A stretch of DNA of 62,833 nt, from positions 1 to 62,833 of the IMG/VR virus record IMGVR_UViG_3300010413_000029; one strand, given 5' to 3'. Below the pieces are notes generated by a model that saw only the letters and a list, made by a program, of their open reading frames with translations, was not told the DNA's origin and searched no databases. Each line of letters starts with the position of its first letter. Position 1 is the first letter of the stretch. Position numbers and translations under genes: made by a program. Source of the stretch: a virus. Below are positions 1 through 62,833 of the stretch, piece after piece.

Positions 1-870
1 TTATGAATCACCCAACTCAGAAATAGCATAAGCGGCAAATAATCCAAGCGCCAAGTTTTCACAACATTCAATGTTCTGTTTTATTTTTACCCACTTTCCA
101 TTTTCATCCTTTTTATACACTTTTTCAACTGCATCCCAAGCACGTTGAGCAGCCTCAGCATCAGACATCTTCTTGTCCTTGTATTCCTGATACACAGCCT
201 CATAGATTTTCTTGCCTTCCGCAGGGAGAGAGCCAGTCACGTTCTGCCAAAGCTCACCATTGACAACAACAAACTCTTGACTTGGATCAAATTCTTGGGA
301 AACTTCACTATTATTTCGATTCAAGCCACAGCCATCTCTAACACTACAAGCTCCCACTTCATCAGGCAACAAGGCAATGTGGTCAGGGTGAATGTTCTGG
401 TCTACATACTGGTAATTCTTATCATTCCATTTTCCCTCTTGTGGAACCGTTTCAGACCAATAGCCCGTAGACACTTCAATAGGGCGTTGGTTCTCAATCA
501 TACTCAGCAAGGCTAAGCCTTCCTGCGTGTTGGCAATGACATCTTTATCGAGCCAAAACTCACCAACAAGCCTCTTGGAATCCTGTTCGATCTTGGCATT
601 GTAGAACCTGCCAACCACAGGGACATCCGAGGAGGGGACACGTGCACTCCCTCCATTCTGTTTCGGGTGACGCAAGACCACAGGCACATCATTCCAGTCC
701 GCAGGGCTAGAAGCAAACTGCTCGAACGGCATAAAACGCCCGTTGAGAATAGTCTCCTTCAAGGGGACACCATTGACAACCAGCCAAGTCTTGCCACCCC
801 GCTCAACCTCGCGGAATGTACTCAATAAGTTGTTTCTAGCAAAGGAAAGGGTGTCTGTATCTGATAACAT
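1..870 (-). CDS. DUF2213-like phage protease-type protein with C-terminal ChaB-like domain
   Basis: A 289-residue protein whose N-terminal two thirds resemble the DUF2213 family of phage proteins found beside capsid genes and thought to be prohead-protease related. The clues are the run of hydrophobic strands, the ST-GYW segment near residue 135 and the HPDHIALLP segment near residue 163. Residues about 205-265 look like a ChaB domain (LPAEGKKIYEAVY followed by AQRAWDAVEKVYKK). Across the circular junction it precedes the scaffold-like and capsid genes, which fits head maturation. The family match is by eye; the catalytic residues are not certain. Its last 26 bases overlap the end of the convergent HNH gene when the genome is closed. 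Confidence 0.7.
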   Translation of the reverse strand: MLSDTDTLSFARNNLLSTFREVERGGKTWLVVNGVPLKETILNGRFMPFEQFASSPADWNDVPVVLRHPKQNGGSARVPSSDVPVVGRFYNAKIEQDSKRLVGEFWLDKDVIANTQEGLALLSMIENQRPIEVSTGYWSETVPQEGKWNDKNYQYVDQNIHPDHIALLPDEVGACSVRDGCGLNRNNSEVSQEFDPSQEFVVVNGELWQNVTGSLPAEGKKIYEAVYQEYKDKKMSDAEAAQRAWDAVEKVYKKDENGKWVKIKQNIECCENLALGLFAAYAISELGDS

Positions 871-916
871 AAAGCGTTGGCTCCGAGTTTACGAAGTCAA
901 CGCTTCTGATGCTTAT

Positions 917-945
917 ATATTACGGGAAAATTACCTATATGTCAA
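917..945 (-). promoter_or_regulatory. sigma70-type promoter for the 1-870 gene
   Basis: On the minus strand TTGACA (940-945) is followed after exactly 17 nt by TAATAT (917-922). It lies about 47 bp upstream of the ATG of the protease-like gene. Unlike the other promoters of this genome it lacks the upstream dyad and the GGG box in the spacer. The rest of 871-1042 shows only short GC-rich inverted repeats and no convincing gene. Confidence 0.6.
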
Positions 946-1042
946 GGTAGTGCCAAGGTACTAATACGGATACTAACGGTTTGCATTACCCGCAAAGGGC
1001 GGGACTAGACAATGACGATTGACGGGGAATGCTTGCATAAGA

Positions 1043-1231
1043 TTATTCTTTTTCAACGGCGTGATTCCCTTTGTCGGGTGAATCTTTTGTTAGGCAGATT
1101 TTACGCATTGGAAGAAGTGCATTATATGGATTGTTCAATCTTCTTCTTGCACACCTGGAACATAGCGGTTTATATTTGTCTGTCCCCAAGACTTTTTGTT
1201 CCCATATAGGATTTTTGATATTTCCTTTCAA
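1043..1231 (-). CDS. small ORF with one CxxC, possible gene remnant
   Basis: An open frame of 62 codons that must start at TTG (1231). It encodes a basic peptide with a C-S-R-C pair followed by RRRLNNPYN, loosely like the zinc/HNH context of homing nucleases. Codon use looks genuine, but there is no well-placed ribosome site in front of the TTG; an AAAGGA lies just after it. It sits downstream of a crossed-repeat leader-like sequence (1243-1295). It may be the remnant of a small selfish gene, or chance. Confidence 0.25.
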   Translation of the reverse strand: MKGNIKNPIWEQKVLGTDKYKPLCSRCARRRLNNPYNALLPMRKICLTKDSPDKGNHAVEKE

Positions 1232-1242
1232 GCACCAAACCC

Positions 1243-1295
1243 AACGGACACAGCGTTACCGGAAGTCGGAGTGACGGGCTGTGTCGGCGGTTGAC
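1243..1295 (-). other. crossed inverted repeats (leader-like element)
   Basis: GACACAGC (1247-1254) is complementary to GCTGTGTC (1276-1283), and GAAGTC (1262-1267) to GACTTC (1290-1295). The order is A-D-A'-D', so the two stems cross. This is the same layout as the stronger leader elements elsewhere in the genome. AACGGACACAGCG here is also the inverse of CGCTGTGTCCGTT at about 1612-1624, so the small gene between them is flanked by a 13-bp inverted repeat. No T-rich tract follows. Confidence 0.4.
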
Positions 1296-1297
1296 TT

Positions 1298-1573
1298 CTA
1301 ACCATTCTCGATCTCGGTCGATGACCCGACTTCTTGGGCTGGTTCTGTCCCGTCACCGACTTTCCGGTGCACGCATTGTTCGGCGTCCCGTATTGCCTGT
1401 CTCAACTTCTCGATGCGAGCATCAATAGCACGCCACCCCATAGATTCATCTGGCTTGAATTTGAGAACAAGCTCAACATGACCATTAGAGACTGCTTCTC
1501 CAGCAATGTTATTCCAGTCCTTTATGGCCTCTATCTTGTTATAGTAATTATTTATTCGGGCAAAGTTACGCAT
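1298..1573 (-). CDS. small hypothetical protein
   Basis: A 91-residue protein of unknown function. The start was set at the ATG (1571-1573) preceded by AAAGGAAAAAGG rather than at the longer open frame. The middle (GWRAIDARIEKLRQAIRDAEQ) is predicted helical and the C-terminus is acidic. It is the third gene of the operon driven by the promoter at 2203-2231, and has crossed inverted repeats just upstream (1592-1675). Confidence 0.55.
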   Translation of the reverse strand: MRNFARINNYYNKIEAIKDWNNIAGEAVSNGHVELVLKFKPDESMGWRAIDARIEKLRQAIRDAEQCVHRKVGDGTEPAQEVGSSTEIENG

Positions 1574-1591
1574 CCTTTTTCCTTTCAAAGT

Positions 1592-1675
1592 AAGCCGCAC
1601 AATGTGTGGGGTCGCTGTGTCCGTTCGGTGGCACAAGCGGGTGCGCTCTTTGCGTCCAGCGCAGGGACGCCGAAC
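1592..1675 (-). other. crossed inverted repeats upstream of the 1298-1573 gene
   Basis: On the minus strand the order is GTTCGG, AAAGAGCGCAC, CCGAAC, GTGCGGCTTACTTT. The first pairs with the third, and the second pairs with the fourth with small bulges, so the stems cross. It ends about 10 nt before the AAAGGAAAAAGG ribosome site. It resembles the better examples at 5.0, 13.5, 31.0 and 38.0 kb but is weaker. Confidence 0.35.
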
Positions 1676-1926
1676 TATGATTTAACCAATCCTGTATATA
1701 CAGGATGCAATAGTCCTTCCGTTAAATACATTCTTACAGCTCGGCGCACAAGTTCATTTACCGAGATAATGCCACCTGTGCTTTGGCTGATCGCCTGAAG
1801 CGCTGCCAAGTATTCCGGTGAAATGCGAAATAAACGACGAATATAGCCCTTTGACTTTGGGCCAGTGGAAACAAAATAATACCGTTTCTTACCAGTTATA
1901 GTTTGATAAACAACTTTCTTAGACAT
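1675..1926 (-). CDS. small DNA-binding-like protein (ribbon-helix-helix-like C-terminus)
   Basis: An 83-residue basic protein starting at the ATG at 1924-1926 (GGTGAT ribosome site). The N-terminal half is a beta-like KKVVYQTITGKKRYYFVSTG. The C-terminal half (RISPEYLAALQAISQSTGG, then VNELVRRAVRMYL) looks like a ribbon-helix-helix or short helix-helix regulator. A role as a phage regulator is inferred. It lies 5 bp after the gene at 1932-2162. Confidence 0.5.
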   Translation of the reverse strand: MSKKVVYQTITGKKRYYFVSTGPKSKGYIRRLFRISPEYLAALQAISQSTGGIISVNELVRRAVRMYLTEGLLHPVYTGLVKS

Positions 1927-1931
1927 AACTA

Positions 1932-2162
1932 TCAATCACCATCGTGGTTATGTGCTTGTTTTTTTGTAACGTATTTTATATTATGATAACCACTTTCATC
2001 AGGAGAGAATTCGCCACACCATTGGTTGGAACCAACTTCTGGCCATACTGTCTGAGTACCATTTATACCCACTTCATTACTATAACGAGGAGCATAACGC
2101 CTACATTCTCCCCATATATTAATTTCGTGGAAAAAAATGCAATTTTTACAATTTGTATCCAT
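1932..2162 (-). CDS. small cysteine-rich protein
   Basis: A 76-residue protein with CKNC near the start, GECRRYAP, then WPEV and WCGEF. This spacing of four cysteines is typical of a small phage/prophage family likely to bind zinc; function unknown. The start chosen is the ATG at 2160-2162 with AGGAGAA upstream. It is the first gene after the promoter cassette at 2187-2256. Confidence 0.65.
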   Translation of the reverse strand: MDTNCKNCIFFHEINIWGECRRYAPRYSNEVGINGTQTVWPEVGSNQWCGEFSPDESGYHNIKYVTKKQAHNHDGD

Positions 2163-2186
2163 TTGTTTATTTATTCTCCTAATCTC

Positions 2187-2256
2187 TGGATGAAACAATA
2201 GAATTCTAACCTATAATCCCCCATATGTCAAGGAATTTACAGGATGAAAATCAACC
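2187..2256 (-). promoter_or_regulatory. repeated promoter cassette, copy 1
   Basis: Minus-strand TTGACA (2226-2231), 17 nt, TAGAAT (2203-2208). The spacer has a GGGGG run. A 15-bp dyad of form GGWTRAWWWTYAWCC (2242-2256) lies exactly 10 bp upstream of the -35 box and overlaps the last codons of the upstream gene. TCATCCA (2187-2193) and AGGAGAA follow downstream. The same parts recur at 16.8, 22.5, 27.8, 35.0 and 41.6 kb. Confidence 0.75.
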
Positions 2257-3354
2257 TATAAATCCTTGACGCAACCAAGCACGAACCCTATCTAAGAACG
2301 ATTTCGGCCAGGGATAATCCACCGGATAATGCTTGTACGTCCAACCAATGTTAGGAGCACCCGGGGGAAGTTTCCACGGAGCGATGTACACGCGCCGATC
2401 ATCCATATCACCATGCAGGGCAGGGGTATCATAGCTTCCACGAATGAGCATCTGGTCAAGCAAATACCACTTTCCATCAACAAGGCCATAGACATCACTA
2501 CCACTGAGCCATAGTTTTTCAATCGTGACTTCCACGCCTTCGTTGGCATCAGGGGTGCGCCAGGCATTATCAACTACCAGACTATCTCGATACAACTTGG
2601 CAACAAATGGAGGCCTCGGGAAAAAAGCAATCTTATATTGTTCTATGCCAACCAAAGGAACCTCCGTATACTCAGGCACTTTATTTTTGACCACTACAGG
2701 GAATTGAACACGACCATTTCCACCCACAGCGCCACGATCATTGAGGATGTTGTAATCACGACTGGCAGTCGATGATACCAACACCTGAGTATGGAACAAG
2801 TGCGGGTCTTTGGTGGGATTGAGACTTTGGTCAACAGGCTTGTCATAATCCTGAGCCTGCACCAATGAGAACCGCTGTCCACCAGATACAATCGTATCCA
2901 ATTCACGTACTACATCACAACCCAAGAAAAGACAATACAAACGCGTGTCACCATGATCCATAAAGCCATAGCCGTCTCGCTGGAAACGAGCAAAGACTGT
3001 ATCGCCCATCAACTCACGCATCTTGGTTTCCCACCCTGTCCCAAGCACCTCTACCACAGGCTTGCCCTTACAACGATAGGCTCCATCCTTGTAATAAAGC
3101 TCATTGCCAGGTTGAATCATATTGGTGAACTGAATCTGAATCTCTTCCAGTTTGGTGCGAGATTCCCCGTAGAGGTAAGCATCATCCCAAATACGACCAA
3201 AGCGACCCACAGTATCAGGGCCATACTCTGTGCCTTCTGGTAGGATGTCTATGGGGTCAGGTATTCCACCACTAGGAGGGGGTGTTGTCTCAGGGACTAA
3301 TGTGGCATCACTGCCATCATCAAAGTGAACAACAAATTCAGTTGTCTCAGCCAT
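2251..3354 (-). CDS. virion-associated or lysis-module protein of unknown function
   Basis: A 367-residue protein. Its first 20 residues contain HFDDGSDATLVPE, close to the IKFDDGSTQEMVPK tail of the preceding lysin, and a PPP linker follows, so the two proteins share a short beta motif. The rest is aromatic- and proline-rich with no motif I can name. It starts 2 nt after the lysin stop, which implies coupled translation. It could be a host-surface binding or lysis-associated protein. No signal peptide is visible. Confidence 0.6.
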   Translation of the reverse strand: MAETTEFVVHFDDGSDATLVPETTPPPSGGIPDPIDILPEGTEYGPDTVGRFGRIWDDAYLYGESRTKLEEIQIQFTNMIQPGNELYYKDGAYRCKGKPVVEVLGTGWETKMRELMGDTVFARFQRDGYGFMDHGDTRLYCLFLGCDVVRELDTIVSGGQRFSLVQAQDYDKPVDQSLNPTKDPHLFHTQVLVSSTASRDYNILNDRGAVGGNGRVQFPVVVKNKVPEYTEVPLVGIEQYKIAFFPRPPFVAKLYRDSLVVDNAWRTPDANEGVEVTIEKLWLSGSDVYGLVDGKWYLLDQMLIRGSYDTPALHGDMDDRRVYIAPWKLPPGAPNIGWTYKHYPVDYPWPKSFLDRVRAWLRQGFIG

Positions 3355-3356
3355 TG

Positions 3357-3686
3357 TTATGCCTTTGGTACCATTTCCTGTGTGCTTCCATCATCAAATT
3401 TTATGGTAGCACCAATGACCTGCTTGCCAGTGGTGGGTGGGGGAGTTGTATCGACTACTTCAAGGAAACGCGATTCTATGGCATTCACAGGCTTTACAGC
3501 GCCAGGCAGAGCGTCCTCCGTGAGAGTATAGTTCTTGTTGTTCTGTGTGGTCGTGCCAGCGGGGGGATAGGTCAATTCATAGCCAGCAGGGAGCGTTCCA
3601 TCAGCCCCCTTGACTACACCATCCACCACACGATTGAACGGCACAGGCGCACCAACATCAAATCTTACTAGAAGCACAGTAGGCAT
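3357..3686 (-). CDS. nested in-frame C-terminal product of the lysin (109 aa)
   Basis: Inside the lysin frame an ATG (3684-3686) is preceded by AAAAAGGAGAATAAT, the best Shine-Dalgarno in this region. The lysin residues read here (KNKKENN) are just that ribosome site translated. A free 109-residue protein with a TPPPTTGK linker and a final FDDGS beta motif would be made. Endolysins that make a separate wall-binding subunit from an internal start are known. Alternatively two genes were fused by loss of a stop codon. I see the start and site; the role is inference. Confidence 0.6.
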   Translation of the reverse strand: MPTVLLVRFDVGAPVPFNRVVDGVVKGADGTLPAGYELTYPPAGTTTQNNKNYTLTEDALPGAVKPVNAIESRFLEVVDTTPPPTTGKQVIGATIKFDDGSTQEMVPKA

Positions 3687-4997
3687 ATTATTCTCCTTTT
3701 TATTTTTCAACCCAATATGCTGGGGAACTTTTTCACTTGGGCCATACGGCCAATAGAGCATAACGCCATTCTCTTGGATCTGTGCAGAATGACCACTATC
3801 CATCAAATAGGCATACGTTATTCCCAAACCTTTGACATATTCAGCAGCCTCCATCTGAGTCATGCCTTCACCATCCTCCAATCCACGCGTGACAATCAGA
3901 TAGATAAATTCAGCATCAAAGCCAAGCACACACCAGGGAGCCACATACACAGTGTCCAGGTTGAGATTGATCATCCCATCCGCAAGCATCCTGCGAGCAT
4001 AGTAAGCAGGATTGCCAGCATCATCCAGGATGGACTGGAATCCAGTGGTCTTCGGGATAGCATGGGTGGCATCCGTGTACTCAAAGCCAGCACCCCCATT
4101 CATGGCAGTCTCCCAATCATTCTGGTCAGAAGCCTCAACAGCATCCAAGAGAGGCATTTCACCACTGCCAGGGGTGATGTAAAAGCCATACTCAGAGCGA
4201 GGATGTTTGACGATATAGGCATCAGGCTCAGATGGTATCGAGCCTCCACCAATCCACGAAGTCAAGGCATTGACATCCCCATTGAACACATTCTGGTCAC
4301 ACCATCCACCTGTGCCATGCAAGTCAGGATCACCCGCCTCACTATACTGCCACAGCACCCAATCCCCCCGATTCTTGGGCATGGATGGATTCTTATCCGG
4401 ACTTGGAGAGTAGTAATACTGGGCAATCCACAATCCATCCCAAGGATACTTTGTGAAGATGTCCTCCCCAAACATCCTGATCGAGCCAGGATAGACCACA
4501 TTATCATAGGTCGAGGGGTTGGTATAGAACAGCAACTTGCAATTGGGCTTCCACAAATTGACAAAGCTCCCAAATTCCTGAGCAACAGCCACAAAGGCAT
4601 CATCCATCTGGTTATTGGTAGACTCAAAGTCACACACCAAAATGTCGATCTTCTTTGCACCAACCACATTGGTGAAATGGTCAGCCTGCGTTCTGGCGCT
4701 CATGCCACTACGTAGATAGTGATACGCGCCAATGATGGGAACTTTCCCAACAGAAGCCTGGTAGAAACTCGCAAACCTATCATCAATCCAGGTCGTGCCT
4801 TCCGTAGCCTTGAAGATAGCAAAGTCAACCAAATTGGGAGCAGCCTGGTTAGGATTGAACGTGTCTTCCCATGAAGATATATCAATCCCATAGGCCCTTC
4901 CAAGTCCGCCAATTACACTAGGTTTTGGCTCTGGTAAAACAAAACCAGTTTGAACAAGAAAGCGATTTATAAAAAATTTTCGATAGTTTCTTTTCAT
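3357..4997 (-). CDS. endolysin: GH25 lysozyme plus phosphodiester-glycosidase-like domain
   Basis: A 546-residue cell-wall hydrolase. Residues about 35-245 form a GH25 muramidase: AYGIDISSW with D39, and the DFE pair D123/E125 in LVCDFEST, match the family acidic residues. Residues about 255-425 resemble the NAGPA phosphodiester-glycosidase fold (LGFDAEFIYLIVTRG, GMTQMEAAEY, then YLMDSGHSAQI). From residue 438 a separate 109-residue tail begins that has its own ribosome site. Its first about 30 residues differ from a stranded 5' end found at 6207-6311, so the N-terminus seems to have been replaced when the neighbouring HNH/methyltransferase cassette arrived. No Shine-Dalgarno is evident at 4997. 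Confidence 0.85.
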   Translation of the reverse strand: MKRNYRKFFINRFLVQTGFVLPEPKPSVIGGLGRAYGIDISSWEDTFNPNQAAPNLVDFAIFKATEGTTWIDDRFASFYQASVGKVPIIGAYHYLRSGMSARTQADHFTNVVGAKKIDILVCDFESTNNQMDDAFVAVAQEFGSFVNLWKPNCKLLFYTNPSTYDNVVYPGSIRMFGEDIFTKYPWDGLWIAQYYYSPSPDKNPSMPKNRGDWVLWQYSEAGDPDLHGTGGWCDQNVFNGDVNALTSWIGGGSIPSEPDAYIVKHPRSEYGFYITPGSGEMPLLDAVEASDQNDWETAMNGGAGFEYTDATHAIPKTTGFQSILDDAGNPAYYARRMLADGMINLNLDTVYVAPWCVLGFDAEFIYLIVTRGLEDGEGMTQMEAAEYVKGLGITYAYLMDSGHSAQIQENGVMLYWPYGPSEKVPQHIGLKNKKENNMPTVLLVRFDVGAPVPFNRVVDGVVKGADGTLPAGYELTYPPAGTTTQNNKNYTLTEDALPGAVKPVNAIESRFLEVVDTTPPPTTGKQVIGATIKFDDGSTQEMVPKA

Positions 4998-5005
4998 GGT
5001 ATAAT
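4977..5005 (+). promoter_or_regulatory. extended -10 promoter for the HNH-AP2 gene
   Basis: TGGTATAAT (TATAAT at 5000-5005) is an extended -10 element with a poor -35 (TTTTCG). The predicted start, about 5012, falls just before the first strand of the leader stem at 5018. A second candidate, TTGGGA-17-TATAAT (5017-5045), lies inside the leader. Confidence 0.45.
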
Positions 5006-5017
5006 TCTATCATTGTT

Positions 5018-5090
5018 TGGGACTGGCAAACAACAATGTTATAATGATTTAGCCTTTTTCTTTGTGCCAGTCCCACAAAGAGAAGGGCTA
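5018..5090 (+). other. crossed-stem leader RNA before the HNH-AP2 gene
   Basis: Four abutting blocks. A: TGGGACTGGCA (5018-5028). D: TAGCCTTTTTCTTTG (5050-5064). A': TGCCAGTCCCA (5065-5075). D': CAAAGAGAAGGGCTA (5076-5090). A pairs with A' over 11 bp; D pairs with D' over 15 bp with two G-U pairs. The stems cross, so they form either a pseudoknot or alternative hairpins. D' is followed by TTTTGTTT, then the GGAG ribosome site and ATG. This is an attenuator-like layout. Confidence 0.65.
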
Positions 5091-5108
5091 TTTTGTTTGG
5101 AGAACATC

Positions 5109-5594
5109 ATGAAGAAAATTCCATTGACGCAAGGACAATTTGCACTGGTTGATGATGAAGATTATGAGTGGTTGATTGCTTGGAAGTGGTCAGCAAATAA
5201 AGTAAATAAAACCTTTTATGCATTCAGAAAAGAATGGAATCACGGCAATCAAAAAACAATTTATATGCATAGATTAATTATGAACGCTCCAGAAAACAAA
5301 TTAGTAGACCATAACGACATGAATGGCTTGAACAACCAAAGACACAATCTAAGGCTTGGAAATAAATCAAAAAACGGTGCTAATAGGGGAATAGATAAAG
5401 ATAATACAACAGGCTACAAAGGTGTTACTATTTGTACATCAAGTAAACGAAGAAAGAAATATATTGCGCAAATAGGGTATAAAGGAGAGCATATTCAATT
5501 AGGTTATTTTCTCACTGCCGAGGATGCTGCAAGAGCTTATGACAAAAAAGCTAAAGAGCTATTTGACGAATTCGCTTACACAAATTTCAAATAA
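5109..5594 (+). CDS. HNH homing endonuclease with AP2 DNA-binding domain
   Basis: A 161-residue protein starting at the ATG after TTTGGAGAACATC. Residues about 40-95 hold the HNH core (YMHRLIMNAP, VDHNDMNGLNNQRHNLR). Residues about 100-160 form an AP2-like domain (GYKGVTI...YIAQIGYKGEHIQLGYF..AEDAARAYDKKA). This is the standard architecture of phage HNH-AP2 homing endonucleases that nick DNA at a target gene. It sits with a methyltransferase fragment between two versions of the lysin 5' end, on the strand opposite to the lysin. Confidence 0.92.
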   Translation: MKKIPLTQGQFALVDDEDYEWLIAWKWSANKVNKTFYAFRKEWNHGNQKTIYMHRLIMNAPENKLVDHNDMNGLNNQRHNLRLGNKSKNGANRGIDKDNTTGYKGVTICTSSKRRKKYIAQIGYKGEHIQLGYFLTAEDAARAYDKKAKELFDEFAYTNFK

Positions 5595-5606
5595 AGGGAA
5601 TTAAAA

Positions 5607-6220
5607 ATGAACAAAAAAGGTGGTTTTTCACATGATCCGCATTATGAAGGCAAATCAAATGATTGGATAACACCTAAATATATTATTGATGCTTTCGATG
5701 AATATGCCTAGAATATGCCTATCAAAGATGGAATTATGGTTGCATGTTTGATCTTGACCCATGTGCATCTATGAGTCAACCATGGCCTTGTGCACGAAAG
5801 GCATACACAAAAGAGCAAGACGGTTTACTTCATTCTTGGTTTGGTAATGTCTGGTTAAATCCCGAATATGGCCCACATACTTCAAAATGGATTCGTAGAT
5901 TAGTAGAACACGGGAAAGGGATTGCTCTTATTTTTGCTCGCACAGATACAAAATTGTGGCAAGATGAAATATTTCCAACTGCTGATGGTTTTCTATGGAT
6001 TGCTGGACGTATAAAATTTTATCTTCCGGATGGAACATTACATAAAGGTGGAAACGCTGGTGCACCTTCTTGTCTAATTGCTTGGGGTAATAAAAATCGA
6101 GATGCACTTATTCAAATTTGTGATGATGGATCAATTCGAGGAGCTTTTACTGACCGTGCATTTTACACAGACTCATATGCCATTAATCCAAAACAAGACA
6201 GATTATTTACAATAGACTAA
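5607..6220 (+). pseudogene. phage N6-adenine DNA methyltransferase (Dam family), frame broken
   Basis: The first part, from ATG 5607 (ribosome site AAAGGGA), encodes DWITPKYIIDAFDEYA and then meets TAG at 5709. The second part (ATG 5744 onwards, a different frame) continues FDLDPCAS, QDGLLHSWFGNVWLNPEYG, KWIRRLVEHGKGIALIFARTDTKLW, WIAGRIKFY, as in phage Dam-type N6-adenine methyltransferases. An exact tandem duplication of 11 nt at 5700-5721 causes the break; removing one copy restores one frame (DEYAYQRWNYGCMFDLD). The catalytic motif reads NPEY rather than NPPY. It could be an inactivated gene, a phase-variable state or an assembly error. Confidence 0.8.
5700..5721 (+). repeat. 11-nt tandem duplication (GAATATGCCTA x2)
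   Basis: GAATATGCCTA occurs at 5700-5710 and again immediately at 5711-5721. The unit is not a multiple of three and introduces both a TAG and a frameshift in the methyltransferase gene. Confidence 0.95.
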
Positions 6221-6311
6221 TGTCTATCCCATACGCACGTGGGCTTCCAGAGATGACTCGCGCAACTAAGGCAGGGTCAATATCCAGAAAGCTTCTAAGT
6301 CTATGATACAT
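6207..6311 (-). pseudogene. stranded 5' end of the lysin gene
   Basis: An ORF of 34 codons reads MYHRLRSFLDIDPALVARVI, then SGSPRAYGIDIS, then LL and a stop. The RAYGIDIS block matches residues 34-41 of the GH25 lysin. It starts 13 bp after the 6325-6648 gene, on the lysin strand, and similarity ends where the methyltransferase gene begins. I infer that this was the original lysin start, cut off from the body by the HNH/methyltransferase cassette. The DNA of the two copies differs at many sites, so the event is not recent or involved a related phage. Confidence 0.65.
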
Positions 6312-6324
6312 ATAGGTGAGGGGA

Positions 6325-6648
6325 CTATGCTTTTTCAACACTATCTCCATTATCATCCACCTCAATAGTGTTGATCGAAGTCAAATCCTTGAGCAACTTA
6401 TCAATAGCAGTTTCAGGGATTTTCTTCAAGGGCTTGTTTCTATACCAGTGTTCAAAGTTATTCCAGATATTCTCAAACACAGGGATAGAAGCAGAGTAAT
6501 GACCCTCAGGGCAATCCACAGTCTTATACTTGGAAACAAACAACTGCTTTCTACACAATGGACAATGGCCTTGATAGCCACTATCATCATGGGTGCTTTC
6601 CATGACTTTCTCAATGCCTTCTACGATTTTCTGGACATCATCAGACAT
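6325..6648 (-). CDS. small zinc-binding-like protein
   Basis: A 107-residue protein with CPLC near residue 30 and a C..GH pair (VDCPEGHYS), a likely zinc site. The middle is rich in aromatic residues and the C-terminus is acidic (VDDNGDSVEKA). Its start overlaps the end of the upstream gene by 8 bp, so it is translationally coupled to it. It lies between the minor head gene and the lysin remnant. Function unknown. Confidence 0.65.
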   Translation of the reverse strand: MSDDVQKIVEGIEKVMESTHDDSGYQGHCPLCRKQLFVSKYKTVDCPEGHYSASIPVFENIWNNFEHWYRNKPLKKIPETAIDKLLKDLTSINTIEVDDNGDSVEKA

Positions 6649-6979
6649 CTCTCACCTCAGCAACAAACTCATGCACAGGGGAATCAGAGATCACATTACG
6701 ACTCCCAATCGAGCGCAGTTTATCCGTTGATACAATGCAAAGTACCTTGCGTCTACCATCATTCCTGCGTCCACGCACAGGGATGTACTCAATACAACGA
6801 GTGGCAGGGCTATAAATAAAAAGTAAATGCCCCTCATCATCAACAACTCGAATATCGTCAATACTAAGGTCTTTGACTTCTTGAAATTGTCCACAATTGA
6901 CACATGCACCTTTCTTAGACTTAGACTCTACAAAGACCTCACCACAAAACAAGCAAAGTTTTTCATCAGATAATTGCAT
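6641..6979 (-). CDS. zinc-ribbon protein of unknown function
   Basis: A 112-residue protein with two knuckles, CLFC (about 9-12) and CVNC (about 26-29), forming a probable zinc ribbon. A beta-rich domain follows with RRNDGRRKVLCIVST. The start has AGGAAATAGATT upstream. It lies 3 nt after the minor head protein gene and overlaps the next gene. It is conserved in position within the head module; role not known. Confidence 0.65.
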   Translation of the reverse strand: MQLSDEKLCLFCGEVFVESKSKKGACVNCGQFQEVKDLSIDDIRVVDDEGHLLFIYSPATRCIEYIPVRGRRNDGRRKVLCIVSTDKLRSIGSRNVISDSPVHEFVAEVRDV

Positions 6980-6982
6980 AAT

Positions 6983-7831
6983 CTATTTCCTGAATTTGAA
7001 AGCACACAAACAAAATGAAAAACAGGAAGCATCCCCGATTTCCACAGCATTATCAATTGAAACCCAACCCTGCGCAGCCAATTCAATGCAACCAGGGCGA
7101 TTGTGACTATCATGACAATGATTCTCAGTGGGACCTAACATCCTCTTGGCTTCATTCATGCCATTCTCTTGGGCAACCCGAAGCAACTGGTTCTGGTAGA
7201 TGACATTGCCAGCCCTGCCATACATGCCAGCCCGGATGACAGCACGCCCATTCAATGGTTGTTTGCCAGAATAAATCTCATCCAAGAAGTTGTTCAGCCA
7301 ACGATAGTGAGGACGCATCCTCCAGCCAAACTTGGCAATCTCACTTTGGGTATAGTTGGCCTTGCCACCAATCGAAGCGAGATAGGCAGCACGATACTCA
7401 TTCTTCATCATGGTGCGCATGGTGTCATACCACTGTTGCCGACCGATCTCCCCATTGACAAGCCTGACAGTCAACTCACGCATCTGTTGTTCGGAATACT
7501 TGGAGAGCCGCAAGACTCCCAATCTCACGCGCGAGGCAGGCACACGATAGTTGGAACCCACATACCGCCATACCCCATTGACTGTATCAAAGTAGGTCTC
7601 CACAGGCTTATAGGCCTGCTGCTGTACTTCTGTCCGTAGCTTAGCATCCAGAATCCCAGGCACACCACTGACCAGATTCCATAGGTCAATCGAAGCCTGT
7701 AGGTCACTGGTATCTTCCAAGTAGGCCTGTATCTCATCTTCAGTGAGAGGGCGCACAAAGTCAGTGCTATCTCGATATGGTCTAGCAGGCAGCAACTTGG
7801 GGAGAGGGGGAACAGGATAGGGCAGGGTCAA
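6983..7831 (-). CDS. phage minor head (Mu gpF/SPP1 gp7-like) protein
   Basis: A 282-residue protein directly after the portal. The middle is helical and basic. The C-terminal segment TENHCHDSHNRPGC..GWVSI....IGDASCFSFCLCAFKFR carries the cysteine/histidine pattern that ends the MuF-type minor head domain. Start: TTG at 7831 overlapping the portal TGA (TTGA), with AGAGGAAT upstream. It is likely a minor capsid component assembled with the portal. Confidence 0.75.
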   Translation of the reverse strand: MTLPYPVPPLPKLLPARPYRDSTDFVRPLTEDEIQAYLEDTSDLQASIDLWNLVSGVPGILDAKLRTEVQQQAYKPVETYFDTVNGVWRYVGSNYRVPASRVRLGVLRLSKYSEQQMRELTVRLVNGEIGRQQWYDTMRTMMKNEYRAAYLASIGGKANYTQSEIAKFGWRMRPHYRWLNNFLDEIYSGKQPLNGRAVIRAGMYGRAGNVIYQNQLLRVAQENGMNEAKRMLGPTENHCHDSHNRPGCIELAAQGWVSIDNAVEIGDASCFSFCLCAFKFRK

Positions 7832-9954
7832 GGTACTAATTCCTCTCCAATTCCTTCATACTCCTCACCAAGAGCAAAGGCAATCCACTGACCACCAATC
7901 ACCAAATGCACATCCGAGAAATTCATCTCAAGCAATTGGCCAACGTCCACCTGAGTCTTGTCATCCTTTGGCAAATATGCCAATGTCATATGCGGGATGA
8001 AGCCATGCTCACGGTGATAGGGGATTCCATGCTGGTCCAGCGCATCCGTCAAGGATTGCCGAAAGGCTGGAAACTCAGGACTATCGAACAAGGCCACAAT
8101 CGGATCAGTGTCATTTTCGGAAACAAACCTGGCAACACCCTGCAACTTGGTCTTGATCGGTTTGGCATTCTCCGTGAAGTCAGCCAACGCATAGTCCACT
8201 CTTTTCATGTCCAAAGTACGGTAGTCACCCAGGTATGCTAGCGTGATGTGCAGGTCATCCTTGACATCATCAGACATGATCGGGTATTCCTTCTGCAATT
8301 CATCACGCAAGACATCAGGGATACGCAACGCAATCATGGCAGAGTTCTCGTTAGCTTTATGAAGCAAGATAGGGCCATACTGCGTATTCATGGTAACAGT
8401 GTAAGCATCAACATCATTCAAGCTATGACCTGGGGACAAAGCCTTCTTGATTTTGGCAGTATTGATGTGACTGTTCGCAGAAATAAGATTACTGGGAACT
8501 TTCCCAATATCTATCTTCTTTCCAGAAGGGTCTAAAAATTCACTATTGCCATTGCCATTGGGTGGGGGAGGTGGGGGTTGACTTAGCTTTTCTTGTATGG
8601 CAAGTAACTGGTCTGCTGGGATTTCATAATCAAGATACCGTTTCGCAAACTCGTCAAAAGGCATGATCATTTCAGGGGCATTTCCAGAGGCAGTATTAAT
8701 TGCCTGAGCATACTTGACAGCCAAGTCAGCATTTTCCAAATCAGTCAATTCAAACAAGGACGGCCAATGCACATTGTACTTCTCAGGGACATTCAAAATC
8801 CCCAATTCTCCCATACGTTTGATGAAGGGTCTCAGAATGTACGGCTCTGCAAAGTTCTTGCGTCTCCAATCAATGTAGTCCATGAAGTTGGCATCATCCT
8901 GAGAGCTTGCCAGATTGCCACGTTCCGAGCCAAGCAGGATGCGCTGGGGGATACGTTCACTCCCTGCAATGTACGCAACGATGACATCAAATTGCTCACG
9001 GCTATCTACTGGCTTTCCACCCAACTCCTGAATGTCCAATCCTTGCGCACGCACTACCCGACGAAGGTTGTGCTCCCACTCATCCCACTCCTCCTGCATG
9101 GCCTTGTATTCATTGGAGTCAACCTTGGGCATCGTAAAGCCTTCCACCGCCTTGAGTACCACGCCCTGATAGATTAGTTTCCAGAATGCTTCACTTCCAC
9201 CACCAACCACTTTCTCCAAATCATATAAGCGATTCAAGACCTTCTTGAGTCTTGGCACGCCATAGATGCGACCCAATCCCATCTTGCCAATGCCAGCCCG
9301 TTCCCGCCCTTCTTTCACATGGATGACACGCGAATAGTGTACAGCCAAGTCAGCACTTTCATTCTCATCAATTGAAACATAATAGCGAGTCGGCAATCCA
9401 AAGCGCGGGTTTTGCTTATCTGAAACCAACGACAATTCATCCACCCTGGCATTGCCCTCATCATGGGTGGTCACATACAGGATGTTATTGGATTTTCCAG
9501 ACACTTTTGTTTCTGGTTCCCCAGGCAATCCCAAGTACATCAATGCAAAACGAGAGATTCCACAGGAGCGGTCTACCTCATTGAACTGTGCCCACAGGTC
9601 TAGCCTGTCCACCAAATCTTCAAAGTCCTTCTGCAATTGGGTTGGCTCATCCAATTCATCAGCAGACTTCTGTCCTTCATCCAGTAAAATTGGGTGCTTG
9701 CGCCAAGTCTCGTCACTGACTGTATCAACAACGCGCGTACCCAATCCATCGCGCTCATAGATGTTCAAGTAATCCTGGAACTGCGGGGTTTTTGTGTACC
9801 CAAGAACAGAGTACAAATCACGTTCTCCCCCAAAGGATTGGCCTAGTGCACTGGCAAGGCCGGAGCGAGAGACAAGCGCAGAGTTCAATTTGATCTGGTT
9901 TTCCAGATGGTCAATCAACTCTGATTTCAACATTTTAGAATACGGTTTTTCCAT
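7828..9954 (-). CDS. portal protein fused to a C-terminal 2H phosphoesterase (Acb1-like) domain
   Basis: A 708-residue protein. Residues about 1-480 are a DUF1073-type portal (SALGQSFGGERDLYSVLGY, YERDGLGTRVVDTVSDETWRK, FALMYLGLPG), the gate for DNA entry. A PPPPPPNGNGN linker follows. The C-terminal about 160 residues carry the two H-x-T motifs of 2H phosphoesterases: HIT at 569-571 and HMT at 655-657. Acb1 anti-CBASS proteins of phages are 2H enzymes that destroy cyclic nucleotide signals, and some are annotated on DUF1073 proteins. The start at 9954 is favoured by GGAAGGTGATC and the 2-nt gap after the terminase; an upstream ATG overlaps the terminase. Confidence 0.85.
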   Translation of the reverse strand: MEKPYSKMLKSELIDHLENQIKLNSALVSRSGLASALGQSFGGERDLYSVLGYTKTPQFQDYLNIYERDGLGTRVVDTVSDETWRKHPILLDEGQKSADELDEPTQLQKDFEDLVDRLDLWAQFNEVDRSCGISRFALMYLGLPGEPETKVSGKSNNILYVTTHDEGNARVDELSLVSDKQNPRFGLPTRYYVSIDENESADLAVHYSRVIHVKEGRERAGIGKMGLGRIYGVPRLKKVLNRLYDLEKVVGGGSEAFWKLIYQGVVLKAVEGFTMPKVDSNEYKAMQEEWDEWEHNLRRVVRAQGLDIQELGGKPVDSREQFDVIVAYIAGSERIPQRILLGSERGNLASSQDDANFMDYIDWRRKNFAEPYILRPFIKRMGELGILNVPEKYNVHWPSLFELTDLENADLAVKYAQAINTASGNAPEMIMPFDEFAKRYLDYEIPADQLLAIQEKLSQPPPPPPNGNGNSEFLDPSGKKIDIGKVPSNLISANSHINTAKIKKALSPGHSLNDVDAYTVTMNTQYGPILLHKANENSAMIALRIPDVLRDELQKEYPIMSDDVKDDLHITLAYLGDYRTLDMKRVDYALADFTENAKPIKTKLQGVARFVSENDTDPIVALFDSPEFPAFRQSLTDALDQHGIPYHREHGFIPHMTLAYLPKDDKTQVDVGQLLEMNFSDVHLVIGGQWIAFALGEEYEGIGEELVP

Positions 9955-9956
9955 GA

Positions 9957-11243
9957 TCACCTTCCAAACGTGCCTGCTGTATGGCTTCCACTCAATTCGG
10001 TGTATGCCCATACTTTAGCATCTAATCTATTGGGACTGGGGTCTCCAGGAACCCACATGCAAAGTTCATCTTCTAGTATTGGAAAAACGCCAACATGATG
10101 ATCACGCCCCTTTTCTGCAATAGCCGAAATAGGTTCTGCTCTAGTAGCTTTTCCACGGGAAGCCCATACAAGTTTCACTGGCACATTTCCAATAGTAGGA
10201 TCTTTTTGTCTAGCATTGATTATTGCTTGCTTTATGACTGATTGTACCATTTCTCCACCATTGTTTTTTTCAGCAACAATACAATCTGCCTTGTATCTAT
10301 GATAAGCGGTTATTGCAGCTTGTGCCCACTGTTCAGGACTTCCGTGCAAACTATCATCAGCCATTGTATAATAATCCTCATTTATTTTTCCTGCGGTGAT
10401 AATTCCTGCCTCATCACCACTGCTAGATGCAGTAGGGTCTACAGCAACAACAACCCGTGACAACTTTGGCGGAACTTTTACAACTCTGCAATCTTCTATT
10501 CCCCATAATATCTCATCGTTGACAAGAATGTTTCTACGCCTCCACAACGCACCCGGAGCTTCATCAATATCTTCTGCTTCGATTTCTTGTCTAATTGCCA
10601 AGGCCGTCATATCCATTGTAATATCGGACAAGGCAACCTTACTAATATAAGGATTATCGTGACTAGTAAAATGGAAGGCAGCCCATCTTCCGGTTTTGTC
10701 CTTTTTTGCCTTTTTCCACAGTTTTGCTGCATGTTGAGGGTCTCTTGCTTTGCTCACGCTGCGAGAATGTAGAGATGGGGGAGTATAAATAAATATGGCA
10801 TCTCCGTTATTATCTAATAACATCGGTGCACCAACTTCACTCCATGCTGTTTCGTCCATCAATTGAAATTCATCTAAAATAAGTACATCCGCATAATCAC
10901 CGCGCAAGGTATCAGCATTCCAGGCAGTCTTTGCTCGTATTCGCTGTTCTGTTCCACGTAATTCAATAATATGCCTAGTCTCGTTCTTGTAATATGCCCC
11001 CGCTTCTATTGGCTCATAAAGCGCTTTGAGTGTTTCCGTCCAAAATCTGTCAATCTGGTCTTGCGTAGGAGCAGCATAAAGCACCCTTCGGCCCTCTAAG
11101 AACTTTTCAAGACCTAAAATTGCCATTCCTACTGTCTTTCCCCCACGTCTGCCAGCACGAACAATTTTTCGTTTTGCTGAATGGTCAATAAATTGACGCT
11201 GTTTTTCATGGGGATTCGGAATCGTTACTGTTATGGTCTGCAT
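9957..11243 (-). CDS. terL: terminase large subunit
   Basis: A 428-residue packaging motor. Walker A is GRRGGKT (31-37) and Walker B LILDE (121-125), followed by a coupling segment. The nuclease domain begins VVVAVDPTA (D269), continues with VAEKNNGG, and ends with SPNRLDAKVWAYTEL. Length and order match phage TerL. The gene overlaps the small terminase gene by 38 bp and abuts the portal. Confidence 0.95.
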   Translation of the reverse strand: MQTITVTIPNPHEKQRQFIDHSAKRKIVRAGRRGGKTVGMAILGLEKFLEGRRVLYAAPTQDQIDRFWTETLKALYEPIEAGAYYKNETRHIIELRGTEQRIRAKTAWNADTLRGDYADVLILDEFQLMDETAWSEVGAPMLLDNNGDAIFIYTPPSLHSRSVSKARDPQHAAKLWKKAKKDKTGRWAAFHFTSHDNPYISKVALSDITMDMTALAIRQEIEAEDIDEAPGALWRRRNILVNDEILWGIEDCRVVKVPPKLSRVVVAVDPTASSSGDEAGIITAGKINEDYYTMADDSLHGSPEQWAQAAITAYHRYKADCIVAEKNNGGEMVQSVIKQAIINARQKDPTIGNVPVKLVWASRGKATRAEPISAIAEKGRDHHVGVFPILEDELCMWVPGDPSPNRLDAKVWAYTELSGSHTAGTFGR

Positions 11244-11721
11244 ATTTCACAACGATTTCAATTTTTCCACTATTGTCAACATCTGCCTTCTGTATTCTTC
11301 CCCCCGTTTCCTTCGCAATATCATCTAAAAGTCCACGATACGTTTCAAATTCGCTTCGATTGAATTCCTCATATTCTACCTCACGGGCATTCAATCCATT
11401 TCCAATACTTTTGACTTGTGGTAACCAGATAGCATCACGATCTCCACTCAAAATATCAAGCTCGATTACCTTCGCTAATTGCTGTAACTTCATAACACGA
11501 TTGGCAACAATCGCCAATCCTTGATTCAAGGCTTCATGTTCAGATTTCTTCCGCAAGTCCTCAATCTCTACCGCACGACTCTTGCGATATTGATCTACAT
11601 TCTGACGAGTAACCTTGAAAGGTTCCTCGAAGTTAGCTGCTCTTGCGTTGATTTCGTCTGAGAGAAGCCCTTCGGCTATCCACCGAAGCAGGGCTTCCTT
11701 TTGAGATTTTTTTAGTCTCAT
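11206..11721 (-). CDS. terS: terminase small subunit
   Basis: A 171-residue protein directly before TerL. The N-terminal about 60 residues form a helix-turn-helix-like DNA-recognition domain (KEALLRWIAEGLLSDEIN, FKVTRQNVDQYRKS). The middle is helical, for oligomerisation, and the C-terminus acidic. Position and size support TerS. The N-domain has a paralogue in the next gene upstream. Confidence 0.8.
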   Translation of the reverse strand: MRLKKSQKEALLRWIAEGLLSDEINARAANFEEPFKVTRQNVDQYRKSRAVEIEDLRKKSEHEALNQGLAIVANRVMKLQQLAKVIELDILSGDRDAIWLPQVKSIGNGLNAREVEYEEFNRSEFETYRGLLDDIAKETGGRIQKADVDNSGKIEIVVKYADHNSNDSESP

Positions 11722-11724
11722 TTT

Positions 11725-12309
11725 TTAGCTCTTCACGTCAAGTTCCGTCAAGTTTTTCTTCAATTGCGAGAAAAAAGTCTCTTTAGGTAAGGCAATATTG
11801 ACACCACAAAAATTCAATATCATTTCGATTTCATCATCGGAAAATGTAAACCACTCTCTTAAGTAATTTCTATCCGAAAATCTATCATGTATAAATTTCT
11901 CTAAGGATTCTGCATATTCAGTTTCTAAATAACCTATAAGCTCCAAATTCTGAGGACAAGAAGTCTGCAAAGTTCCCATTCTTGTTCTCACATTAGATGT
12001 AATGCCAATTTTTACCAAACCTTTGAACTCTTCTCTAATAAAATATAAGAATTTTTTCTTTCTATTTTTTATAATTTTTGGGGAATTTTCCCATTTGATA
12101 TGCCATTCATTGTGCAATTCTTGTTCAGATAATTTTCGTATTTTAGCAAAAGTTGAGAAGTAATTTTTTCTATACTGGTCAACATTCTGGCGTGTCACTT
12201 TGAAGGGAGGGGTGAAACGAGATGCTTTATCGTTTATCTCGTCTGACATTAATCCTTCGCCTATCCATTCCAGTAGGGCTTCTTTTTGTCTCTTCTTGAG
12301 TCTTTTCAT
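11725..12309 (-). CDS. small-terminase N-domain fused to GIY-YIG-type (T5orf172/MUG113-like) nuclease
   Basis: A 194-residue protein. Residues 1-60 are a diverged copy of the TerS N-domain (KRQKEALLEWIGEGLMSDEI, PFKVTRQNVDQYRKN). Residues about 85-175 read FLYFIREEFKGLVKIGITSN, R..TLQTSCP.NLELIGYLE and LEKFIHDRF...REWFTFSDDEI, the T5orf172/MUG113 subgroup of GIY-YIG nucleases. The start has GGAG seven bases upstream. I infer a homing endonuclease that acquired, or left behind, the DNA-binding domain of the gene it invaded. It could also act with TerS in packaging. Confidence 0.8.
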   Translation of the reverse strand: MKRLKKRQKEALLEWIGEGLMSDEINDKASRFTPPFKVTRQNVDQYRKNYFSTFAKIRKLSEQELHNEWHIKWENSPKIIKNRKKKFLYFIREEFKGLVKIGITSNVRTRMGTLQTSCPQNLELIGYLETEYAESLEKFIHDRFSDRNYLREWFTFSDDEIEMILNFCGVNIALPKETFFSQLKKNLTELDVKS

Positions 12310-12517
12310 AATTATGCTCCGTCAATAATTCTTCTACTGTTATTTTCAATCGTTTGCCAGTCATAGTAAGCAATCGTACCGCATCAGGGGATACTTTCAG
12401 ATTGCAATCCATCTTGATACGCAACAAATCCCCATCTCCTGAAACAGTAAGTGCTGTTTGGATTGGGGGAAGGTATGCCAAAAACTCTATTTTATTGTCC
12501 GATGGGGTGTCTGCCAT
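12227..12517 (-). CDS. small hypothetical protein
   Basis: A 96-residue protein with a beta-rich first half (LLRIKMDCNLKVSPDAVRLL) and a very basic C-terminus ending RRRINVRRDKR, which could touch nucleic acid. It overlaps the following nuclease gene by 83 bp, unusual in this compact genome. KVSPD also occurs in the 22761-24242 protein. Function unknown. Confidence 0.5.
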   Translation of the reverse strand: MADTPSDNKIEFLAYLPPIQTALTVSGDGDLLRIKMDCNLKVSPDAVRLLTMTGKRLKITVEELLTEHNYEKTQEETKRSPTGMDRRRINVRRDKR

Positions 12518-12580
12518 ATTTCGCTTCTCTTAGAAAGTCAATTGGTCGGGTTCCCTGAGAACAGTATACGGCAAAACAAA

Positions 12581-12603
12581 GAGCCACGCAAGATATGTGG
12601 CTC
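12581..12603 (-). terminator. rho-independent terminator
   Basis: GAGCCAC (12581-12587) and GTGGCTC (12597-12603) form a 7-bp stem with a 9-nt loop. On the minus strand it is followed by TTTGTTTTG. It lies just after the 12625-12846 gene and separates the early operon from the packaging genes. Confidence 0.7.
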
Positions 12604-12624
12604 TATTGGGGGAGAGAAACGATT

Positions 12625-12846
12625 TTATAGTTTAGCCTTCCACCCTAATTCGACTGTATTTGTCTGACAATTATTAAGTGGGGCAGGGGAGTTGCTTTCA
12701 ATTCCTTCAAGCCGTAGAATACAGGCATTCACGATTTTAGCAGGCCAATCACAATTTGATTTTGTCCTAATTCCAGAGAAATGATCGCGCCAAAAAATAA
12801 GTTCTTTTTCGGTCATCAGGGGGATTCTCTTGTAAATATGGTTCAT
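12625..12846 (-). CDS. small hypothetical protein
   Basis: About 73 residues from the ATG at 12844-12846; the frame is open to 12912, where an earlier start would overlap the next gene. It contains TEKELIFWRDHFSGIR, CDWPAKIVNACILRLEGIE. No family recognised. It is the last gene before the terminator at 12581-12603. Confidence 0.45.
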   Translation of the reverse strand: MNHIYKRIPLMTEKELIFWRDHFSGIRTKSNCDWPAKIVNACILRLEGIESNSPAPLNNCQTNTVELGWKAKL

Positions 12847-12875
12847 TTTCATGCTTCGGATAATCTTTCTTATCG

Positions 12876-12897
12876 GCATCAATAATGTTATTGATGC
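12876..12897. repeat. perfect 10-bp inverted repeat, possible operator
   Basis: GCATCAATAA and TTATTGATGC flank a 2-nt centre. The dyad lies between the stop of the 12909-13478 gene and the likely ATG of the next gene, so it could be an operator or an RNA hairpin affecting the small downstream gene. Confidence 0.45.
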
Positions 12898-12908
12898 AAT
12901 ATAACCAA

Positions 12909-13478
12909 TCACTTATATTCACCTACTTTTTGCATGAGCCAAATCTCATCATAACCATAAGGCCATCTAGCCAACCTACCTTTTGTCTTTAAATAGAATT
13001 CTGTTTTGGCTGAACTAATATATCCAACTTCTAACGGAAAATGTCCCTCACAATTCAAAACAACCATTTCTCTGGTTTCCAAATTACGCATATCAAATTC
13101 TATTGAGGAATCTATATAAATATATCCATCTTCATCTTGATTTCCTCCCCAAAATTCTCCTGAAAACGGATAGCCTAATTTTTTTAGAATTTTATTGTTT
13201 TCCTTTATGTGATGATCTTTATTAGGCATATCTCCTATAAAAATTCTGGCAACAACTACCTCTGCATTGCACATCCATCCCCATACAGTTGAAAATGAAT
13301 AAGCATCATATAAATCAAATTTTCCAAGGCGTTCCCATTTTTGACAGATCACATCAACATCATGGAAATATCCTGAACGCATTTTTCTTACGTATTCTGA
13401 TAAAACTATCATCCAATCAGTATCTTCCATGAGATTATCAACTTGTTTTTTTATAGTATTCTCTAATATTGTTGGCAT
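12909..13478 (-). CDS. hypothetical protein preceded by an attenuator-like leader
   Basis: A 189-residue protein starting at the ATG after GAGGAGAGCAAAT. It contains many aromatic residues and an SGEFWGGNQDEDGYIYIDSS segment; there are no clear motifs and no membrane span. The leader in front has the same crossed-stem design as those preceding homing nuclease genes, so this gene may be mobile too, but I cannot identify a nuclease motif in it. Confidence 0.6.
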   Translation of the reverse strand: MPTILENTIKKQVDNLMEDTDWMIVLSEYVRKMRSGYFHDVDVICQKWERLGKFDLYDAYSFSTVWGWMCNAEVVVARIFIGDMPNKDHHIKENNKILKKLGYPFSGEFWGGNQDEDGYIYIDSSIEFDMRNLETREMVVLNCEGHFPLEVGYISSAKTEFYLKTKGRLARWPYGYDEIWLMQKVGEYK

Positions 13479-13490
13479 ATTTGCTCTCCT

Positions 13491-13634
13491 CAAAAATAAA
13501 CAGCCGCCTTCTACTTTTCGCTGACTGTTGTCACACAGGCCAAGGCTTTAGTAGAAAAGCGGCTATTTATAGCGAAACAAAAAGCCTTCCTGTGTGACAA
13601 GATTTATTTTATCACATGTAAGGCCATTAGACAA
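13491..13634 (-). other. promoter plus crossed-stem attenuator-like leader
   Basis: Promoter TTGTCT (13629-13634)-17-TAAAAT (13606-13611). Transcription would start almost exactly at the first block. In transcript order: B TTGTCACACAGGAAGGCTT (13600-13582), C TTTCGCT (13577-13571), A AGCCGCTTTTCTACT (13564-13550). Then B' (13548-13528), C' AGCGAAA (13522-13516), A' AGTAGAAGGCGGCT (13515-13502). Each primed block is the complement of its partner, in the same order, so all stems cross. A-A' is followed by GTTTATTTTTG like a terminator, then GAGGAG and ATG. The rest of 13635-13764 shows no gene. Confidence 0.65.
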
Positions 13635-13764
13635 TATCAGATTAATTATCAAAAGCAAGAACTTGAAACAAAAAATCACTTGCTCCCTTTTATAACAATT
13701 TGCCTTGTGTAGCATTCTCAAAACTTGGTTTCTCCATCTACAATTGCAAGTGTGTTCATAGAAC

Positions 13765-14586
13765 CTACTCCACATCTCCAAAACGATATGCCCAATAATA
13801 ATATCCGCCAGCAATGAAAACAATCACAATAATGTAGTAAACAACATTGAAAACTGTAATTGATCGCTCATAGTAAGCAATCGAAGCAGCAATCCCCTGC
13901 TCATAATAGATGTCTATTTTTTGGTGTGGATTGGCAGGATTTGAGATGCCTCCATTAAAAAATCTGACAAACATTGTCGCATAAAATTGAGATGGCAAGG
14001 TAAGATAATAGTATCGAAGGTCTCCCTCGCTTTCCCACCAATCACCATTTTGGTACAAATAACTACCTCGTATCCACCCAACATACGACTGGCTGACAGT
14101 GTTCTTATCCAAATGCACTTTATCCTGCCAAGATATGCCCAAAATCGAAGAAGGAAACTGCTCTCCAAGATACATAAACTGATCTGCTACAGTTTCATCA
14201 CGTCGATAAGTATCCCATGTGTAGTACACCTCAGTCCGATAGCTTTCGCAATGCCCATCTTTGTCATAGGAATTGCAAACTTGCCGTGTGTGCATTGTAT
14301 ATCTTTCTGTCACGCGTTGGACCAAACCATATGTGCCAGATAACTCTGGTACACCAACCGGAACAACCGCAGTAAGTTGCCCATATGATAAGACGTTGCC
14401 AACCTCGGTCTTATGAGCATACTGAAACATGGTTGTATCATCATCAACTTGCAATGCTGTCCTCATCTTCCCAAGTTCGTCATACATAGAATCGGTCAAA
14501 AATGGGTTGATGAATATCGCAAACGCAAGCGCCAGGATCACAACAACAACACTGATGAGGAATTCTTTCAGTGAAATGTTACCCAT
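13765..14586 (-). CDS. membrane protein with N- and C-terminal transmembrane segments
   Basis: A 273-residue protein with a hydrophobic span at about 9-27 and another at about 242-265. Between them lies a large, probably extracytoplasmic, domain with two cysteines (VCNSYDKDGHCESY). It starts 3 bp after the LemA gene and is presumably co-expressed with it. I recall no family with confidence; a partner of LemA at the host envelope is an inference from adjacency. Confidence 0.65.
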   Translation of the reverse strand: MGNISLKEFLISVVVVILALAFAIFINPFLTDSMYDELGKMRTALQVDDDTTMFQYAHKTEVGNVLSYGQLTAVVPVGVPELSGTYGLVQRVTERYTMHTRQVCNSYDKDGHCESYRTEVYYTWDTYRRDETVADQFMYLGEQFPSSILGISWQDKVHLDKNTVSQSYVGWIRGSYLYQNGDWWESEGDLRYYYLTLPSQFYATMFVRFFNGGISNPANPHQKIDIYYEQGIAASIAYYERSITVFNVVYYIIVIVFIAGGYYYWAYRFGDVE

Positions 14587-14589
14587 CGC

Positions 14590-15138
14590 TCACTCCGAAA
14601 ATAACTCGTCAGGCAACGTTGTTTCACTTCTATCGAAGGAAAGATATTTATAGTCGATGACCTCATGTCCAGTTGTACGTAAAAACACTCTGGCTGGGAA
14701 GCGCCTTACAAATCGTTTATAGTCGCGGACATCAGCATTGTAAGCATCACGATAGTTTGTAACCAAGTTCTCAGATAAGCTCATCTCAGTCATTAGCTGG
14801 ATATAGGTTTCGTTGGCTTTCAAGTCTGGATATGATTCCGCAACTGCATTCAAATAAAACTGTGCTTGCTGATCGTTTCCAGAATCAACGGCTGACCGTA
14901 ACTGTGCGATGGATGTCTGAACACCAGACTCGTATCTGCTAGCCTGCTCTACAACCTGGACAAGCTGCAAAATGAGATCATGCTGCCTTTTCTCCTGCAC
15001 AGTGATACCAGCTTTCGATTGGCTGATTCTTTCCTCCAAGCCAATTGCATGGTTTTCTACAGCAATTACCCATACAGCCATCAACACTGCGATAGAAATT
15101 GCAATTCCAATCAAGATTTTGTTGGTAGAAATATTCAT
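14590..15138 (-). CDS. LemA family protein
   Basis: A 182-residue protein with an N-terminal transmembrane helix (about 8-27) and a long helical bundle. It shows family signatures: RQHDLILQLVQVVEQ in place of the LIPNLV segment, AESYPDLKANETYIQLMTEMS, and NLVTNYRDAYNADVRDYKRFVRRFPA. LemA proteins are bacterial membrane-anchored helical proteins of poorly known function and are unusual in phages. Strong AAGGAG site at the start. It lies upstream of a two-TM protein gene. Confidence 0.85.
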   Translation of the reverse strand: MNISTNKILIGIAISIAVLMAVWVIAVENHAIGLEERISQSKAGITVQEKRQHDLILQLVQVVEQASRYESGVQTSIAQLRSAVDSGNDQQAQFYLNAVAESYPDLKANETYIQLMTEMSLSENLVTNYRDAYNADVRDYKRFVRRFPARVFLRTTGHEVIDYKYLSFDRSETTLPDELFSE

Positions 15139-15204
15139 TTTTTATTCTCCTTAGAACAATTTGGTTATTAGAGTTGAGATCAAATCGCTAGTTGCCATAT
15201 ACAA

Positions 15205-15717
15205 TTACCTTACGATATTTCTCATCTTCTTGAGTTCATATACCCTATCAATAGCCCGTTTACATGCACCCAATAAGTCATCATCAAGAATCTTTTCCCA
15301 TGCCATCGTTGCGCTAATCCCCTGCTTCATCAAGGATGCTTGCAAACGCACCATGAACCCATCAGGATCGGAACGAACTACAAACGCAACCTCATCTCCA
15401 CTGGCATAATTTCCCTTGAGCAGAAGGTCATCATCGCGGAAGTCAAACGCATTGCGAATCATTTCGTTGACAGGTTCCTGTGAACCATATTTATCATTCA
15501 ATTGGTGAAGATAGTCAATGTCGATCATGACCACAAACTTATCCCCTGTCAATTTGCGGTGTTCTAGTTCTAACGCCTGCCTCGTCAACGTTCCATAATT
15601 TTTGTTGAAACGCAAATGTTCATTTTCAGCACGGAGACGTTCAATCTCCCGGATAGCATCGTCAATGGCATCAACATACGTTTCAGGGTCATTGAGCCTA
15701 TCAATAATATCAGTCAT
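15205..15717 (-). CDS. GGDEF-like (diguanylate-cyclase fold) protein with degenerate motif
   Basis: A 170-residue protein. A coiled coil (about 22-36) is followed by NYGTLTRQALE, like the D-LTGL-NR opening of GGDEF domains. Then come FVVMIDIDYLHQLNDKYGS (61-79; D66 and D68 as metal ligands) and YASGDEVAFVV (104-114), the place of the GGDEF motif, which here reads SGDEV. The fold assignment looks sound; with the altered loop it may be a weak or inactive cyclase, or may bind a nucleotide. A phage copy could disturb host cyclic nucleotide signalling. Confidence 0.75.
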   Translation of the reverse strand: MTDIIDRLNDPETYVDAIDDAIREIERLRAENEHLRFNKNYGTLTRQALELEHRKLTGDKFVVMIDIDYLHQLNDKYGSQEPVNEMIRNAFDFRDDDLLLKGNYASGDEVAFVVRSDPDGFMVRLQASLMKQGISATMAWEKILDDDLLGACKRAIDRVYELKKMRNIVR

Positions 15718-15729
15718 TAGGGAATACTC

Positions 15730-15957
15730 CTACACTAAACGAATCCACGCAAGATTGATCTGAACAAACAATAAACAAATGTCAACGGAAATGAACCCAT
15801 CTTTTACAACATGACCCAAATGGAGCCAATGGTATCCTTTGAAACCATCCAAATCCTCAGTATAGTAAAGCTCATTGGAAAAACCAATGGAAAAGACAAA
15901 TTTGCCAAACAAGATAAACTGAAATCGAATTTCGTCAGGTTCTCGAATGATTTTCAT
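15730..15957 (-). CDS. small hypothetical protein
   Basis: A 75-residue hydrophobic and aromatic protein from the ATG at 15955-15957 (RFQFILFGKFVFSIGFSNELYY). It overlaps no neighbour and follows the zinc protein gene closely. No family recognised. Confidence 0.45.
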   Translation of the reverse strand: MKIIREPDEIRFQFILFGKFVFSIGFSNELYYTEDLDGFKGYHWLHLGHVVKDGFISVDICLLFVQINLAWIRLV

Positions 15958-15961
15958 CACA

Positions 15962-16228
15962 TCACCACACATGCAGCACTTTGGCTATATCGAGATTCTT
16001 GATGTCATCCAACTCTTTCTGGAAGTCATCATCATGTTGACGGGTCACTTTCCCATTTCCAAACGTGACCAACTTGTAGCATTTTGGACAACGCAAGATG
16101 TCAACAGAGTAAATTCGATAAGGCACACCATTCCAAGCAGTCAACTCCACAATGGTTATGCCAATTTCATGAACATACATCACTCGCTGACAATCAACAC
16201 AAATCGGGGGCATGGTTATTTCAGTCAT
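15962..16228 (-). CDS. small CxxC protein
   Basis: An 88-residue protein with CVDC near residue 10 and CPKC near residue 47, a likely zinc ribbon. The C-terminus is charged (QHDDDFQKELDDI). The ATG at 16228 overlaps the preceding stop by one base (TGATG) after GGAGGGA, so translation is coupled. Function unknown. Confidence 0.6.
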   Translation of the reverse strand: MTEITMPPICVDCQRVMYVHEIGITIVELTAWNGVPYRIYSVDILRCPKCYKLVTFGNGKVTRQHDDDFQKELDDIKNLDIAKVLHVW

Positions 16229-16524
16229 CATTCCCTCCAAACAAATTCAAACTCAAACTGTTGCGCATCTTGATATTCACGCTTCATCAAGAACAATGAC
16301 TTGAATTCCTGATGACTTCTTACTGCTTTCTCCTCGTCAGTGACCTCAAGCAGAATTGCCAACGCAGACTGAGCAGGGCCAGAGCCACCATAACCAGCAT
16401 TGAATCCATCTGGACTATGATTCCAAGCCTTTTGGCTCTTGGAAGGGTCAAGCTCTTTCCCATCCAAGAATAACTTCAACTTTCCATTTTTGCGAATACC
16501 AACTACTTGATGTTTTGTTTCCAT
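16228..16524 (-). CDS. DUF6166-like protein
   Basis: A 98-residue protein starting at ATG 16524, which overlaps the previous stop (TGATG). It contains AWNHSPDGFNAGYGGSGPAQSALAILLE followed by a helical FKSLFL segment. The short G-x-GP-QSALAIL block is typical of the DUF6166 family of phage and mobile-element proteins of unknown role. It is in a run of tightly coupled small genes. Confidence 0.6.
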   Translation of the reverse strand: METKHQVVGIRKNGKLKLFLDGKELDPSKSQKAWNHSPDGFNAGYGGSGPAQSALAILLEVTDEEKAVRSHQEFKSLFLMKREYQDAQQFEFEFVWRE

Positions 16525-16742
16525 CACTCCACGAATACCTTTCTCAAGTCCTTCGCTTGAAACGTCCAATATTCTACATAGGTATTGAAACTTGCATCAC
16601 CATCCCCTTCAAAGCACACAGCCATTGGGCGATCTAAGAGATACACACCATACTTGCGAATGTGCTTCTCAATGACTGCCAAACCTTCGCAGCGTCGAAC
16701 ACGAACAATATCACCTTTTGTTAACTTCTGCTTTTTTGCCAT
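16524..16742 (-). CDS. small hypothetical protein
   Basis: A 72-residue basic N-terminus protein (AKKQKLTKGDIVRVRRCEG) followed by beta strands, loosely SH3/KOW-like in feel. The start is the ATG seven bases after AGGAG. It is the first gene of the operon from the promoter at 16782-16810. Function unknown. Confidence 0.55.
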   Translation of the reverse strand: MAKKQKLTKGDIVRVRRCEGLAVIEKHIRKYGVYLLDRPMAVCFEGDGDASFNTYVEYWTFQAKDLRKVFVE

Positions 16743-16768
16743 CAAATTCTCCTACTTTCTTTCAGGGT

Positions 16769-16835
16769 TGGATGCACCCTCATTCTAATGTATCAGTCCC
16801 CAGATGTCAAGGGAGTTACAGGTTGATTTTTATCC
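16769..16835 (-). promoter_or_regulatory. repeated promoter cassette, copy 2
   Basis: TTGACA (16805-16810), 17 nt with GGGG, TAGAAT (16782-16787). Dyad GGTTGATTTTTATCC (16821-16835) lies exactly 10 bp upstream of the -35 box. GCATCCA (16769-16775) and AGGAGAA follow. A hairpin sequence CCCGCGCTATAATTACGGG at the end of the upstream gene is nearly the same as one upstream of the 35.0-kb cassette. Confidence 0.75.
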
Positions 16836-17294
16836 CGTAATTATAGCGCGGGACCTTCCTTCATCCCTGAAATCAATCCGAGTCCGACACTGAGCACACG
16901 GGAACAAGCGATTGATCTCAAAGTTCATCCGTCCCTCATAACCGCATTTTGGGCAATGATACTCATCACTCCCCTGCCTGGCTTCCATCCAGATTTTTGC
17001 AATTGTGAACTTGGCACGCTGGATGACACCCCGATTAGCAAAACGCTGCTCACGATCAAGGTAGGATTGGGCATTGATGAAATGCAATCTCAACACAAGG
17101 TTGTCATGAATGTTATTGACAGCCTGACAGGTTTCCATGCTTTTCTCCAATCCATTCCGAGCCTTGAAGATGATGTCATCATACTCAGCCAGAACACCAG
17201 CATCCATCCCCTGGGGATATTGGACTTTGTAGCTCTTGCCGTCAACAATCACAGTCTTGGGAAAGTTCTCAATAATTTGCTGGGATGCGTTCAT
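16830..17294 (-). CDS. zinc-ribbon protein
   Basis: A 154-residue protein. The first 100 residues are helical (DDIIFKARNGLEKSMETCQAV, LRLHFINAQSYLDREQRFANR). Residues about 113-142 hold CPKCGYEGRMNFEINRLF, then CAQCRT, a classical zinc ribbon. It overlaps the start of the next-upstream gene end by 4 bp. Function unknown; it could contact nucleic acid. Confidence 0.6.
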   Translation of the reverse strand: MNASQQIIENFPKTVIVDGKSYKVQYPQGMDAGVLAEYDDIIFKARNGLEKSMETCQAVNNIHDNLVLRLHFINAQSYLDREQRFANRGVIQRAKFTIAKIWMEARQGSDEYHCPKCGYEGRMNFEINRLFPCAQCRTRIDFRDEGRSRAIITG

Positions 17295-17485
17295 GTGTTA
17301 TCTCCAATATAGAATTCCTTCGTCATCTTGTCTCGTTCCGTTTCCACTGGGGTGACTGGAACCAAACCAGTTCCCTTGCAGGTGGGACATGGGCGTGGGG
17401 TAGGTTGATTATCGATAACCTCCCACACATAGCCAGGATTGCCAATACAATCAGGGCAAGGGCGATAGTCTTTATCATCAGTCAT
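17291..17485 (-). CDS. small DnaJ-type zinc-knuckle protein
   Basis: A 64-residue protein from the ATG at 17483-17485. It has CPDCIGNPG and CPTCKGTG, two DnaJ-like CxxCxGxG knuckles, and nothing else recognisable. Longer open frames in this stretch are shadows of the neighbouring gene. It is coupled to the 17487-17906 gene in front and the zinc-ribbon gene behind. Confidence 0.6.
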   Translation of the reverse strand: MTDDKDYRPCPDCIGNPGYVWEVIDNQPTPRPCPTCKGTGLVPVTPVETERDKMTKEFYIGDNT

Positions 17486-17486
17486 T

Positions 17487-17906
17487 TTAGATGTCTCCAT
17501 TCCAATAGGCTTCCACCTTTGTATAGTTAGCCCGATCTGACCGAGCAGGATGTTGCCATTTTTCATGGACAGCACGCAGCTTTTCCAATTCATCCGGTTG
17601 TCCAACCCAATACGACTTGTGCAACCTGCGAAGCATGACAAGCTCATCATGATCACAATAGTATTCCTCAGCCTGCTCATACAAGGCCAGAATATTGCGC
17701 AAAATGCGTTCATACTTCTTGGTGTCAGACCAACGATACTTGGAGTACAAGTCATCCCAAAAAGGTTGGAAGTCATCGCCCATATAGGCCTTTAAACTGT
17801 TCAGGACATCATCGCGAGAGGAAGTAAAGTCCAACTTATCAAACTGTCGATAAGCACCCCCACGAAAGTTGCCATTATTGATACCAACTGCTGATTTCTT
17901 TGCCAT
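17487..17906 (-). CDS. hypothetical protein
   Basis: A 139-residue protein from the ATG after AGGAGATGTGTGTG. It is predicted mostly helical, rich in Y, W, D and K (FWDDLYSKYRWSDTKKYERIL, AEEYYCDHDELVMLRRLHKS). No motif recognised. It sits in the tightly packed early operon between two zinc-knuckle genes and the 17919-18860 gene. Confidence 0.55.
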   Translation of the reverse strand: MAKKSAVGINNGNFRGGAYRQFDKLDFTSSRDDVLNSLKAYMGDDFQPFWDDLYSKYRWSDTKKYERILRNILALYEQAEEYYCDHDELVMLRRLHKSYWVGQPDELEKLRAVHEKWQHPARSDRANYTKVEAYWNGDI

Positions 17907-17918
17907 CACACACATCTC

Positions 17919-18860
17919 CTACAAATACACGGTCAAGTCACGATCAACCGCGCACATGTCCAGAATATCCACCCGATTGTTATCGGGGACAACAAAAGAA
18001 TAGTAGTTCTCTCCCCCACTCATGGCATAGGCATTGAGAACCTGCAAGCGATTGTCCAGCCTACGCTTCTCAGAGTAACGGGTCACGCACCAACCCACAT
18101 CCAAGATGTGCATTAGGATGTCCACATGTTTTGCAATCTCATCCTGTAACGCAAACGGGAGCATCACAAAATCAGGCTCATCCACATTGGGAACAGTCTC
18201 ACGCGGGACGGGATTGACTTTGCCGTTATTGGGAAGGATCACAGGAATTTCAAACGAGCCATTTGCAAAGCGCGTTTTCTTCCACCAGGAGCGAGAGTCT
18301 TCATCCTTTCCCATGGGCTGGAAGATGGACTGCTTGCCCATCCTTGTCTGGATGTTGGAGCCACCACAGTGAGTACACATCATTGGCATGGATTCCACTT
18401 CGACCTCATAGGATTCTGCTTCATCCAAACAAGTAATGACATACGTGCCTTTTTCGTCCAACTTTTTGGGACCACGCTTGCTAACAGTCTTGCGTAGCTT
18501 CTCAAACTGTGCCTTGTCCTTCTCATCCATCGTGAAGTCTTCCACAACCATATTGGCGATCTGGACAATCTTAGCGCCTTCATCCCTGGCCCACATCGCA
18601 ATATCACGGGCAAGGGTCATGGAGGACACGACAATCGCGCCCTCCTGCAAGATCACACCACGATGGTTGTCAGACTTCCATCGTCCGCGCTGGTTGGCAC
18701 GCCATTCCAACAGGGACATCTCCCCATCATCCGTTGGACGACGAGAATAGAGGCCGTAGTCATGGAGCCGATTGTAGAAAGTGGAGGAGGGCTTGCGCCC
18801 ATTCCACTCTACAAGTACAAGGATTGCCGAGGTGGGATTGGAGTCAATGGGGTCAGTCAT
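17919..18860 (-). CDS. hypothetical protein with CxxC
   Basis: A 313-residue protein of unknown function. It has a charged helical stretch (MDEKDKAQFEKLRKTVSKRG), a CTHCG knuckle near residue 162 with a W-rich segment behind it, and a C-terminal alpha/beta region. It overlaps the 18857-19186 gene by 4 bp (ATGA). It lies in the operon downstream of the promoter at 19237-19265. Confidence 0.55.
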   Translation of the reverse strand: MTDPIDSNPTSAILVLVEWNGRKPSSTFYNRLHDYGLYSRRPTDDGEMSLLEWRANQRGRWKSDNHRGVILQEGAIVVSSMTLARDIAMWARDEGAKIVQIANMVVEDFTMDEKDKAQFEKLRKTVSKRGPKKLDEKGTYVITCLDEAESYEVEVESMPMMCTHCGGSNIQTRMGKQSIFQPMGKDEDSRSWWKKTRFANGSFEIPVILPNNGKVNPVPRETVPNVDEPDFVMLPFALQDEIAKHVDILMHILDVGWCVTRYSEKRRLDNRLQVLNAYAMSGGENYYSFVVPDNNRVDILDMCAVDRDLTVYL

Positions 18861-19186
18861 GATTGCACAACACCATCAATAACATCATTTCCAATTCTAG
18901 GCAATGTACGTATCTGAGCCAGAATAGAAATCACTTCATTGGCATCTAACCATCCAAGAACATCATCGGTGATTGGTGTACTATAAGTAATATCCCAATC
19001 ATCCCCGTCAAATTGGATAACTGCCAATTCAAAACGATTATCTTTGGAACCATAGGTTCCAAAGCCACGAATTACGGAAGCACCAAAGTCATTCTCAAAA
19101 AGAAAAACCAACTGTTGATTAAATGGATGCTCACCATCAGAAACCAAATATTGCGCAAAATCCTGTAACTCAATCTGATTGCTCAT
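18857..19186 (-). CDS. hypothetical protein
   Basis: A 109-residue acidic protein with alternating strands (LVFLFENDFGASVIRGFGTYG, FELAVIQFDGDDWDITYS). No family recognised. It is the first gene after the promoter at 19237-19265, with AGGAGAACAAG before its ATG. Confidence 0.55.
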   Translation of the reverse strand: MSNQIELQDFAQYLVSDGEHPFNQQLVFLFENDFGASVIRGFGTYGSKDNRFELAVIQFDGDDWDITYSTPITDDVLGWLDANEVISILAQIRTLPRIGNDVIDGVVQS

Positions 19187-19213
19187 CTTGTTCTCCTAGG
19201 TCGGGGTGAATGT

Positions 19214-19290
19214 TGGATGAGTACCCGACATAGCTAATTCTAGTATATAACGCCCCAGTTGTCAAGGGTTATTTGGGATGTTTCCCAAAT
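19214..19290 (-). promoter_or_regulatory. promoter of the repeated type, variant without dyad
   Basis: TTGACA (19260-19265), 17 nt with GGGG, TAGAAT (19237-19242), TCATCCA (19214-19220), then TAGGAGAA. The usual 15-bp dyad is absent. Instead an 8-bp inverted repeat ATTTGGGA/TCCCAAAT (19271-19290, 4-nt loop) sits 5 bp upstream of the -35 box, and could be a different operator or the end of the previous transcript. Confidence 0.7.
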
Positions 19291-19322
19291 ATTCATGTCC
19301 GATAAAACAACCCTTCATTTCT

Positions 19323-19538
19323 CTATATTTCATGACTTATTATATTTCCATCATAATCAACATAATGAACCCTGTCATCAAGATTGTCGGCAAGCTCACA
19401 AAGTTCATCATCGTCAAGCAAATCTAAATCCTCAGGATAATCAATAATAATATCTTCAACAAGATATTCAGTACCAATCCATCTTTTTGTTGGATTGGTA
19501 CTGAATTGTGAAGTTTCAATCTCAATAGTTCGTCTCAT
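19323..19538 (-). CDS. small acidic protein
   Basis: A 71-residue very acidic protein (DYPEDLDLLDDDELCELADNL, DYDGNIISHE) from the ATG after AGGAGGATGTG. It follows the VWA gene by 9 bp and is probably the last gene of that operon. Acidic small phage proteins often mimic DNA or bind regulators; that is only a possibility here. Confidence 0.55.
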   Translation of the reverse strand: MRRTIEIETSQFSTNPTKRWIGTEYLVEDIIIDYPEDLDLLDDDELCELADNLDDRVHYVDYDGNIISHEI

Positions 19539-19547
19539 CACATCCTC

Positions 19548-21308
19548 CTAGCACCAAATCAACTTGCTCAGGGTTTCAGAGACGTTATCTAAGCCGGTGA
19601 AGTTCAGGATTTCATCTGCAACTTCGATAATGTCATTCATCGGATCAGCATTGATCATCAACACAAAGATGCGCATCCCATAGTCTTCCTTCATCTGTTC
19701 AAGTCTATCTTTCACATCACTACTAATGCCAGCCTCGCCATCTGTGATCATCACGAAGTCAGACTTGAAGCGTTCCTCTTCATCCAGGTTATCCACCAAG
19801 TCCATCATCATCGTGAAGGCATAGTCAAAGCTCGTCCCGCCCCCATAGTAGAACATTGCCCAATGGAGCAGGTCAGCCAACGAGGTGCGAGTATCCACGA
19901 TGTCAGTCACTTCACCATGGGAGCCAAAGCCAGCCAGCAAGAACTCCTGCCCATTTTCTCGGGCAGCCTTTGCCAAGCCAAGCGCAAGAGCCTTCGCAAT
20001 GGTCTCCCGCTTGCCACCCATTTCCTCCATATTCATCGAGCCAGATTCATCCACAAAGCAGATGAAGTTTCCTTCTCGCACAGCCTGCATGGTCTTGGTC
20101 ACGCCACCCAAACCACGTTCCAGCCAATTCTCAATGGCCTGTTTCCGATAAGGGTAGTAATGGGTCAACTTGAAGCGTTCCGCAGGGTGCATCGCCAGCA
20201 AATCCTTCGTAAATCCGGCAGTCTCCACAACTACTTCCACCGGGGCACGACCACGCAGGGTTTTCTCAGCAATCCCATGCACGCGTCCGATCATGGTCGT
20301 CAACCCACCAATGCCAGGGGATGACAAAGAGCGCATCAACTCCATGATCTCGTTCGGGTCCAGCATCAAACCCTTGCCTTCGTCCACACCCCAGGCAGCC
20401 AGGAAGGTCATGACCTCCTCGCCAAAGTCAGAGCCGGTCTTGATGGAGCCAGAACGACCAAAGCCGTTCATCGAGTTGCCCATCGCATCTTTGATCTGCT
20501 GGTTGGCTTCATCCCGAAGGGACTGTGCCTGCTCACGCAATTTGTCAGCCTGCTCCCGAAGTTCATCAGGGTTGGGGGGAGCAAAGTCTTCCTGCTCCCA
20601 TTCTCCATCACCCTGTCCATCTTCATCCCAGTCATCATAGGGATTCTCGTCCTCATCGCCAAATCCGCCACTGGAATCATTACCATCGTCGTTGTCAGCG
20701 TTCTCCTGCTCATTAGATGGGTCAGAGTATGGGTTGTCGCCTTCCCGTTCATCTCCTTCGTTCCCTGATTGATTCTCACCAGAGTCAGAGTCGTTTTCCT
20801 TCTGTTCGATGTCATCGGCCTGCTGTTCCATATCATCGGCCTGCTGTTCCATATCATCAGCACGCCGTTCCATCGCATCAGCCTGCCCAAGTCCATTCAT
20901 GCCACCAGCCACATCTGGCATATTCATCAACTGCTCCACCATGCCATAAGCCGAAGCAGCAGAACTTACCTTGTGGTTCACAAACGGCAACACATTGACT
21001 TTGTAGGTCGGGTCAGACAATACCCATTCCAGCAATCCACGCACAGCCTCCCGCCCTTCCGGACTGGCAGGTTTGAGATTGCTATTCGCAAGGTACATCG
21101 ACCAGTACAGGTCTCGTTGCAGGTCATCAATGGCAGAATTTCCAAAACTGGACAGCGGGACATTGAAACCGGTCACCTTTTGGCCTGGGGTCAAATCATG
21201 TTGTAAGGTGGGAGAGAGAACATCGATGAACTGCCCCTTGACCAGATAGCGAGGGCGATAACCTCGCCCTCGGTCATCATCACCATCATCAAGATAGTAT
21301 CTCGGCAT
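19548..21308 (-). CDS. von Willebrand factor A (CobT/ViaA-like) protein partner of MoxR ATPase
   Basis: A 586-residue protein. The N-terminal about 140 residues are a helical region. A long acidic, low-complexity linker with ADDMEQQ heptad repeats and EQA/DE runs follows (about 145-270). The C-terminal VWA domain has the metal-ion adhesion site DESGS (in FICFVDESGSM), followed by GGGTSFDYA and FVMITDGEAG. It starts 1 bp from the end of the MoxR-type ATPase gene. Paired MoxR AAA+ and VWA proteins act as chaperones or metal inserters in bacteria; the phage function is unknown. Confidence 0.82.
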   Translation of the reverse strand: MPRYYLDDGDDDRGRGYRPRYLVKGQFIDVLSPTLQHDLTPGQKVTGFNVPLSSFGNSAIDDLQRDLYWSMYLANSNLKPASPEGREAVRGLLEWVLSDPTYKVNVLPFVNHKVSSAASAYGMVEQLMNMPDVAGGMNGLGQADAMERRADDMEQQADDMEQQADDIEQKENDSDSGENQSGNEGDEREGDNPYSDPSNEQENADNDDGNDSSGGFGDEDENPYDDWDEDGQGDGEWEQEDFAPPNPDELREQADKLREQAQSLRDEANQQIKDAMGNSMNGFGRSGSIKTGSDFGEEVMTFLAAWGVDEGKGLMLDPNEIMELMRSLSSPGIGGLTTMIGRVHGIAEKTLRGRAPVEVVVETAGFTKDLLAMHPAERFKLTHYYPYRKQAIENWLERGLGGVTKTMQAVREGNFICFVDESGSMNMEEMGGKRETIAKALALGLAKAARENGQEFLLAGFGSHGEVTDIVDTRTSLADLLHWAMFYYGGGTSFDYAFTMMMDLVDNLDEEERFKSDFVMITDGEAGISSDVKDRLEQMKEDYGMRIFVLMINADPMNDIIEVADEILNFTGLDNVSETLSKLIWC

Positions 21309-22477
21309 CAGATTTTCTCCCCACGCAATAGCTTTTTGTACACACTGAACATCTCGCGCAAGGCTTCATCCACTCGAGGGTTTCCAGGATGTTCAGCACG
21401 CAAGGTCTTCTCTGCATCCTGCCACGCACGTCCCAACTCACGGGAAAGAGCATCACGAGCATCTTCATTCAAGCGCCCACGATTGTCACTGTACTTGGCA
21501 ACAATGTTCGTCCAGGCCGCATAGGCATTGGCCTTGAACTCGTTGATCTGAGTTTCAACCACATCCACCAGGGCATAGACAATTTTCTTCCATTGTAATG
21601 CCTGACCAAAATCAACTATAGGGTAGCCGTAAGCCAGCGCATCAAAGGCCTGGCGAGGCAAGTCTTCAAAGTCATCACTACCAGCATAGTACGCGCCCAT
21701 CGCATACAACATCGCCCGAAACTGGAAAATGCGGCGATTGTTCAAGCTAAATTTCCCACCCTGTTCATCACACAACCGCTGGATGTTCTCAAGCAGACCA
21801 ATGATAGCCTCCGAACACTTATAGTGGGAGGGGTCGTTCTCAATATAGGTCGTGACCAGTCCATTGACTTCCATCACAGTGTTGAAGTCAGGCAGGTCAA
21901 AGTTCCAGGTGCTAATGGCAGGCTTGGCAACCAACGCTCGAATATCAGGCTGGGAGGGTTGATACCAGATCGTGAACGAGAACCGATCACGCAAGGCTTC
22001 ATTGCGAGGGGTCGGGGTAAGCCAGTTGGCAGTTCCAACATAGATCGGGCGATGGAACTTGCTGATCGCATGCATCGCGTGCACTGCCGTGTCCATCCCT
22101 AGATCGCCAAAGCGAGAAACTTCATCCAGCAGACAACCACAGACTTCCTCTGCAACCGGAGTGCCTTTCGTAATCCAGTACGGGACGCCCTTTGACTCAG
22201 CCTCAGGGTCAATGGAGTAGATCGGGTTGGCATACCCAATGATGTCAGCAGGGAGCGTGGAAGGAACACACGGGAACAACATCGTGGCTTCCTCGCCAAA
22301 CACCTGCTTGAGCATGTAATACAAGATTTCTGTTTTGCCGTTTCCGGGCTCACCAACAACCAGGACATTCTGCCAGGAAAGCATCGAAGCCTGCATTACG
22401 GGAGTAAGCAGGTTACGCAACTCATCAGGTTGGCTATATCCATTCACGGACAAAGTGGGTGCAACAGTATTCGTCAT
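21308..22477 (-). CDS. MoxR-type AAA+ ATPase
   Basis: A 389-residue ATPase. Walker A is GEPGNGKT (42-49) and Walker B LLDEV (116-120). Then come a sensor region (YVGTANWLTP) and an arginine-finger-like ALRDRFSF. The ADIIGYANP segment is typical of MoxR/RavA members. It has its own promoter (22532-22560) and is followed without a gap by the VWA partner gene. It probably forms a hexamer that remodels a substrate delivered by the VWA protein. Confidence 0.85.
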   Translation of the reverse strand: MTNTVAPTLSVNGYSQPDELRNLLTPVMQASMLSWQNVLVVGEPGNGKTEILYYMLKQVFGEEATMLFPCVPSTLPADIIGYANPIYSIDPEAESKGVPYWITKGTPVAEEVCGCLLDEVSRFGDLGMDTAVHAMHAISKFHRPIYVGTANWLTPTPRNEALRDRFSFTIWYQPSQPDIRALVAKPAISTWNFDLPDFNTVMEVNGLVTTYIENDPSHYKCSEAIIGLLENIQRLCDEQGGKFSLNNRRIFQFRAMLYAMGAYYAGSDDFEDLPRQAFDALAYGYPIVDFGQALQWKKIVYALVDVVETQINEFKANAYAAWTNIVAKYSDNRGRLNEDARDALSRELGRAWQDAEKTLRAEHPGNPRVDEALREMFSVYKKLLRGEKI

Positions 22478-22511
22478 TTCATTCTCCTAGTATAGTCTAC
22501 CCCATTGGGGC

Positions 22512-22585
22512 TGGATGATTCTTACTAGCTCATTCTAAAGGTTATCCCCTTATTTGTCAAGGGTTTGTAAGGATGAAAATTAACC
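22512..22585 (-). promoter_or_regulatory. repeated promoter cassette, copy 3 (MoxR-VWA operon)
   Basis: TTGACA (22555-22560), 17 nt with AGGGG, TAGAAT (22532-22537). Dyad GGATGAAAATTAACC (22571-22585) lies exactly 10 bp upstream of the -35 box and overlaps the stop of the 22580-22768 gene. AATCATCCA (22512-22520) and AGGAGAA come before the ATG. A small CCCC/GGGG hairpin lies in the leader. Confidence 0.8.
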
Positions 22586-22768
22586 TTCTTCAGTGTTACT
22601 TAGGCCAACACTATCAGGAATTTTGGTCTGTTCAAAAGTCCACTTCATTAAATCCATAACTGTGGTTTTACTTGGGAGATTCCCGGTACATCCAATAAAA
22701 TCTGCAACAAGTTCATCAAGCATAGCATGAAGCTCAATATGCCTTTGTTTATGTTCTTCGTCATTCAT
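22580..22768 (-). CDS. small hypothetical protein
   Basis: A 62-residue protein from the ATG at 22766-22768 (GGAGGAAGTT upstream). Helical and acidic (DEEHKQRHIELHAMLDELVADF). It overlaps the end of the 22761-24242 gene. No family recognised. Its stop codon lies in the operator dyad of the next promoter. Confidence 0.5.
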   Translation of the reverse strand: MNDEEHKQRHIELHAMLDELVADFIGCTGNLPSKTTVMDLMKWTFEQTKIPDSVGLSNTEEG

Positions 22769-24242
22769 AACTTCCTCCAAAAATCTTGCTATTCATACTG
22801 ATCCCATCCCCAACATCAGACATATGCCCAAACAACTTTTCGATGCGTTCCACCTGCACTCGCAACTCAGCATCATTCGGTCTACTATCCAACTCATCCT
22901 TGTACTGTTGCAGGTCAAACACATCCCACGGCCACAAGGGTTGACCGGGGTTGTCATGCCCCTCCAGAAACAGGATACCTCGAATATTCAACGCCCAACT
23001 AAAACCAAGCGGCGGGTCTGGAAGTTCCAATCCATCAGGGGGGTCAAATGACAATCCAGAAATTCCACTATTCTTGGGAGACTTCCCACCAAATGGGATC
23101 TGTGCAAAACTTGAGTTCTGGACAGGAGCAGATGCAACCTGCTTATCAAACATAATCAAGCCATTGTCTGCTGCATAACTAAGCATGGCCACAATCCCAT
23201 TATTGGCATTGCCAGAGTTCTGCATATCCTTGAACACAGGTGAGGGGTCTTTGGTCAATGGGGACTGGTCAACAGGAATGGGAGCAAATATCTCATTGGG
23301 AGCATTCCAACCAGCCACGCTATCAAGCACCCCAAAGCCAACACACAAGTCAGGGGATACTTTCAAATTCACACTAACATCCACCTTGTTTCGCGCCAAT
23401 GCCTGCTGATACAAGGGCTGTCTTCCTTTCTGGATACCAGGGGCTTTCAACCATTGCCCATTAGCAGGGAACGGAATCTGTGCCCCTTTGAAGCTCACTC
23501 GCGCAGCCTTCCAATCCCCAACAAGGTCATCAGTTGTGAACACAACAGGAAAGTTCACAGCAGAATGAGCATTTTTCTTGTGGATCAGGGTGCAATAGCG
23601 TAACCCATCCAGAGCAAAGGCAAACACAACCGGGGAGTTCGGATAGTTGTGCTTGAGCGAGGCATATACCGTGATTTCACCAGGGACCAACGAGCCTTTG
23701 TGGTCAGGGTGGTCCATCATGGTAACATCCTTCTTACAAAACACCCAGTCGCCCTTGAGAGCAAAAGCGCCCTTCTGGAATGGGTCAATGCCAGTCAATT
23801 CCTTGCCCCAAGCGGTGAACCATCCTCCATATTTAGCGATCTCGGAACCATGAGTCGGGTCAATCTCAACCAGGCCAGCCTGCTCCACACTGGGCGGGAC
23901 AAACTGGTTGTCATTGCTATAATCAAAAGTCAAAACAAGTTCTATATCGTGTGGCATTTGTTCTCCTACTTTATCAGACATTTGAAAAACGTCCTGAAAC
24001 AAGGGGTCGGATGAACCCCATCGACCTAAAACCAATCGCTCATAATCAGTGGCTTGCCTCATCAAAGAGTACTTGATAGCATCCAAACTATCAGGGTCAA
24101 AAATAGTAGGACTATCACAATAAGTACTGGCAAAAATTGGTTCATCTGGATTGAGAACCATCTTGCGAAATGACTCCATAAGCTCAGAGTCATTACAAAG
24201 TTTCTCGTACTCATCAGGGCTAAGGGATGGGGTCACTGGCAA
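22761..24242 (-). CDS. large hypothetical protein
   Basis: A 493-residue acidic protein with many short strands and W/P/G-rich loops (GGWFTAWGKELTGIDPFQKG, LPDPPLGFSWALNIRGILFLEG). A C-terminal helix (ELRVQVERIEKLFGHM) ends it. No catalytic motif is visible. It lies between the SSB gene and the MoxR-VWA operon. It might be a substrate or partner of those, but nothing in the sequence shows it. Confidence 0.55.
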   Translation of the reverse strand: MPVTPSLSPDEYEKLCNDSELMESFRKMVLNPDEPIFASTYCDSPTIFDPDSLDAIKYSLMRQATDYERLVLGRWGSSDPLFQDVFQMSDKVGEQMPHDIELVLTFDYSNDNQFVPPSVEQAGLVEIDPTHGSEIAKYGGWFTAWGKELTGIDPFQKGAFALKGDWVFCKKDVTMMDHPDHKGSLVPGEITVYASLKHNYPNSPVVFAFALDGLRYCTLIHKKNAHSAVNFPVVFTTDDLVGDWKAARVSFKGAQIPFPANGQWLKAPGIQKGRQPLYQQALARNKVDVSVNLKVSPDLCVGFGVLDSVAGWNAPNEIFAPIPVDQSPLTKDPSPVFKDMQNSGNANNGIVAMLSYAADNGLIMFDKQVASAPVQNSSFAQIPFGGKSPKNSGISGLSFDPPDGLELPDPPLGFSWALNIRGILFLEGHDNPGQPLWPWDVFDLQQYKDELDSRPNDAELRVQVERIEKLFGHMSDVGDGISMNSKIFGGSYE

Positions 24243-24291
24243 CTCCTGATAGTCACGCTATTCTCCAAAGCTACCAGCAACCCCATGTCAC

Positions 24292-24693
24292 CTAGAACGG
24301 TTCTCCATCATCCTCAGGTGGGGCATCCTCGACAGAACCACCATCACCACTGGAAGATAAGAAGCGAACCGTAGCAGCAACCACCTCAAAGGATGAGCGA
24401 GGGGAACCATCGGGGCCAGTCCAGACACGCGGACCTCCGGTGCCTTTATCAGCAGTCAAGCGTCCCTCTACCAAAACCTTCATGCCCTTCTTGACATACT
24501 GGTTGCAAGTTTCTGCCTGCTTGCCCCATGCAGAAATCCGAAACCAAGCAGTCTCCTGTACCTGATTGCCACCAGAATCAGTGTATTGACGATTGGTGGC
24601 AACAGAGAACGAAGCAACAGCAGCACCAGAGGGAGTGTAACGCATCTCTGCATCCTTGCCAACATTACCAACCACAACGATAGTGTGAAACAT
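24292..24693 (-). CDS. ssb: single-stranded DNA-binding protein
   Basis: A 133-residue OB-fold SSB: HTIVVVGNVGKDAEMRYTPSG, SFSVATNR, TAWFRISAWGKQAE, YVKKGMKVLVEGRL. The tail EDDGEPF matches the acidic, phenylalanine-ended SSB tail that recruits partners. Its ATG overlaps the ERF gene stop by one base, a typical recombination pair. Confidence 0.95.
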   Translation of the reverse strand: MFHTIVVVGNVGKDAEMRYTPSGAAVASFSVATNRQYTDSGGNQVQETAWFRISAWGKQAETCNQYVKKGMKVLVEGRLTADKGTGGPRVWTGPDGSPRSSFEVVAATVRFLSSSGDGGSVEDAPPEDDGEPF

Positions 24694-25379
24694 TATCCAC
24701 CTACCTTTTCGTTGGCTTGCTTGATGAGGGCCTCTACTTCATGATAGCGCTTGAGTAGATCAGATCGAGTTGACTTGTTACGCTGGACAGGATTTACTTT
24801 TACCCCAATATCAGTGGCCTGTTTCACCAAAGCCTGCCACTTGCCCCAAGCTTCATCTGTGATGATGTCCATGTCAACCTTTGTGCCATCATTTGATTGG
24901 GGTTGATTCTTCCCAGTTCCAGCACGCTTTGTATCTTGAGGACTGGAAGTCTCATCGGGGTCATCACCGGTCAAGAGCAAGAAGGTTTCGAGCAAGGCAT
25001 ACTTCTTGCTAACTGTCATGCTCTTGTTTCCGGCCTTATCGCCAGGGTCTGCCCCATCCCCAAAAATTTCAACATCCTGATAGGTGTCACTGGGGACATG
25101 ATAAAAGCGATAAACGTGGGTGGCAACAATGCGATTCCAAACAGTGTGATATTGACCAACCTCAAAAGAAGAATGGGCAACATCCTTCACAGATACAGGA
25201 TACATCACCACACCATTCTCAAGCATGGCAGGGCGAAGGGCATCTAATACAGCATTTTCAGTCTTGAGACTATAGCTGATTTTAGAGTCCTTCGCCTTTT
25301 CCTTTTGCACATATCCAACAGACTGCATGATTGCCAAAATTGCAGTGTGGATATTCGAACTATCTTTCTTTTCAGTCAT
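24693..25379 (-). CDS. ERF family single-strand annealing protein
   Basis: A 228-residue protein with the ERF core: KISYSLKTENAVLDALRPAM, then GDGADPGDKAGNKSMTVSKKYALLETFLLLTGDDPDET. ERF proteins anneal complementary single strands in phage recombination and replication. A helical C-terminus (WQALVKQATDIGV, RYHEVEALIKQ) follows a linker. It is directly upstream of ssb. No exonuclease partner was recognised nearby. Confidence 0.9.
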   Translation of the reverse strand: MTEKKDSSNIHTAILAIMQSVGYVQKEKAKDSKISYSLKTENAVLDALRPAMLENGVVMYPVSVKDVAHSSFEVGQYHTVWNRIVATHVYRFYHVPSDTYQDVEIFGDGADPGDKAGNKSMTVSKKYALLETFLLLTGDDPDETSSPQDTKRAGTGKNQPQSNDGTKVDMDIITDEAWGKWQALVKQATDIGVKVNPVQRNKSTRSDLLKRYHEVEALIKQANEKVGG

Positions 25380-25428
25380 GGTATCTCCAATTCAGTTTGT
25401 GTACAGGTTTCTACAGGTCATACAAAGG

Positions 25429-25707
25429 TTACGATTCCAGGGCCTTGGATAGTTCCTCAGCCTTCTCAGCCTGATACATATCAAGGTGAGCAAACAAGAA
25501 ATTGCCAGCCTCTCTACAAGAGTAGCTCATATTCCCAACAATGTCATCACTCTTAGGTAGTGACCGTATGTGTCCAGTAAGACGGGCAAGTTTTTCAAAT
25601 CTATCAGCCATATCTTTTGGAACTTGAACGGTGAATGATACCATTGGCACAGGTTCAATTGAGGGTGCTTGCAGTTCAGCAATAGCTTGCTTTACTTCTT
25701 CTTTCAT
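25429..25707 (-). CDS. small hypothetical protein
   Basis: A 92-residue protein. The segment VSFTVQVPKDMADRFEKLARLTG is like a ribbon-helix-helix strand-helix, followed by a further helix and a charged C-terminus. It is the first gene after the promoter at 25765-25793 and precedes ERF and ssb. A regulator role is possible but unproven. Confidence 0.5.
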   Translation of the reverse strand: MKEEVKQAIAELQAPSIEPVPMVSFTVQVPKDMADRFEKLARLTGHIRSLPKSDDIVGNMSYSCREAGNFLFAHLDMYQAEKAEELSKALES

Positions 25708-25744
25708 AGCTTTTCCTTTCTGGATTTCTCCTAATTTTTTGTAC

Positions 25745-25793
25745 TGGATGATTCACTTACAAGGATTATAAATTGTTAGTCCCTAGAAGTCAA
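25745..25793 (-). promoter_or_regulatory. promoter of the repeated type (recombination operon)
   Basis: TTGACT (25788-25793), 17 nt with AGGG, TATAAT (25765-25770), AATCATCCA (25745-25753), then TAGGAGAA. No upstream dyad. The TGA stop of the small 25790-25909 gene is part of the -35 hexamer. Confidence 0.75.
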
Positions 25794-25909
25794 GGAAGTT
25801 TGTGGGTATACATTCCTTTGTTTTTCTCGTTGATTTCAATAGCCATAACTATCCCGCGTGGCAATCCTAAAATGTAGATTCTCCATTGTCTTTTTATCCA
25901 AGCCCACAT
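25790..25909 (-). CDS. very small basic protein (39 aa)
   Basis: An ORF MWAWIKRQWRIYILGLPRG, then IVMAIEIN and a KNKGMYTHKLP tail. Its ATG overlaps the preceding TGA by one base (TGATG), as in other coupled pairs here. An amphipathic, tryptophan-rich N-terminus could touch the membrane. It ends inside the -35 box of the next promoter. Function unknown. Confidence 0.5.
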   Translation of the reverse strand: MWAWIKRQWRIYILGLPRGIVMAIEINEKNKGMYTHKLP

Positions 25910-26697
25910 CACCTACCTCCAATCACATTCCACATCATCGACAACGCATGAAACAACGCTTTGCCAATCTTGGGATTCTTCACAGCAATGCCCTGAATCA
26001 AGAGATTGATACTATGCAAAGCCTCCCGCAATTCTGCTTCATAGTCCACATCCACAGGATTGGGGTCGTCCACTTCCAAAGGTTCTACCTTGAGGGGAGC
26101 AAACTCAATCCCATTGCCAACCTGCACCCCAGTCTGGTACTGGACATAGCCATTGGACTCATGCACACTGTCAGGTTCAAAGGCTGATCTAAGTTGCCAC
26201 TCAGCAGCCGGATAGCCCTGATTTTGGGAAAGTTCCCAAGAATAGTCCAGAATGTCTTGCCAGATTTTATGACCAGTCTTGGGATTGTCAGCATCAAACT
26301 TGTTACGTCCGGCATAAGTGAAGTGGCTGAACGGAATGTCCAACCAGCGATAGCGTTTGCGTAGTGCTGGGGAGAACCGTCTGGCCGTCAACGCCCATGC
26401 CTTGACCGTGTTCTCGCTCCTGGCTCCACGCAGAAAGCGGCGCGAGACATAATAACAGATGTCCATGAACGTGTAAGGCTTGCCTTCCGAGTTACACAGC
26501 CCGGCAGCCAGTACAGCAGACCAGATGTCATTCGTCCAATCCCCTTTCTGCCATTGTACCCGTTCTTCTTCCTGAGATAAGGCCTCAAACCTCTGGATGG
26601 ATTCTTCTGGAAGGATTTTATCAATCGCGCGAATCATCTCTCCAACAGGGTTGGGAGAGCGCAGGTCAATTTGGAGGGAGGGGGTATCAATTAACAT
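25909..26697 (-). CDS. hypothetical protein of the replication region
   Basis: A 262-residue protein. The middle has W-rich helices (DWTNDIWSAVLAAGLCNSEG, YYVSRRFLRGARSENTVKAW) that feel like a DNA-binding helical domain. The C-terminus is helical and hydrophobic (LREALHSINLLIQGIAVKN). No named family. It is between the helicase and recombination genes, so a replication accessory role is possible. Confidence 0.5.
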   Translation of the reverse strand: MLIDTPSLQIDLRSPNPVGEMIRAIDKILPEESIQRFEALSQEEERVQWQKGDWTNDIWSAVLAAGLCNSEGKPYTFMDICYYVSRRFLRGARSENTVKAWALTARRFSPALRKRYRWLDIPFSHFTYAGRNKFDADNPKTGHKIWQDILDYSWELSQNQGYPAAEWQLRSAFEPDSVHESNGYVQYQTGVQVGNGIEFAPLKVEPLEVDDPNPVDVDYEAELREALHSINLLIQGIAVKNPKIGKALFHALSMMWNVIGGR

Positions 26698-26902
26698 TGG
26701 TATCTACCAATATCCTAGTATCTTCTAAAGTTATCTTACAAGGGATATTTATCCCTCTTACACCAAGGTCAGTTTGAAAGAAGTAATCTTCACCATTATA
26801 TGAAAACTTTACCTCATATCCAGACCAAAGGCCATAATAAATCCCAACAGGTATTGGGCTAGCCTTATGGTATAAGACAGACTTATTCACAGTTTCAGCC
26901 AT
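26687..26902 (-). CDS. small hypothetical protein
   Basis: A 71-residue beta-rich protein (GIYYGLWSGYEVKFSYNGEDY, GVRGINIPCKITLEDT) from the ATG at 26900-26902, overlapping the stop of the 26902-27741 gene. It overlaps the next gene by 11 bp. No family recognised. Confidence 0.5.
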   Translation of the reverse strand: MAETVNKSVLYHKASPIPVGIYYGLWSGYEVKFSYNGEDYFFQTDLGVRGINIPCKITLEDTRILVDTNVN

Positions 26903-27741
26903 CACACACCTCCAATCATAAGATTCACATAGTAGTCCAGTATCTGCATCACGCGCTTGCTATAGTGCGAGGGAGCCATGCCAATGTTGGGCATCAAGTA
27001 CAACTCCAACATCTGAGCAAAACAGCGATTGTCATAGGGGATGCTACTACGCATATCTTCCAATAAGTCATCAGCTTTACTGGCATCATCCCCAAGGATT
27101 CGCATGATGACATTGCTTCGTTTCTTCAAACCAACATCCATCGCATCATGCAACTCACCAATTTGCTCAGATAGGTCAGGGAACCACATCTGTTCTTCCA
27201 GATTTAGTTCCATCCAAACCTCTACCACACCAATCAAAAAAGTGGCATGTACCATCATGATGTCCGTATGACTTGCAAGCAAATACTTACAGGCATCAAA
27301 CAGCTGGTCAGGGGTGGATGTCATATAGGCATTGGCAATTTCAATCGGGACATCAGACAGATACAAGCCATTTCTAACTGCAAAGGGATGAGCAAGCAAA
27401 ACAGCAGCATCACTCATCTGCTCTCCCTGTAGCATTTCCAAAGAAAACACAGAAGGGTGCAAAGCAACCAATTTTTTATGATCACTTTCAACTTCCTGCT
27501 GGATGTAGCGCAGAGCAAGATTGATCGGGTCCTTAGAGTCCAACTGCGTCAATACAAAATGCTTTGCGCCAGGATATGCTTGCAATTTCCTTCCAAGCTC
27601 ACAGGCAACACGTAACAATAGGCGAGTATGAAAATCCCCCCACTGGCAATGAAGATAGTCATCAGCCAACTTGAAATTATCCAACTGCATGGTCTCAAGC
27701 AATGGCATCGCAGACAAAAGCACTTCGGTGTTATTGGTCAT
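26902..27741 (-). CDS. hypothetical helical protein
   Basis: A 279-residue protein predicted almost wholly helical (LLLRVACELGRKLQAYPGAKH, ALRYIQQEVESDHKKLVAL, KRVMQILDYYVNLMIGG). No catalytic motif is seen. It is the first gene behind the promoter cassette at 27759-27830. Function unknown. Confidence 0.55.
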   Translation of the reverse strand: MTNNTEVLLSAMPLLETMQLDNFKLADDYLHCQWGDFHTRLLLRVACELGRKLQAYPGAKHFVLTQLDSKDPINLALRYIQQEVESDHKKLVALHPSVFSLEMLQGEQMSDAAVLLAHPFAVRNGLYLSDVPIEIANAYMTSTPDQLFDACKYLLASHTDIMMVHATFLIGVVEVWMELNLEEQMWFPDLSEQIGELHDAMDVGLKKRSNVIMRILGDDASKADDLLEDMRSSIPYDNRCFAQMLELYLMPNIGMAPSHYSKRVMQILDYYVNLMIGGV

Positions 27742-27758
27742 CTTATTTCTCCTATCTT

Positions 27759-27830
27759 TGGATGATTTACAACTCCATTATAATTTGTATGTCCCTAGTA
27801 GTCAAGGACTTCACTGGATAAAAATTAACC
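27759..27830 (-). promoter_or_regulatory. repeated promoter cassette, copy 4
   Basis: TTGACT (27800-27805), 17 nt with AGGG, TATAAT (27777-27782). Dyad GGATAAAAATTAACC (27816-27830) lies exactly 10 bp upstream of the -35 box and spans the stop of the 27825-28055 gene. AATCATCCA (27759-27767), TAGGAGAA and ATG follow. Confidence 0.8.
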
Positions 27831-28055
27831 TTTATCAAATAATGGTTCGTAGTTTTCACCAGTAAGTTCTGGCAATTCATCCAGATATGTTCCCCATCGT
27901 GGCATAGTTTTTACCCCTTTCATCGCATCGTAACATCCTGGGCACAGTCTATATCCTTTGTTCCAATTCTCAATCGAAATCATCCACTGACAATTAGAGC
28001 AAAGACGACCTTCTTCTTTGGCTCTATGATATTGTCGTGCCATGATTTTGTTCAT
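27825..28055 (-). CDS. small zinc-knuckle protein
   Basis: A 76-residue basic N-terminus protein with LCSNCQW and RLCPGCYDAMKG, a treble-clef-like pair, from the ATG after GGAGGTTGTG. It sits 6 bp behind the helicase gene, so it may assist replication, but only the zinc site is visible. Confidence 0.6.
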   Translation of the reverse strand: MNKIMARQYHRAKEEGRLCSNCQWMISIENWNKGYRLCPGCYDAMKGVKTMPRWGTYLDELPELTGENYEPLFDKG

Positions 28056-28064
28056 CACAACCTC

Positions 28065-29555
28065 CTACGGTAATCTACTCGCATGGCTCGGCCTTTGCGC
28101 ATTGGGAGCATACGGTTTATCGGTGAACCATTGTGCAACCAAGTCATAATCCCACAGGGTGGGGGTGAAACGATTGCCATCTCTGTCTTTCATAATCCAG
28201 ATGCTAATCTTGAGATTCTTCGCACCAACCAACTGCTGGTTGACTTCCGGCATCAAGACTAACATCACATCCGTAACATGCTTGATCTGCCTTGCCCACG
28301 GAATGGCATTCAAATCTGGCAATTGATTCTTCTGCCCATTGCCATTCATGGCCTTCTGGTTTCGCTTGAAGAACTCAGCAGACTCATCCGGTGAAATGGC
28401 ATGCACCACTCCACAGGCACAATCATATTTGTTCGCAATAGATTTCAACATCGTGAAGTTGTGCAACATATTGACGGTCTTGTTCTGTCCCCCATCTTCC
28501 TCAACCTGATTGATCTGATCTACCACGAATAAGGCAGGGCGATGCAAACGAACTGCTCTCTCGATCTCACGCAGGTTGGTAGCCCGCGAGTTAAACTTGA
28601 GTCTGCCACCATACTTTCCCTGGTATTCATTTACAATAGCATCCCGCAAATCTTGCTGCTCCTGCGGTGTAAGCTTTCCACTTCTAACCTTTTTCCCATT
28701 CACATGGGCAAGTCCAGCAACTCGCCGTAGGACATTCTGCTTATTGGTGGACTCAAGCCCAAAATAGAGTGCCTTCTTTCCAGCCAACGCAACCTGCTCA
28801 CATACTTGCAACCACCATGCGCTCTTTCCAAATGAACTATCCCCGATCATGAGCGTGGCACCAATGGGCAACCCACCCAAAGCATCGGTGTGGTCAAATT
28901 CTGGAAAGCCAGTCATAATTCCAGTCGGATTGTTATTGTCAATATCGATCAATAGATCAACACTGGCCTCGTCGCTATCCTCTGTGTCATCATCCTGAGA
29001 GTAGTTGACATCCTCCCTTACAACCAACTTGTCATACTTTGAAAGGGTGGTCTCAATATCACAACTTTCATCATAACCCAACGCAGCTATTTCATTGGCC
29101 TTAGCAATCAGTTTTCTCCTGACAGAATGAGCCTCAATAATTCTGCCATAAGAGAGAATGCTTGCTACATCCAAGGTCGGAATCCCAGTTGCAACCGTAA
29201 TCAAGGCTGTCAGGTAAGCAGGACCACCAATATCAGCCAATTGACCTAATCCATCCAACACATCACTGATAGTCATAATGTCAACTACCCTGCTAAAGTC
29301 CAAACAAGTCTGCATCGCCTCCCAAATCCAGCGATGCCGATGGATGTAGAAGTCATCAGCTTTCAAGAACTCAGCCACATCGGGGTAAAACTGCGGATAG
29401 ATCAAGAGGGCGCCCAAAAGTAACTCCTCCGCCTCCCGTGAATGCGGAATACTCAGAAAGGTAGGAGGCTCCTCAGGTTGGTCAATCTCTGGAAGGATGA
29501 AATCATCAAAAGGGTCATCAAGTGGCGCTGGGGGTGGCAGGTTCGGTGCAGTCAT
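28065..29555 (-). CDS. replicative DnaB-type DNA helicase
   Basis: A 496-residue helicase. The N-terminal DnaB domain has the SREAEELLLGALLIYPQFY and FY..RHRWIWEAM signatures. The C-terminal RecA-like domain has Walker A GDSSFGKS (238-245), Walker B LFVVDQIN and a GDRDGNRF-like KDRDGNRFTP segment near the end. It unwinds DNA at the fork as a hexamer. It sits with a candidate initiator gene and iterons, as in phage replication modules. Confidence 0.92.
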   Translation of the reverse strand: MTAPNLPPPAPLDDPFDDFILPEIDQPEEPPTFLSIPHSREAEELLLGALLIYPQFYPDVAEFLKADDFYIHRHRWIWEAMQTCLDFSRVVDIMTISDVLDGLGQLADIGGPAYLTALITVATGIPTLDVASILSYGRIIEAHSVRRKLIAKANEIAALGYDESCDIETTLSKYDKLVVREDVNYSQDDDTEDSDEASVDLLIDIDNNNPTGIMTGFPEFDHTDALGGLPIGATLMIGDSSFGKSAWWLQVCEQVALAGKKALYFGLESTNKQNVLRRVAGLAHVNGKKVRSGKLTPQEQQDLRDAIVNEYQGKYGGRLKFNSRATNLREIERAVRLHRPALFVVDQINQVEEDGGQNKTVNMLHNFTMLKSIANKYDCACGVVHAISPDESAEFFKRNQKAMNGNGQKNQLPDLNAIPWARQIKHVTDVMLVLMPEVNQQLVGAKNLKISIWIMKDRDGNRFTPTLWDYDLVAQWFTDKPYAPNAQRPSHASRLP

Positions 29556-29564
29556 TCAGTTCTC

Positions 29565-30479
29565 CTAGGTAGTTATATTGCCAAAATCAAAGGGGGCAAA
29601 GCCAGTCTCAGGGTCGATCTCAACAGGGACATTATTGGGATTGTTCGCAGGAAAGGCTTCAGGATAGGCCTCGATCATTTTGTTCGGGTTCCAGAACTTC
29701 ATCGAGAAATTGTCATCCTCAAACAGGTAGCGCATGAACACATGCAAGTGTCTTCCCTTCGTCTGTTCCTGCTCATCCACAAAACGATAAAAGCTCTCCC
29801 ACTTATTGAAGCTCACCCGAGTATCCAAAATAGCACAAAACAACTCATGGATTTCCTCAAGCCTAGTAGACTTCTTTACCCCGGGTTGCATTCGCAAAGC
29901 ATTCATCCACCCTTCAATGGGATCTCCACGCTTGTCTTCACTTTCTACAATGCGTTGTCTATCTTGTTCTAAAGTTTTTGAAAAATCGTCCTGCTCTACT
30001 TTTTCTTTATTCTTTTCTTTATTCTTTGCTTCATGTGGTGAGTAACCTCCTTCACCTGATGATGTACCTCCTTCATGTGGTGAAGGCTTCATGTCATGAA
30101 GGGTCTTTTTGAACTCTATTCTAGACTTGATAGATAGATGACTTTCAGCCCATTCAATATTCTTACCCCATAAATCAGGAATAGATAAATGCCAAACAGG
30201 TTGGGGATATCCAGGGTCTTTTCTAACTTCCCCTTCAAGAAAGCCAAGTGAAATCCAATAGTTACGACAATCCACTACTTTTCCAATGGACATGCCACTC
30301 AAAGCAGCTAAATCTTCCGTTGATAAAAAGCATTCACTAGAATCACCTGCTACCTCTTTTATCGTATCCCATAAAGAGTAATCATAAGGTGTCCTACTAT
30401 AATATTTCACAATGCGAGGGTTGATCGTGAAATATTTTGCATCACGACTTTTATCTCTTATTTTGTTTTGATCACTCAT
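29565..30479 (-). CDS. replication initiator/helicase-loader-like protein
   Basis: A 304-residue protein immediately before the helicase gene. The N-terminal about 100 residues look like a winged helix (LSTEDLAALSGMSIGKVVDCR, YWISLGFLEG). A charged linker with SPHEGG repeats follows, then a helical C-terminal domain. The linker is encoded by 21-bp direct repeats (30029-30091) next to a pyrimidine-rich AT tract, an arrangement like lambda O, where origin iterons lie inside the initiator gene. Confidence 0.65.
   Translation of the reverse strand: MSDQNKIRDKSRDAKYFTINPRIVKYYSRTPYDYSLWDTIKEVAGDSSECFLSTEDLAALSGMSIGKVVDCRNYWISLGFLEGEVRKDPGYPQPVWHLSIPDLWGKNIEWAESHLSIKSRIEFKKTLHDMKPSPHEGGTSSGEGGYSPHEAKNKEKNKEKVEQDDFSKTLEQDRQRIVESEDKRGDPIEGWMNALRMQPGVKKSTRLEEIHELFCAILDTRVSFNKWESFYRFVDEQEQTKGRHLHVFMRYLFEDDNFSMKFWNPNKMIEAYPEAFPANNPNNVPVEIDPETGFAPFDFGNITT
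30001..30091. repeat. iterons and AT-rich tract, candidate replication origin
   Basis: Units of 21 bp start at 30029, 30050 and 30071 (CTTCATGTGGTGAGTAACCTC and variants). Units 1 and 3 share their first 13 bases; unit 2 keeps CTTCA...GATGA and ACCTC. Next to them, 30001-30028 repeats TTTTCTTTATTC twice. Iterons beside an easily melted tract, inside a gene next to a replicative helicase, suggest an origin. Confidence 0.6.
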
Positions 30480-30841
30480 GATGCACCTTTTTTAGAATTG
30501 CATTTCTTACATAATGTTTGAAGATTGGATAATTCTAAAGTCCCACCTTTTACCTCTGGATAAATATGATCTACAGTCAAGTTTTTTCTTTTTCCACAAT
30601 GTCGACAAGTGAAATTATCTCGCTCCCATACTTCCCACCTAATTTTTGCAGGTATAATTTCTTTCTTGTAAGATGATTTTTCTTTTGGCCTATTTTGTTC
30701 ATCTTGATATTCTTGATATGCTTCCTGTAAATCTTTTTTCAATATTTCAACAAAATTGGGCCTAGCATCAATATCCTCAAGGCAGAAAATTGCATCACCA
30801 AGTCGTCTAACCCTATTATGTAGAGTTTCTAATAATTCCAT
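30476..30841 (-). CDS. HNH endonuclease
   Basis: A 121-residue protein with a helical N-terminus and a compact HNH domain: IRWEVWERDNFTCRHCGKRK, LTVDHIYPEVKGG, ELSNLQTLCKKCNSKKG (about residues 68-119), all zinc and catalytic positions present. The start follows TTAGGAGTTTGTT. It overlaps the initiator gene by 4 bp and has a long structured leader. It is likely a free-standing homing or mobile nuclease inserted in the replication operon. Confidence 0.9.
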   Translation of the reverse strand: MELLETLHNRVRRLGDAIFCLEDIDARPNFVEILKKDLQEAYQEYQDEQNRPKEKSSYKKEIIPAKIRWEVWERDNFTCRHCGKRKNLTVDHIYPEVKGGTLELSNLQTLCKKCNSKKGAS

Positions 30842-30858
30842 AACAAACTCCTAACCCA

Positions 30859-31055
30859 GATACAAAAATCCCTTTCAAACTTTGATAACGGCTCAGGCAA
30901 CACAGGCTTTGATTACATCGGTGGCTTCCGATAGAACCTAAGCCGTTATCAAAATCCAAAAAGGATTGATATTTTGCCCGTGTTTTGCGCTTTTGTTTAG
31001 CGGTAGCCAGCCGCGCGCCTAAACATATTCTAAAGGATGTTCACGATTCTGTCAA
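30859..31055 (-). other. promoter and crossed-stem leader before the HNH gene
   Basis: Promoter TTGACA (31050-31055)-17-TAGAAT (31027-31032), then a GTTTAG..CTAAAC hairpin. In transcript order: G AACACGGGC (30984-30976), E AATCCTTTT (30967-30959), F TTTGATAACGGCTTAG (30953-30938). Then a small ATCGG/CCGAT hairpin, G' GCCTGTGTT (30907-30899), F' (30896-30881), E' AAAGGGATT (30875-30867). F and E nest; G crosses both, giving a pseudoknot. E' runs into ATTTTTG, then the ribosome site and ATG. Confidence 0.65.
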
Positions 31056-31131
31056 ATGGGATTTCAAAAAATCAATCACCAATTTTCCATCAACAATGGC
31101 ACACTCATAATCATTATTTGGTAAGTATCCC

Positions 31132-31162
31132 TTGACAACAAGTAGAACATGTGATAACATGT
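31132..31162 (+). promoter_or_regulatory. transposase promoter with operator-like palindrome
   Basis: TTGACA (31132-31137), 17 nt, TAACAT (31155-31160). The palindrome ACATGT-GATA-ACATGT (31147-31162) covers the -10 region and could bind a repressor. AGGAGA precedes the ATG at 31182. Confidence 0.6.
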
Positions 31163-31181
31163 AGTTGTTAGGAGATACACG

Positions 31182-32081
31182 ATGACCACAAAGACCCGCA
31201 AACAACCCAAAAGCCCGATGCAGAAATTCACGCTCAAAGACTTTCAACAGATGTTCCCTGATGACGATACCTGTCTGGATTACATCATGAGCCAGAAATA
31301 CCCTGAGAGAATCGATTGCCCTCAGTGTGGACGCAATAGCATTTTCCATCGTGTGACTGGTCGCAAATCCTATGCCTGTGATGGGTGCGGGTATCACATT
31401 GCTCCTACCGCTAATACCGTATTCCATAAGTCAAGCACCTCCCTGACCATTTGGTTCTATGTCATTTACTTGATGGCACAAACGCGCGGCGGTATTTCTG
31501 CAAAGCAAATCCAGCGCGAGACGGGCGTTACTTATAAGACAGCCTGGAGAATGTGCAAGGAAGTACGCGAAGTTCTTTTTGAAGATCACGACCCAATGAG
31601 CGGCGATGTAGAAATGGATGAAAGCTATTTTGGTGGCAAGTCTCACGGCAAGCGCGGGCGTGGTGCTGAGAATAAAACCGCAGTATTTGGAATGGTAGAG
31701 CGAAACGGGAAGCTCGAAGCGCGAGTAGTTCCCAATTGCCAGCGCAAGACCCTTTTCCCGATTGTGACGGATAATGTTGAACAGGGTACACAAGTTTACA
31801 CGGATGAATTCAACGTTTATCAGACCTTGCCCGCGATGGGATACAAACACGGGACGGTTCCACACGCTGAAAAGGTTTATGTTGTAGGCAATGCTCATGT
31901 CAATACAATCGAGGGTTTCTGGTCACAGTGCAAGAATGGTATTCGCGGCGTTTATCATTCGGTGAGTGCAACCTACTTACAACACTACTTGGATGAGTAC
32001 GCATTCCGCTATAACCATCGCAATGATGTTACTCCGATGTTCCTGACTTTTCTTTCGCGGGCGATTTCTCAATCTTCTTAG
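31182..32081 (+). CDS. ISXO2/IS1595-type transposase
   Basis: A 299-residue protein. An N-terminal zinc ribbon (CPQCGR, CDGCGY at about 46-71) and a helix-turn-helix (ISAKQIQRETGVTYKTAWRMC) are followed by a DDE-type domain: GDVEMDESYFGGK, VYTDEFNVYQ and VNTIEGFWSQCKNGIRG...LQHYLDEYAFRYNHR. Length and order fit the IS1595 superfamily. It is the only plus-strand gene in its neighbourhood, has its own promoter, and overlaps the 3' end of a convergent gene by 53 bp. I could not find terminal inverted repeats. Confidence 0.88.
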   Translation: MTTKTRKQPKSPMQKFTLKDFQQMFPDDDTCLDYIMSQKYPERIDCPQCGRNSIFHRVTGRKSYACDGCGYHIAPTANTVFHKSSTSLTIWFYVIYLMAQTRGGISAKQIQRETGVTYKTAWRMCKEVREVLFEDHDPMSGDVEMDESYFGGKSHGKRGRGAENKTAVFGMVERNGKLEARVVPNCQRKTLFPIVTDNVEQGTQVYTDEFNVYQTLPAMGYKHGTVPHAEKVYVVGNAHVNTIEGFWSQCKNGIRGVYHSVSATYLQHYLDEYAFRYNHRNDVTPMFLTFLSRAISQSS

Positions 32082-32970
32082 CAATCACTTTGTTGAGTGA
32101 TTTCAAGAAGTCTTCTTTAGTGAAAACTTCCTCTTCGGAGGAGGTTTTTTGTTGTTTCTTTTTGGGTTGTTTATCTTTCATATTTTTCTCTTTTCCATCA
32201 ATTGAAATGTTTCCATCGGGCATTATATGTATACTTATTGTCTTTATCGGTAAAACTGTTTTTTCGTTATCTAATTCCATGTGGCTTATTATTTCAACTT
32301 CAATCACTACCTCAGGCGTTATTTGATTTTCTTGAAAAGGCCATTCAACACCGTTTTCTTTCGGTACTGTCATGAATTTATAAACCGTAGATGGGTTTTC
32401 TAATCCTGTTATAGCAAAATCTTTGCTCTTCCCGTGTTTGATACTTTTATCTTCATCATAGAATCCCATGTTTTGATTTTCATAATCAATAATTGGAAAA
32501 TAATATGCTTTTTTTACTTCCCTAAATGAAAAAATATCTTGATTTACCCTTCTAGTAATCCAGCGAACTTGTATCCTATCTAAATCAAATATCTTGTCAT
32601 TTGTGATTCTCAACGCATAACCAGAAACACCAACAATATGATATGGAACTTCGTCAAATCTAACCAGGCTCCAATTGTGCTTTGACAATACAATCTTTTT
32701 TTCCTCATACAAGACCTCGTTGGCGTGAATATAGGTTCCTATTGCTATTATCACGAACCAAATCAAGCCTGATATAGCAGCTACAATTTTTACAAAAATA
32801 TCATCTATTGCAATATCAACAGAACCGCCATAAAAAGCTATTAGAGGACCTACAAGAGCTACAACAATGCTTGTCACGGTTTGTTTCCAATCACCCCACC
32901 CAAACCACGATTTAATTTCGTCCCCCCAAATATGTCTAATTTCTTCCCAATATGTTGTTTCTCTTTCCAT
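32029..32970 (-). CDS. membrane protein with two N-terminal spans
   Basis: A 313-residue protein. Transmembrane segments are at about 28-48 and 58-82, followed by a soluble beta-rich domain. A lysine- and glutamate-rich tail (KDKQPKKKQQKTSSEEEV) precedes the end. Its last codons run into the convergent transposase gene. Function unknown; together with the next-upstream gene it forms a small membrane module. Confidence 0.55.
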   Translation of the reverse strand: MERETTYWEEIRHIWGDEIKSWFGWGDWKQTVTSIVVALVGPLIAFYGGSVDIAIDDIFVKIVAAISGLIWFVIIAIGTYIHANEVLYEEKKIVLSKHNWSLVRFDEVPYHIVGVSGYALRITNDKIFDLDRIQVRWITRRVNQDIFSFREVKKAYYFPIIDYENQNMGFYDEDKSIKHGKSKDFAITGLENPSTVYKFMTVPKENGVEWPFQENQITPEVVIEVEIISHMELDNEKTVLPIKTISIHIMPDGNISIDGKEKNMKDKQPKKKQQKTSSEEEVFTKEDFLKSLNKVIAKKIEKSPAKEKSGTSE

Positions 32971-33043
32971 ATCTCACACTCCCCCTTTATTGTACACAAT
33001 AACCATGAAAAACCATTGAGAAATAAGGGTTTATTTGTAGTGC

Positions 33044-33664
33044 TCATATCACCCTCTTTTGTAAAGAGCGTAGCCACTTCAATAACTTCATATAAGAATT
33101 TGTTTTGCTAATATGATATGGTGCATTGCTTATAGAAATCTCTAATCCGTCTGGATTTTTTGACATTCTCAATATAAGCCCACGATATTCCCCTTCAAGT
33201 ATCCTGATAGAAATAGCTTCGTTTATATCTGAGACTACATTTGCTCCATAATATAGTTCTTTCCAATCCAAAAGACCAAGACTAAGCGCTATGTCTCTGC
33301 TAATAAAAGCATATAGCCTTTGTTCAAACTCTTCTTTTGTAATGGAAACTATAAAAACTTTCTTCCTCCTTAGAATCATTGGGTAAAATATCAATTTGAG
33401 AATATCAAATATAACTGCTAAAATAAACAGACCAAGCATTACCCCCAATATACACGCTAACGAAAAACCAATGGTTACCCATACAGAACAAAGAGCATAC
33501 CCTTCTAAGTGAAGCCCAAAGAAAGGATTGCCAGCAGTACAATAATAGCTAATCATACCGCCAGCATCCTTGACCGCAAAAGCAATAATTGTTGGAGTAC
33601 ATATTGCTGAAACAACAGCAATGATCGTCCAGAATTTATTGATATATTTCTTCGGAGTATCCAT
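33044..33664 (-). CDS. membrane protein
   Basis: A 206-residue protein from the ATG at 33662-33664 (GGAAAGGA upstream). Two hydrophobic segments are visible at about 14-32 and 60-95, then a soluble domain with SKNPDGLEISISNAPYH. It probably sits in the host membrane. Function unknown. It neighbours another membrane protein gene (32029-32970). Confidence 0.55.
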   Translation of the reverse strand: MDTPKKYINKFWTIIAVVSAICTPTIIAFAVKDAGGMISYYCTAGNPFFGLHLEGYALCSVWVTIGFSLACILGVMLGLFILAVIFDILKLIFYPMILRRKKVFIVSITKEEFEQRLYAFISRDIALSLGLLDWKELYYGANVVSDINEAISIRILEGEYRGLILRMSKNPDGLEISISNAPYHISKTNSYMKLLKWLRSLQKRVI

Positions 33665-33852
33665 AGCGCCCGTCCTTTCCACACCCCCATTTTACCCCAA
33701 TACTTGTTACAAGGGGATACTCGCCCATTATTTTTACTAACATCCCATCCTATCTTGAAAAGGAAAGTTCCATCTTCCAAGACTTCTATTCCAAGGCGAT
33801 GACCTTCTTCTGATTCATCTTCAATCTCGATTTTTTTGATGCGATTATCCAT
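33553..33852 (-). CDS. small hypothetical protein
   Basis: A frame of 99 residues from ATG 33852. The first about 50 residues (KKIEIEDESEEGHRLGIEVLEDG, FLFKIGWDVSKNNGR) look like genuine protein. The rest overlaps the next gene by 112 bp in another frame and looks less natural, so the gene may have lost its proper 3' end. The ATG overlaps the stop of the 33852-34103 gene. Confidence 0.4.
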   Translation of the reverse strand: MDNRIKKIEIEDESEEGHRLGIEVLEDGTFLFKIGWDVSKNNGRVSPCNKYWGKMGVWKGRALWILRRNISINSGRSLLLFQQYVLQQLLLLRSRMLAV

Positions 33853-34103
33853 CAAAACAACTCCATCTGTTCCTTCGGCACTTCCACCTTCTTCACTCGT
33901 TGCCGATAATGATTGACAGTCTCAGGGTGCAATTGCCGCTTGATCTCATCCAGCCACACCTTATATGGCCAGTATTTCTTGGGGCCAAACGGGTAGGCCT
34001 CACTCAAGGCCTTGCGAATCTGCTTCTCAGTCTTTCCAGTAGCTCGGCAATTGTGAATGACGCGCTGGATGATAGGAGCAACCTGCTCACGCCAAGTTGA
34101 CAT
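33852..34103 (-). CDS. conserved small phage protein
   Basis: An 83-residue basic protein (MSTWREQVAPIIQRVIHN, TGKTEKQIRKALSEAYPFG, KKYWPYKVWLDEIKRQL). This pattern recurs in many phage and prophage genomes, where it has no assigned function. It overlaps the 34087-34371 gene by 17 bp. Confidence 0.65.
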   Translation of the reverse strand: MSTWREQVAPIIQRVIHNCRATGKTEKQIRKALSEAYPFGPKKYWPYKVWLDEIKRQLHPETVNHYRQRVKKVEVPKEQMELF

Positions 34104-34371
34104 CTTTGCTCATTTCTGCCAACTTCCAACAAGCACACCCATGCTCACATCTCCAATAGTATTTCCCACAATAGGGGCCAGCCAGGGTGTGCAATGTTAT
34201 CTTGTCGCAGCGATAGCAAAAGGATTTCTTGTGAACCTTCCCAATATCCTTTGGATCTGAAGTCTGTTCTTCAGCACACACAGGGCAATGGGTGTTCGAT
34301 GAGTTCTTGGGGCGAAAGACATGCCCTTTCGAGCATGTCAATTTGCTGATGGTCACAATTCCTCGATACAA
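34087..34371 (-). CDS. multi-zinc-knuckle protein
   Basis: A 94-residue protein with CSKGH, CPVC, CYRCDK, and YCGKYYWRCEHGCACW, enough ligands for two zinc sites. It overlaps both neighbours, as is normal for this operon. Function unknown. Confidence 0.6.
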   Translation of the reverse strand: MYRGIVTISKLTCSKGHVFRPKNSSNTHCPVCAEEQTSDPKDIGKVHKKSFCYRCDKITLHTLAGPYCGKYYWRCEHGCACWKLAEMSKDVNLA

Positions 34372-34661
34372 TAGTTCACATGGCTTCCAGGCTCCCCGGA
34401 CTTCTGAACCGTGTGCCAGATCGCGATCTGCGCCTTTCGTTTGGATGGGAATTCAGTGTACGTCCCAAAGGACACAATCTCAAGGTTTTTCTCAACTTTG
34501 TTGTAAAACATCAAAGTTTTATCAGGCAAGTGTCGCACCACACACTTCTTCGGTGGCTCAGGGGGCGTGTACTTTCTTTGCTTCTTCTGTGGCCTGGACT
34601 TGCGACCTGGCTTACCACGATAGTGCCGATTGTTATTCGAATAATGTTGATTCTGGTTCAT
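34353..34661 (-). CDS. small basic protein
   Basis: A 102-residue protein. The first 40 residues are strongly basic and disordered (RGKPGRKSRPQKKQRKY), typical of nucleic-acid contact. A small folded part (IVSFGTYTEFPSKRKAQIAIW) follows. It overlaps the upstream gene by 4 bp. No family recognised. Confidence 0.5.
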   Translation of the reverse strand: MNQNQHYSNNNRHYRGKPGRKSRPQKKQRKYTPPEPPKKCVVRHLPDKTLMFYNKVEKNLEIVSFGTYTEFPSKRKAQIAIWHTVQKSGEPGSHVNYCIEEL

Positions 34662-34984
34662 GATACCTCTCTATTAGCAAGATTCAATTTGTTCAATTTT
34701 TCTCCAAAATCAATAAATTGTTCTGGATCACAAATATGGATATGACGCGGATTTCCATCACCAAAAGGGAACATCCCATCATGCCAAACAAAAATATCAA
34801 TACACCCACCAAATCTTGATTGTGCATCATGAGACTCCTCCCATCTTTTATCCATAACAGCAACGGCTTTTCCTGAATAGCCACCCATCTGTGGATACCA
34901 AATGGCATATCCAATCTTGTCATCAGATTCAAGCACTTTATCATTTGAGTCACACTGTTCAGAAGTTGGTTCTTGAATAGTCAA
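34658..34984 (-). CDS. hypothetical protein with TTG start
   Basis: A 108-residue protein. I chose the TTG at 34982-34984 because AAAGGAGAATAAA precedes it and the promoter -10 at 35019-35024 excludes the longer frame. It contains IGYAIWYPQMGGYSGKAVAVMDKRW and a histidine-rich HDGMFPFGDGNPRHIHI. First gene after the 35.0-kb cassette. Function unknown. Confidence 0.55.
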   Translation of the reverse strand: MTIQEPTSEQCDSNDKVLESDDKIGYAIWYPQMGGYSGKAVAVMDKRWEESHDAQSRFGGCIDIFVWHDGMFPFGDGNPRHIHICDPEQFIDFGEKLNKLNLANREVS

Positions 34985-34999
34985 TTTATTCTCCTTTAC

Positions 35000-35072
35000 T
35001 GGATGATTGTACACAAGTATATTAGTATAAACTCCCTTAGATGTCAAGACATTGGCAGGATAATTTTTATCC
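35000..35072 (-). promoter_or_regulatory. repeated promoter cassette, copy 5
   Basis: TTGACA (35042-35047), 17 nt with AAGGG, TAATAT (35019-35024). Dyad GGATAATTTTTATCC (35058-35072) lies exactly 10 bp upstream of the -35 box. AATCATCCA (35000-35008) and AAAGGAGAA follow. Just upstream is the CCCGCGCTATAGTTGCGGG hairpin shared with the 16.8-kb cassette. Confidence 0.78.
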
Positions 35073-35239
35073 CGCAACTATAGCGCGGGAACTTACCTTT
35101 TGTTAAATGCGATGCACCCGGGAGCAGACCGGGTGCATCATGCAGGGGAGGGTGTGGAGCAGGGAACTTGGCCGAGATTGGTTGTGTAATGCCACCTAGC
35201 ATTGCAAAGACAGTTTCAGTGGCAAATCAAGTATATCAT

Positions 35240-35318
35240 AAAAAAACCCTATGCTTTGGATGGGCATAGGGTGGGGGACAAGATAGCGGGCTAGGACTAG
35301 TGTATCTCTAATGCTATC
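35240..35318 (-). ncRNA. candidate small RNA 2 with terminator
   Basis: TATAAT (35325-35330, TGGTATAAT) would start a transcript near 35318. AGATAGC/GCTATCT can form a stem in the 5' half. The 3' end is CCCTATGC...GCATAGGG (stem arms 35271-35264 and 35254-35247) followed by seven Ts, a strong rho-independent terminator. No plausible reading frame. Between 35072 and 35240 I see only one further GC-rich hairpin (GATGCACCCGG...CCGGGTGCATC). Confidence 0.5.
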
Positions 35319-35332
35319 TAACTCATTATACC

Positions 35333-35451
35333 AAAAAAATGGCCTACTGGCTAGGAGAACGACCGTAACACTCGGAGAGTGCAAATAGGGTCATTTTTGT
35401 TCCAGTAGGCCCAAGTGAAACCTGTTTTCACAGTATGTCTCACTTGCATCC
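35333..35451 (-). ncRNA. candidate small RNA 1 with terminator
   Basis: Driven by TTGACT (35481-35486)-17-TACAAT (35458-35463). The 5' hairpin has AAGTGA/TCACTT arms and an inner CTGT-GAAA-ACAG with a GNRA-type loop. The 3' part is a long stem: GGCCTACTGG (35411-35402) with CCAGTAGGCC (35350-35341), an inner ATGACC/GGTCGT helix and a CACTC/GAGTG cap, followed by seven Ts. The region encodes no convincing protein. The function is unknown. Confidence 0.55.
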
Positions 35452-35457
35452 ATTTGC

Positions 35458-35486
35458 ATTGTAAAGGGGCAATCCTAAAAAGTCAA
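35458..35486 (-). promoter_or_regulatory. promoter of the small RNA region
   Basis: TTGACT (35481-35486) and TACAAT (35458-35463) with a 17-nt spacer. The -35 box overlaps the stop of the winged-helix gene (35483). It lacks the dyad and leader motif of the cassette family. Confidence 0.6.
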
Positions 35487-35734
35487 GCCTTCTCAAAATA
35501 GGCATCAATGGCATTGGCAATTTCGGTTGGCACTATTGCCCTACTCTCACCAAATTCCTTTTCAAGAAGCAAACCATCCTCAGTCAACCGATCAATAAAA
35601 TAACTGACAACACTGGTGCTAGTATTGAAATGATCAGAAATATCACGGATGACAGGGCTGCGCTTTTTCTGTTTCCAGAATAGCAAGATGTATTTTAAAT
35701 AGTCATACTTACGATCAGATTGTTTGGGTGGCAT
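35483..35734 (-). CDS. winged-helix DNA-binding regulator
   Basis: An 83-residue protein: basic N-terminus (PPKQSDRKYDYLKYI), then SPVIRDISDHFNTSTSVVSYFIDRLTEDGLLLEKE, the helix-turn-helix and wing of a small LexA/MarR-like winged helix. It lies at the head of the early region, and is a good candidate for the protein that binds the repeated promoter dyads, though nothing in the sequence proves that. Confidence 0.75.
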   Translation of the reverse strand: MPPKQSDRKYDYLKYILLFWKQKKRSPVIRDISDHFNTSTSVVSYFIDRLTEDGLLLEKEFGESRAIVPTEIANAIDAYFEKA

Positions 35735-35758
35735 AGCACATCCATTCTAACATAAAAT

Positions 35759-35974
35759 CTATGGATTCTTGACCCCTTCCCCCACAGCGGGGTGCTGCAC
35801 CCATCCAGTAGTAGGCGATTCGGGAGCAGGCTTTTCATAGATCGTGCCACTATCCCAAACCTTATTGACTCCATTTTCAGACCAACGAGTCTGGGCATTC
35901 TCATACCCTTCAATCGGGTGTGGATTGGGAACATCAGTTTCTACTGGGGTGTAACCATTGGGTGTTGGTGACAT
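35759..35974 (-). CDS. small proline-rich protein
   Basis: A 71-residue protein from the ATG after AAGGAGGCCAAA, a near-perfect ribosome site. It is rich in P, N, G and W (PTPNGYTPVETDVPNPHPIE, YEKPAPESPTTGWVQHP) and probably unstructured. It is transcribed away from the plus-strand block. Function unknown. Confidence 0.65.
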   Translation of the reverse strand: MSPTPNGYTPVETDVPNPHPIEGYENAQTRWSENGVNKVWDSGTIYEKPAPESPTTGWVQHPAVGEGVKNP

Positions 35975-35990
35975 TTTGGCCTCCTTAGCC

Positions 35991-36018
35991 TTGACATATA
36001 TGCCGAACTGCATATAAT
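35991..36018 (+). promoter_or_regulatory. promoter of the plus-strand block
   Basis: TTGACA (35991-35996), 16 nt, TATAAT (36013-36018), about 40 bp before the ATG of the first plus-strand gene. The opposite strand of this interval is also AT-rich and may hold a divergent promoter for the 35759-35974 gene. Confidence 0.6.
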
Positions 36019-36059
36019 GTTTATAAGTATTATAAAGATTGTAAGGTAAAGGAGCGCAC

Positions 36060-36251
36060 ATGTCAAGTGAAACTGTATCAAAAACATACCACATTCCCCC
36101 AAAATATGCAGAGGCTCTAGAAGCACTACGCAAGGCAGGTTACAGCGATGACGGTAGCCTGACAAAAGTCAGTGCATTCAAGCAAGCCATCAAGGATGCT
36201 TGGGCCAAACACTTCCCAAATAAACCATTCCCAGGAGATGAGCAATCATGA
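36060..36251 (+). CDS. small helical, regulator-like protein
   Basis: A 63-residue protein after AAAGGAGCGCAC. HIPPKYAEALEALRKAGYSDDG followed by VSAFKQAIKDAWAKHF resembles the strand-helix-helix of ribbon-helix-helix regulators. First gene of the plus-strand block. The next ATG overlaps its stop (ATGA). Confidence 0.6.
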   Translation: MSSETVSKTYHIPPKYAEALEALRKAGYSDDGSLTKVSAFKQAIKDAWAKHFPNKPFPGDEQS

Positions 36252-36412
36252 GCAATGAACGCACAGTGACCTACGGTGACGAGGCAGTTGTAGTGGAAAC
36301 TGATAAGACCACTCAAATCATCACATGGGAAGACGACAAACCAGATGAGGATGTCACAACGATTGACAAAGCCACCGGTGAATCAACTACCACCCACTAC
36401 CCAAAGACTTAG
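36248..36412 (+). CDS. small acidic protein (54 aa)
   Basis: A 54-residue ORF MSNERTVTYGDEAVVVETDK, then ITWEDDKPDEDVTTID and THYPKT. The start overlaps the previous stop as ATGA. Short beta-like repeats, strongly acidic. The stop is followed by AGGAGAATACC, the ribosome site of the next gene. Function unknown. Confidence 0.6.
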   Translation: MSNERTVTYGDEAVVVETDKTTQIITWEDDKPDEDVTTIDKATGESTTTHYPKT

Positions 36413-36421
36413 GAGAATACC

Positions 36422-37348
36422 ATGAACGAATTTATGTTTGATAACACAAAGCTCGACAGTCTCGATAAGGACATTGCAGAACACATGGCCCGCCCTACCC
36501 TGGTCAGCAAATTGAAGGGGCAAAAGAAACGCAAAAAAGCAGCAGAAATGTCATGGACAGCAGAATTACAGGAATACTGGTACGTTTATGTATTCCTCGC
36601 AGTCAGTGCCATCTTCACCGGGATGCTCGGATTCATCCTCGGTACTGCTCCAGAAGCACAATCAAATGGTATCTATTTCAACACGGATGGACTCCATATC
36701 ATCACAGCAATCGTGTACATGCTTACCTTCATCACAATCACAGAGGGAGCCTTCGCCCTGGCAAAACGCCGCTTTTTTGTGCGCGAGGAAAAAAACGAAG
36801 TCCAAAAGTTGACAATGCTCGTTGCAATGGTAGTTGCAGGGATTTCCATTGTCGGCACAGGGATTGCAGGTGGATCTGTAACTGCTTCAGTCCTCGGCTT
36901 CCTGACTGAATTTCAAGAAATCCCTGCAAGCGCCCAAAAGTGGATTGTGTACATCATTCCTGTCCTTTTAGCTTTCTACACGTTTCTTTTCGCAGCCTAT
37001 CACCTCTCCAGCGATGCAGCCGCCAGTGAACGCATCACTCGCGAACAGATCAGGGAGCGTGACCTGGATCACCGTACTCGTCAGCGTACCATCGAGCAAA
37101 TCGCACAAGAGAGATTGCAAGAGACAGAGTTGCAACTATTCATGAAAATGGTCGAGGAAGGGCGTATTTCATCAGCTACCGCAACAGCCGCTATTCGCGC
37201 CGGGAAAACTCTCGGTCAACTCGAACGAGAACAAAAACGTGACATCGACGGAGACGGCAAAATCGGCCAAACTTCCCCAAACGGACATCGCCCAACAGTT
37301 CGGGTCCTGGGCGCAGACGAACAGGATTTTACGAACCCGCCACAGTAG
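36422..37348 (+). CDS. four-span membrane protein with charged C-terminal tail
   Basis: A 308-residue protein. Hydrophobic spans are at about 54-73, 92-112, 130-152 and 173-193. After them comes a long charged helix (ERITREQIRERDLDHRTRQR and on). An EF-hand-like DIDGDGKIG lies near residue 276. The N-terminal 40 residues are basic. It may be a phage protein acting at the host membrane. No family recognised. The minus-1 frame stays open past its stop into the next ORF. Confidence 0.65.
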   Translation: MNEFMFDNTKLDSLDKDIAEHMARPTLVSKLKGQKKRKKAAEMSWTAELQEYWYVYVFLAVSAIFTGMLGFILGTAPEAQSNGIYFNTDGLHIITAIVYMLTFITITEGAFALAKRRFFVREEKNEVQKLTMLVAMVVAGISIVGTGIAGGSVTASVLGFLTEFQEIPASAQKWIVYIIPVLLAFYTFLFAAYHLSSDAAASERITREQIRERDLDHRTRQRTIEQIAQERLQETELQLFMKMVEEGRISSATATAAIRAGKTLGQLEREQKRDIDGDGKIGQTSPNGHRPTVRVLGADEQDFTNPPQ

Positions 37349-37365
37349 AGCAACATGCTGAGGCG

Positions 37366-37833
37366 GTGATTGATGACAAAGCAGATGAGCTGCCATTAGA
37401 AATACCATTAGATTCGGCTCCTGAGGCATTAGATTTTCAAGATATTGATTCTATGGTTCAGGAAGCCGAACAAGTTCTAAAATCTAATGGCAGTGAAATA
37501 AATCTAACGGCTGTTTACAATATTGAGTTTACCGAAGGAAGGACTAGGAAAGATGGAAACTGGATCAAAACAGGAAAGTTCTACTGGATTTACACCACCT
37601 TCAAAGAAGGTAAAAGAGTACGAATCAGCCCAACAAAAATCCACGGGAACAAAAAATTTCTCACCAGAATTGAGAACTGTCCCCACAAAGGACGGGTCGC
37701 ATCTTTCTACCGCAACCGCACAGCCATTAGAAATGAGCAAGGAAATTCTAATGGCTATCGAGATATTCTTAGGGGACTTCAAAACATTGAAGGAACTATC
37801 TTCGACAAGTCGGCTGGCAATAAACAACGGTAA
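37366..37833 (+). CDS. hypothetical protein with GTG start
   Basis: A 155-residue frame, acidic at the N-terminus (DDKADELPLEIPLDSAPEAL). Its core NWIKTGKFYWIYTTFKEGKRVRIS looks like genuine protein. The start is uncertain: GTG 37366 has no good ribosome site and the frame is open further upstream (to 37243) inside the preceding gene, so an earlier start or a frameshift from that gene is possible. Its DNA carries many copies of the 8-mer CCATTAGA/TCTAATGG. Confidence 0.5.
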   Translation: MIDDKADELPLEIPLDSAPEALDFQDIDSMVQEAEQVLKSNGSEINLTAVYNIEFTEGRTRKDGNWIKTGKFYWIYTTFKEGKRVRISPTKIHGNKKFLTRIENCPHKGRVASFYRNRTAIRNEQGNSNGYRDILRGLQNIEGTIFDKSAGNKQR

Positions 37834-37937
37834 ACTCTATTGTGTCATAGATTTTCCTGGCCACAATCTAACGGCTGACGGTGAAAATCTAATGGTTGAT
37901 GGTCAGTCATTAGAAAAGCTATTAGAAAATCTAATGG
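37393..37937. repeat. cluster of 12 copies of the 8-mer CCATTAGA / TCTAATGG
   Basis: Exact copies are at 37393, 37405, 37483, 37724, 37747, 37888 and 37930. Copies with one change are at 37426, 37503, 37867, 37907 and 37919 (start positions). Both orientations occur. They fall in different reading frames, so a shared protein motif does not explain them. They could be binding sites of a replication, partition or regulatory protein. Confidence 0.75.
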
Positions 37938-37945
37938 AAAGATGA
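37553..37945 (+). CDS. hypothetical ORF overlapping the previous gene
   Basis: A 130-codon frame (ATG 37553; a later ATG at 37733 would give 70 residues). The later part MSKEILMAIEIFLGDFKTLK, INNGKLYCVIDFPG is the more convincing, so a short gene 37733-37945 is quite possible. The first 280 bp overlap the 37366-37833 frame. The last 100 bases are dense in the 8-mer repeat. Confidence 0.35.
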   Translation: METGSKQESSTGFTPPSKKVKEYESAQQKSTGTKNFSPELRTVPTKDGSHLSTATAQPLEMSKEILMAIEIFLGDFKTLKELSSTSRLAINNGKLYCVIDFPGHNLTADGENLMVDGQSLEKLLENLMER

Positions 37946-38066
37946 TATAATCAGATTGTTCAGGTCGTGCGGTAGAAAAGCCGATTTTGTTTTATAATCA
38001 AGAATACTCCGCTTGCCCCGTATGACCTGAACAATCAGACGGCTTTGGCTTGCGGAGTTTTTATTT
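37946..38066 (+). other. crossed-stem leader before the GIY-YIG gene
   Basis: TATAAT at 37946-37951 would start the transcript at the leader. A GATTGTTCAGGTCGTGCGG (37954-37972); D AAAGCCG (37977-37983); C ACTCCGCTTGCC (38006-38017); A' CCGTATGACCTGAACAATC (38018-38036); D' CGGCTTT (38040-38046); C' GGCTTGCGGAGT (38047-38058). A-A' pairs over 19 bp with two G-U pairs. All three stems cross. C-C' is followed by TTTTTATTT like a terminator, then TTTGGAGC and ATG. Confidence 0.68.
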
Positions 38067-38077
38067 GGAGCAACCTT

Positions 38078-38617
38078 ATGCAATATCTTTATTTGATAAA
38101 GTGCCAACAATTTTACAAAATTGGAGTTGCCAACGATGTAAAGAGTCGGCTCGCACAATTAGCAACCGGCAACCCATTTGATATGCAGACCATAGCTATT
38201 TATGCGTTTGATAACGCTTCTGTAGTTGAGGCATCTCTTCATCAAGCATTTGCCGGACTTAGAAAAAAAGGTGAATGGTTTCAGTTGCTAGAAGGTGAAA
38301 TAGACGATTTCAATTTAGCCTGTAGAGTATTAGGTGGTCAGCCTTGCTCTTTATTTGATTCTGCCAATAACGAAGAAATTCAAGAAGCAGAGGAAATACA
38401 AGAAGTTGCCCTAGATAGCGACGAACACTTTTATTTTACTTGTGATGAGGGAGGAAATCATTATGTTTATTGCACTGATAGCACTCAAAAAGAACCAAAT
38501 GGAAGAAAAAAACGGGTTTATAAATGGGTACTAGAGGACCCAAGAACTCAACAATATTGCAAAAATGAAGCAGAGCATTGGTTGACAACGCACAAATGTC
38601 GTAGACTGGATAAATGA
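38078..38617 (+). CDS. GIY-YIG-type (T5orf172/MUG113-like) protein
   Basis: A 179-residue protein from the ATG after GGAGCAACCTT. Residues about 1-75 read YLYLIKCQQFYKIGVANDVK, R.AQLATGNPF, ASVVEASLHQAFAGLRKKGEWF, the compact GIY-YIG subgroup seen in phages. An acidic linker (NEEIQEAEEIQEVAL) and a second small domain (FYFTCDEGGNHYVYC) follow. It is likely a free-standing homing or DNA-processing nuclease; the structured leader precedes it. Confidence 0.8.
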   Translation: MQYLYLIKCQQFYKIGVANDVKSRLAQLATGNPFDMQTIAIYAFDNASVVEASLHQAFAGLRKKGEWFQLLEGEIDDFNLACRVLGGQPCSLFDSANNEEIQEAEEIQEVALDSDEHFYFTCDEGGNHYVYCTDSTQKEPNGRKKRVYKWVLEDPRTQQYCKNEAEHWLTTHKCRRLDK

Positions 38618-38618
38618 T

Positions 38619-38765
38619 ATGAAAAAATTTCTGTTTTTACCGATCATCCCGCTTGCGTCTCTAGCCTGCCTCACCCAGGTAGTGCCGGTTTATACGCCCT
38701 GGCCGACATTCACGAAAGAAAGCGTAGCGACAATCAGCGCGACGGCTCCCGCAGAAAGCGAGTAG
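38619..38765 (+). CDS. small lipoprotein (48 aa)
   Basis: MKKFLFLPIIPLASLAC is a signal peptide with a lipobox (S-L-A-C, cysteine at 17). Only 31 residues follow, rich in P and T. The ATG overlaps the previous stop region closely. Small phage lipoproteins can be outer spanins or superinfection-exclusion proteins; either is possible here. The next gene encodes a two-span membrane protein. Confidence 0.65.
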   Translation: MKKFLFLPIIPLASLACLTQVVPVYTPWPTFTKESVATISATAPAESE

Positions 38766-38767
38766 AG

Positions 38768-38938
38768 ATGGCTAAAAAATTTGCATTTTTCGGTTTCTGT
38801 ATTGGATTATTAATATCAGGTCTTGTATTTTTGGCAGAACAGACAACACAAGAAATAGCCTGGTTATTACTTGGCTCTTTTCCACTATGCTGGGGAATTG
38901 GTGGCTATTTACTTGGATTGAATAATAAACAATGCTAG
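38768..38938 (+). CDS. small two-span membrane protein (56 aa), holin-like
   Basis: An ORF MAKKFAFFGFCIGLLISGLV, then a short polar turn (AEQTTQE) and IAWLLLGSFPLCWGIGGYLL with a polar tail. Two transmembrane segments in 56 residues fit a class II holin or another small membrane effector. It starts 2 bp after the lipoprotein gene. From 38939 to 39024 I see nothing definite. Confidence 0.6.
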   Translation: MAKKFAFFGFCIGLLISGLVFLAEQTTQEIAWLLLGSFPLCWGIGGYLLGLNNKQC

Positions 38939-39024
38939 TTTGTTTGCAAACCGTTTCTAAAAACACCGTCAGAACTCCTGACATTCACAGAGAAAGTAAT
39001 TAGCCCTATTCAAGGTCATTCTAT

Positions 39025-39321
39025 ATGGACACAGAAAAAAACGTGAGAAAAGCACTAAAAAACCTACATGACGATAAGGGAATGTCATGGCGTGAAATTG
39101 CATCAATAAAGCAATATGAGGGGATTCCAGCAGGGACATTGTGCTCAATCTACAATGATGACCCAATCCCAAAAGTGCATAAGCAAAAACTTGGGCTTTC
39201 CAAAAAACCTGAGCCTCCAACATGGGTCACAAATGCAGCCAACAACCTGGCTGTGCTAGAGTCGAAGGCACAACCATCATCAAATCGAATCTATAACCGC
39301 AAGGGAAAGAGAGTGACATGA
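39025..39321 (+). CDS. small helix-turn-helix-like protein
   Basis: A 98-residue protein: NVRKALKNLHDDKGMSWREIA, then YEGIPAGTLCSIYNDDPIPK, resembling a weak helix-turn-helix, and a basic C-terminus (NRIYNRKGKRVT). Its stop overlaps the next ATG (ATGA). A regulatory role is a guess from the fold. Confidence 0.55.
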   Translation: MDTEKNVRKALKNLHDDKGMSWREIASIKQYEGIPAGTLCSIYNDDPIPKVHKQKLGLSKKPEPPTWVTNAANNLAVLESKAQPSSNRIYNRKGKRVT

Positions 39322-39680
39322 GACGCATATCATTATCAATCTTCCTGCTATGCTTTGCCTGCATCTCCGGATTCTCTGCGGCTATTGCACTAACACCCAC
39401 AGCACTTCCAACAACATTGCCAACCAAGGCTGTGACACAAACAATCAGCCCGACAGTAGTGCCAACTGAGAATGTGCCAATCTTGGGAAGTTTCACAGTA
39501 ATGGCTGCCAAGGTTTATATCCGTGATCGTGATGACAACATCATTGGCTATCTATCCAACAATGACACTGTTTTCTGCCATCCATCAAAATCAGGCTGGT
39601 GCATCATGACCAACCACACTAGAATATGGGGAGGGTGTCTTTCGCCAAACCCACAGGAACTCGGATGCGAAGCCAAATGA
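39318..39680 (+). CDS. secreted small protein with SH3-like domain
   Basis: A 120-residue protein. A signal peptide at 1-24 (LSIFLLCFACISGFSAAIAL) is followed by a P/T-rich linker. Then a beta domain AKVYIRDRDDNIIGYLSNNDT..CH....GWCIM and a final GCLSPNP appear, like a bacterial SH3-type fold with cysteines. It may be exported across the host membrane. Overlaps the previous gene by 4 bp. Confidence 0.6.
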   Translation: MRRISLSIFLLCFACISGFSAAIALTPTALPTTLPTKAVTQTISPTVVPTENVPILGSFTVMAAKVYIRDRDDNIIGYLSNNDTVFCHPSKSGWCIMTNHTRIWGGCLSPNPQELGCEAK

Positions 39681-39699
39681 AACAACGAGGAGAAATATT

Positions 39700-39981
39700 A
39701 TGCAAATTGTGAATCAAAAAGGATACAACAAGTGGAAGGCAGAACAAAAAAGCGGTTATGGGAAACGCATTTTTGCTTATGTCGAAAAATGGGCAAATTT
39801 GATGGAGTCAGAAATTGCAAGTGGAAAAAGTATAGAAGACATCGCAATAAGGACAAGCCATCAAGCAGATACATTTGAAATTACAGGAGCGGCGTTTGGG
39901 CTTTCAATCAATGTGCTAGTAAAACATTGGAAATACGGAAAACAAATTTCAAGCATCCGTTCAAAATTATTTTTAATATGA
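39700..39981 (+). CDS. small hypothetical protein
   Basis: A 93-residue protein (YNKWKAEQKSGYGKRIFAYVE, KWANLMESEIASGKSIEDIA, ITGAAFGLSINVLVKHWKYG). Proteins of this pattern occur in phage genomes without assigned function. Good ribosome site (GAGGAGAAATATT). The next ATG overlaps its stop. Confidence 0.6.
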   Translation: MQIVNQKGYNKWKAEQKSGYGKRIFAYVEKWANLMESEIASGKSIEDIAIRTSHQADTFEITGAAFGLSINVLVKHWKYGKQISSIRSKLFLI

Positions 39982-40121
39982 CCCACAAGATCATACCAAT
40001 CCAACGCTGGGATGAATTCAGCGCATACAACGAATGGGTCTGCTCGATATGCAATCTCAGGCTTATTCGACTAGTCGGTCTATCTCACGAGTGGCTTCAT
40101 GGATGGAGGCTTGTAAAATGA
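39978..40121 (+). CDS. tiny zinc-finger-like protein (47 aa)
   Basis: A 47-residue ORF with CSICN and two histidines (SHEWLHGW), a possible single zinc finger. Start ATGA-overlaps the previous gene; its own stop overlaps the next ATG, so it belongs to a coupled chain of four small genes. Function unknown. Confidence 0.5.
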   Translation: MTHKIIPIQRWDEFSAYNEWVCSICNLRLIRLVGLSHEWLHGWRLVK

Positions 40122-40300
40122 TTCACACTATGCACTTAGAGCAAGAACACGAAGGCACTCAAGTGTGGGTATGTGATGAAAAGGATTGCAAACACATGCT
40201 TTCCATCGAATGGGAGCCAAAGTTCAGAAAAGCTACCATCCAGCAGGGAAAGAACGTCATTCATACAGGATGGAAACAGGAAACAGAGGCAAACCAATGA
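40118..40300 (+). CDS. small hypothetical protein
   Basis: A 60-residue protein with CDEKDCKH (MHLEQEHEGTQVWVCDEKDC). Its ATG overlaps the preceding TGA, and its stop overlaps the ATG of the nuclease gene. It probably binds a metal; function unknown. Confidence 0.5.
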   Translation: MIHTMHLEQEHEGTQVWVCDEKDCKHMLSIEWEPKFRKATIQQGKNVIHTGWKQETEANQ

Positions 40301-40767
40301 CCTACACTTCAAAACAAGCACGCCAAATGGGCATCAACAAGAAGCTCGGCAACGAGGGGGAGGAGCGTACTATCAATCGCCTTCGCGCTATAGGCGCACT
40401 TATGCCCGAGGAAATAGGCACACCCTTTGTAATAACAAACACAAAGGTAATCAACAAACAAACTTGGTATAAGGGGTACTGGAAGGAAAAGGTATCAGGG
40501 GACATCATTGCCCATACAGTTGACGGGACAAAGATACTGGCAGAAGTCAAGACAATCCTAGACCGTAACCTGCGCTGGTCAGATTTCAAAAAGCACCAAC
40601 CACAAAAGCTATCTGAGAACGCAGAGAATGCCATCTCATTACTCGTTTGGTGGCATTCCACTGGCCTGTACATCATGAACTGGATGGATGTACTGGCAAC
40701 AGGGTTCGGACCAGGGAAGGGACTCACAGAGCAACAAGCAGCACGGTTGGACATCGAAAAGATATAG
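40297..40767 (+). CDS. PD-(D/E)XK nuclease-like (Holliday junction resolvase-like) protein
   Basis: A 156-residue protein. An N-terminal helix LGNEGEERTINRLRAIGALM leads to SGDIIAHTVDGTKILAEVKT, the D..E-x-K core of the PD-(D/E)XK fold. A helical RWSDFKKHQPQKLS and a strand SLLVWWHSTGLYIMNW follow. This fits resolvase-type or VRR-type nucleases. It probably processes branched phage DNA. Confidence is moderate because it rests on one motif. Confidence 0.65.
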   Translation: MTYTSKQARQMGINKKLGNEGEERTINRLRAIGALMPEEIGTPFVITNTKVINKQTWYKGYWKEKVSGDIIAHTVDGTKILAEVKTILDRNLRWSDFKKHQPQKLSENAENAISLLVWWHSTGLYIMNWMDVLATGFGPGKGLTEQQAARLDIEKI

Positions 40768-40776
40768 GAGAACAAT

Positions 40777-41034
40777 ATGAGCGAAAAATGCCAACACAAA
40801 ATGGTCTACGGAGGTATAAAGTATAGAGATTCTAGCAGACCATTTCCAGGAACAGCAGCTAGAAGAAGATTATATTTCGACTGGTTTTATTGTGAAAATG
40901 GGTGCGGTAGAGCAGATTACAATAGACTAGAATTTCAAAATACAACCTACGATAAGGTGGAACTCAATGCAACTTCGATACCATCAAAAGACGTAGAGTT
41001 GATTATAGCAATGACCGGGGAGTATTTTCGATAA
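40777..41034 (+). CDS. small cysteine-containing protein
   Basis: An 85-residue protein with C..H near the N-terminus and FYCENGCGRAD, a probable zinc site (CQHK...CENGC). It follows AGGAGAACAAT and is the last gene of the plus-strand block before the bidirectional terminator. Function unknown. Confidence 0.55.
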   Translation: MSEKCQHKMVYGGIKYRDSSRPFPGTAARRRLYFDWFYCENGCGRADYNRLEFQNTTYDKVELNATSIPSKDVELIIAMTGEYFR

Positions 41035-41037
41035 TAA

Positions 41038-41068
41038 AACCATCCCCTAGAAGTTCTAGGGGATGGTT
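41038..41068. terminator. bidirectional rho-independent terminator
   Basis: AACCATCCCCTAG (41038-41050) and CTAGGGGATGGTT (41056-41068) form a perfect 13-bp stem with a 5-nt loop. On the minus strand TTTTATTATC follows; on the plus strand GCTTTACA. It separates the plus-strand block from the convergent minus-strand holin-like gene. Confidence 0.85.
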
Positions 41069-41090
41069 GCTTTACAGGAATTCTTATTGT

Positions 41091-41540
41091 CTACCCTTTG
41101 GAGTGAGAATATCCCAAAGCCAGGAAATTGAACCCGCGCACCTGATTGTGGACAAATCCGCTGATCGCATTCGCAACAGGCCAATGGAATAGCAATGCCA
41201 GGATCGGGAACAATACACCACCAAGCTGGGCAAGTAACCCAAGAATGGTGTCAACCGGGGAAATCGCGCCAGGAGCAAAGACCTGCAAGACACCGACAAT
41301 CACAAGTCCACCAAGGTTTAGCCATTTTGCCCATTGGTCAGCCTGTCCATCGCTTACCCAATTGAACTTTTTCATGATGTTGATCACGAAGGTGATGATT
41401 GCAGCAAACCCGGCCAACGAGAAGTAGAACGTGACCAGCGCCTGCACCCAATCCTGCGGGGTTTCAACCTGGAACAGCGGGCGAAATGCCATCAGGGAGA
41501 GGGACAACACAATCAACAGCAAGAGCAAAAATTTTTTCAT
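41091..41540 (-). CDS. holin-like membrane protein
   Basis: A 149-residue protein from the ATG after AAAGGAGAATTCTC. MKKFLLLLLIVLSLSLMAF is a signal-anchor. Further spans are at about 38-57, 78-97 and 105-130. Position at the end of the late operon and several spans suggest a holin, but no family is certain and the lysin is far away on the map (though also late). Confidence 0.55.
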   Translation of the reverse strand: MKKFLLLLLIVLSLSLMAFRPLFQVETPQDWVQALVTFYFSLAGFAAIITFVINIMKKFNWVSDGQADQWAKWLNLGGLVIVGVLQVFAPGAISPVDTILGLLAQLGGVLFPILALLFHWPVANAISGFVHNQVRGFNFLALGYSHSKG

Positions 41541-41592
41541 GAGAATTCTCCTTTGCCTGTATCCGACAGGCATCAAAACGTTTTGTAAAAAT

Positions 41593-41647
41593 ATTCTACT
41601 ACAAATAACCCCTAATAGACAAGTATTTCAAAGGATAAAAATTAACC
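41593..41647 (-). promoter_or_regulatory. repeated promoter cassette, copy 6
   Basis: TTGTCT (41617-41622), 18 nt with AGGGG, TAGAAT (41593-41598). Dyad GGATAAAAATTAACC (41633-41647) lies exactly 10 bp upstream of the -35 box and ends at the stop of the 41647-42771 gene. The ATCATCCA leader motif is missing here. It drives the holin-like gene. Confidence 0.7.
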
Positions 41648-42771
41648 TACAAATATTTCTGCACCTTCTCCAAAAATCTATCCTTGCGAAAAGGGGAGCC
41701 AATCATTCTCCTACGCCAATCAGCAATTTCTTCATCACAACTCACGGCTTTTCTTAACAAACCCAAAGAGTCACGAGCCTGCAAAATGTCGTAGGGAAAG
41801 GCGACTAGATGTTCATATTTTTTCCAATTGCGAGCATATAGCACTGGTTTATTGCGTAATTGTACATGGGTCGGCATATCCGTTGCCATCGAGACCGCAG
41901 GAACACCACGCGCAACTGCCAAGTACAAAATCGTCTGATGCCCCACCACTACATCGGCTTCATCAATTTGGTCATAGACCTGGTTCATGGCTCCAGGAGT
42001 GTACTCGATATTCGGATGCTCCACCTTCTGCAATCCAGACTTCCCCAAATCGTTGATAAATCGTACCGTCAATTTGATGTCATCAGCCTTTGCCAATTTC
42101 TCTAACCGCTGGAACGTGACCAGATTCACATCCTGATCGACTTTGGCGCAACGAGGGTGGATCGGTGCAAACAACACCTTTCTTGGTTCCTTCTTGGGAG
42201 TGAACTTTCGTATTGGACACAAGGACCACCCAACCACTTCCAAGGGACGAGAATAGCCAAAGGATTCCATTATTTCTATATGCCCTTGTGCACTTACAAA
42301 GTGGGCAGTTGTAAAAGCCCACTCTTTGTAAATATCATTGACCAGATCAGGCCTGGCAGCATGGGGATATACAAAAAAAACCCCCACACCACTCCTGCGA
42401 ATATGCTCCAACTTGAAACGTCTCCCAAGGGTATCGGTATCAGACAACACCATCTTGATACCATGATAGTGCCGATGACAATCCATTCTCAAATAGTCTT
42501 CATCCAAAGCACTAATGAACTTTCCAGCCTTGTTCTGATGGTTGAAGACCATGTACCCCTTTCTCCCATTCATCTTCTGTCCATCACAACTAATATCCTT
42601 ATCTATGCCATTGGTACGCCTGATGATAATTGGGCCAGGGGAGTTCTCCTTCGATACAATTGTGAACCGTCTACACTTAGGGCAAAAATACTTATCCGTG
42701 TTAGTCATACTTCGATGGAACCTGGCACGAGGAAATTTACAATCAATGTGAGAACAGGGGATATAGTTCAT
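41647..42771 (-). CDS. glycosyltransferase-like (GT-B/epimerase-like) protein with N-terminal zinc knuckles
   Basis: A 374-residue protein. The N-terminal 40 residues have CSHIDC and CPKCRR. The rest is alpha/beta, with KVLFAPIHPR, a VRFINDLGK segment, and ADVVVGHQTILYLAVARGVPAVSMATDM near residue 285, like the nucleotide-sugar region of GT-B enzymes and UDP-GlcNAc epimerases. It is related in style to the 46323-47273 protein. Possible role: sugar decoration of virion or host surface. The family is not certain. Confidence 0.55.
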   Translation of the reverse strand: MNYIPCSHIDCKFPRARFHRSMTNTDKYFCPKCRRFTIVSKENSPGPIIIRRTNGIDKDISCDGQKMNGRKGYMVFNHQNKAGKFISALDEDYLRMDCHRHYHGIKMVLSDTDTLGRRFKLEHIRRSGVGVFFVYPHAARPDLVNDIYKEWAFTTAHFVSAQGHIEIMESFGYSRPLEVVGWSLCPIRKFTPKKEPRKVLFAPIHPRCAKVDQDVNLVTFQRLEKLAKADDIKLTVRFINDLGKSGLQKVEHPNIEYTPGAMNQVYDQIDEADVVVGHQTILYLAVARGVPAVSMATDMPTHVQLRNKPVLYARNWKKYEHLVAFPYDILQARDSLGLLRKAVSCDEEIADWRRRMIGSPFRKDRFLEKVQKYL

Positions 42772-42781
42772 AGTTTATCTT

Positions 42782-43828
42782 TTATGCAATCGGCGTCATT
42801 CCGAGATAGTTTCCTTCCCGCACAGCCGCGTTACTCTGGTCTACTATGGCATTTTCAGCCGTCAATACAGCGCCAACTCCGATCAGGTTGCTTTGCAGGA
42901 TTGCATCCGAGTTCGGAGCAACAATCAGGCCGTATGTAAATCGTTTTTCTGCGGGTACATTTTCAATCCTATTATTGTTTACAAATGCAAATGTGCGCCC
43001 ATTGACATCATCGTTGACTGCTATCCCGCAGGCCTCTCCGGCCTGTCCAATCACTCCCCGGATGGCATTATTGTTCACTGTCACCCTGCCGATGGCACGG
43101 ATCGCATAACACGGTTGACCTACTATCTCGTGCATGTCACTGATGACATTGCCAGAAACCAATACACCACCATCATCCAGTTGCGTGGACAGGACAAGAT
43201 TAATCGCGTAACGAGGGGATACTAGATTTCCTTTCCCAATGCCGTTGAAAATATTATTGGAGATGAGCGCGTCCTGAACATAGGTTGCAACATATTTTTC
43301 ATCATTCAGAACTACGCCAAAGCTGGACAAATCACGAAAACGATTCTCGATGATTTGTACTCCGTGACCAACCGCATGAACCCCCGCTCCACCATCATGA
43401 CAATAGTTCCCACGCGCCAAAAATCCTACGGTACGTGTATCGTTGCAATCAATTGCACTGAGAGTGTGATTATAAATTTCGCAATCCAGAACACGGATAT
43501 TTTCGCCGCCCCCATCGTGATAAATGGCTTCGTTGGGTGAGCCGTCCACCGTCACGCGCCGGATTGTGGCGTTTTTTACTGCCCCGATATAAATGGGCTT
43601 ATAGGGTACGCTCGCACCTTTGATGGTCAGGTTGGACAGACTGACGTTATCGGCCTGAATGGTGATGGAACCGGTCAGAACTGGCCAGTCGCACAACAGG
43701 CGCAGCGGCTTATCTATGGTTATATCTTCGGTGTATCCGTTCGCAGGAATGTAGACAGACGCACCAACTGGGGCCGCCGTAATTGTGGCCTGTATAGATG
43801 GGTAGTAACCAGCATCGATAATCGTCAT
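42782..43828 (-). CDS. right-handed beta-helix tail protein
   Basis: A 348-residue protein of repeating short strands (NVSLSNLTIKG, NATIRRVTVDG, NIRVLDCEIYN, GVQIIENRFRD, VTVNNNAIRGV), the pattern of pectate-lyase-type parallel beta-helix proteins. In phages these are often tailspikes or surface depolymerases. It begins with a DAGYYPSIQATITAA pectinesterase-like strand. No catalytic residues assigned. Confidence 0.75.
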   Translation of the reverse strand: MTIIDAGYYPSIQATITAAPVGASVYIPANGYTEDITIDKPLRLLCDWPVLTGSITIQADNVSLSNLTIKGASVPYKPIYIGAVKNATIRRVTVDGSPNEAIYHDGGGENIRVLDCEIYNHTLSAIDCNDTRTVGFLARGNYCHDGGAGVHAVGHGVQIIENRFRDLSSFGVVLNDEKYVATYVQDALISNNIFNGIGKGNLVSPRYAINLVLSTQLDDGGVLVSGNVISDMHEIVGQPCYAIRAIGRVTVNNNAIRGVIGQAGEACGIAVNDDVNGRTFAFVNNNRIENVPAEKRFTYGLIVAPNSDAILQSNLIGVGAVLTAENAIVDQSNAAVREGNYLGMTPIA

Positions 43829-43868
43829 TAGCTGTCCAATAACATCAAGAGTGAATCCCCTCCGGGGT

Positions 43869-44765
43869 CTAAGGGTTTGTAAGCGCAGCTAATGCATTTG
43901 ACAACGCTATTACCTGTGTAGGTGTCCATAGGGTTCCTGGCGCAACAACAAAAGCCAAAATGTCTCCTGTGTAGGTTGGTATATTTGCTACTGCCGAAGT
44001 TCTGTTCGCCCCAATGCCGATTCCATTAGGACATGTACCCGTGCCCAACATTTGTGACGTAATCGCTATCCCATCAAGATACCCGTAATCAGTGAGTGCT
44101 ATCACTCCGCCAGTTGCCGCATTTGCTACATTGACCTGATTCCCGTTGTCGAAATATTTTATACCACCTATTTGTTGCAAAGCGAAATCAAGTGAAGCCA
44201 CCGCCTTGCCAAACATCAAGCCGTTCCCTGACCGATTCGCATAGCGCATTACCAGCGACGACCCAGCAGGCAAAACAATTGGACATAATATTTTCTTTGT
44301 ACCATCATATGTCCATCCCGTGGCAGCAGCGAACGTAGGATTAACTGCACTGGTCAAATCGTCTGTCCCCGGATCGAGTACATTGACCAAACTTGCAGGG
44401 AATGACACCGCGCCAATAGCACGATATGCTCCTGTATTAACAGCAGCAGTCCCACCAGCCGCCCACCATGCGTTCGTATAATTCTGTCCTGTCAAGTTGC
44501 CGCTCATGGTTGCAATTGATTTCGCCGCCCACGAATAGCCCGTTTTCGTGCAGGTCATCGAACCGCTGGTGCCTGCCGAAATGCCCGTGATGGTGTACGT
44601 CCCATCTCCCCCACTGATTGCCGAGTATACACCCAGCACAACCGTAGCGCCTGAGACGGGCGTCGAGCCATCCGCGTCATAGACTGTCCCACTGATGGAG
44701 TAGGTTGGAGCAACCCCGCCATTTTTGAAAGCAGGAACTCTGCGCTTAGAAAGCAATCTAAGCAT
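43869..44765 (-). CDS. fibre protein with carboxypeptidase-regulatory-like domain
   Basis: A 298-residue protein. Residues about 22-88 form an Ig-like beta sandwich: YSISGTVYDADGSTPVSGATV, GDGTYTITGI and CTKTGYSW. The remainder is a beta-rich, T/G/A-rich domain ending PGTLWTPTQVIALSNALAALT. Such adhesion-type domains are common on phage tail fibres. It follows the 44767-45231 gene by 1 bp. Confidence 0.65.
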   Translation of the reverse strand: MLRLLSKRRVPAFKNGGVAPTYSISGTVYDADGSTPVSGATVVLGVYSAISGGDGTYTITGISAGTSGSMTCTKTGYSWAAKSIATMSGNLTGQNYTNAWWAAGGTAAVNTGAYRAIGAVSFPASLVNVLDPGTDDLTSAVNPTFAAATGWTYDGTKKILCPIVLPAGSSLVMRYANRSGNGLMFGKAVASLDFALQQIGGIKYFDNGNQVNVANAATGGVIALTDYGYLDGIAITSQMLGTGTCPNGIGIGANRTSAVANIPTYTGDILAFVVAPGTLWTPTQVIALSNALAALTNP

Positions 44766-44766
44766 A

Positions 44767-45231
44767 CTACACCTCTATTCCATAGAGAGTCCCAGTAATA
44801 TTAGCAGCCCCACTAGAGGTGGCTTTCAACACATTATTGATTGCAGAGAGCAAGACTCCATTGCCGAGGTCAAAATTATAGGGCGTATCCGCTAAAAGCA
44901 CAGGGGTCTGAAATACATCAGTGCCAGCAACATTGTCCTCAAACAACACGCTAACAGCCGCATCTACACTAATACTTCCTCCCATCAATTGAACTTTCTT
45001 ACCACTTGCAGGAGTCCACACTGTCGCAATGGAGCCAATGGCTACACCCTTCAAGGTCTTGAAGGTATCAGGAATGAGTAAATCAACGCCACCACCAGCA
45101 CCACCTTGCAAGGAAGCCACTACTGGACGCGCGTGCGACCCATCAGACAACTCTTTCCATGTTTCGGTAACCTCAGTATTTCCAGCACCATCATCTCCCC
45201 TAAGGGTGACAATATTATTTTGGTCAGCCAT
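44767..45231 (-). CDS. small virion-type protein
   Basis: A 154-residue beta-rich protein, Gly/Ala/Val-rich, with LLIPDTFKTLKGVAIGSIATV and NFDLGNGVLLSAINNVLKATS. It resembles phage structural or fibre-associated proteins. Located between fibre and methyltransferase genes. Function unknown. Confidence 0.5.
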   Translation of the reverse strand: MADQNNIVTLRGDDGAGNTEVTETWKELSDGSHARPVVASLQGGAGGGVDLLIPDTFKTLKGVAIGSIATVWTPASGKKVQLMGGSISVDAAVSVLFEDNVAGTDVFQTPVLLADTPYNFDLGNGVLLSAINNVLKATSSGAANITGTLYGIEV

Positions 45232-45253
45232 CTTTCACGCTCCTTTTTCTCTA

Positions 45254-45790
45254 TTATACATATTCTTTCGCAACTATTCTCATTCCAATCCAAAGTTTGT
45301 ACTCAACATTGAATTCCCATAAATTAGAAGGAATTACGACTTCATCAATCGCCTTCGTGACGCCAGGAGCCTGTTCTTCACGGTAATCATGGAAAACTAG
45401 AAAGCCACCATACTTCACGAATGGCGAGAATTTCAAATAATCATGGAGAACAGAACTAAAGTCATGTTTTCCGTCAATAAACAATAAATCTATTTCTTGA
45501 TCCCAATCCACGTCTTGAGAAAAACTCTTGATGGGGATGATGTTCTTATAATTCAAAATCGTTTGAGCAAAAAGAGCCTCCCTGTTTCTCTGACCTTTCT
45601 GGTCAATAAGAGACCAAGGGTCAATGGCAAACAATGTTACGCTTTTCTTGGCTACATCTGCCATTTTCGAGATCGAATACCCAAAAGCAGAACCTATTTC
45701 AACAATAATGCCATTTTCAGGAACTTTATTGGCAACACCTTGTAGAACAGGAGTTTCTTCATCAGTTATCCTTATCAAGCCTCTAGTCAT
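45254..45790 (-). CDS. class I SAM-dependent methyltransferase, copy 1
   Basis: A 178-residue protein from the ATG overlapping the previous stop (ATGA). GIIVEIGSAFGYSISKM is motif I, TLFAIDPWSL the next acidic strand, and DLLFIDGKHDF...DYLKFSPFVKYGGFLVFHDY the Methyltransf_24-type core. It is a clear paralogue of the next gene upstream. The likely target is a sugar or small molecule on a surface glycan, by analogy; not shown. Confidence 0.8.
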   Translation of the reverse strand: MTRGLIRITDEETPVLQGVANKVPENGIIVEIGSAFGYSISKMADVAKKSVTLFAIDPWSLIDQKGQRNREALFAQTILNYKNIIPIKSFSQDVDWDQEIDLLFIDGKHDFSSVLHDYLKFSPFVKYGGFLVFHDYREEQAPGVTKAIDEVVIPSNLWEFNVEYKLWIGMRIVAKEYV

Positions 45791-46323
45791 TTCAATCTCC
45801 CAATCCACAATCTTTCCTCAATATGGTACTCCCAAAGCTCAGAGGGAACTACATACCAGTTTACAGCCTTCGTAACACCAGCAAGTAAATCATAGTCATG
45901 GAACACCAAGACCCCTCCAGGCTTCACAAATTTATGGTATTTCCGATAATCATCTCTGACAGCATTACGATGGTGATCTCCATCAATAAAGAGCAAATCA
46001 ATGCCTCTTCCAGCTAGAATTTGCTCAACATCAACTTCCTGAGAAAACGATTTCACAACTTCAACGCGATCCTTAAATGGTTCAATGTTCTCCAAAAAAA
46101 GTTTTTCATGCCCAAGCCAATCTTTTCTACCAAGTAGAGTCCAAGGATCAATTGCAACCAATTTTACAGTTCCACTGGATGCTTCCAACATATTCTTACA
46201 AGAATGACCCCAGGCACAACCTATTTCAAGGATCAACCCATTTTCTGGAACTTCCGAAGCCAATCTTCGCAATATAGCAGTTTCTTCATCATTGACCCTG
46301 ACTTTGATTTCTTTGTTAGACAT
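45787..46323 (-). CDS. class I SAM-dependent methyltransferase, copy 2
   Basis: A 178-residue protein. Motif I is GLILEIGCAWGHSCKNM, then LVAIDPWTLLG, DLLFIDGDHHRNAV.DDYRKYHKFVKPGGVLVFHDY. It shares the ending W(E/Y)...LWIG with copy 1, so the two arose by tandem duplication. Its ATG overlaps the stop of the glycosyltransferase-like gene. Methyltransferases in this position are common next to phage glycan-modification genes. Confidence 0.8.
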   Translation of the reverse strand: MSNKEIKVRVNDEETAILRRLASEVPENGLILEIGCAWGHSCKNMLEASSGTVKLVAIDPWTLLGRKDWLGHEKLFLENIEPFKDRVEVVKSFSQEVDVEQILAGRGIDLLFIDGDHHRNAVRDDYRKYHKFVKPGGVLVFHDYDLLAGVTKAVNWYVVPSELWEYHIEERLWIGRLK

Positions 46324-47273
46324 TAGCAATATTCCTCTACGATTCTCAAAAAATTTTCAGCATTGAAGTTTTCGATATTCATTTTTTTCCATTCTAAAAC
46401 TTCTTCTGGTTCCTCTAAACAATATTCTAAAGCATCATTGCCATCCATATCTTCCAACCTGATTGGAAAGTCACACCATTCGGCATAATCAGCATAATGG
46501 ATTCCATTGTTGGTAGAATGAAGTGGAACATCATTATTGTGGCCTACAAGGATAGTCGGAATTCCCTGCGAGAGGGCAATATATCCCAAAGTATTAGATC
46601 CCAGAAATAGGTCTATTCCATTCAATTGGTTCAAGGCAGTCATAGTTCCCAGGTCTTTAGTAGCAATGGAATCCTCGGCAACATTGATAAATTCAATGCA
46701 AGAATATTTCTTATATTCTTCCAACCCATAAATTTTCAAAGAAAACGAGTAAAACACTTTTATCTCAAAGAACCAATGACGATTCTCAACAATCCAATCC
46801 ATCGTCCTTTTTACATAAACTTCATCTCCTGATCTATAGAATCTTCCTTCAACCCCCAAGAGACGAGGCCCAGAATATCCCAAAACATTTCCTGACGTGG
46901 AAGAAAAAGGTTTTACAGTCAATGGTCTACTAAATCCAATGTTTTCTTTCCTACAAGGATAGCCATAAGAATCCATGATCTTCAATCCAGCCTTATTACA
47001 CACAAAATTACAGGCTATATTGTGGGATGGTTTTGTATAGCCATCCCACAACCATGACGAATATGGAGTGTGAGGATAAATAAAAACAGGTTTATTTTTT
47101 GCTAATTTATCAATCCGATCCCATTTAATTTCATTTCCAGTAGGTTCACGATCAAGAAATACAATATCGGCCATATCAGGTTTTTTCACACGCTTCCACC
47201 CTGCAAACTTCTCCAAAGCCTCTTGCATGACTTGAAACGAATCTCGATAAGCAATGACGTAATAGGTTTTCAT
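46323..47273 (-). CDS. glycosyltransferase-like (GT-B-type) protein
   Basis: A 316-residue protein from the ATG after AAAGGTG. N-terminal alpha/beta (TYYVIAYRDSFQVMQEALEK) and C-terminal NQLNGIDLFLGSNTLGYIALSQGIPTILVGHNN resemble the donor-binding half of GT-B enzymes. It belongs to a co-transcribed set with two methyltransferases. The substrate is unknown. Confidence 0.55.
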   Translation of the reverse strand: MKTYYVIAYRDSFQVMQEALEKFAGWKRVKKPDMADIVFLDREPTGNEIKWDRIDKLAKNKPVFIYPHTPYSSWLWDGYTKPSHNIACNFVCNKAGLKIMDSYGYPCRKENIGFSRPLTVKPFSSTSGNVLGYSGPRLLGVEGRFYRSGDEVYVKRTMDWIVENRHWFFEIKVFYSFSLKIYGLEEYKKYSCIEFINVAEDSIATKDLGTMTALNQLNGIDLFLGSNTLGYIALSQGIPTILVGHNNDVPLHSTNNGIHYADYAEWCDFPIRLEDMDGNDALEYCLEEPEEVLEWKKMNIENFNAENFLRIVEEYC

Positions 47274-47305
47274 CACCTTTGATCTTTCAAAAATTCCTAC
47301 ATCAA

Positions 47306-47992
47306 TTAAGATGCTGGAACAGTCCTATAGACAATCGTAACAGCAATATCAACAGTTCCGGCAGAGGAAGTAAGTCTCATTACGAGATCACCATTGCCAG
47401 ATGGGTACACTGTCCGACCATCAGGTCCTAATAAGAGCACATCCGTTTGGAAAGCAACATCATTCAAGGTAGTAGGCCCAAACCAATCACCCTTATCTGT
47501 GTCAATAGAGTGAAGACCCAAGTTCAAGTTTAGCACTTGTGGACTTGCATTCAAGTCACCATGCAAAGCAATGATCTGATGAAAGTCGCCATTCGACTCA
47601 TCCACATTGCTCAAGAAGCCAACCAGAATATCTCCCTGAAAGGTTGTACTCGGATTGATCGACAAAATAATATGATTGATCGAAAGATGTCCAGTTTCAG
47701 TATGAGGCCAATTTGTAGTATCACTCAGGTCTACCAACATATAATTGGTGTTTCCACTGACACCGTTCAAGCTCATATGCACAAGCGAATGTTCCTGATG
47801 ACCATCCACAATCCGTAACGAAGAATCTCCCTCATATGAAACAACATCAATAGAATTCAAAAGATTATAAATCAATGCCAATATGGTCTGAGCGTAGGTT
47901 CCATCACCCAATAGATTATACCCAACTGGAAGTTCTTCATTGCCACCATCTTCAATGACATGGATCACGATCTTGTCAATTTTATCTGCCAT
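47306..47992 (-). CDS. virion-type protein of unknown function
   Basis: A 228-residue beta-rich acidic protein (KIVIHVIEDGGNEELPVGYN, NYMLVDLSDTTNWPHTETGH, TVDIAVTIVYRTVPAS). Repeating strands suggest a structural or fibre-associated protein. It overlaps the DUF115-like gene by 11 bp. No named family. Confidence 0.5.
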   Translation of the reverse strand: MADKIDKIVIHVIEDGGNEELPVGYNLLGDGTYAQTILALIYNLLNSIDVVSYEGDSSLRIVDGHQEHSLVHMSLNGVSGNTNYMLVDLSDTTNWPHTETGHLSINHIILSINPSTTFQGDILVGFLSNVDESNGDFHQIIALHGDLNASPQVLNLNLGLHSIDTDKGDWFGPTTLNDVAFQTDVLLLGPDGRTVYPSGNGDLVMRLTSSAGTVDIAVTIVYRTVPAS

Positions 47993-48803
47993 TCGCGCAC
48001 CTCAACCCCAAAGATTTCAACAATCCATTCGAGTGGTCAACCCATTGTAACCCATCACGTTCCATCAATGGCTCCACCATATCACGAAGCCATAATCCTC
48101 CACTTACCCAATCCCACTGGGTGTTCAGTCCTTCATACTGGGTAAACATTGCACCAGTTCGGAATCGATCAGGCTGATAGTTAGTGTATCTATACCAGTG
48201 ATGATGTTGGGAACTTTCCCTAAAACAGAAATCAATACCAATAGTATGCACCTGTTTTACACCAAGGATTCCAGCCAGATGCAACAACTGAGTCGCAACC
48301 GTCCCCACCCGAAATTGAATTTTCGGACTGGTCAACGCGCCCGGATGGTCAAACAGGGGGCCAGCCAGGAACCCATCACCATACTCCCTAAAACTAAATC
48401 TCTCGAACTGTTCCTCGTAGTTATCACCCAATTCTCCCATACGCTTGATCTTGATCGCCTTCACGCGACCATCTACAATGGGTGAGCCTTTCCAATTCAG
48501 GAACGAGATCATTTTCACTTTGGCAGTATTCTCAGGCGAGATGATCTTCATCATGGTCTGGTATCGCTCCTCCCCTTTGGAAGCCCTACCAGCAGCCATG
48601 TGCATATTCTCAACCACCAAGTGAAAGTCCAGGTTGTCAATCTCAAAACAAGTGCCATTCGCGCCCAAAATCACATCAGGCTTGATCTCATCCTGTAGGG
48701 ATTGCCATTCTTTCCCACTGGGGCCACCCAAGACAAGCAAGGCTTTTCCACCATAAAAAGCACCTTGAAACTTATCTACTTCTTGGGGTTGGTCTTTTCT
48801 CAT
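47982..48803 (-). CDS. DUF115/MptE-like protein
   Basis: A 273-residue Rossmann-type protein. GKALLVLGGPSGKEWQSLQD near the N-terminus and the strand LDFHLVVENMHM match the DUF115 (6-hydroxymethylpterin pyrophosphokinase MptE-like) style of alpha/beta proteins that often accompany glycan-modifying genes. A second conserved-looking block is VKQVHTIGIDFCFRESSQHHHW. Role in sugar modification inferred from the neighbours. Confidence 0.6.
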   Translation of the reverse strand: MRKDQPQEVDKFQGAFYGGKALLVLGGPSGKEWQSLQDEIKPDVILGANGTCFEIDNLDFHLVVENMHMAAGRASKGEERYQTMMKIISPENTAKVKMISFLNWKGSPIVDGRVKAIKIKRMGELGDNYEEQFERFSFREYGDGFLAGPLFDHPGALTSPKIQFRVGTVATQLLHLAGILGVKQVHTIGIDFCFRESSQHHHWYRYTNYQPDRFRTGAMFTQYEGLNTQWDWVSGGLWLRDMVEPLMERDGLQWVDHSNGLLKSLGLRCANGR

Positions 48804-49219
48804 GGCAACTTTCCAGTTAGTTCAGGCCAATGTAGAACAGCCAAAACAACCAGAATAATAATAACGGTATCAATAAATCTACGTACCAATCCTGGCCAAA
48901 TTTCCTTTTTGAAAAAACGCACCCACTTATCAGCTTCACCAACTTCTAATTCTTCCTGGTCACTTTCTCGCCTGGCTGGATGATTGTTCTTATCAAACTG
49001 GATTTCACCACTACCTAAATTGGAAACCAGATTCTTCGTTACTCTCACATCAGACTGAATAACCTTGATCTGTCCCTTCATCTCAGTAAGTTCATCAACC
49101 ACATCATTCCAAGAAGTAAGGACATGGAACAGGGATCTCCAAACTCCTTTTGTTGGTATATCATCTGGTAGTCGATTCACGTCTGCCTCTAAAATCTCTA
49201 GTTGATCTTTATATGACAT
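48800..49219 (-). CDS. coiled-coil protein with C-terminal transmembrane anchor
   Basis: A 139-residue protein. Helical N-terminus (DQLEILEADVNRLPDD, NDVVDELTEMKGQIKVIQSD), charged middle, then one transmembrane segment (TVIIILVVLAVLHW) near the end. The layout resembles small phage membrane proteins of the haemolysin-XhlA/holin kind. It lies in the tail-fibre operon. Role uncertain. Confidence 0.55.
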   Translation of the reverse strand: MSYKDQLEILEADVNRLPDDIPTKGVWRSLFHVLTSWNDVVDELTEMKGQIKVIQSDVRVTKNLVSNLGSGEIQFDKNNHPARRESDQEELEVGEADKWVRFFKKEIWPGLVRRFIDTVIIILVVLAVLHWPELTGKLP

Positions 49220-49266
49220 CTCATCTACTCCATGACGAAAAATAATAGCATTGGTTATGTATCATT

Positions 49267-50676
49267 TTATCCATAAATTACACCAAGCACATCCAACTGA
49301 CTTCCAGCAATGAACGAGCCAGAAGTCACAGCAATAAGTTGTATTCTATCAATCGCACTGGTACTCAACCACAGACCACCACCAGAACTTTCCCGTTCCG
49401 CAGCAGCATCCGGGTTGGAGCCTCGATAGTCCACCGTCTTATTGTAGGTCGTTCCATCAGCATCGAAAATCTTGGCAAGGAATGTACCAAAGTATCCAGC
49501 CGAGGCAGTATTGCCCGGAACAATCACACCACCAAAATAGGTTGCAGCCGCAGAAGTGTCATTCGATGAGCTAGACCCTTCCCGATGGCAAATATAGGCA
49601 TAATTGTTGCCAGTATCAATCGAACCATTCCCAACCCGCAGAGCAGCCACATCCGCAGTAGCAGCCAATGAGCTGCGAATCCGCTTGCCAACAATCCAAA
49701 TCTCATCATAGCCAGCAGGGATGGTCACAACCGCAAAGGCAGACGTACCAGAAAGGGTCTCACTAGCAATCAACTCAATCGAAGGAGTCCCGCCTCCACC
49801 ACCTCCAACAAGTTCCAAATCCTTCACTCTGGCAGCCAACTGGTCAATGGCATCTTTGTAATTGCCGGGATCATCCAAATAATCCCAATCCGAAAGCACA
49901 GCAGGGGTGTAGGTGATATAAAAAACATCGACAGCACCAACACCACCCTTGTCAAAACGCAAATCCAAGAAGTCATTCCGAGCACTGTTCTGGAACAACT
50001 CATTGTAGCCAGCCTCCAAGATGACAGCCCATATCGCCTTGCCAGTGGTAGCCTCAGGAATATCACCTTCATCCAAACTGGCACGTGTCACATTAGTGGA
50101 GCCAACCACATAATCTACAGACCCATCATCATTGGCCTGCAAGGTAATCCACAGGGCGTCACTAGCAGGCATATCCCCTGACACATCCACAACCTGATCA
50201 CCAATGAATACCCATCCATCAAGGGTGGAATTGCGAACCACACCAGGATAAATCTGTATCGTCAATGTGCCAGCAATGGGCTTGGCGAGCAAGGGTAGAA
50301 ATTGCTGCCCATGTACCCAAGTCGTATTTAATCCGGGCCACGAGTGGTTATGAGGGGGAATAGCTGGATTGACAGATGTCACGCCATTGTTTGAACTTCC
50401 CTCAGACCCCAACTCAAACAAGACTTCAATGCGATTAGCTGAATATTCATCAGAACCAACAAACACCACAAGCCCGGCGCGATTGGGGACATTGCGCCGA
50501 TTGAGAACCTCTCTGGGAAGCCCATCAGACAATGAAGTGACATAAACACGATTCCCCACGCCGGTCAATACTGTCCCATCCAACTTTCCCATGACAGCAA
50601 AATAGCCCTTGGCCTTTGTCTTTCCTGCCTCACCAATGCCTTTCTTGAGTCTGCGAAATTGCAATTTATCACTCAT
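49267..50676 (-). CDS. tail fibre or baseplate-upper-type protein
   Basis: A 469-residue protein whose ATG overlaps the tail hub gene stop (ATGA). The N-terminal 110 residues are basic then beta-rich. The middle includes GEAGKTKAKGYFAVMGKLDG and repeats. After a GGGGGG linker (about 298) comes a C-terminal beta domain of about 170 residues with AVVTIPAGYDEIWIVGKRI, typical of receptor-binding heads. Virion function inferred from position. Confidence 0.6.
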   Translation of the reverse strand: MSDKLQFRRLKKGIGEAGKTKAKGYFAVMGKLDGTVLTGVGNRVYVTSLSDGLPREVLNRRNVPNRAGLVVFVGSDEYSANRIEVLFELGSEGSSNNGVTSVNPAIPPHNHSWPGLNTTWVHGQQFLPLLAKPIAGTLTIQIYPGVVRNSTLDGWVFIGDQVVDVSGDMPASDALWITLQANDDGSVDYVVGSTNVTRASLDEGDIPEATTGKAIWAVILEAGYNELFQNSARNDFLDLRFDKGGVGAVDVFYITYTPAVLSDWDYLDDPGNYKDAIDQLAARVKDLELVGGGGGGTPSIELIASETLSGTSAFAVVTIPAGYDEIWIVGKRIRSSLAATADVAALRVGNGSIDTGNNYAYICHREGSSSSNDTSAAATYFGGVIVPGNTASAGYFGTFLAKIFDADGTTYNKTVDYRGSNPDAAAERESSGGGLWLSTSAIDRIQLIAVTSGSFIAGSQLDVLGVIYG

Positions 50677-53399
50677 GGCGCACACACATTATTCACAACA
50701 GAGCCATAAAGCTCTACCGCTCGCGCTACCACAGTGGCATTTCGTAGCGAATATCCCAACGTGCCAGCATTGTCAGCAAATACAACATCTGCAACCCTGA
50801 AATTGATACTGGCATCAGGGGCAAGGAAATAGCCTCTCCCATAGTTGGCAGAAAAAATCTCTGCATAAAAACAGACAGTGGGCAGGATGATAGTCGTATC
50901 CCCGTTTTGATTCCCAATCGAGCCAGAAGAATCCAACTGGAACCCATAAAAATTGAAACCATCTGCACCATTGTCCCAGGGACCTCCACTCCCATCTATA
51001 CAATAGACATTGCCAGCCACAGTGGCAATATCCGTACCACTCCCATTGGCAGCAGCCACAGAACCAGAAGAAACTACATCCCCAGGGGTGGCACTCTCGA
51101 TAATAGTGCCGACACCAGCATCCAGAACAATCCTGAACCCATCCACAGCCGTATCGACCAAGACATTGAAGTTAGCCCGAAAGGCATATAACCCAATGCC
51201 AGCCGATAGGGTGGCCGTAGCAACAGGGGAGCCGCCACTCATCCCATAGACCGTGATATGACTGGCAGCATCCCCATGCACTTTAGCACTGAAATCGATG
51301 AACGTTTTGGTTCTCGGATTGCTCCGAATCTTGCAGGGGAATATGGCATCCGCAATCAACTTGTCAGAGTTCGACCCATCCAGGTAAGGCTTCGACCAAA
51401 CCAAGCTATAGAAGTTCTTGAACTCACTCCCACAATCCGTATCTGTTCCATCAGGGATGGTAGGAGGAAAGCTAACAGGAGGAATCTCCGGCAAATCTAT
51501 TGGATCAAGCGGGGGCAACTTTCCAAGGCCAGGGATGTCCACAAACGTACCATCCCCGGCAGGGACATCCCCATTGACATAAATGGCATCTGTCTCATCA
51601 GTCTCCCCTTCAAAAACAACCTCCACAACACACTTTCCACCAATGCGAGTGGGGTCAGTGGGGTCAAACTCATAGGATAGATCAACAGAGACAGGCACGA
51701 TTGTGCCAGAATAGTCATCCAATCCTGAAACCGTCCCATACAGGGTGGGTGCAATGTCAAAAGCACGATTCGCGCCAACCAACGTCAATGGGATTTCAGG
51801 GTATGGGTTGTTCTCATGGGCAAAGACCAATCCAGCCAATTTGTTGGCCTGCTCCTGGTCGCCCAACAGCATATTGGGGAACGGAAGCAAACTGCCAAGC
51901 AAGGCAGGGACATGGCCGGGAGAGAGCGAATAGATCGCAGTCCCATTGCCATACTCATCCGCAGCCACGCCACTCAAGAGCACCTGAGATACCTGCGGAG
52001 AGCGTCTGGTCATCTCAATCTGCTTGTCATAGTCCTGGTCTTCCAACGCAATCACAAGTTCTGAACTCGCAGCACGCGAAGCGGACGGGATCAGATTGTA
52101 GGGAACTTTCACAGCAAATAGCATGTTGTAATTGCAGGCCGCTCTTGCCAAAATCTGAGACTCGGCAATGTCCAAAATCTGATCCCACATATTTCCAGCC
52201 GCAGACTCCGTCGAGCCAGTGTACTTGGTGTCATCCGTCAAGTACACATCCATGATCTGTGTCACAGTCGAACGCCAATGCAGAAAATGGTACAAGCCCT
52301 TATCAACAGTCAGGTTCTGCATCTCAGTCCATACCGTAGCGGCAGCAGTGGAAAGCTCCACGCCCACAGGGAAGGAAGACATCTTTGACATCCAAAAAGC
52401 AGCCCCTCGAATGTCAAACGTACTGGGCTTGAACTCAGGGTCATCCAGCATAGAGGATTCATAAATCCACCCGGACATCCAGATATTCTCACGACCAGGG
52501 TATAACCCAACCACATCCTCAACCCCATCAAAGTAGTCCTTAGAGAAAATGACAGCCAACCCTCCAAAACGAAGCAGGGCAATATCATTGGCATCATGCA
52601 AGGTGACTTGTGCAGACCAATCCCCATCCTCCACGCTACATCCACACTCATCCAGTGTAAAGTCAGTAATGGGGCGATGGTCAGCATCAAACACAAATAC
52701 ATAGCGATACCCTGTCATGCTCTTACCACCACTACTAGAAACAGCAGTTGTAGCAACACGAACATAGCCATTGGTCGGGTAACTTGAAATCGTCACAGTG
52801 GGGTTAGTAGTGGTTTCATTAGTTACAACTCCATCACTGGCCTCAGTCAAATAGCTTGCGATAGTGTCATCAAAAACATCAGTATCAGCAACAGCAGGGT
52901 AGCTTACAGAAGCAGGATAATCACTATTGATCAAATCTAAAACAACATGCCCTCCCATTCTTACAATAGGGTCAAAGTTCTCATGCTGGTCCGAATATTC
53001 GACATCCACATCCATGAACACTTCATCAGATGTCACAACCAGGTGTTTTGGGCGAATATCAAAAGCATCCACAACCGTGATGTACAACCCATTGGCAAAC
53101 GGGATGCTAGACTCCTCACTGGTATAGGCAGTCAAGGAAGTCCACGCCTTTCGTACCCTGCAAATCCCCAAGTCATAGGCGCCAGCCGATGATCCCACAA
53201 ACACGATCATTCCTGGCAACACATCCGCATACGAGCCTTCCGTCACACTTCCAAATTCAAACTCTGAGACCATATCCGTGCCAGTGTAATCACTGATGCG
53301 ACATGCCAATATGGTCTTGGGTTGCAATATTGCAAGCCCAAGGATGGAGTACTGGCTCTCGCTACGTAGCAAGGTTTGATGACCAGCAGTCAAACTCAT
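50673..53399 (-). CDS. tail hub/tail-associated protein
   Basis: A 908-residue beta-rich protein following the distal-tail gene. Position, size and overlap pattern (4 bp with both neighbours) match a siphophage tail hub or Tal-like protein. A proline-rich hinge (IDLPEIPPVSFPPTIPDGT, about 630) separates an N-terminal hub from a C-terminal beta-sandwich region. No peptidase motif was recognised. Confidence 0.65.
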   Translation of the reverse strand: MSLTAGHQTLLRSESQYSILGLAILQPKTILACRISDYTGTDMVSEFEFGSVTEGSYADVLPGMIVFVGSSAGAYDLGICRVRKAWTSLTAYTSEESSIPFANGLYITVVDAFDIRPKHLVVTSDEVFMDVDVEYSDQHENFDPIVRMGGHVVLDLINSDYPASVSYPAVADTDVFDDTIASYLTEASDGVVTNETTTNPTVTISSYPTNGYVRVATTAVSSSGGKSMTGYRYVFVFDADHRPITDFTLDECGCSVEDGDWSAQVTLHDANDIALLRFGGLAVIFSKDYFDGVEDVVGLYPGRENIWMSGWIYESSMLDDPEFKPSTFDIRGAAFWMSKMSSFPVGVELSTAAATVWTEMQNLTVDKGLYHFLHWRSTVTQIMDVYLTDDTKYTGSTESAAGNMWDQILDIAESQILARAACNYNMLFAVKVPYNLIPSASRAASSELVIALEDQDYDKQIEMTRRSPQVSQVLLSGVAADEYGNGTAIYSLSPGHVPALLGSLLPFPNMLLGDQEQANKLAGLVFAHENNPYPEIPLTLVGANRAFDIAPTLYGTVSGLDDYSGTIVPVSVDLSYEFDPTDPTRIGGKCVVEVVFEGETDETDAIYVNGDVPAGDGTFVDIPGLGKLPPLDPIDLPEIPPVSFPPTIPDGTDTDCGSEFKNFYSLVWSKPYLDGSNSDKLIADAIFPCKIRSNPRTKTFIDFSAKVHGDAASHITVYGMSGGSPVATATLSAGIGLYAFRANFNVLVDTAVDGFRIVLDAGVGTIIESATPGDVVSSGSVAAANGSGTDIATVAGNVYCIDGSGGPWDNGADGFNFYGFQLDSSGSIGNQNGDTTIILPTVCFYAEIFSANYGRGYFLAPDASINFRVADVVFADNAGTLGYSLRNATVVARAVELYGSVVNNVCAP

Positions 53400-53788
53400 G
53401 GCAAGGACGCTCCATAGTTCTGAGTCACAATCAACACCACGGAAAACTCCATAATAATCCCATTGTCAGGAGGTTGTTCTTCCTGCCAGATCATGTTGGC
53501 CTTCACGTACACCAAGTCCCAATCATCATCACGGAGGCGCATATACACGACCGCAGACTTCCCAGGACAATAGCTCTTGAGCGTGTTTCTCTGTGCCTGC
53601 GTGACAAATCCCCAACGCAAAGCAGTTGCCTCGAACCCATGCCCATACACGCGCGCATCATGAGCAGGAGCCTCCACTGTAAACGGAGCATAGGCTTCCT
53701 GAAATGGGGCCTCAATGCCAAGCTCGCCAAACGATTGCATCAGGTTCGGCGCACTTCCAATACGATAATCATGGGCAGGGTTGGTCAT
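53396..53788 (-). CDS. distal tail-like protein
   Basis: A 130-residue protein between the tape measure and the hub. It has no motif of its own. The order tape measure, small beta protein, hub is standard for distal tail (Dit-type) proteins. It contains RWGFVTQAQRNTLKSYCPGK and VVLIVTQNYG. Assignment is by position. Confidence 0.5.
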   Translation of the reverse strand: MTNPAHDYRIGSAPNLMQSFGELGIEAPFQEAYAPFTVEAPAHDARVYGHGFEATALRWGFVTQAQRNTLKSYCPGKSAVVYMRLRDDDWDLVYVKANMIWQEEQPPDNGIIMEFSVVLIVTQNYGASLP

Positions 53789-56076
53789 GCTCTCACCAGG
53801 CCTTTTGTCAAATTCTTGAGAAGTTTCGCAGTATTTTTGTCTAAGGCTTCATTAAGCATCTTCCTCGTAATCATGCCACCAGGAAACTGCATATTCACTG
53901 TGGTACTACCTCCACCTTGAGCAAAGTTCTGAATACTATCTCTGGTCAACCGTCCTCCAACCAACTTTTCCAGGGAGCTAGTCGATTGAGGGTCAAGCAC
54001 ATACTCACCCAAATGTGTCCGAATCGGGCCTTCAGGGGTGTAGCCACCACTTTGGTATCCGGGCAGATTGCTCCCATTGCCAACACCAGAAGCAGTCGAT
54101 TGCAGGAAGTTGACCAGATCAGCTTGCATCCTGGCATAATACTGATTACGCAAATTCTCCTCATTGAGTAAGTTGGCATTCAAGTCTCGCAGGATGTCAA
54201 GGAAAGCATTGCGTCTCGTAACCTGTTCTTGCCGATAGGCCAATTCCAACTCACGCAATTTCTCGGCCTGTTGCTGTCTGGCCTTGGACAGTTCTTCATT
54301 GTGCTGTGCATCCAACTGCTTGAGACGTTCTTCGAACTGCGCCTTGGCCTGTGCCTGTTGAAACGCAAACTGCTCGGCAGCCTGTTGCTGTCTGAATTCA
54401 AAATCAGCCTGCCGTTGCGCACGTTCTTTGGCAAACTGCTCATCCATCTCCCGCAGTCTTTGGCGATAGTCTTCCTGCCTGCGCTTCTTTTCCTCACTAT
54501 AGTTTTCTTCGAGGTCGCGCTTCCTGCGTTCATAATCACGCTTCTCACGCGATAGGCCGAGCGCGTCACGAGCAGCCACAAGATCACGCACTTTATCATT
54601 ATGTTCTTCTTCAAGTTTTTGAAGTGCCTTTTGATGGTCTTTGGCAGCACGCTCGGTTTCCTTCTGGTAGGATTCCTGTGCCTTCTTGCGGTTTTCTTGG
54701 TGCTGTTGTTCAGCCTGTGCCTGTTGCTGTGCAAACTGAGACGCGGCCTGCGCCCGTTGGAAGTTGAAACTGGCAAGAGCATTGGCACTTGACTGCTCGT
54801 ACTGGGAAATCAGTTGGGCGCGTTGATTGACATAGTTGGCTTCAATCTGGTTGATCTGCTCCAAGCCCTGTTGTACCAATTGCGCCCGTTGCTGAGAGTA
54901 TTGCTGTTCAGCCTGTGCTTCCTGTTGCCGGTAAGAGATGAACGCATCCGTAGCCTGGGCAAGGTCGGCCTCGCCCTGAAAATCTCGCAATCCAGAAGCA
55001 ACCTTATCGGTGGCATTTGAAGCATCATCTGCGGCAGTTTCCAAGCCAAGTAACTTCTGAACCCATTGGTCAATCTTCGTCAAATTATCGCCAATGGCAT
55101 CCCCAGCTTTCCCGGCAACACCACCCAGTTTTTCAAGCTGTATTGCAATCAAGGCTAACGGTGCATTGGCTGTACGAAAAGCCGTAAGCGCAGCATCACC
55201 CAATCCTTGCTTTTTATAGTCTTCCCCGTACACTAATTTCCCAAGCGCATTGCCAAGAGCAACACCTGCCTCAGCCCCAATCACAACTGCACTGGCATAC
55301 AAGGCAACCGTTCCAATCGCAGCACCAGCCTTACCCAACACACCAGCCCCACCAGCAGCTACAGCAGCAGCATTACTACCATTGGTTTTCCCTAAAACAG
55401 CACCAGCTAGAAACTCCCCAACGCTTTTCTCAAAACGCCGCGTCGCTAAATCGTACTCAGCCGTAGCAGCAAGATATTTGAAATCGGCATATATTTTTAT
55501 TCCCTTACTGACAGCAACACCAACAGCTGCCAATGTTGCTACAACAATACCAGTATTGAGGGCAGCCTGAACTAAGTCAGGATTTTTTTGAACAAAAGCG
55601 GCTGCTTTTTCAGCAAGTTCAGCAGCCTTTTCATAAATTGGTAATAATACCTGTGCGGAAGCCTCGCCCAAATTCAATTGTGCATTCTTTATTCGTTTAG
55701 TTGCTGCGATCCATCTATCCGCAGTTTCATCCCCTCGAATTCCAGCATCTTCTACAAACTTCACGTACTGTCTAGCAGATAAGGCAAGCCCACCAACAAC
55801 GGCAGCACCAGCAGCACCAAAAGCAGTAGAGACTCTAGTAATATTTCCCGATATTTGCGAGAGTCTAGTAGCTTCTTCTCTAGTAGATTTTAGTCTATCT
55901 TCAAATGCTCTTGCTTTTTCCTGAGCTTCAATCAACGCATTATTTAGATTGACAAGCTCAGTTTCGTCAAGAGATTGTAATAGATTTTCAATATTAGAAA
56001 GACCGCGCTCAGTATCTTGTTGCGCGGCCTGATCTAATAGTATCTGAAATAGGAGTGCAGAACTCTCATCAGCCAT
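53785..56076 (-). CDS. tail tape measure protein
   Basis: A 763-residue protein. The N-terminal 80 residues are helical. A hydrophobic, alanine/glycine-rich stretch (about 150-320) includes likely membrane-active segments. A long charged glutamine/arginine/lysine coiled coil (about 370-640) follows, and a short C-terminal domain ends it. The start is the ATG two bases after the chaperone stop. At about 0.15 nm per residue the tail would be roughly 110 nm. It follows the frameshifted chaperones, as is typical. Confidence 0.85.
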   Translation of the reverse strand: MADESSALLFQILLDQAAQQDTERGLSNIENLLQSLDETELVNLNNALIEAQEKARAFEDRLKSTREEATRLSQISGNITRVSTAFGAAGAAVVGGLALSARQYVKFVEDAGIRGDETADRWIAATKRIKNAQLNLGEASAQVLLPIYEKAAELAEKAAAFVQKNPDLVQAALNTGIVVATLAAVGVAVSKGIKIYADFKYLAATAEYDLATRRFEKSVGEFLAGAVLGKTNGSNAAAVAAGGAGVLGKAGAAIGTVALYASAVVIGAEAGVALGNALGKLVYGEDYKKQGLGDAALTAFRTANAPLALIAIQLEKLGGVAGKAGDAIGDNLTKIDQWVQKLLGLETAADDASNATDKVASGLRDFQGEADLAQATDAFISYRQQEAQAEQQYSQQRAQLVQQGLEQINQIEANYVNQRAQLISQYEQSSANALASFNFQRAQAASQFAQQQAQAEQQHQENRKKAQESYQKETERAAKDHQKALQKLEEEHNDKVRDLVAARDALGLSREKRDYERRKRDLEENYSEEKKRRQEDYRQRLREMDEQFAKERAQRQADFEFRQQQAAEQFAFQQAQAKAQFEERLKQLDAQHNEELSKARQQQAEKLRELELAYRQEQVTRRNAFLDILRDLNANLLNEENLRNQYYARMQADLVNFLQSTASGVGNGSNLPGYQSGGYTPEGPIRTHLGEYVLDPQSTSSLEKLVGGRLTRDSIQNFAQGGGSTTVNMQFPGGMITRKMLNEALDKNTAKLLKNLTKGLVRA

Positions 56077-56078
56077 CG

Positions 56079-56285
56079 TCAACTATCCTGTTCATGCAAC
56101 TTTCTATATTCTTCCAATCTCTGCCCAACCATAGGGTCAAACACTGAGTCAATGTAGAGGATGTCTTCGAGCAATGTGTCCGGCTGTTTCCGAATCTCCG
56201 TAGGAGGTATCTTTCGATCAAACGCTCGATAGATTATCCAGGTAGGGTAGGCCTTTTCAAAGCGTTCCAGGCTAATCTCAAGCAT
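56079..56285 (-). CDS. second tail-chaperone part, read by frameshift from the 56320-56805 gene
   Basis: The frame MLEISLERFEKAYPTWIIYR (68 residues) is open upstream without a stop through the end of the 56320-56805 gene to its A9 tract. From there it reads RAESLTIIQRLRKSLPSD onward. A ribosome slipping +1 (or -2) at A9 would join them, giving a G-GT-type chaperone fusion. No Shine-Dalgarno is seen before the ATG at 56285, which supports expression as an extension. Confidence 0.7.
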   Translation of the reverse strand: MLEISLERFEKAYPTWIIYRAFDRKIPPTEIRKQPDTLLEDILYIDSVFDPMVGQRLEEYRKLHEQDS

Positions 56286-56319
56286 GTCTGGAACGAAGTG
56301 TACAGAACTATAAGGGTCA

Positions 56320-56805
56320 CTAGGCAGGGACTTTCTCAGCCTTTGGATGATCGTCAGGGATTCGGCTCTTTTTTTTTATGTCATCCTTATCAGCCTCTAC
56401 CTGTTCAGCAGTAGAGCGATAGATGTCATTCAAACCGTCATACCAAAGAAACTCATGACCTAACTCTTTGGCAGTATCGACCCAAAAGGCAATGTCACCA
56501 GCAGGCAATCCAAAGAACTGCTCTTTCGTTGGCACTTCACCGCAAGAGCAAACAGTCAGAGGAATCCATACTTCCGTCAACAAATTGCGCTGAACCTGAC
56601 TCTCATAGGTCTTGGCCTCTGGCAACTCTTTCAGCAACTCAGACACCATCGAGTTCATCTTGAAGCGCGTAAATCCATTCGCCTCAGTCACCCATAGTTT
56701 GTACTTACGAAGCTGGATCTCGATCTCAATCAGGCCATCATCCGTATTGCCAACAGACAACCGATGAGGCTGAGGAATGGTTACATCAATATTTTCGCTA
56801 GTCAC
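56320..56805 (-). CDS. tail assembly chaperone
   Basis: A 161-residue acidic protein between the major tail protein and the tape measure. FTRFKMNSMVSELLKELPEAK, WIPLTVCSCGE and LPAGDIAFWVDTAKELGHEF fit the small helical chaperones that coat the tape measure. Near its end the mRNA has nine consecutive As, where a frameshift could add the 56079-56285 frame. Confidence 0.75.
   Translation of the reverse strand: MTSENIDVTIPQPHRLSVGNTDDGLIEIEIQLRKYKLWVTEANGFTRFKMNSMVSELLKELPEAKTYESQVQRNLLTEVWIPLTVCSCGEVPTKEQFFGLPAGDIAFWVDTAKELGHEFLWYDGLNDIYRSTAEQVEADKDDIKKKSRIPDDHPKAEKVPA
56367..56375 (-). promoter_or_regulatory. A9 slippery tract, programmed frameshift site
   Basis: Nine Ts on the plus strand (nine As in the mRNA, ATA-AAA-AAA-AAG in frame 0). 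A shift to the +1/-2 frame opens a reading frame of about 95 codons through the next ORF; the -1 frame stops after five codons. Confidence 0.7.
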
Positions 56806-56821
56806 GCTAGTCTCGCTTTCT

Positions 56822-57697
56822 CTAGTCTTCGATCAAATAGATGATATTGACTTCCACGCCAGCCCCATAGGTGGTGACAGGGGCAGTGTTGAACGTCACG
56901 CCAGTGAGTGCCATTGTGTAATCAGCCGCATCCTGGATCACAGGAGTCCCAGTGGTCAAGGCTGTCACAACCTGTACACCCGTGACATTGGCAGCCTGCT
57001 TATTCTCCGCAAACGGGAACGCAACCTGTCCAGCAGCCGGTTTGAACGAAACCAGGTGAGGCCGATAGGCAGCAAACCCATCCCAAATGCCAGCAGAGAA
57101 CGCCTGCGAGGCACTCACACCGGAGTATGGGTCAGAGACATCCGCAAGGGGAGCCAACTCGCTACCCCACAGATATTGGTCAACAGGGTTGGGAGCCAGG
57201 TCAAACACAAAGTCGATCACATCGGGGCCAAGTCCAGGCAAACGCGGGATCATCTTGGTATTACTGACAACCGTGATGCGCCAGCGTTGTGCACCACTAT
57301 CGGCCACAGCAGCCTGCCAGGTCATGATACCCACGTTCGGTTCGGAGCCACGCCGATCAGACAGGTGGGGAATCATTTGCATCTCTGCAATTTCCACAAT
57401 GGTCACACCCATAATCGCGGCCAGCAAATCCAGGTCAGTCCCATCAATGTTGATTTCAGCCGCAGCAGCTTCAATCGGGGGGAGCAACTGTTGTGCTCTC
57501 ACACCATCATTGCCAACATGCACAATACGACGAGCCGGGGGGATGGTCAGGTTATAGGATTTCAAGCCCTTGAGGGCAAACCCATTATAGGCACTTCCAC
57601 CAGCAGGGGCAGCAGGCCGTCCATAAGCATTCAACTCATAGACCACACCATCCCGCGCACCTACATAGGTATAAGGTTCCACACTTATGCTTGTCAT
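56822..57697 (-). CDS. major tail protein
   Basis: A 291-residue beta-rich protein from the ATG after AAGGAGTGTGAAT. It lies just upstream of the tail chaperones. Segments such as INIDGTDLDLLAAIMGVTIVE and YTMALTGVTFNTAPVTTYG suit a tail-tube protein. Position and size support the call; a motif is not required by the family. Confidence 0.7.
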   Translation of the reverse strand: MTSISVEPYTYVGARDGVVYELNAYGRPAAPAGGSAYNGFALKGLKSYNLTIPPARRIVHVGNDGVRAQQLLPPIEAAAAEINIDGTDLDLLAAIMGVTIVEIAEMQMIPHLSDRRGSEPNVGIMTWQAAVADSGAQRWRITVVSNTKMIPRLPGLGPDVIDFVFDLAPNPVDQYLWGSELAPLADVSDPYSGVSASQAFSAGIWDGFAAYRPHLVSFKPAAGQVAFPFAENKQAANVTGVQVVTALTTGTPVIQDAADYTMALTGVTFNTAPVTTYGAGVEVNIIYLIED

Positions 57698-57699
57698 AT

Positions 57700-57957
57700 T
57701 CACACTCCTTCATCATCAAGGTTAGAAGGCACTCTGTAACTTGTCACTGGGGGAGGGGAGTCTTCATCATCCATGACAAGATGTATCTCAGGATTAGCCT
57801 GCCTTACAACTGCACGCCCTTCACAATAAGCAACCAAAAGGTCGGGACGTTCAGGGTCGATCACCAATTCAAGCTTGTGTACATGCCCCCGGATAGGGCA
57901 TTGAGCATACAAAATTTCAGGTTCTTTCTTTTTCTTACTCCGATATTTTCGAGGCAT
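57700..57957 (-). CDS. small basic/acidic protein of the tail region
   Basis: An 85-residue protein with a lysine-rich N-terminus (PRKYRSKKKKEPEI), one C..H pair (CPIRGHVH) and an acidic C-terminus (DDEDSPPPVT). It is 2 bp before the major tail gene. Function unknown. Confidence 0.55.
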   Translation of the reverse strand: MPRKYRSKKKKEPEILYAQCPIRGHVHKLELVIDPERPDLLVAYCEGRAVVRQANPEIHLVMDDEDSPPPVTSYRVPSNLDDEGV

Positions 57958-57961
57958 ATTG

Positions 57962-58450
57962 TTATCTCGGAACTATCATCTTCACAGTTACAACACACAC
58001 CTGACCAATATGAGAAATCGTAGGATCAGGATCGTTTGGGTCAGAGCCTTTTACAGGAATGTAACGAGGGTCAACATCAGATTGCATAAACGCATCCCGT
58101 ACAAAGTTGGTTTTGTTCAAGTTATGGCCTTTGTTGGTTTGGTTTACCAAGTCAATGACAGCATTCCGATAAGTCTTGAAAGCATTCCAGGCAGCAAGCT
58201 CAGTCGTTGTCCATCGTGCAAGGATGTCAAGGACTACATCATAACTATACTCATAGCGCGAACCACTGATCTCTGTGACAGGAAATCTACTCGGGTAGGT
58301 CGTGGCATAGTAGTCATTGCCATTGTCGTAGACCGTATCATCAGAAGCGGTCACCTGTATGTCAGCATGAGGAAAGTATGGACTGGCAAGCTCAGTCTTG
58401 AGCAAAGCAATCAATCCATTTTCGGCTAGTGAGTAATAATCCGTTGTCAT
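57962..58450 (-). CDS. tail terminator/completion-like protein
   Basis: A 162-residue protein between the HK97 gp10-like protein and the major tail gene. The first part (GLIALLKTELASPYFPHADIQ), a strand, then a helical DILARWTTTELAAWNAFKTYR resemble minor tail U-type proteins. Assignment is by position; it overlaps the previous gene by 4 bp. Confidence 0.55.
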   Translation of the reverse strand: MTTDYYSLAENGLIALLKTELASPYFPHADIQVTASDDTVYDNGNDYYATTYPSRFPVTEISGSRYEYSYDVVLDILARWTTTELAAWNAFKTYRNAVIDLVNQTNKGHNLNKTNFVRDAFMQSDVDPRYIPVKGSDPNDPDPTISHIGQVCVVTVKMIVPR

Positions 58451-58938
58451 TCTTTCGTCCGAAATCCTTCTTGCCTAGCAATCTGTTGTAGAGACTCTTT
58501 GACTTTCTTGGGAAGTTTCCCAACAAATTTGTCAATCGCATCTCGAAACAAGTTCCAGCGGCCACGATGGATGTTAGACTGACGATTGGTGCTACGAGCC
58601 GTTCCACCAATGTACTTGGAATGGGATAGGGGATTGCCAACGTCATAGCCTGTCTCAGTCTTGATGACCTGCCATCCCTTCACATACTCACCAGTGCGTT
58701 TGGTGGGGATTCCACGTCCAAACCCATCACTGGCAAAGAACGCTTTACGCTGTTTGACACTATCCCATTTGATAGGATAGGTCGGAGCGAGTCCAGGTTC
58801 CTTCATGACTTTGCGTATTGCAACCGCAGTATCATAGATGCGCTGGCGAGAAATCAAGGGAATCTTACGTCTCAATCTCTCGAAACGTTTCTGTACCAAA
58901 GTTGCCGGAGGGACGATCTTCAAGCTCAGGAACGGCAT
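58447..58938 (-). CDS. HK97 gp10-like head-tail/tail completion protein
   Basis: A 163-residue basic protein with paired helices (RLRRKIPLISRQRIYDTAVAI). The pattern KRTGEYVKGWQVIKTETGYD, VGNPLSHSKYIGG matches the HK97 gp10 family. The exact start is unclear: the frame is open to a TTG at 58965; I used the ATG at 58936-58938. It overlaps the next gene by 4 bp. Confidence 0.65.
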   Translation of the reverse strand: MPFLSLKIVPPATLVQKRFERLRRKIPLISRQRIYDTAVAIRKVMKEPGLAPTYPIKWDSVKQRKAFFASDGFGRGIPTKRTGEYVKGWQVIKTETGYDVGNPLSHSKYIGGTARSTNRQSNIHRGRWNLFRDAIDKFVGKLPKKVKESLQQIARQEGFRTKE

Positions 58939-58951
58939 CAGTTTGTAAGGT

Positions 58952-59368
58952 TCAAAGCAAATCAAACGAGGCTACATTTCGACCTGTCTCAGTCTTGACC
59001 AAGCCAAGGTTTTCAAGGCCAACGGTCTTGCGCTTGACCCAATCATGAAGCTCTTTATCAATCGTCATGAAGGGACTCATGCCAGACTCAAGGTACTTCT
59101 TGGTGAAAAACCGTCCTGCATTGTGGGAGTAATTCACCAAGTCTTTGACAATGCCTTCCACGAGCAGGGCAAATTCACCAGTGACATCCGTATCCGTGAC
59201 AGGAACCGTAAAGCCTTCATCAGACAGGGCAGTGTCAAGTAGTTGGCTTACATTACTCAGCCAACCATTGACAACCGCAAGCGTGGGAGTAGTCGCAACA
59301 GAGAAAGAGCCATTATCAGAATACAGAGCAGACAAGGCTCCCACGCCATCAGCAGTCCCATAGGTCAT
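58952..59368 (-). CDS. head-tail connector-like protein
   Basis: A 138-residue protein in the connector cluster. Helical (NGWLSNVSQLLDTALSDEGF, ALLVEGIVKDLVNYSHNAGR) as in head-tail adaptors. Its start overlaps the previous gene by 4 bp. Position is the main support. Confidence 0.55.
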   Translation of the reverse strand: MTYGTADGVGALSALYSDNGSFSVATTPTLAVVNGWLSNVSQLLDTALSDEGFTVPVTDTDVTGEFALLVEGIVKDLVNYSHNAGRFFTKKYLESGMSPFMTIDKELHDWVKRKTVGLENLGLVKTETGRNVASFDLL

Positions 59369-59688
59369 TCACTGGCCTCTTCACCAAGCAATCCACGCGC
59401 CTCAAGGATCGCATCCAAGATTTTTGGTTTGGTGGTTGGCTTCGGGTTAGGGAGGTCGGCAAATTCAGGCAAACCCTTCAATTGACCTACCGTCAACGTG
59501 GCAAGATGAGCCGCCTCATTGATAGGGATGTCTTCATTGCCAGCAGCATCCTTGACAAGCACTACCTTATCAAGGAAGCCACTGGCCTCATCCTCAGTCA
59601 ATTCAACAGTAGCGCCAGGGCCATACTGCTTGAACGCACCAAACGCACAACCGGGCCGTACCCGATAGGTATATTTCTTGTCTTTCAT
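59365..59688 (-). CDS. small head-tail protein with SAP-like C-terminus
   Basis: A 107-residue protein from the ATG after GAGGAGATGCT. Beta-rich N-terminal half (YTYRVRPGCAFGAFKQYGPG, TVELTEDEASGFLDKV). The C-terminal helical pair (LTVGQLKGLPEFADL, KPKILDAILEARGLLG) resembles a SAP-type DNA- or protein-binding module. It directly follows the capsid gene. Confidence 0.55.
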   Translation of the reverse strand: MKDKKYTYRVRPGCAFGAFKQYGPGATVELTEDEASGFLDKVVLVKDAAGNEDIPINEAAHLATLTVGQLKGLPEFADLPNPKPTTKPKILDAILEARGLLGEEASE

Positions 59689-59720
59689 AGCATCTCCTCG
59701 GATGTCAATTTGTTTTGCGA

Positions 59721-60710
59721 TTAGCACCCAGTGGCGTGACTAATGCCGCAGTTGCCATTGGCATCATGCTTCACGCGCGGGGCCAGAGCCGTCATGACAC
59801 GATATTCTGTGATCATGCCGCCCATCTCAACCCAAGAGATCGGGGCCAGGTTCAGGCCAATCGCCAGGTCAACCACGTTCGAGGTCATCTGGATAAGCAA
59901 GAAGTGACCATCGGTCATCTCATAGCTGGGTTTGATGTCGCGGATTTCTGGCATGTTGCGCAAGATGACCTGCTTCTCACTCTGCGGGTTGGTGGTGTCG
60001 AAGTAGTTGAGCAATTGCCCATACTGCGTCGAGGCACAATAGCCCATGAACGGGCCACGGAAGCCAATCGCACGCAAGGCAGTCAACATACCCTGAGCGG
60101 TCTTGTATGCATTTCCAGCCGTACCAAAGTCACCACCACCGTAGTTGGCAGCCGTGTCAGTCAGACGTTGAGTCTTATTGGTATAGCCTTGAATGGTATA
60201 CCCACCCAATTGAACCGAACTACCGGAGAACAACATGGTCTCCATACTCTCGGTCACAACACGAGTGGCAGCCGCAACATGGTCAGTTTCAAGAGGATCA
60301 CCACTCTGGCGAGCAGACGACAGATCGCGCAGGTCGAACATGAAATCTTTGAAGATGACCGGGATAGGCACGTTCACCTGAGTATATTCCAGGCGGTCTT
60401 TCTCACCAGGAACATCCACACTCATAGAAACGGTAGCCGCAGTCATTTCACCAATCTGCTCATAAGCAGAAACCTTGGAGCCAAGCCCACCCAGTCGTTT
60501 GATCAGACCAGCAGAGATGAGGTCTTGAATACCATTCAGTTCGATCTTAGCAGTTTCCAGAACAACACGATCAAGCTCTAGCCATTCGTCCTTTCTCAAA
60601 AGGGCGTTGTGGTGCATGCCCAAATGAGGGCGCAGGATGGGCATAGCCTTTAGCCCTTGCGGACCAAACAGGCTCATAACATCCGATACATTTTGTCGCA
60701 TCATAGTCAT
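59721..60710 (-). CDS. major capsid protein, encapsulin-like
   Basis: A 329-residue protein. Near-uniform alpha/beta with an N-terminal helix (WLELDRVVLETAKIELNGIQ), a beta segment (VSMSVDVPGEKDRLEYTQVN), and VTESMETMLFSGSSVQLGGYTIQGYTN. The last two look like HK97-fold encapsulin-type (Linocin_M18/DUF2184-like) phage capsids. Its position after decoration and scaffold genes supports it. The ATG overlaps the decoration gene stop. Confidence 0.8.
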   Translation of the reverse strand: MTMMRQNVSDVMSLFGPQGLKAMPILRPHLGMHHNALLRKDEWLELDRVVLETAKIELNGIQDLISAGLIKRLGGLGSKVSAYEQIGEMTAATVSMSVDVPGEKDRLEYTQVNVPIPVIFKDFMFDLRDLSSARQSGDPLETDHVAAATRVVTESMETMLFSGSSVQLGGYTIQGYTNKTQRLTDTAANYGGGDFGTAGNAYKTAQGMLTALRAIGFRGPFMGYCASTQYGQLLNYFDTTNPQSEKQVILRNMPEIRDIKPSYEMTDGHFLLIQMTSNVVDLAIGLNLAPISWVEMGGMITEYRVMTALAPRVKHDANGNCGISHATGC

Positions 60711-61201
60711 TATGCTACCCTCACCTTCACACGAGCAGGGGTCGTGCCAGCAAGATTGTTCACAGCCGCAACAGCCTGTCCTACCTTGCGACGAGGGGTC
60801 GGGGTTGTGGAGTTGTAGGCCATGAGATAGCCATCGGAAGCGGACTGCAAGTAACCATCCTGGGCAACGTTCTGTCCAGGGCCAAGCAGACCATAGAACA
60901 CATCACCGGACTTTGGATACCAGTTCTTCACACTTCCATTGTCATCATCATAATCAGTGTCGATGTCACCAAGGGTGATGGAGGTTGCATCAGGGTTTTT
61001 CCCTTCAACTGCAACCATGAGCGGGGCAACATCACCGGCTTGTGTGGAGTGAGGGCGCACCTCACCAGCAGTCAGTTCGGTGATCATGCCAGGGGTGATC
61101 GCACCATTCCCACAGGCATCCAGGGGAGCCAAGGGAAAGTCTTCAAAGTGCGGAGTCCCAGTGCTCTTGAGAACAATCGTGGATGGAGCAGATTTCGCCA
61201 T
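60710..61201 (-). CDS. capsid decoration-like protein
   Basis: A 163-residue protein from the ATG at 61199-61201 (AAGGAGGCCTAAG). Beta-rich with G/D/T, containing ITELTAGEVRPHSTQAGDVAP and VFYGLLGPGQNVAQDGYLQS, like lambda gpD-type and other head decoration proteins. It is immediately before the capsid gene. Confidence 0.6.
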   Translation of the reverse strand: MAKSAPSTIVLKSTGTPHFEDFPLAPLDACGNGAITPGMITELTAGEVRPHSTQAGDVAPLMVAVEGKNPDATSITLGDIDTDYDDDNGSVKNWYPKSGDVFYGLLGPGQNVAQDGYLQSASDGYLMAYNSTTPTPRRKVGQAVAAVNNLAGTTPARVKVRVA

Positions 61202-61202
61202 C

Positions 61203-61805
61203 TTAGGCCTCCTTATCCTTCCAGGTTTCAATCTTGAAGATGTCAGGCATTTCGGCCACATCCTCAATCTTGTTGGTAATGATGGTACGCCCACCCATCG
61301 GGCCAAAGTTGACCTGCATCGGGAGCATGGCCTTTGCCATCTTGCGCAGGACGGGAAGCTCAAAGTCCTTCATTTCTTCCTCGGTCAACATGCCACCAGA
61401 GTTGGTCACGATTTGAGCCAAGATGGTCTGACGCTCAGTTTCTTCCTGGTTCTGCATGACTTCCACAGCCTGTACGGCACCAAGCAGCAATGCCTTGAAC
61501 GCATCCTGCCCGCCAATTTCATCAATCAGCGAGTTCAACCAGACCACGTTCTTGCCAACAGGGGCGAGAGTCTCTGGTTTGGCAGCAGGCTTAGGCTCCA
61601 GTTTTGGTTCAGGAGCAGGCTCTTGCGCATTCTTGACCATGTGCTTTTCTTCCCAGGACATCTGGTCTTCCTTGCTCATCTCGGCCCAATTGTCAGGCTT
61701 TGCCATGTCGTACTTGTTGACAGTGACTCCCTCTGGAGCATCATCACCAACATCGACATTGGTATTGAAGGCCTCCTTGAGAAGTTCTCCAATAGTCTTT
61801 TTCAT
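61203..61805 (-). CDS. scaffold-like protein
   Basis: A 200-residue protein from the ATG at 61803-61805 (AAAGGAG). Acidic, with a proline/lysine/glutamate-rich EPAPEPKLEPKPAAKP linker and helices on both sides. It precedes decoration and capsid genes, the usual scaffold place. A scaffold function is inferred; homologues were not checked. Confidence 0.5.
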   Translation of the reverse strand: MKKTIGELLKEAFNTNVDVGDDAPEGVTVNKYDMAKPDNWAEMSKEDQMSWEEKHMVKNAQEPAPEPKLEPKPAAKPETLAPVGKNVVWLNSLIDEIGGQDAFKALLLGAVQAVEVMQNQEETERQTILAQIVTNSGGMLTEEEMKDFELPVLRKMAKAMLPMQVNFGPMGGRTIITNKIEDVAEMPDIFKIETWKDKEA

Positions 61806-61872
61806 ACTCATCTCCTTTCTGTTATTATCCAGCAATATTTACAGATTTATAATAAGGATTTATAATGCTGGT

Positions 61873-62715
61873 ATGGAAACCTACATCAAAAATTGTATTA
61901 TATGTAATAAACAATTTTCTTATAGAAAATATGCTTCTCAAGAACAACAAAATCCAAAGCTTTGTTGTTCTAAAAGATGCAGTTATCAACTTATCTCTCA
62001 AAAAACAAAGGGAATAAGTCGTCCACGATCTAAAGACAAAGATAAATGGGTTATTCATACATGTAAAAATTGCGGAAAGAAATTTAGAGATTACGCTAGC
62101 AATAAAAGAAAGTTTTGTTCTTGGGAATGCAAAAGTTTTGGAAAAAAAACATACACTAAAAAGTGTGTGATTTGTAAAAAAGAATTTTCTTACCAAAAAT
62201 ATCCATCCCATGAAAAATTTAAACCAAAACTTTGTTGTTCTAAAAAATGTAGCTATGAACTTTCCTCTATAAAACTTAGTAGCAGGTTTATCCCAAATCA
62301 ATATAACGAAAAAAACGAGAGCAAATGGAAAATCTATAAATGCAAACAATGTGAAAAAAGTTTTGAAGCTCTCAAAAGTCGCAAACCAAAATTTTGTTCT
62401 GTAAAATGCAAAGGAGAATGGCAAAAAGAAAATTTGAAGGGAAAGAACAATCCAAATTGGAAGCCAACTAATCTCAAAAATCCATATACTCACATTCATC
62501 ATCAAATTAGAAAACAACTTGTAAAAGAACGAAAAAAATGCGAGAATTGCGAGTCGAAAATACATCTTCAAGTTCATCATAAAGACAGAGATCGAAGAAA
62601 TAACACTCCAAACAATTTGCTCTTGCTGTGCAAAATATGTCATGCTAATCTCCATAAAGAAGAAGGAGAGCCAAGAATCGCACAATTCATTATGAATCAC
62701 CCAACTCAGAAATAG
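61873..62715 (+). CDS. HNH endonuclease with four zinc-knuckle repeats
   Basis: A 280-residue protein starting at ATG 61873. Four repeated modules of the form C-x2-C-x(n)-C-S-x2-C alternate (for example CIICNKQF...CCSKRC, then CKNCGKKF...FCSWEC, CVICKKEF...CCSKKC, CKQCEKSF...FCSVKC). Modules 1 and 3 are alike, and so are 2 and 4, so a pair was duplicated. The C-terminal HNH nuclease reads CENCESKIHLQVHHKDRDRRN, then NNLLLLCKICHANLH. It is convergent to the protease-like gene and overlaps its end by 26 bp. It is AT-rich and lysine-rich, unlike the flanking head genes, which suggests transfer. Confidence 0.9.
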   Translation: METYIKNCIICNKQFSYRKYASQEQQNPKLCCSKRCSYQLISQKTKGISRPRSKDKDKWVIHTCKNCGKKFRDYASNKRKFCSWECKSFGKKTYTKKCVICKKEFSYQKYPSHEKFKPKLCCSKKCSYELSSIKLSSRFIPNQYNEKNESKWKIYKCKQCEKSFEALKSRKPKFCSVKCKGEWQKENLKGKNNPNWKPTNLKNPYTHIHHQIRKQLVKERKKCENCESKIHLQVHHKDRDRRNNTPNNLLLLCKICHANLHKEEGEPRIAQFIMNHPTQK

Positions 62716-62833
62716 CATAAGCGGCAAATAATCCAAGCGCCAAGTTTTCACAACATTCAATGTTCTGTTTTATTTTTACCCACTTTCCATTTTCATCCTT
62801 TTTATACACTTTTTCAACTGCATCCCAAGCACG
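62690..62833. repeat. 144-bp terminal direct repeat (identical to 1-144)
   Basis: The last 144 bases equal the first 144 exactly. Circular assembly or terminal redundancy explains it. The truncated protease-like frame here is the same gene as 1-870, not a second copy. Confidence 0.95.

Follow-up and report, generated by a model that had tools for sequence, protein, structure and literature searches.

The window analysed here is the whole of the viral record IMGVR_UViG_3300010413_000029 (positions 1 to 62,833), and four compact leaders, L1 to L4, lie inside it. L1 precedes an AP2-HNH gene (weak Pfam scores), L2 an orphan open reading frame, L3 an HNH_5 gene and L4 a MUG113/T5orf172 gene of the GIY-YIG superfamily, in agreement with the gene types assigned by the sequence-only reading that this analysis follows up. 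The order described there, in which the last block is followed by a T-rich tract, a Shine-Dalgarno (SD) sequence and an ATG, is present in all four leaders, and the SD lies outside the stems, 3′ of D′ and the T-run. As also reported, no sequence identity is seen among L1–L4. L1 is composed of the following features.

5000–5005, plus strand: extended -10 element ATGGTATAAT, from the sequence
5013–5033, plus strand: 5′ hairpin (fold), arms TTGTTTG and CAAACAA, loop GGACTGG at 5020–5026
5050–5066, plus strand: 5′ arm (D) of the terminator hairpin
5067–5073, plus strand: terminator loop CCAGTCC (fold), kissing partner of loop 5020–5026
5074–5099, plus strand: terminator 3′ arm (5074–5090) and T-rich tract, from the terminator scan
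5109–5594, plus strand: AP2-HNH homing-type endonuclease gene, 161 aa

The L1 RNA is predicted to start at about 5012. Its terminator, called by an independent terminator scan, has 17 pairs, a 7-nt loop and a T tail, and this loop is complementary at 7/7 positions to that of the 5′ hairpin. The crossing proposed earlier for L1 stands and its linear stems do not: the natural reading is two hairpins with kissing loops, and the ends of the two long crossing helices overlap by about 2 nt. The gene product shows about 45% identity to family members, and its Pfam matches, HNH_3 (E 0.0016) and AP2 (E 0.017), are both below cutoffs. L2 and L4 are built of linear blocks.

13606–13611, minus strand: L2 extended -10 element TGTGATAAAAT, from the promoter scan
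13581–13600, minus strand: L2 first helix, 5′ strand, A (13600–13589) and B (13588–13581)
13571–13577, minus strand: L2 E block TTTCGCT, partner 13522–13516
13550–13564, minus strand: L2 D, 5′ arm of the terminator stem, AGCCGCTTTTCTACT
13528–13549, minus strand: L2 B′ (13549–13542) and A′ (13539–13528)
13502–13522, minus strand: L2 E′ (13522–13516) adjoining D′ (13515–13502), followed by a T-rich tract and the SD
12909–13478, minus strand: gene downstream of L2, 189 aa
37943–37951, plus strand: L4 extended -10 element TGATATAAT, from the promoter scan
37954–37972, plus strand: L4 A block, 19 pairs with 38018–38036
37977–37983, plus strand: L4 E block AAAGCCG, partner 38040–38046
38006–38012, plus strand: L4 D block ACTCCGC, partner 38052–38058
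38018–38036, plus strand: L4 A′
38040–38063, plus strand: L4 E′ (38040–38046), D′ (38052–38058) and T-rich tract
38078–38617, plus strand: MUG113/T5orf172 (GIY-YIG superfamily) nuclease gene, 179 aa, from Pfam

In both leaders there is a third helix, E:E′, that also crosses and has 7 Watson-Crick pairs (shuffle rate 17/5000 in L2 and 32/5000 in L4), and both have a terminator stem with a long loop, on which the simple-terminator scan makes no call. The L2 gene has no relatives among viral contigs, PDB, PHROGs, PADLOC or phages, and a structure model made from the one sequence, with a pLDDT of 33, is too poor to use; the L4 gene has no relatives in viral contigs. L3 is arranged around one very long helix.

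31027–31055, minus strand: L3 promoter TTGACA-17-TAGAAT, 11/12 in the promoter scan
30994–31025, minus strand: candidate 5′ hairpin TGTTTAG...CTAAACA (by eye, weak), loop TGGCT able to pair with AGCCA in the P3 loop
30976–30984, minus strand: A block AACACGGGC
30936–30967, minus strand: D, 5′ arm of a 32-pair helix including G-U pairs
30917–30932, minus strand: P3 hairpin, arms ATCGG and CCGAT, loop AAGCCA
30899–30907, minus strand: A′ block GCCTGTGTT, adjoining D′
30867–30898, minus strand: D′, followed by a TTTGT tract and the SD TTAGGAG
30476–30841, minus strand: HNH_5/HNH endonuclease gene, 121 aa, from Pfam

L3 was drawn wrongly in the sequence-only reading: it begins further upstream, the best promoter being at 31055–31027, and its crossing pair joins AACACGGGC (30984–30976) to GCCTGTGTT (30907–30899) around the helix 30967–30936/30898–30867. 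The candidate loop-loop match TGGCT/AGCCA is weak (61/5000 shuffles). A -10 element directly 5′ of the first block, claimed for three leaders, is indeed found in L1, L2 and L4 as an extended -10 (TGnTATAAT or TGnTAAAAT), and L3 has none there. Relatives of the L3 HNH gene (L346–L353) lack a crossed leader.

The crossed helices are well separated from chance. For each leader, the best pair of helices crossing as A D A′ D′ was compared with those in 300 dinucleotide shuffles. The best pairs reach -53.6 kcal (z -11.9) in L1, -48.9 kcal (z -8.9) in L2, -65.0 kcal (z -14.9) in L3 and -51.1 kcal (z -10.3) in L4, and 0/300 shuffles attain the value in any of the four. Equally long pairing in shuffled sequences had been set beforehand as a result that would speak against the crossed stems, which are thus real in the four main leaders. 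The two additional "weaker cases" did not survive the same comparison and are set aside as class members: 1243–1295 is marginal, barely above shuffles (z -2.9, 2/300), and 1592–1675 is at chance level (z -0.3, 103/300). No homologues of the L1–L4 leaders themselves were found, and megablast of the first 25 kb found no phage relatives of the window. A search of the window and leaders against Rfam 15 gave no match. Pairing of the leaders in trans with other window genes amounts to scattered single 13-nt matches. Direct repeats are absent from L1, L2 and L4, and L3 has one chance 10-nt pair.

Compensatory change in homologous leaders was the second check set beforehand. It is found in the class, in both crossing helices of two subfamilies, M1 (6 sequences) and K (67 distinct sequences); for L1–L4, close relatives were not found. 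M1, with the helix order P1-P2-P3-P1′-P2′, has 24 pairs in 3 helices, of which 24/24 are kept across the 6 sequences and 7 are changed on both sides (0/500 shuffles). In K, the distinct combinations are paired in 48/48 cases for P1 (shuffled mean 12.1), in 11/11 for P3 (1.9) and in 30/34 for the crossing PK2 (9.7). The K kissing pair joins the P1 loop to CCGCCAA, and in one copy TTGGCGG/CCGCCAA has become TTGGCCG/CGGCCAA, a compensated change. Neither M1 nor K matches Rfam, and the K covariance model finds no match in the window, whose leaders resemble K in design and not in sequence. A K-type leader also stands upstream of an AP2-HNH gene in the genome sequence of a Paraburkholderia in culture, and P. 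phenoliruptrix LMG 22037 is a strain with a K leader; among genome contigs with the K pattern, 22/24 were rejected as chance. Taken over the class, the crossed structure of the leaders is near certain.

Crossed leaders (z < -4), unrelated in sequence, occur upstream of 14/45 relatives of the L1 AP2-HNH gene, compared with 3/523 control stretches. A second set, partly overlapping the 45, gives 8/74 compared with 3/468 controls, and homologues with non-coding DNA upstream have a crossed leader in 13/35 cases. HNH genes sampled in isolated phages lie mostly within operons and have no such leader. In the CxxC-HNH family (from L049), a crossed leader precedes the gene at the query's own locus only, among 55 loci; one further locus of the 55 has an unrelated K-type leader. 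The design is rare in phage DNA, because about 0.9 Mb of K-phage contigs outside K hold only 3 candidates with crossed helices and a T-run. Pfam and PADLOC matches of the downstream proteins are to HNH, AP2, T5orf172/MUG113 and HEase, and genes downstream of K encode NUMOD4-HNH, DUF1376 replication, ParB-like and small orphan proteins. The class therefore favours homing-type nucleases and is not exclusive to them: of the earlier claim that the leaders control selfish nuclease genes, the enrichment holds and the exclusivity does not.

A common layout runs from promoter to 5′ block, terminator arm, blocks pairing back, second terminator arm, T-run, SD and start codon. A T-run (at least 5 T in 8) lies directly 3′ of D′ in 30/31 catalogued leaders, compared with 7/143 control gene starts, so that 30/31 have the anatomy of an intrinsic terminator, a GC-containing stem with an immediate T-run, at which transcription is predicted to stop. 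Of the 24 leaders whose promoter score is fair, 12 have a predicted -10 that ends 5–9 nt upstream of A. Folding of 17 leaders as far as A′ gives A:A′ as the best nested structure in nearly all of them, and once D′ is made, D:D′ replaces it in most. There is no clear antiterminator of the classical either/or type, because the blocks mostly share no bases; the helix search demanded nearly non-overlapping helices, so this non-overlap is not independent evidence. One 31-kb contig carries three leaders whose A blocks all differ, which favours pairing in cis.

These findings lead to a model, to which we assign a probability of roughly 55%, in which the leader is a cis-acting, pseudoknotted transcription attenuator with a putative regulatory function. 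The leader would form the first 75–125 nt of a short mRNA made from its own predicted sigma70-like promoter, and the last helix, D:D′, with the T-run would act as an intrinsic terminator just upstream of the SD. A′, inside the region enclosed by the terminator, would pair with the RNA 5′ end, which is a linear block A in some leaders and a 5′ hairpin loop in others, and because of this pairing terminator and 5′ end would be topologically linked. During transcription A:A′ could form first; D′ would then emerge and have to pair with D inside a folded structure. The outcome would be either a terminated leader RNA or read-through into the gene, with A:A′ presumably influencing the choice, and the nuclease gene would thereby be held at a low, conditional level. 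A signal, if there is one, might free or occupy A. It is tempting to go further, and tentatively, with the odds against it, to see here a class of phage regulatory RNA that is widespread and has topology, not sequence, as its defining trait, the mRNA 5′ end being knotted through its own terminator loop as a folding-controlled gate on transcription of selfish nuclease genes and some early genes; phages that differ in promoter type would have kept it or invented it anew.

Other explanations give the knot a different role. It could block 5′-end-dependent decay or gate ribosome access, the T-rich tract being a ribosome standby site and not a terminator. Such a role would suit block A, which often lies at the predicted start site and would bury the 5′ end, and the known leaders of homing endonuclease genes in T4-like phages work by sequestering the ribosome-binding site (RBS) (PMC2988022). 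In L055, L056 and L061, A′ is alternatively complementary to 7–10 nt around the SD, pointing to possible translation control in these three. However, the SD is outside the helices in L1–L4 and most other leaders, and T-runs of 6–8 directly after GC-rich stems are classic terminators; this account is unlikely. Alternatively, the terminated, knotted RNA could itself be the product, binding and restraining the nuclease encoded by read-through, with a leaky terminator setting the RNA-to-protein ratio. Type III toxin-antitoxin and AbiF loci share the anatomy of promoter, structured RNA, Rho-independent terminator, RBS and nuclease gene (PMC12373285, PMC4627078), and the enrichment before nucleases agrees with this proposal. 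Yet the leaders have no tandem repeats. Specific RNA-protein pairs also fit poorly, because proteins as unrelated as the NUMOD4-HNH, DUF1376 and ParB-like ones are encoded after the same K RNA, and a single nuclease family, AP2-HNH, has leaders of unrelated sequence; we regard this account as quite improbable.

A riboswitch-like sensor, with termination set by the binding of a metabolite, or of a protein from host or phage, to the knot, is suggested by K, which is compact and aptamer-like and in which some unpaired letters are conserved (CTG ahead of P3 and AGA ahead of D′). However, some of that conservation stems from the search pattern, and M1, the window leaders and the others share no letters outside pairs; a conserved ligand-binding core is absent across the class. 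A sensor is judged very unlikely. A ribozyme or the scaffold of an RNA-guided nuclease is extremely improbable. The M1 helix order recalls HDV-like folds, and the position of a structured RNA next to HNH genes recalls the HEARO/omega RNA of IscB; against this, neither family is matched in Rfam, the proteins are small HNH/AP2 or GIY-YIG-like with no RuvC domain match or IscB-type protein, and the 5′ end is paired, with no variable unpaired guide segment seen. The suggestion of a self-acting RNA is without support, as are the HDV-like and HEARO readings; the class as a whole lends none to the riboswitch reading.

The attenuator model can be set beside several known systems. In the literature searched and to our knowledge, there is no description of a gene-control class made up of conserved pseudoknots that join an intrinsic terminator to the 5′ end of the RNA, and a pairing pattern kept while the letters change points to what may be a phage gene switch of a kind not yet described. 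Sequence-based RNA discovery misses such leaders because the letters change freely while the crossing pairs stay. They are simple test objects for co-transcriptional knot folding, and the leader in cultured Paraburkholderia makes the class testable outside metagenomes. Like transcription attenuators and riboswitch expression platforms, they are 5′ leaders with an intrinsic terminator at the end, ahead of the first gene, but no aptamer is conserved across the class, and the helices cross and mostly share no bases, where those of the known systems are mutually exclusive. The fully complementary 7-nt loops of the two L1 hairpins are reminiscent of the kissing loops of ColE1 RNA I and RNA II, except that both hairpins belong to one RNA, one of them is the terminator and no antisense RNA is seen. 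The leaders follow the type III toxin-antitoxin and AbiF-RCd22 order of promoter, structured (often pseudoknotted) RNA, intrinsic terminator, RBS and nuclease-type gene reached by read-through; they differ in that the protein families are unrelated, with no ToxN, CptN, TenpN or AbiF-type match in Pfam or PADLOC, and the sequence of a leader is not tied to the protein encoded after it, the same leader also preceding non-nucleases. The T4-type leaders of I-TevI, SegB and MobE, homing endonuclease genes that are freestanding or lie in introns, are likewise structured RNAs that limit expression, through nested hairpins that hide the RBS in long transcripts; the leaders described here instead have crossing helices, a T-run and an RBS left outside, and they give a way into the question of what stops freestanding homing endonucleases from harming the phage that carries them.

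The window, a 62,833-base IMG/VR virus record with a G+C content of 45%, carries four leaders, L1 to L4, that precede an AP2-HNH gene, an orphan ORF, an HNH_5 gene and a MUG113/T5orf172 (GIY-YIG superfamily) gene, respectively. A megablast search of its first 25 kb against 50,697 phage records found no relatives. Each leader was scored by its best pair of crossing helices in the order A D A′ D′, where A and D are 5′ blocks and A′ and D′ their partners, using stacking energies with G-U pairs permitted and strongly overlapping helices left out by design, against 300 dinucleotide shuffles per leader. The z-scores are -11.9 (L1), -8.9 (L2), -14.9 (L3) and -10.3 (L4), with 0/300 shuffles attaining the observed value. 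Because these leaders lie far beyond their shuffles, the crossed stems described in the sequence-only reading are confirmed, whereas its two weaker cases, at 1243-1295 (z -2.9) and 1592-1675 (z -0.3), are not. The order it reported, i.e., last arm, T-rich tract, Shine-Dalgarno sequence and start codon, likewise holds in all four leaders. On the minus strand, crossed helices also occur at 24286-24212 (z -7.3), at the start of gene 22761-24242 and without a T-run, and at 35417-35341 (z -4.8), where a 10-pair stem is followed by ATTTTTTT and no long ORF lies directly downstream.

L1 comprises the following elements:
5000-5005, plus strand: extended -10, with a predicted RNA start near 5012
5013-5033, plus strand: 5′ hairpin with loop GGACTGG
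5050-5090, plus strand: predicted terminator hairpin with loop CCAGTCC

Since both loops are complementary across the full 7/7 nt, L1 is read as a kissing-loop pair. A second promoter-like site lies within it (5017-5045, plus strand; TTGGGA-17-TATAAT, extended), from which RNA would begin at terminator arm D and lack the 5′ hairpin. L2 (minus strand) and L4 (plus strand) each contain three helices that all cross, namely a long one that comes first (A), E:E′ with 7 pairs, and D:D′ at the end; E:E′ is equalled in 17/5000 and 32/5000 shuffles, respectively. In L3 (minus strand), a 9-pair A:A′ crosses a 32-pair D:D′, the promoter TTGACA-17-TAGAAT lies 41 nt upstream of A, and the loop of a weak candidate extra hairpin may pair with the P3 loop (61/5000 shuffles). 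The gene downstream of L2 (12909-13478, minus strand; 189 aa) is an orphan without a relative in any library searched. Over its C-terminal part (about 552-717), the window's portal protein (7828-10011, minus strand) matches a number of PHROGs annotated as RNA ligase, plus a single profile for head maturation protease, and it possibly contains an extra fused domain there.

The same design, in different letters, recurs in other viruses. The L1 HNH protein retrieved 72 viral loci, and z fell below -4 in 14/45 upstream regions of its relatives vs 3/523 control stretches from the same loci. A second search with an alignment as query gave 8/74 vs 3/468 controls in a partly overlapping set, and crossed leaders make up 13/35 among homologues having non-coding DNA upstream. 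An unbiased scan of the loci added leaders before a second HNH family and further AP2-HNH genes. A T-run (5 or more T within 8 nt) follows D′ in 30/31 tabulated leaders, compared with 7/143 control gene starts. Half of the tabulated leaders whose promoter score is fair have a -10 ending 5-9 nt upstream of A, so that RNA is predicted to start at A. Among isolated phages sampled, no such leader was found at HNH genes, which mostly lie within operons. Three crossed leaders (L007, 470-564; L263; L302) follow promoters resembling the Bacteroidota type (TAnnTTTG-like), which suggests that the design crosses host phyla.

Homologues of L1 to L4 themselves were not found, so covariation is demonstrated for the class only; there, in the subfamilies M1 and K, the anticipated compensatory changes are present. 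In M1 (six contigs), the elements run A, D, P3 hairpin, A′, D′, and a single nucleotide separates A′ from D′. All 24/24 pairs are intact in 6/6 sequences, with 7 pairs altered on both sides; 0/500 shuffles pair as well, and the signal is lost when partners are slid. Block A reads TGTTAC, TGCTAC, TGGAAC, TGGTAC or TGAGAC, each time with its exact complement in A′.

K derives from letters common to the leaders of the AP2-HNH homologues L020 and L062 and one other locus; the pattern search returned 97 viral contigs (75 distinct sequences, two founding loci included). The P1 hairpin loop TTGGCGG is complementary to CCGCCAA within the terminator loop, the P3 loop has its partner in a strand upstream of D, a P4 hairpin is present, and D:D′ (15-17/17 pairs) precedes a T-run. 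Pairing is kept in 48/48 distinct combinations for P1 (shuffled mean 12.1), 11/11 for P3 (1.9) and 30/34 for the crossing helix PK2 (9.7, maximum 18), while D:D′ averages 16.2 pairs vs 13.2 shuffled. The kissing letters were preset by the search pattern, so their constancy carries no weight; a copy detected only through the K model has a compensated kissing pair, TTGGCCG/CGGCCAA. Neither an Rfam entry for K nor a match of the K model to the window leaders was found. K is present in 3/299 sampled genomes of the Paraburkholderia family, 2 of these being previously found genomes. The genes following it (56 scanned) include HNH_3 (13), NUMOD4 (11), DUF1376 (6), AP2 (2) and HNH (2), together with an antirepressor, ParB-type and orphan genes. 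One K-bearing phage contig (L149:6892-7009, minus strand) also matches Betaproteobacteria-1 RNA (RF02932, 103 bits).

The last helix and T-run form a predicted intrinsic terminator upstream of the gene, so the regulated step would most simply be transcription read-through. The 5′ end would pair with the terminator interior in the same RNA; in a single phage (L342) the A blocks differ from one another, which argues for pairing inside one RNA. Nested folding of the growing RNA indicates that A:A′ can form before D′ exists and that D:D′ dominates once D′ is made in most leaders, their energies being similar. Judged by its geometry, M1, with A′ lying next to D′, could hold both helices at once, stacked coaxially. 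A:A′ might speed or block termination, as the sequence fits either. Three leaders from a single phage (L055, L056 and L061; IMGVR_UViG_3300035698_016830) carry a third copy just before the start codons, and in them A′ is complementary over 7-10 nt to both block A and the Shine-Dalgarno region. Because A′ could pair with the latter, this may be a translational switch, and some members might work at the level of translation. In L012 and L041, D′ is similarly repeated close to the start codon.

The literature searched, with subscription journals mostly not covered, yielded no description of comparable crossed leaders. In T4-like phages, homing endonuclease leaders form nested hairpins that conceal the ribosome binding site (PMC2988022). 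Type III toxin-antitoxin and AbiF loci place a structured RNA and a Rho-independent terminator upstream of a nuclease-type gene (PMC12373285, PMC4627078). Identity with these loci was rejected since their defining features fail: unlike them, the present leaders contain no repeats, the protein families are different, and one leader stands before unrelated genes. It is in overall anatomy that the two agree.
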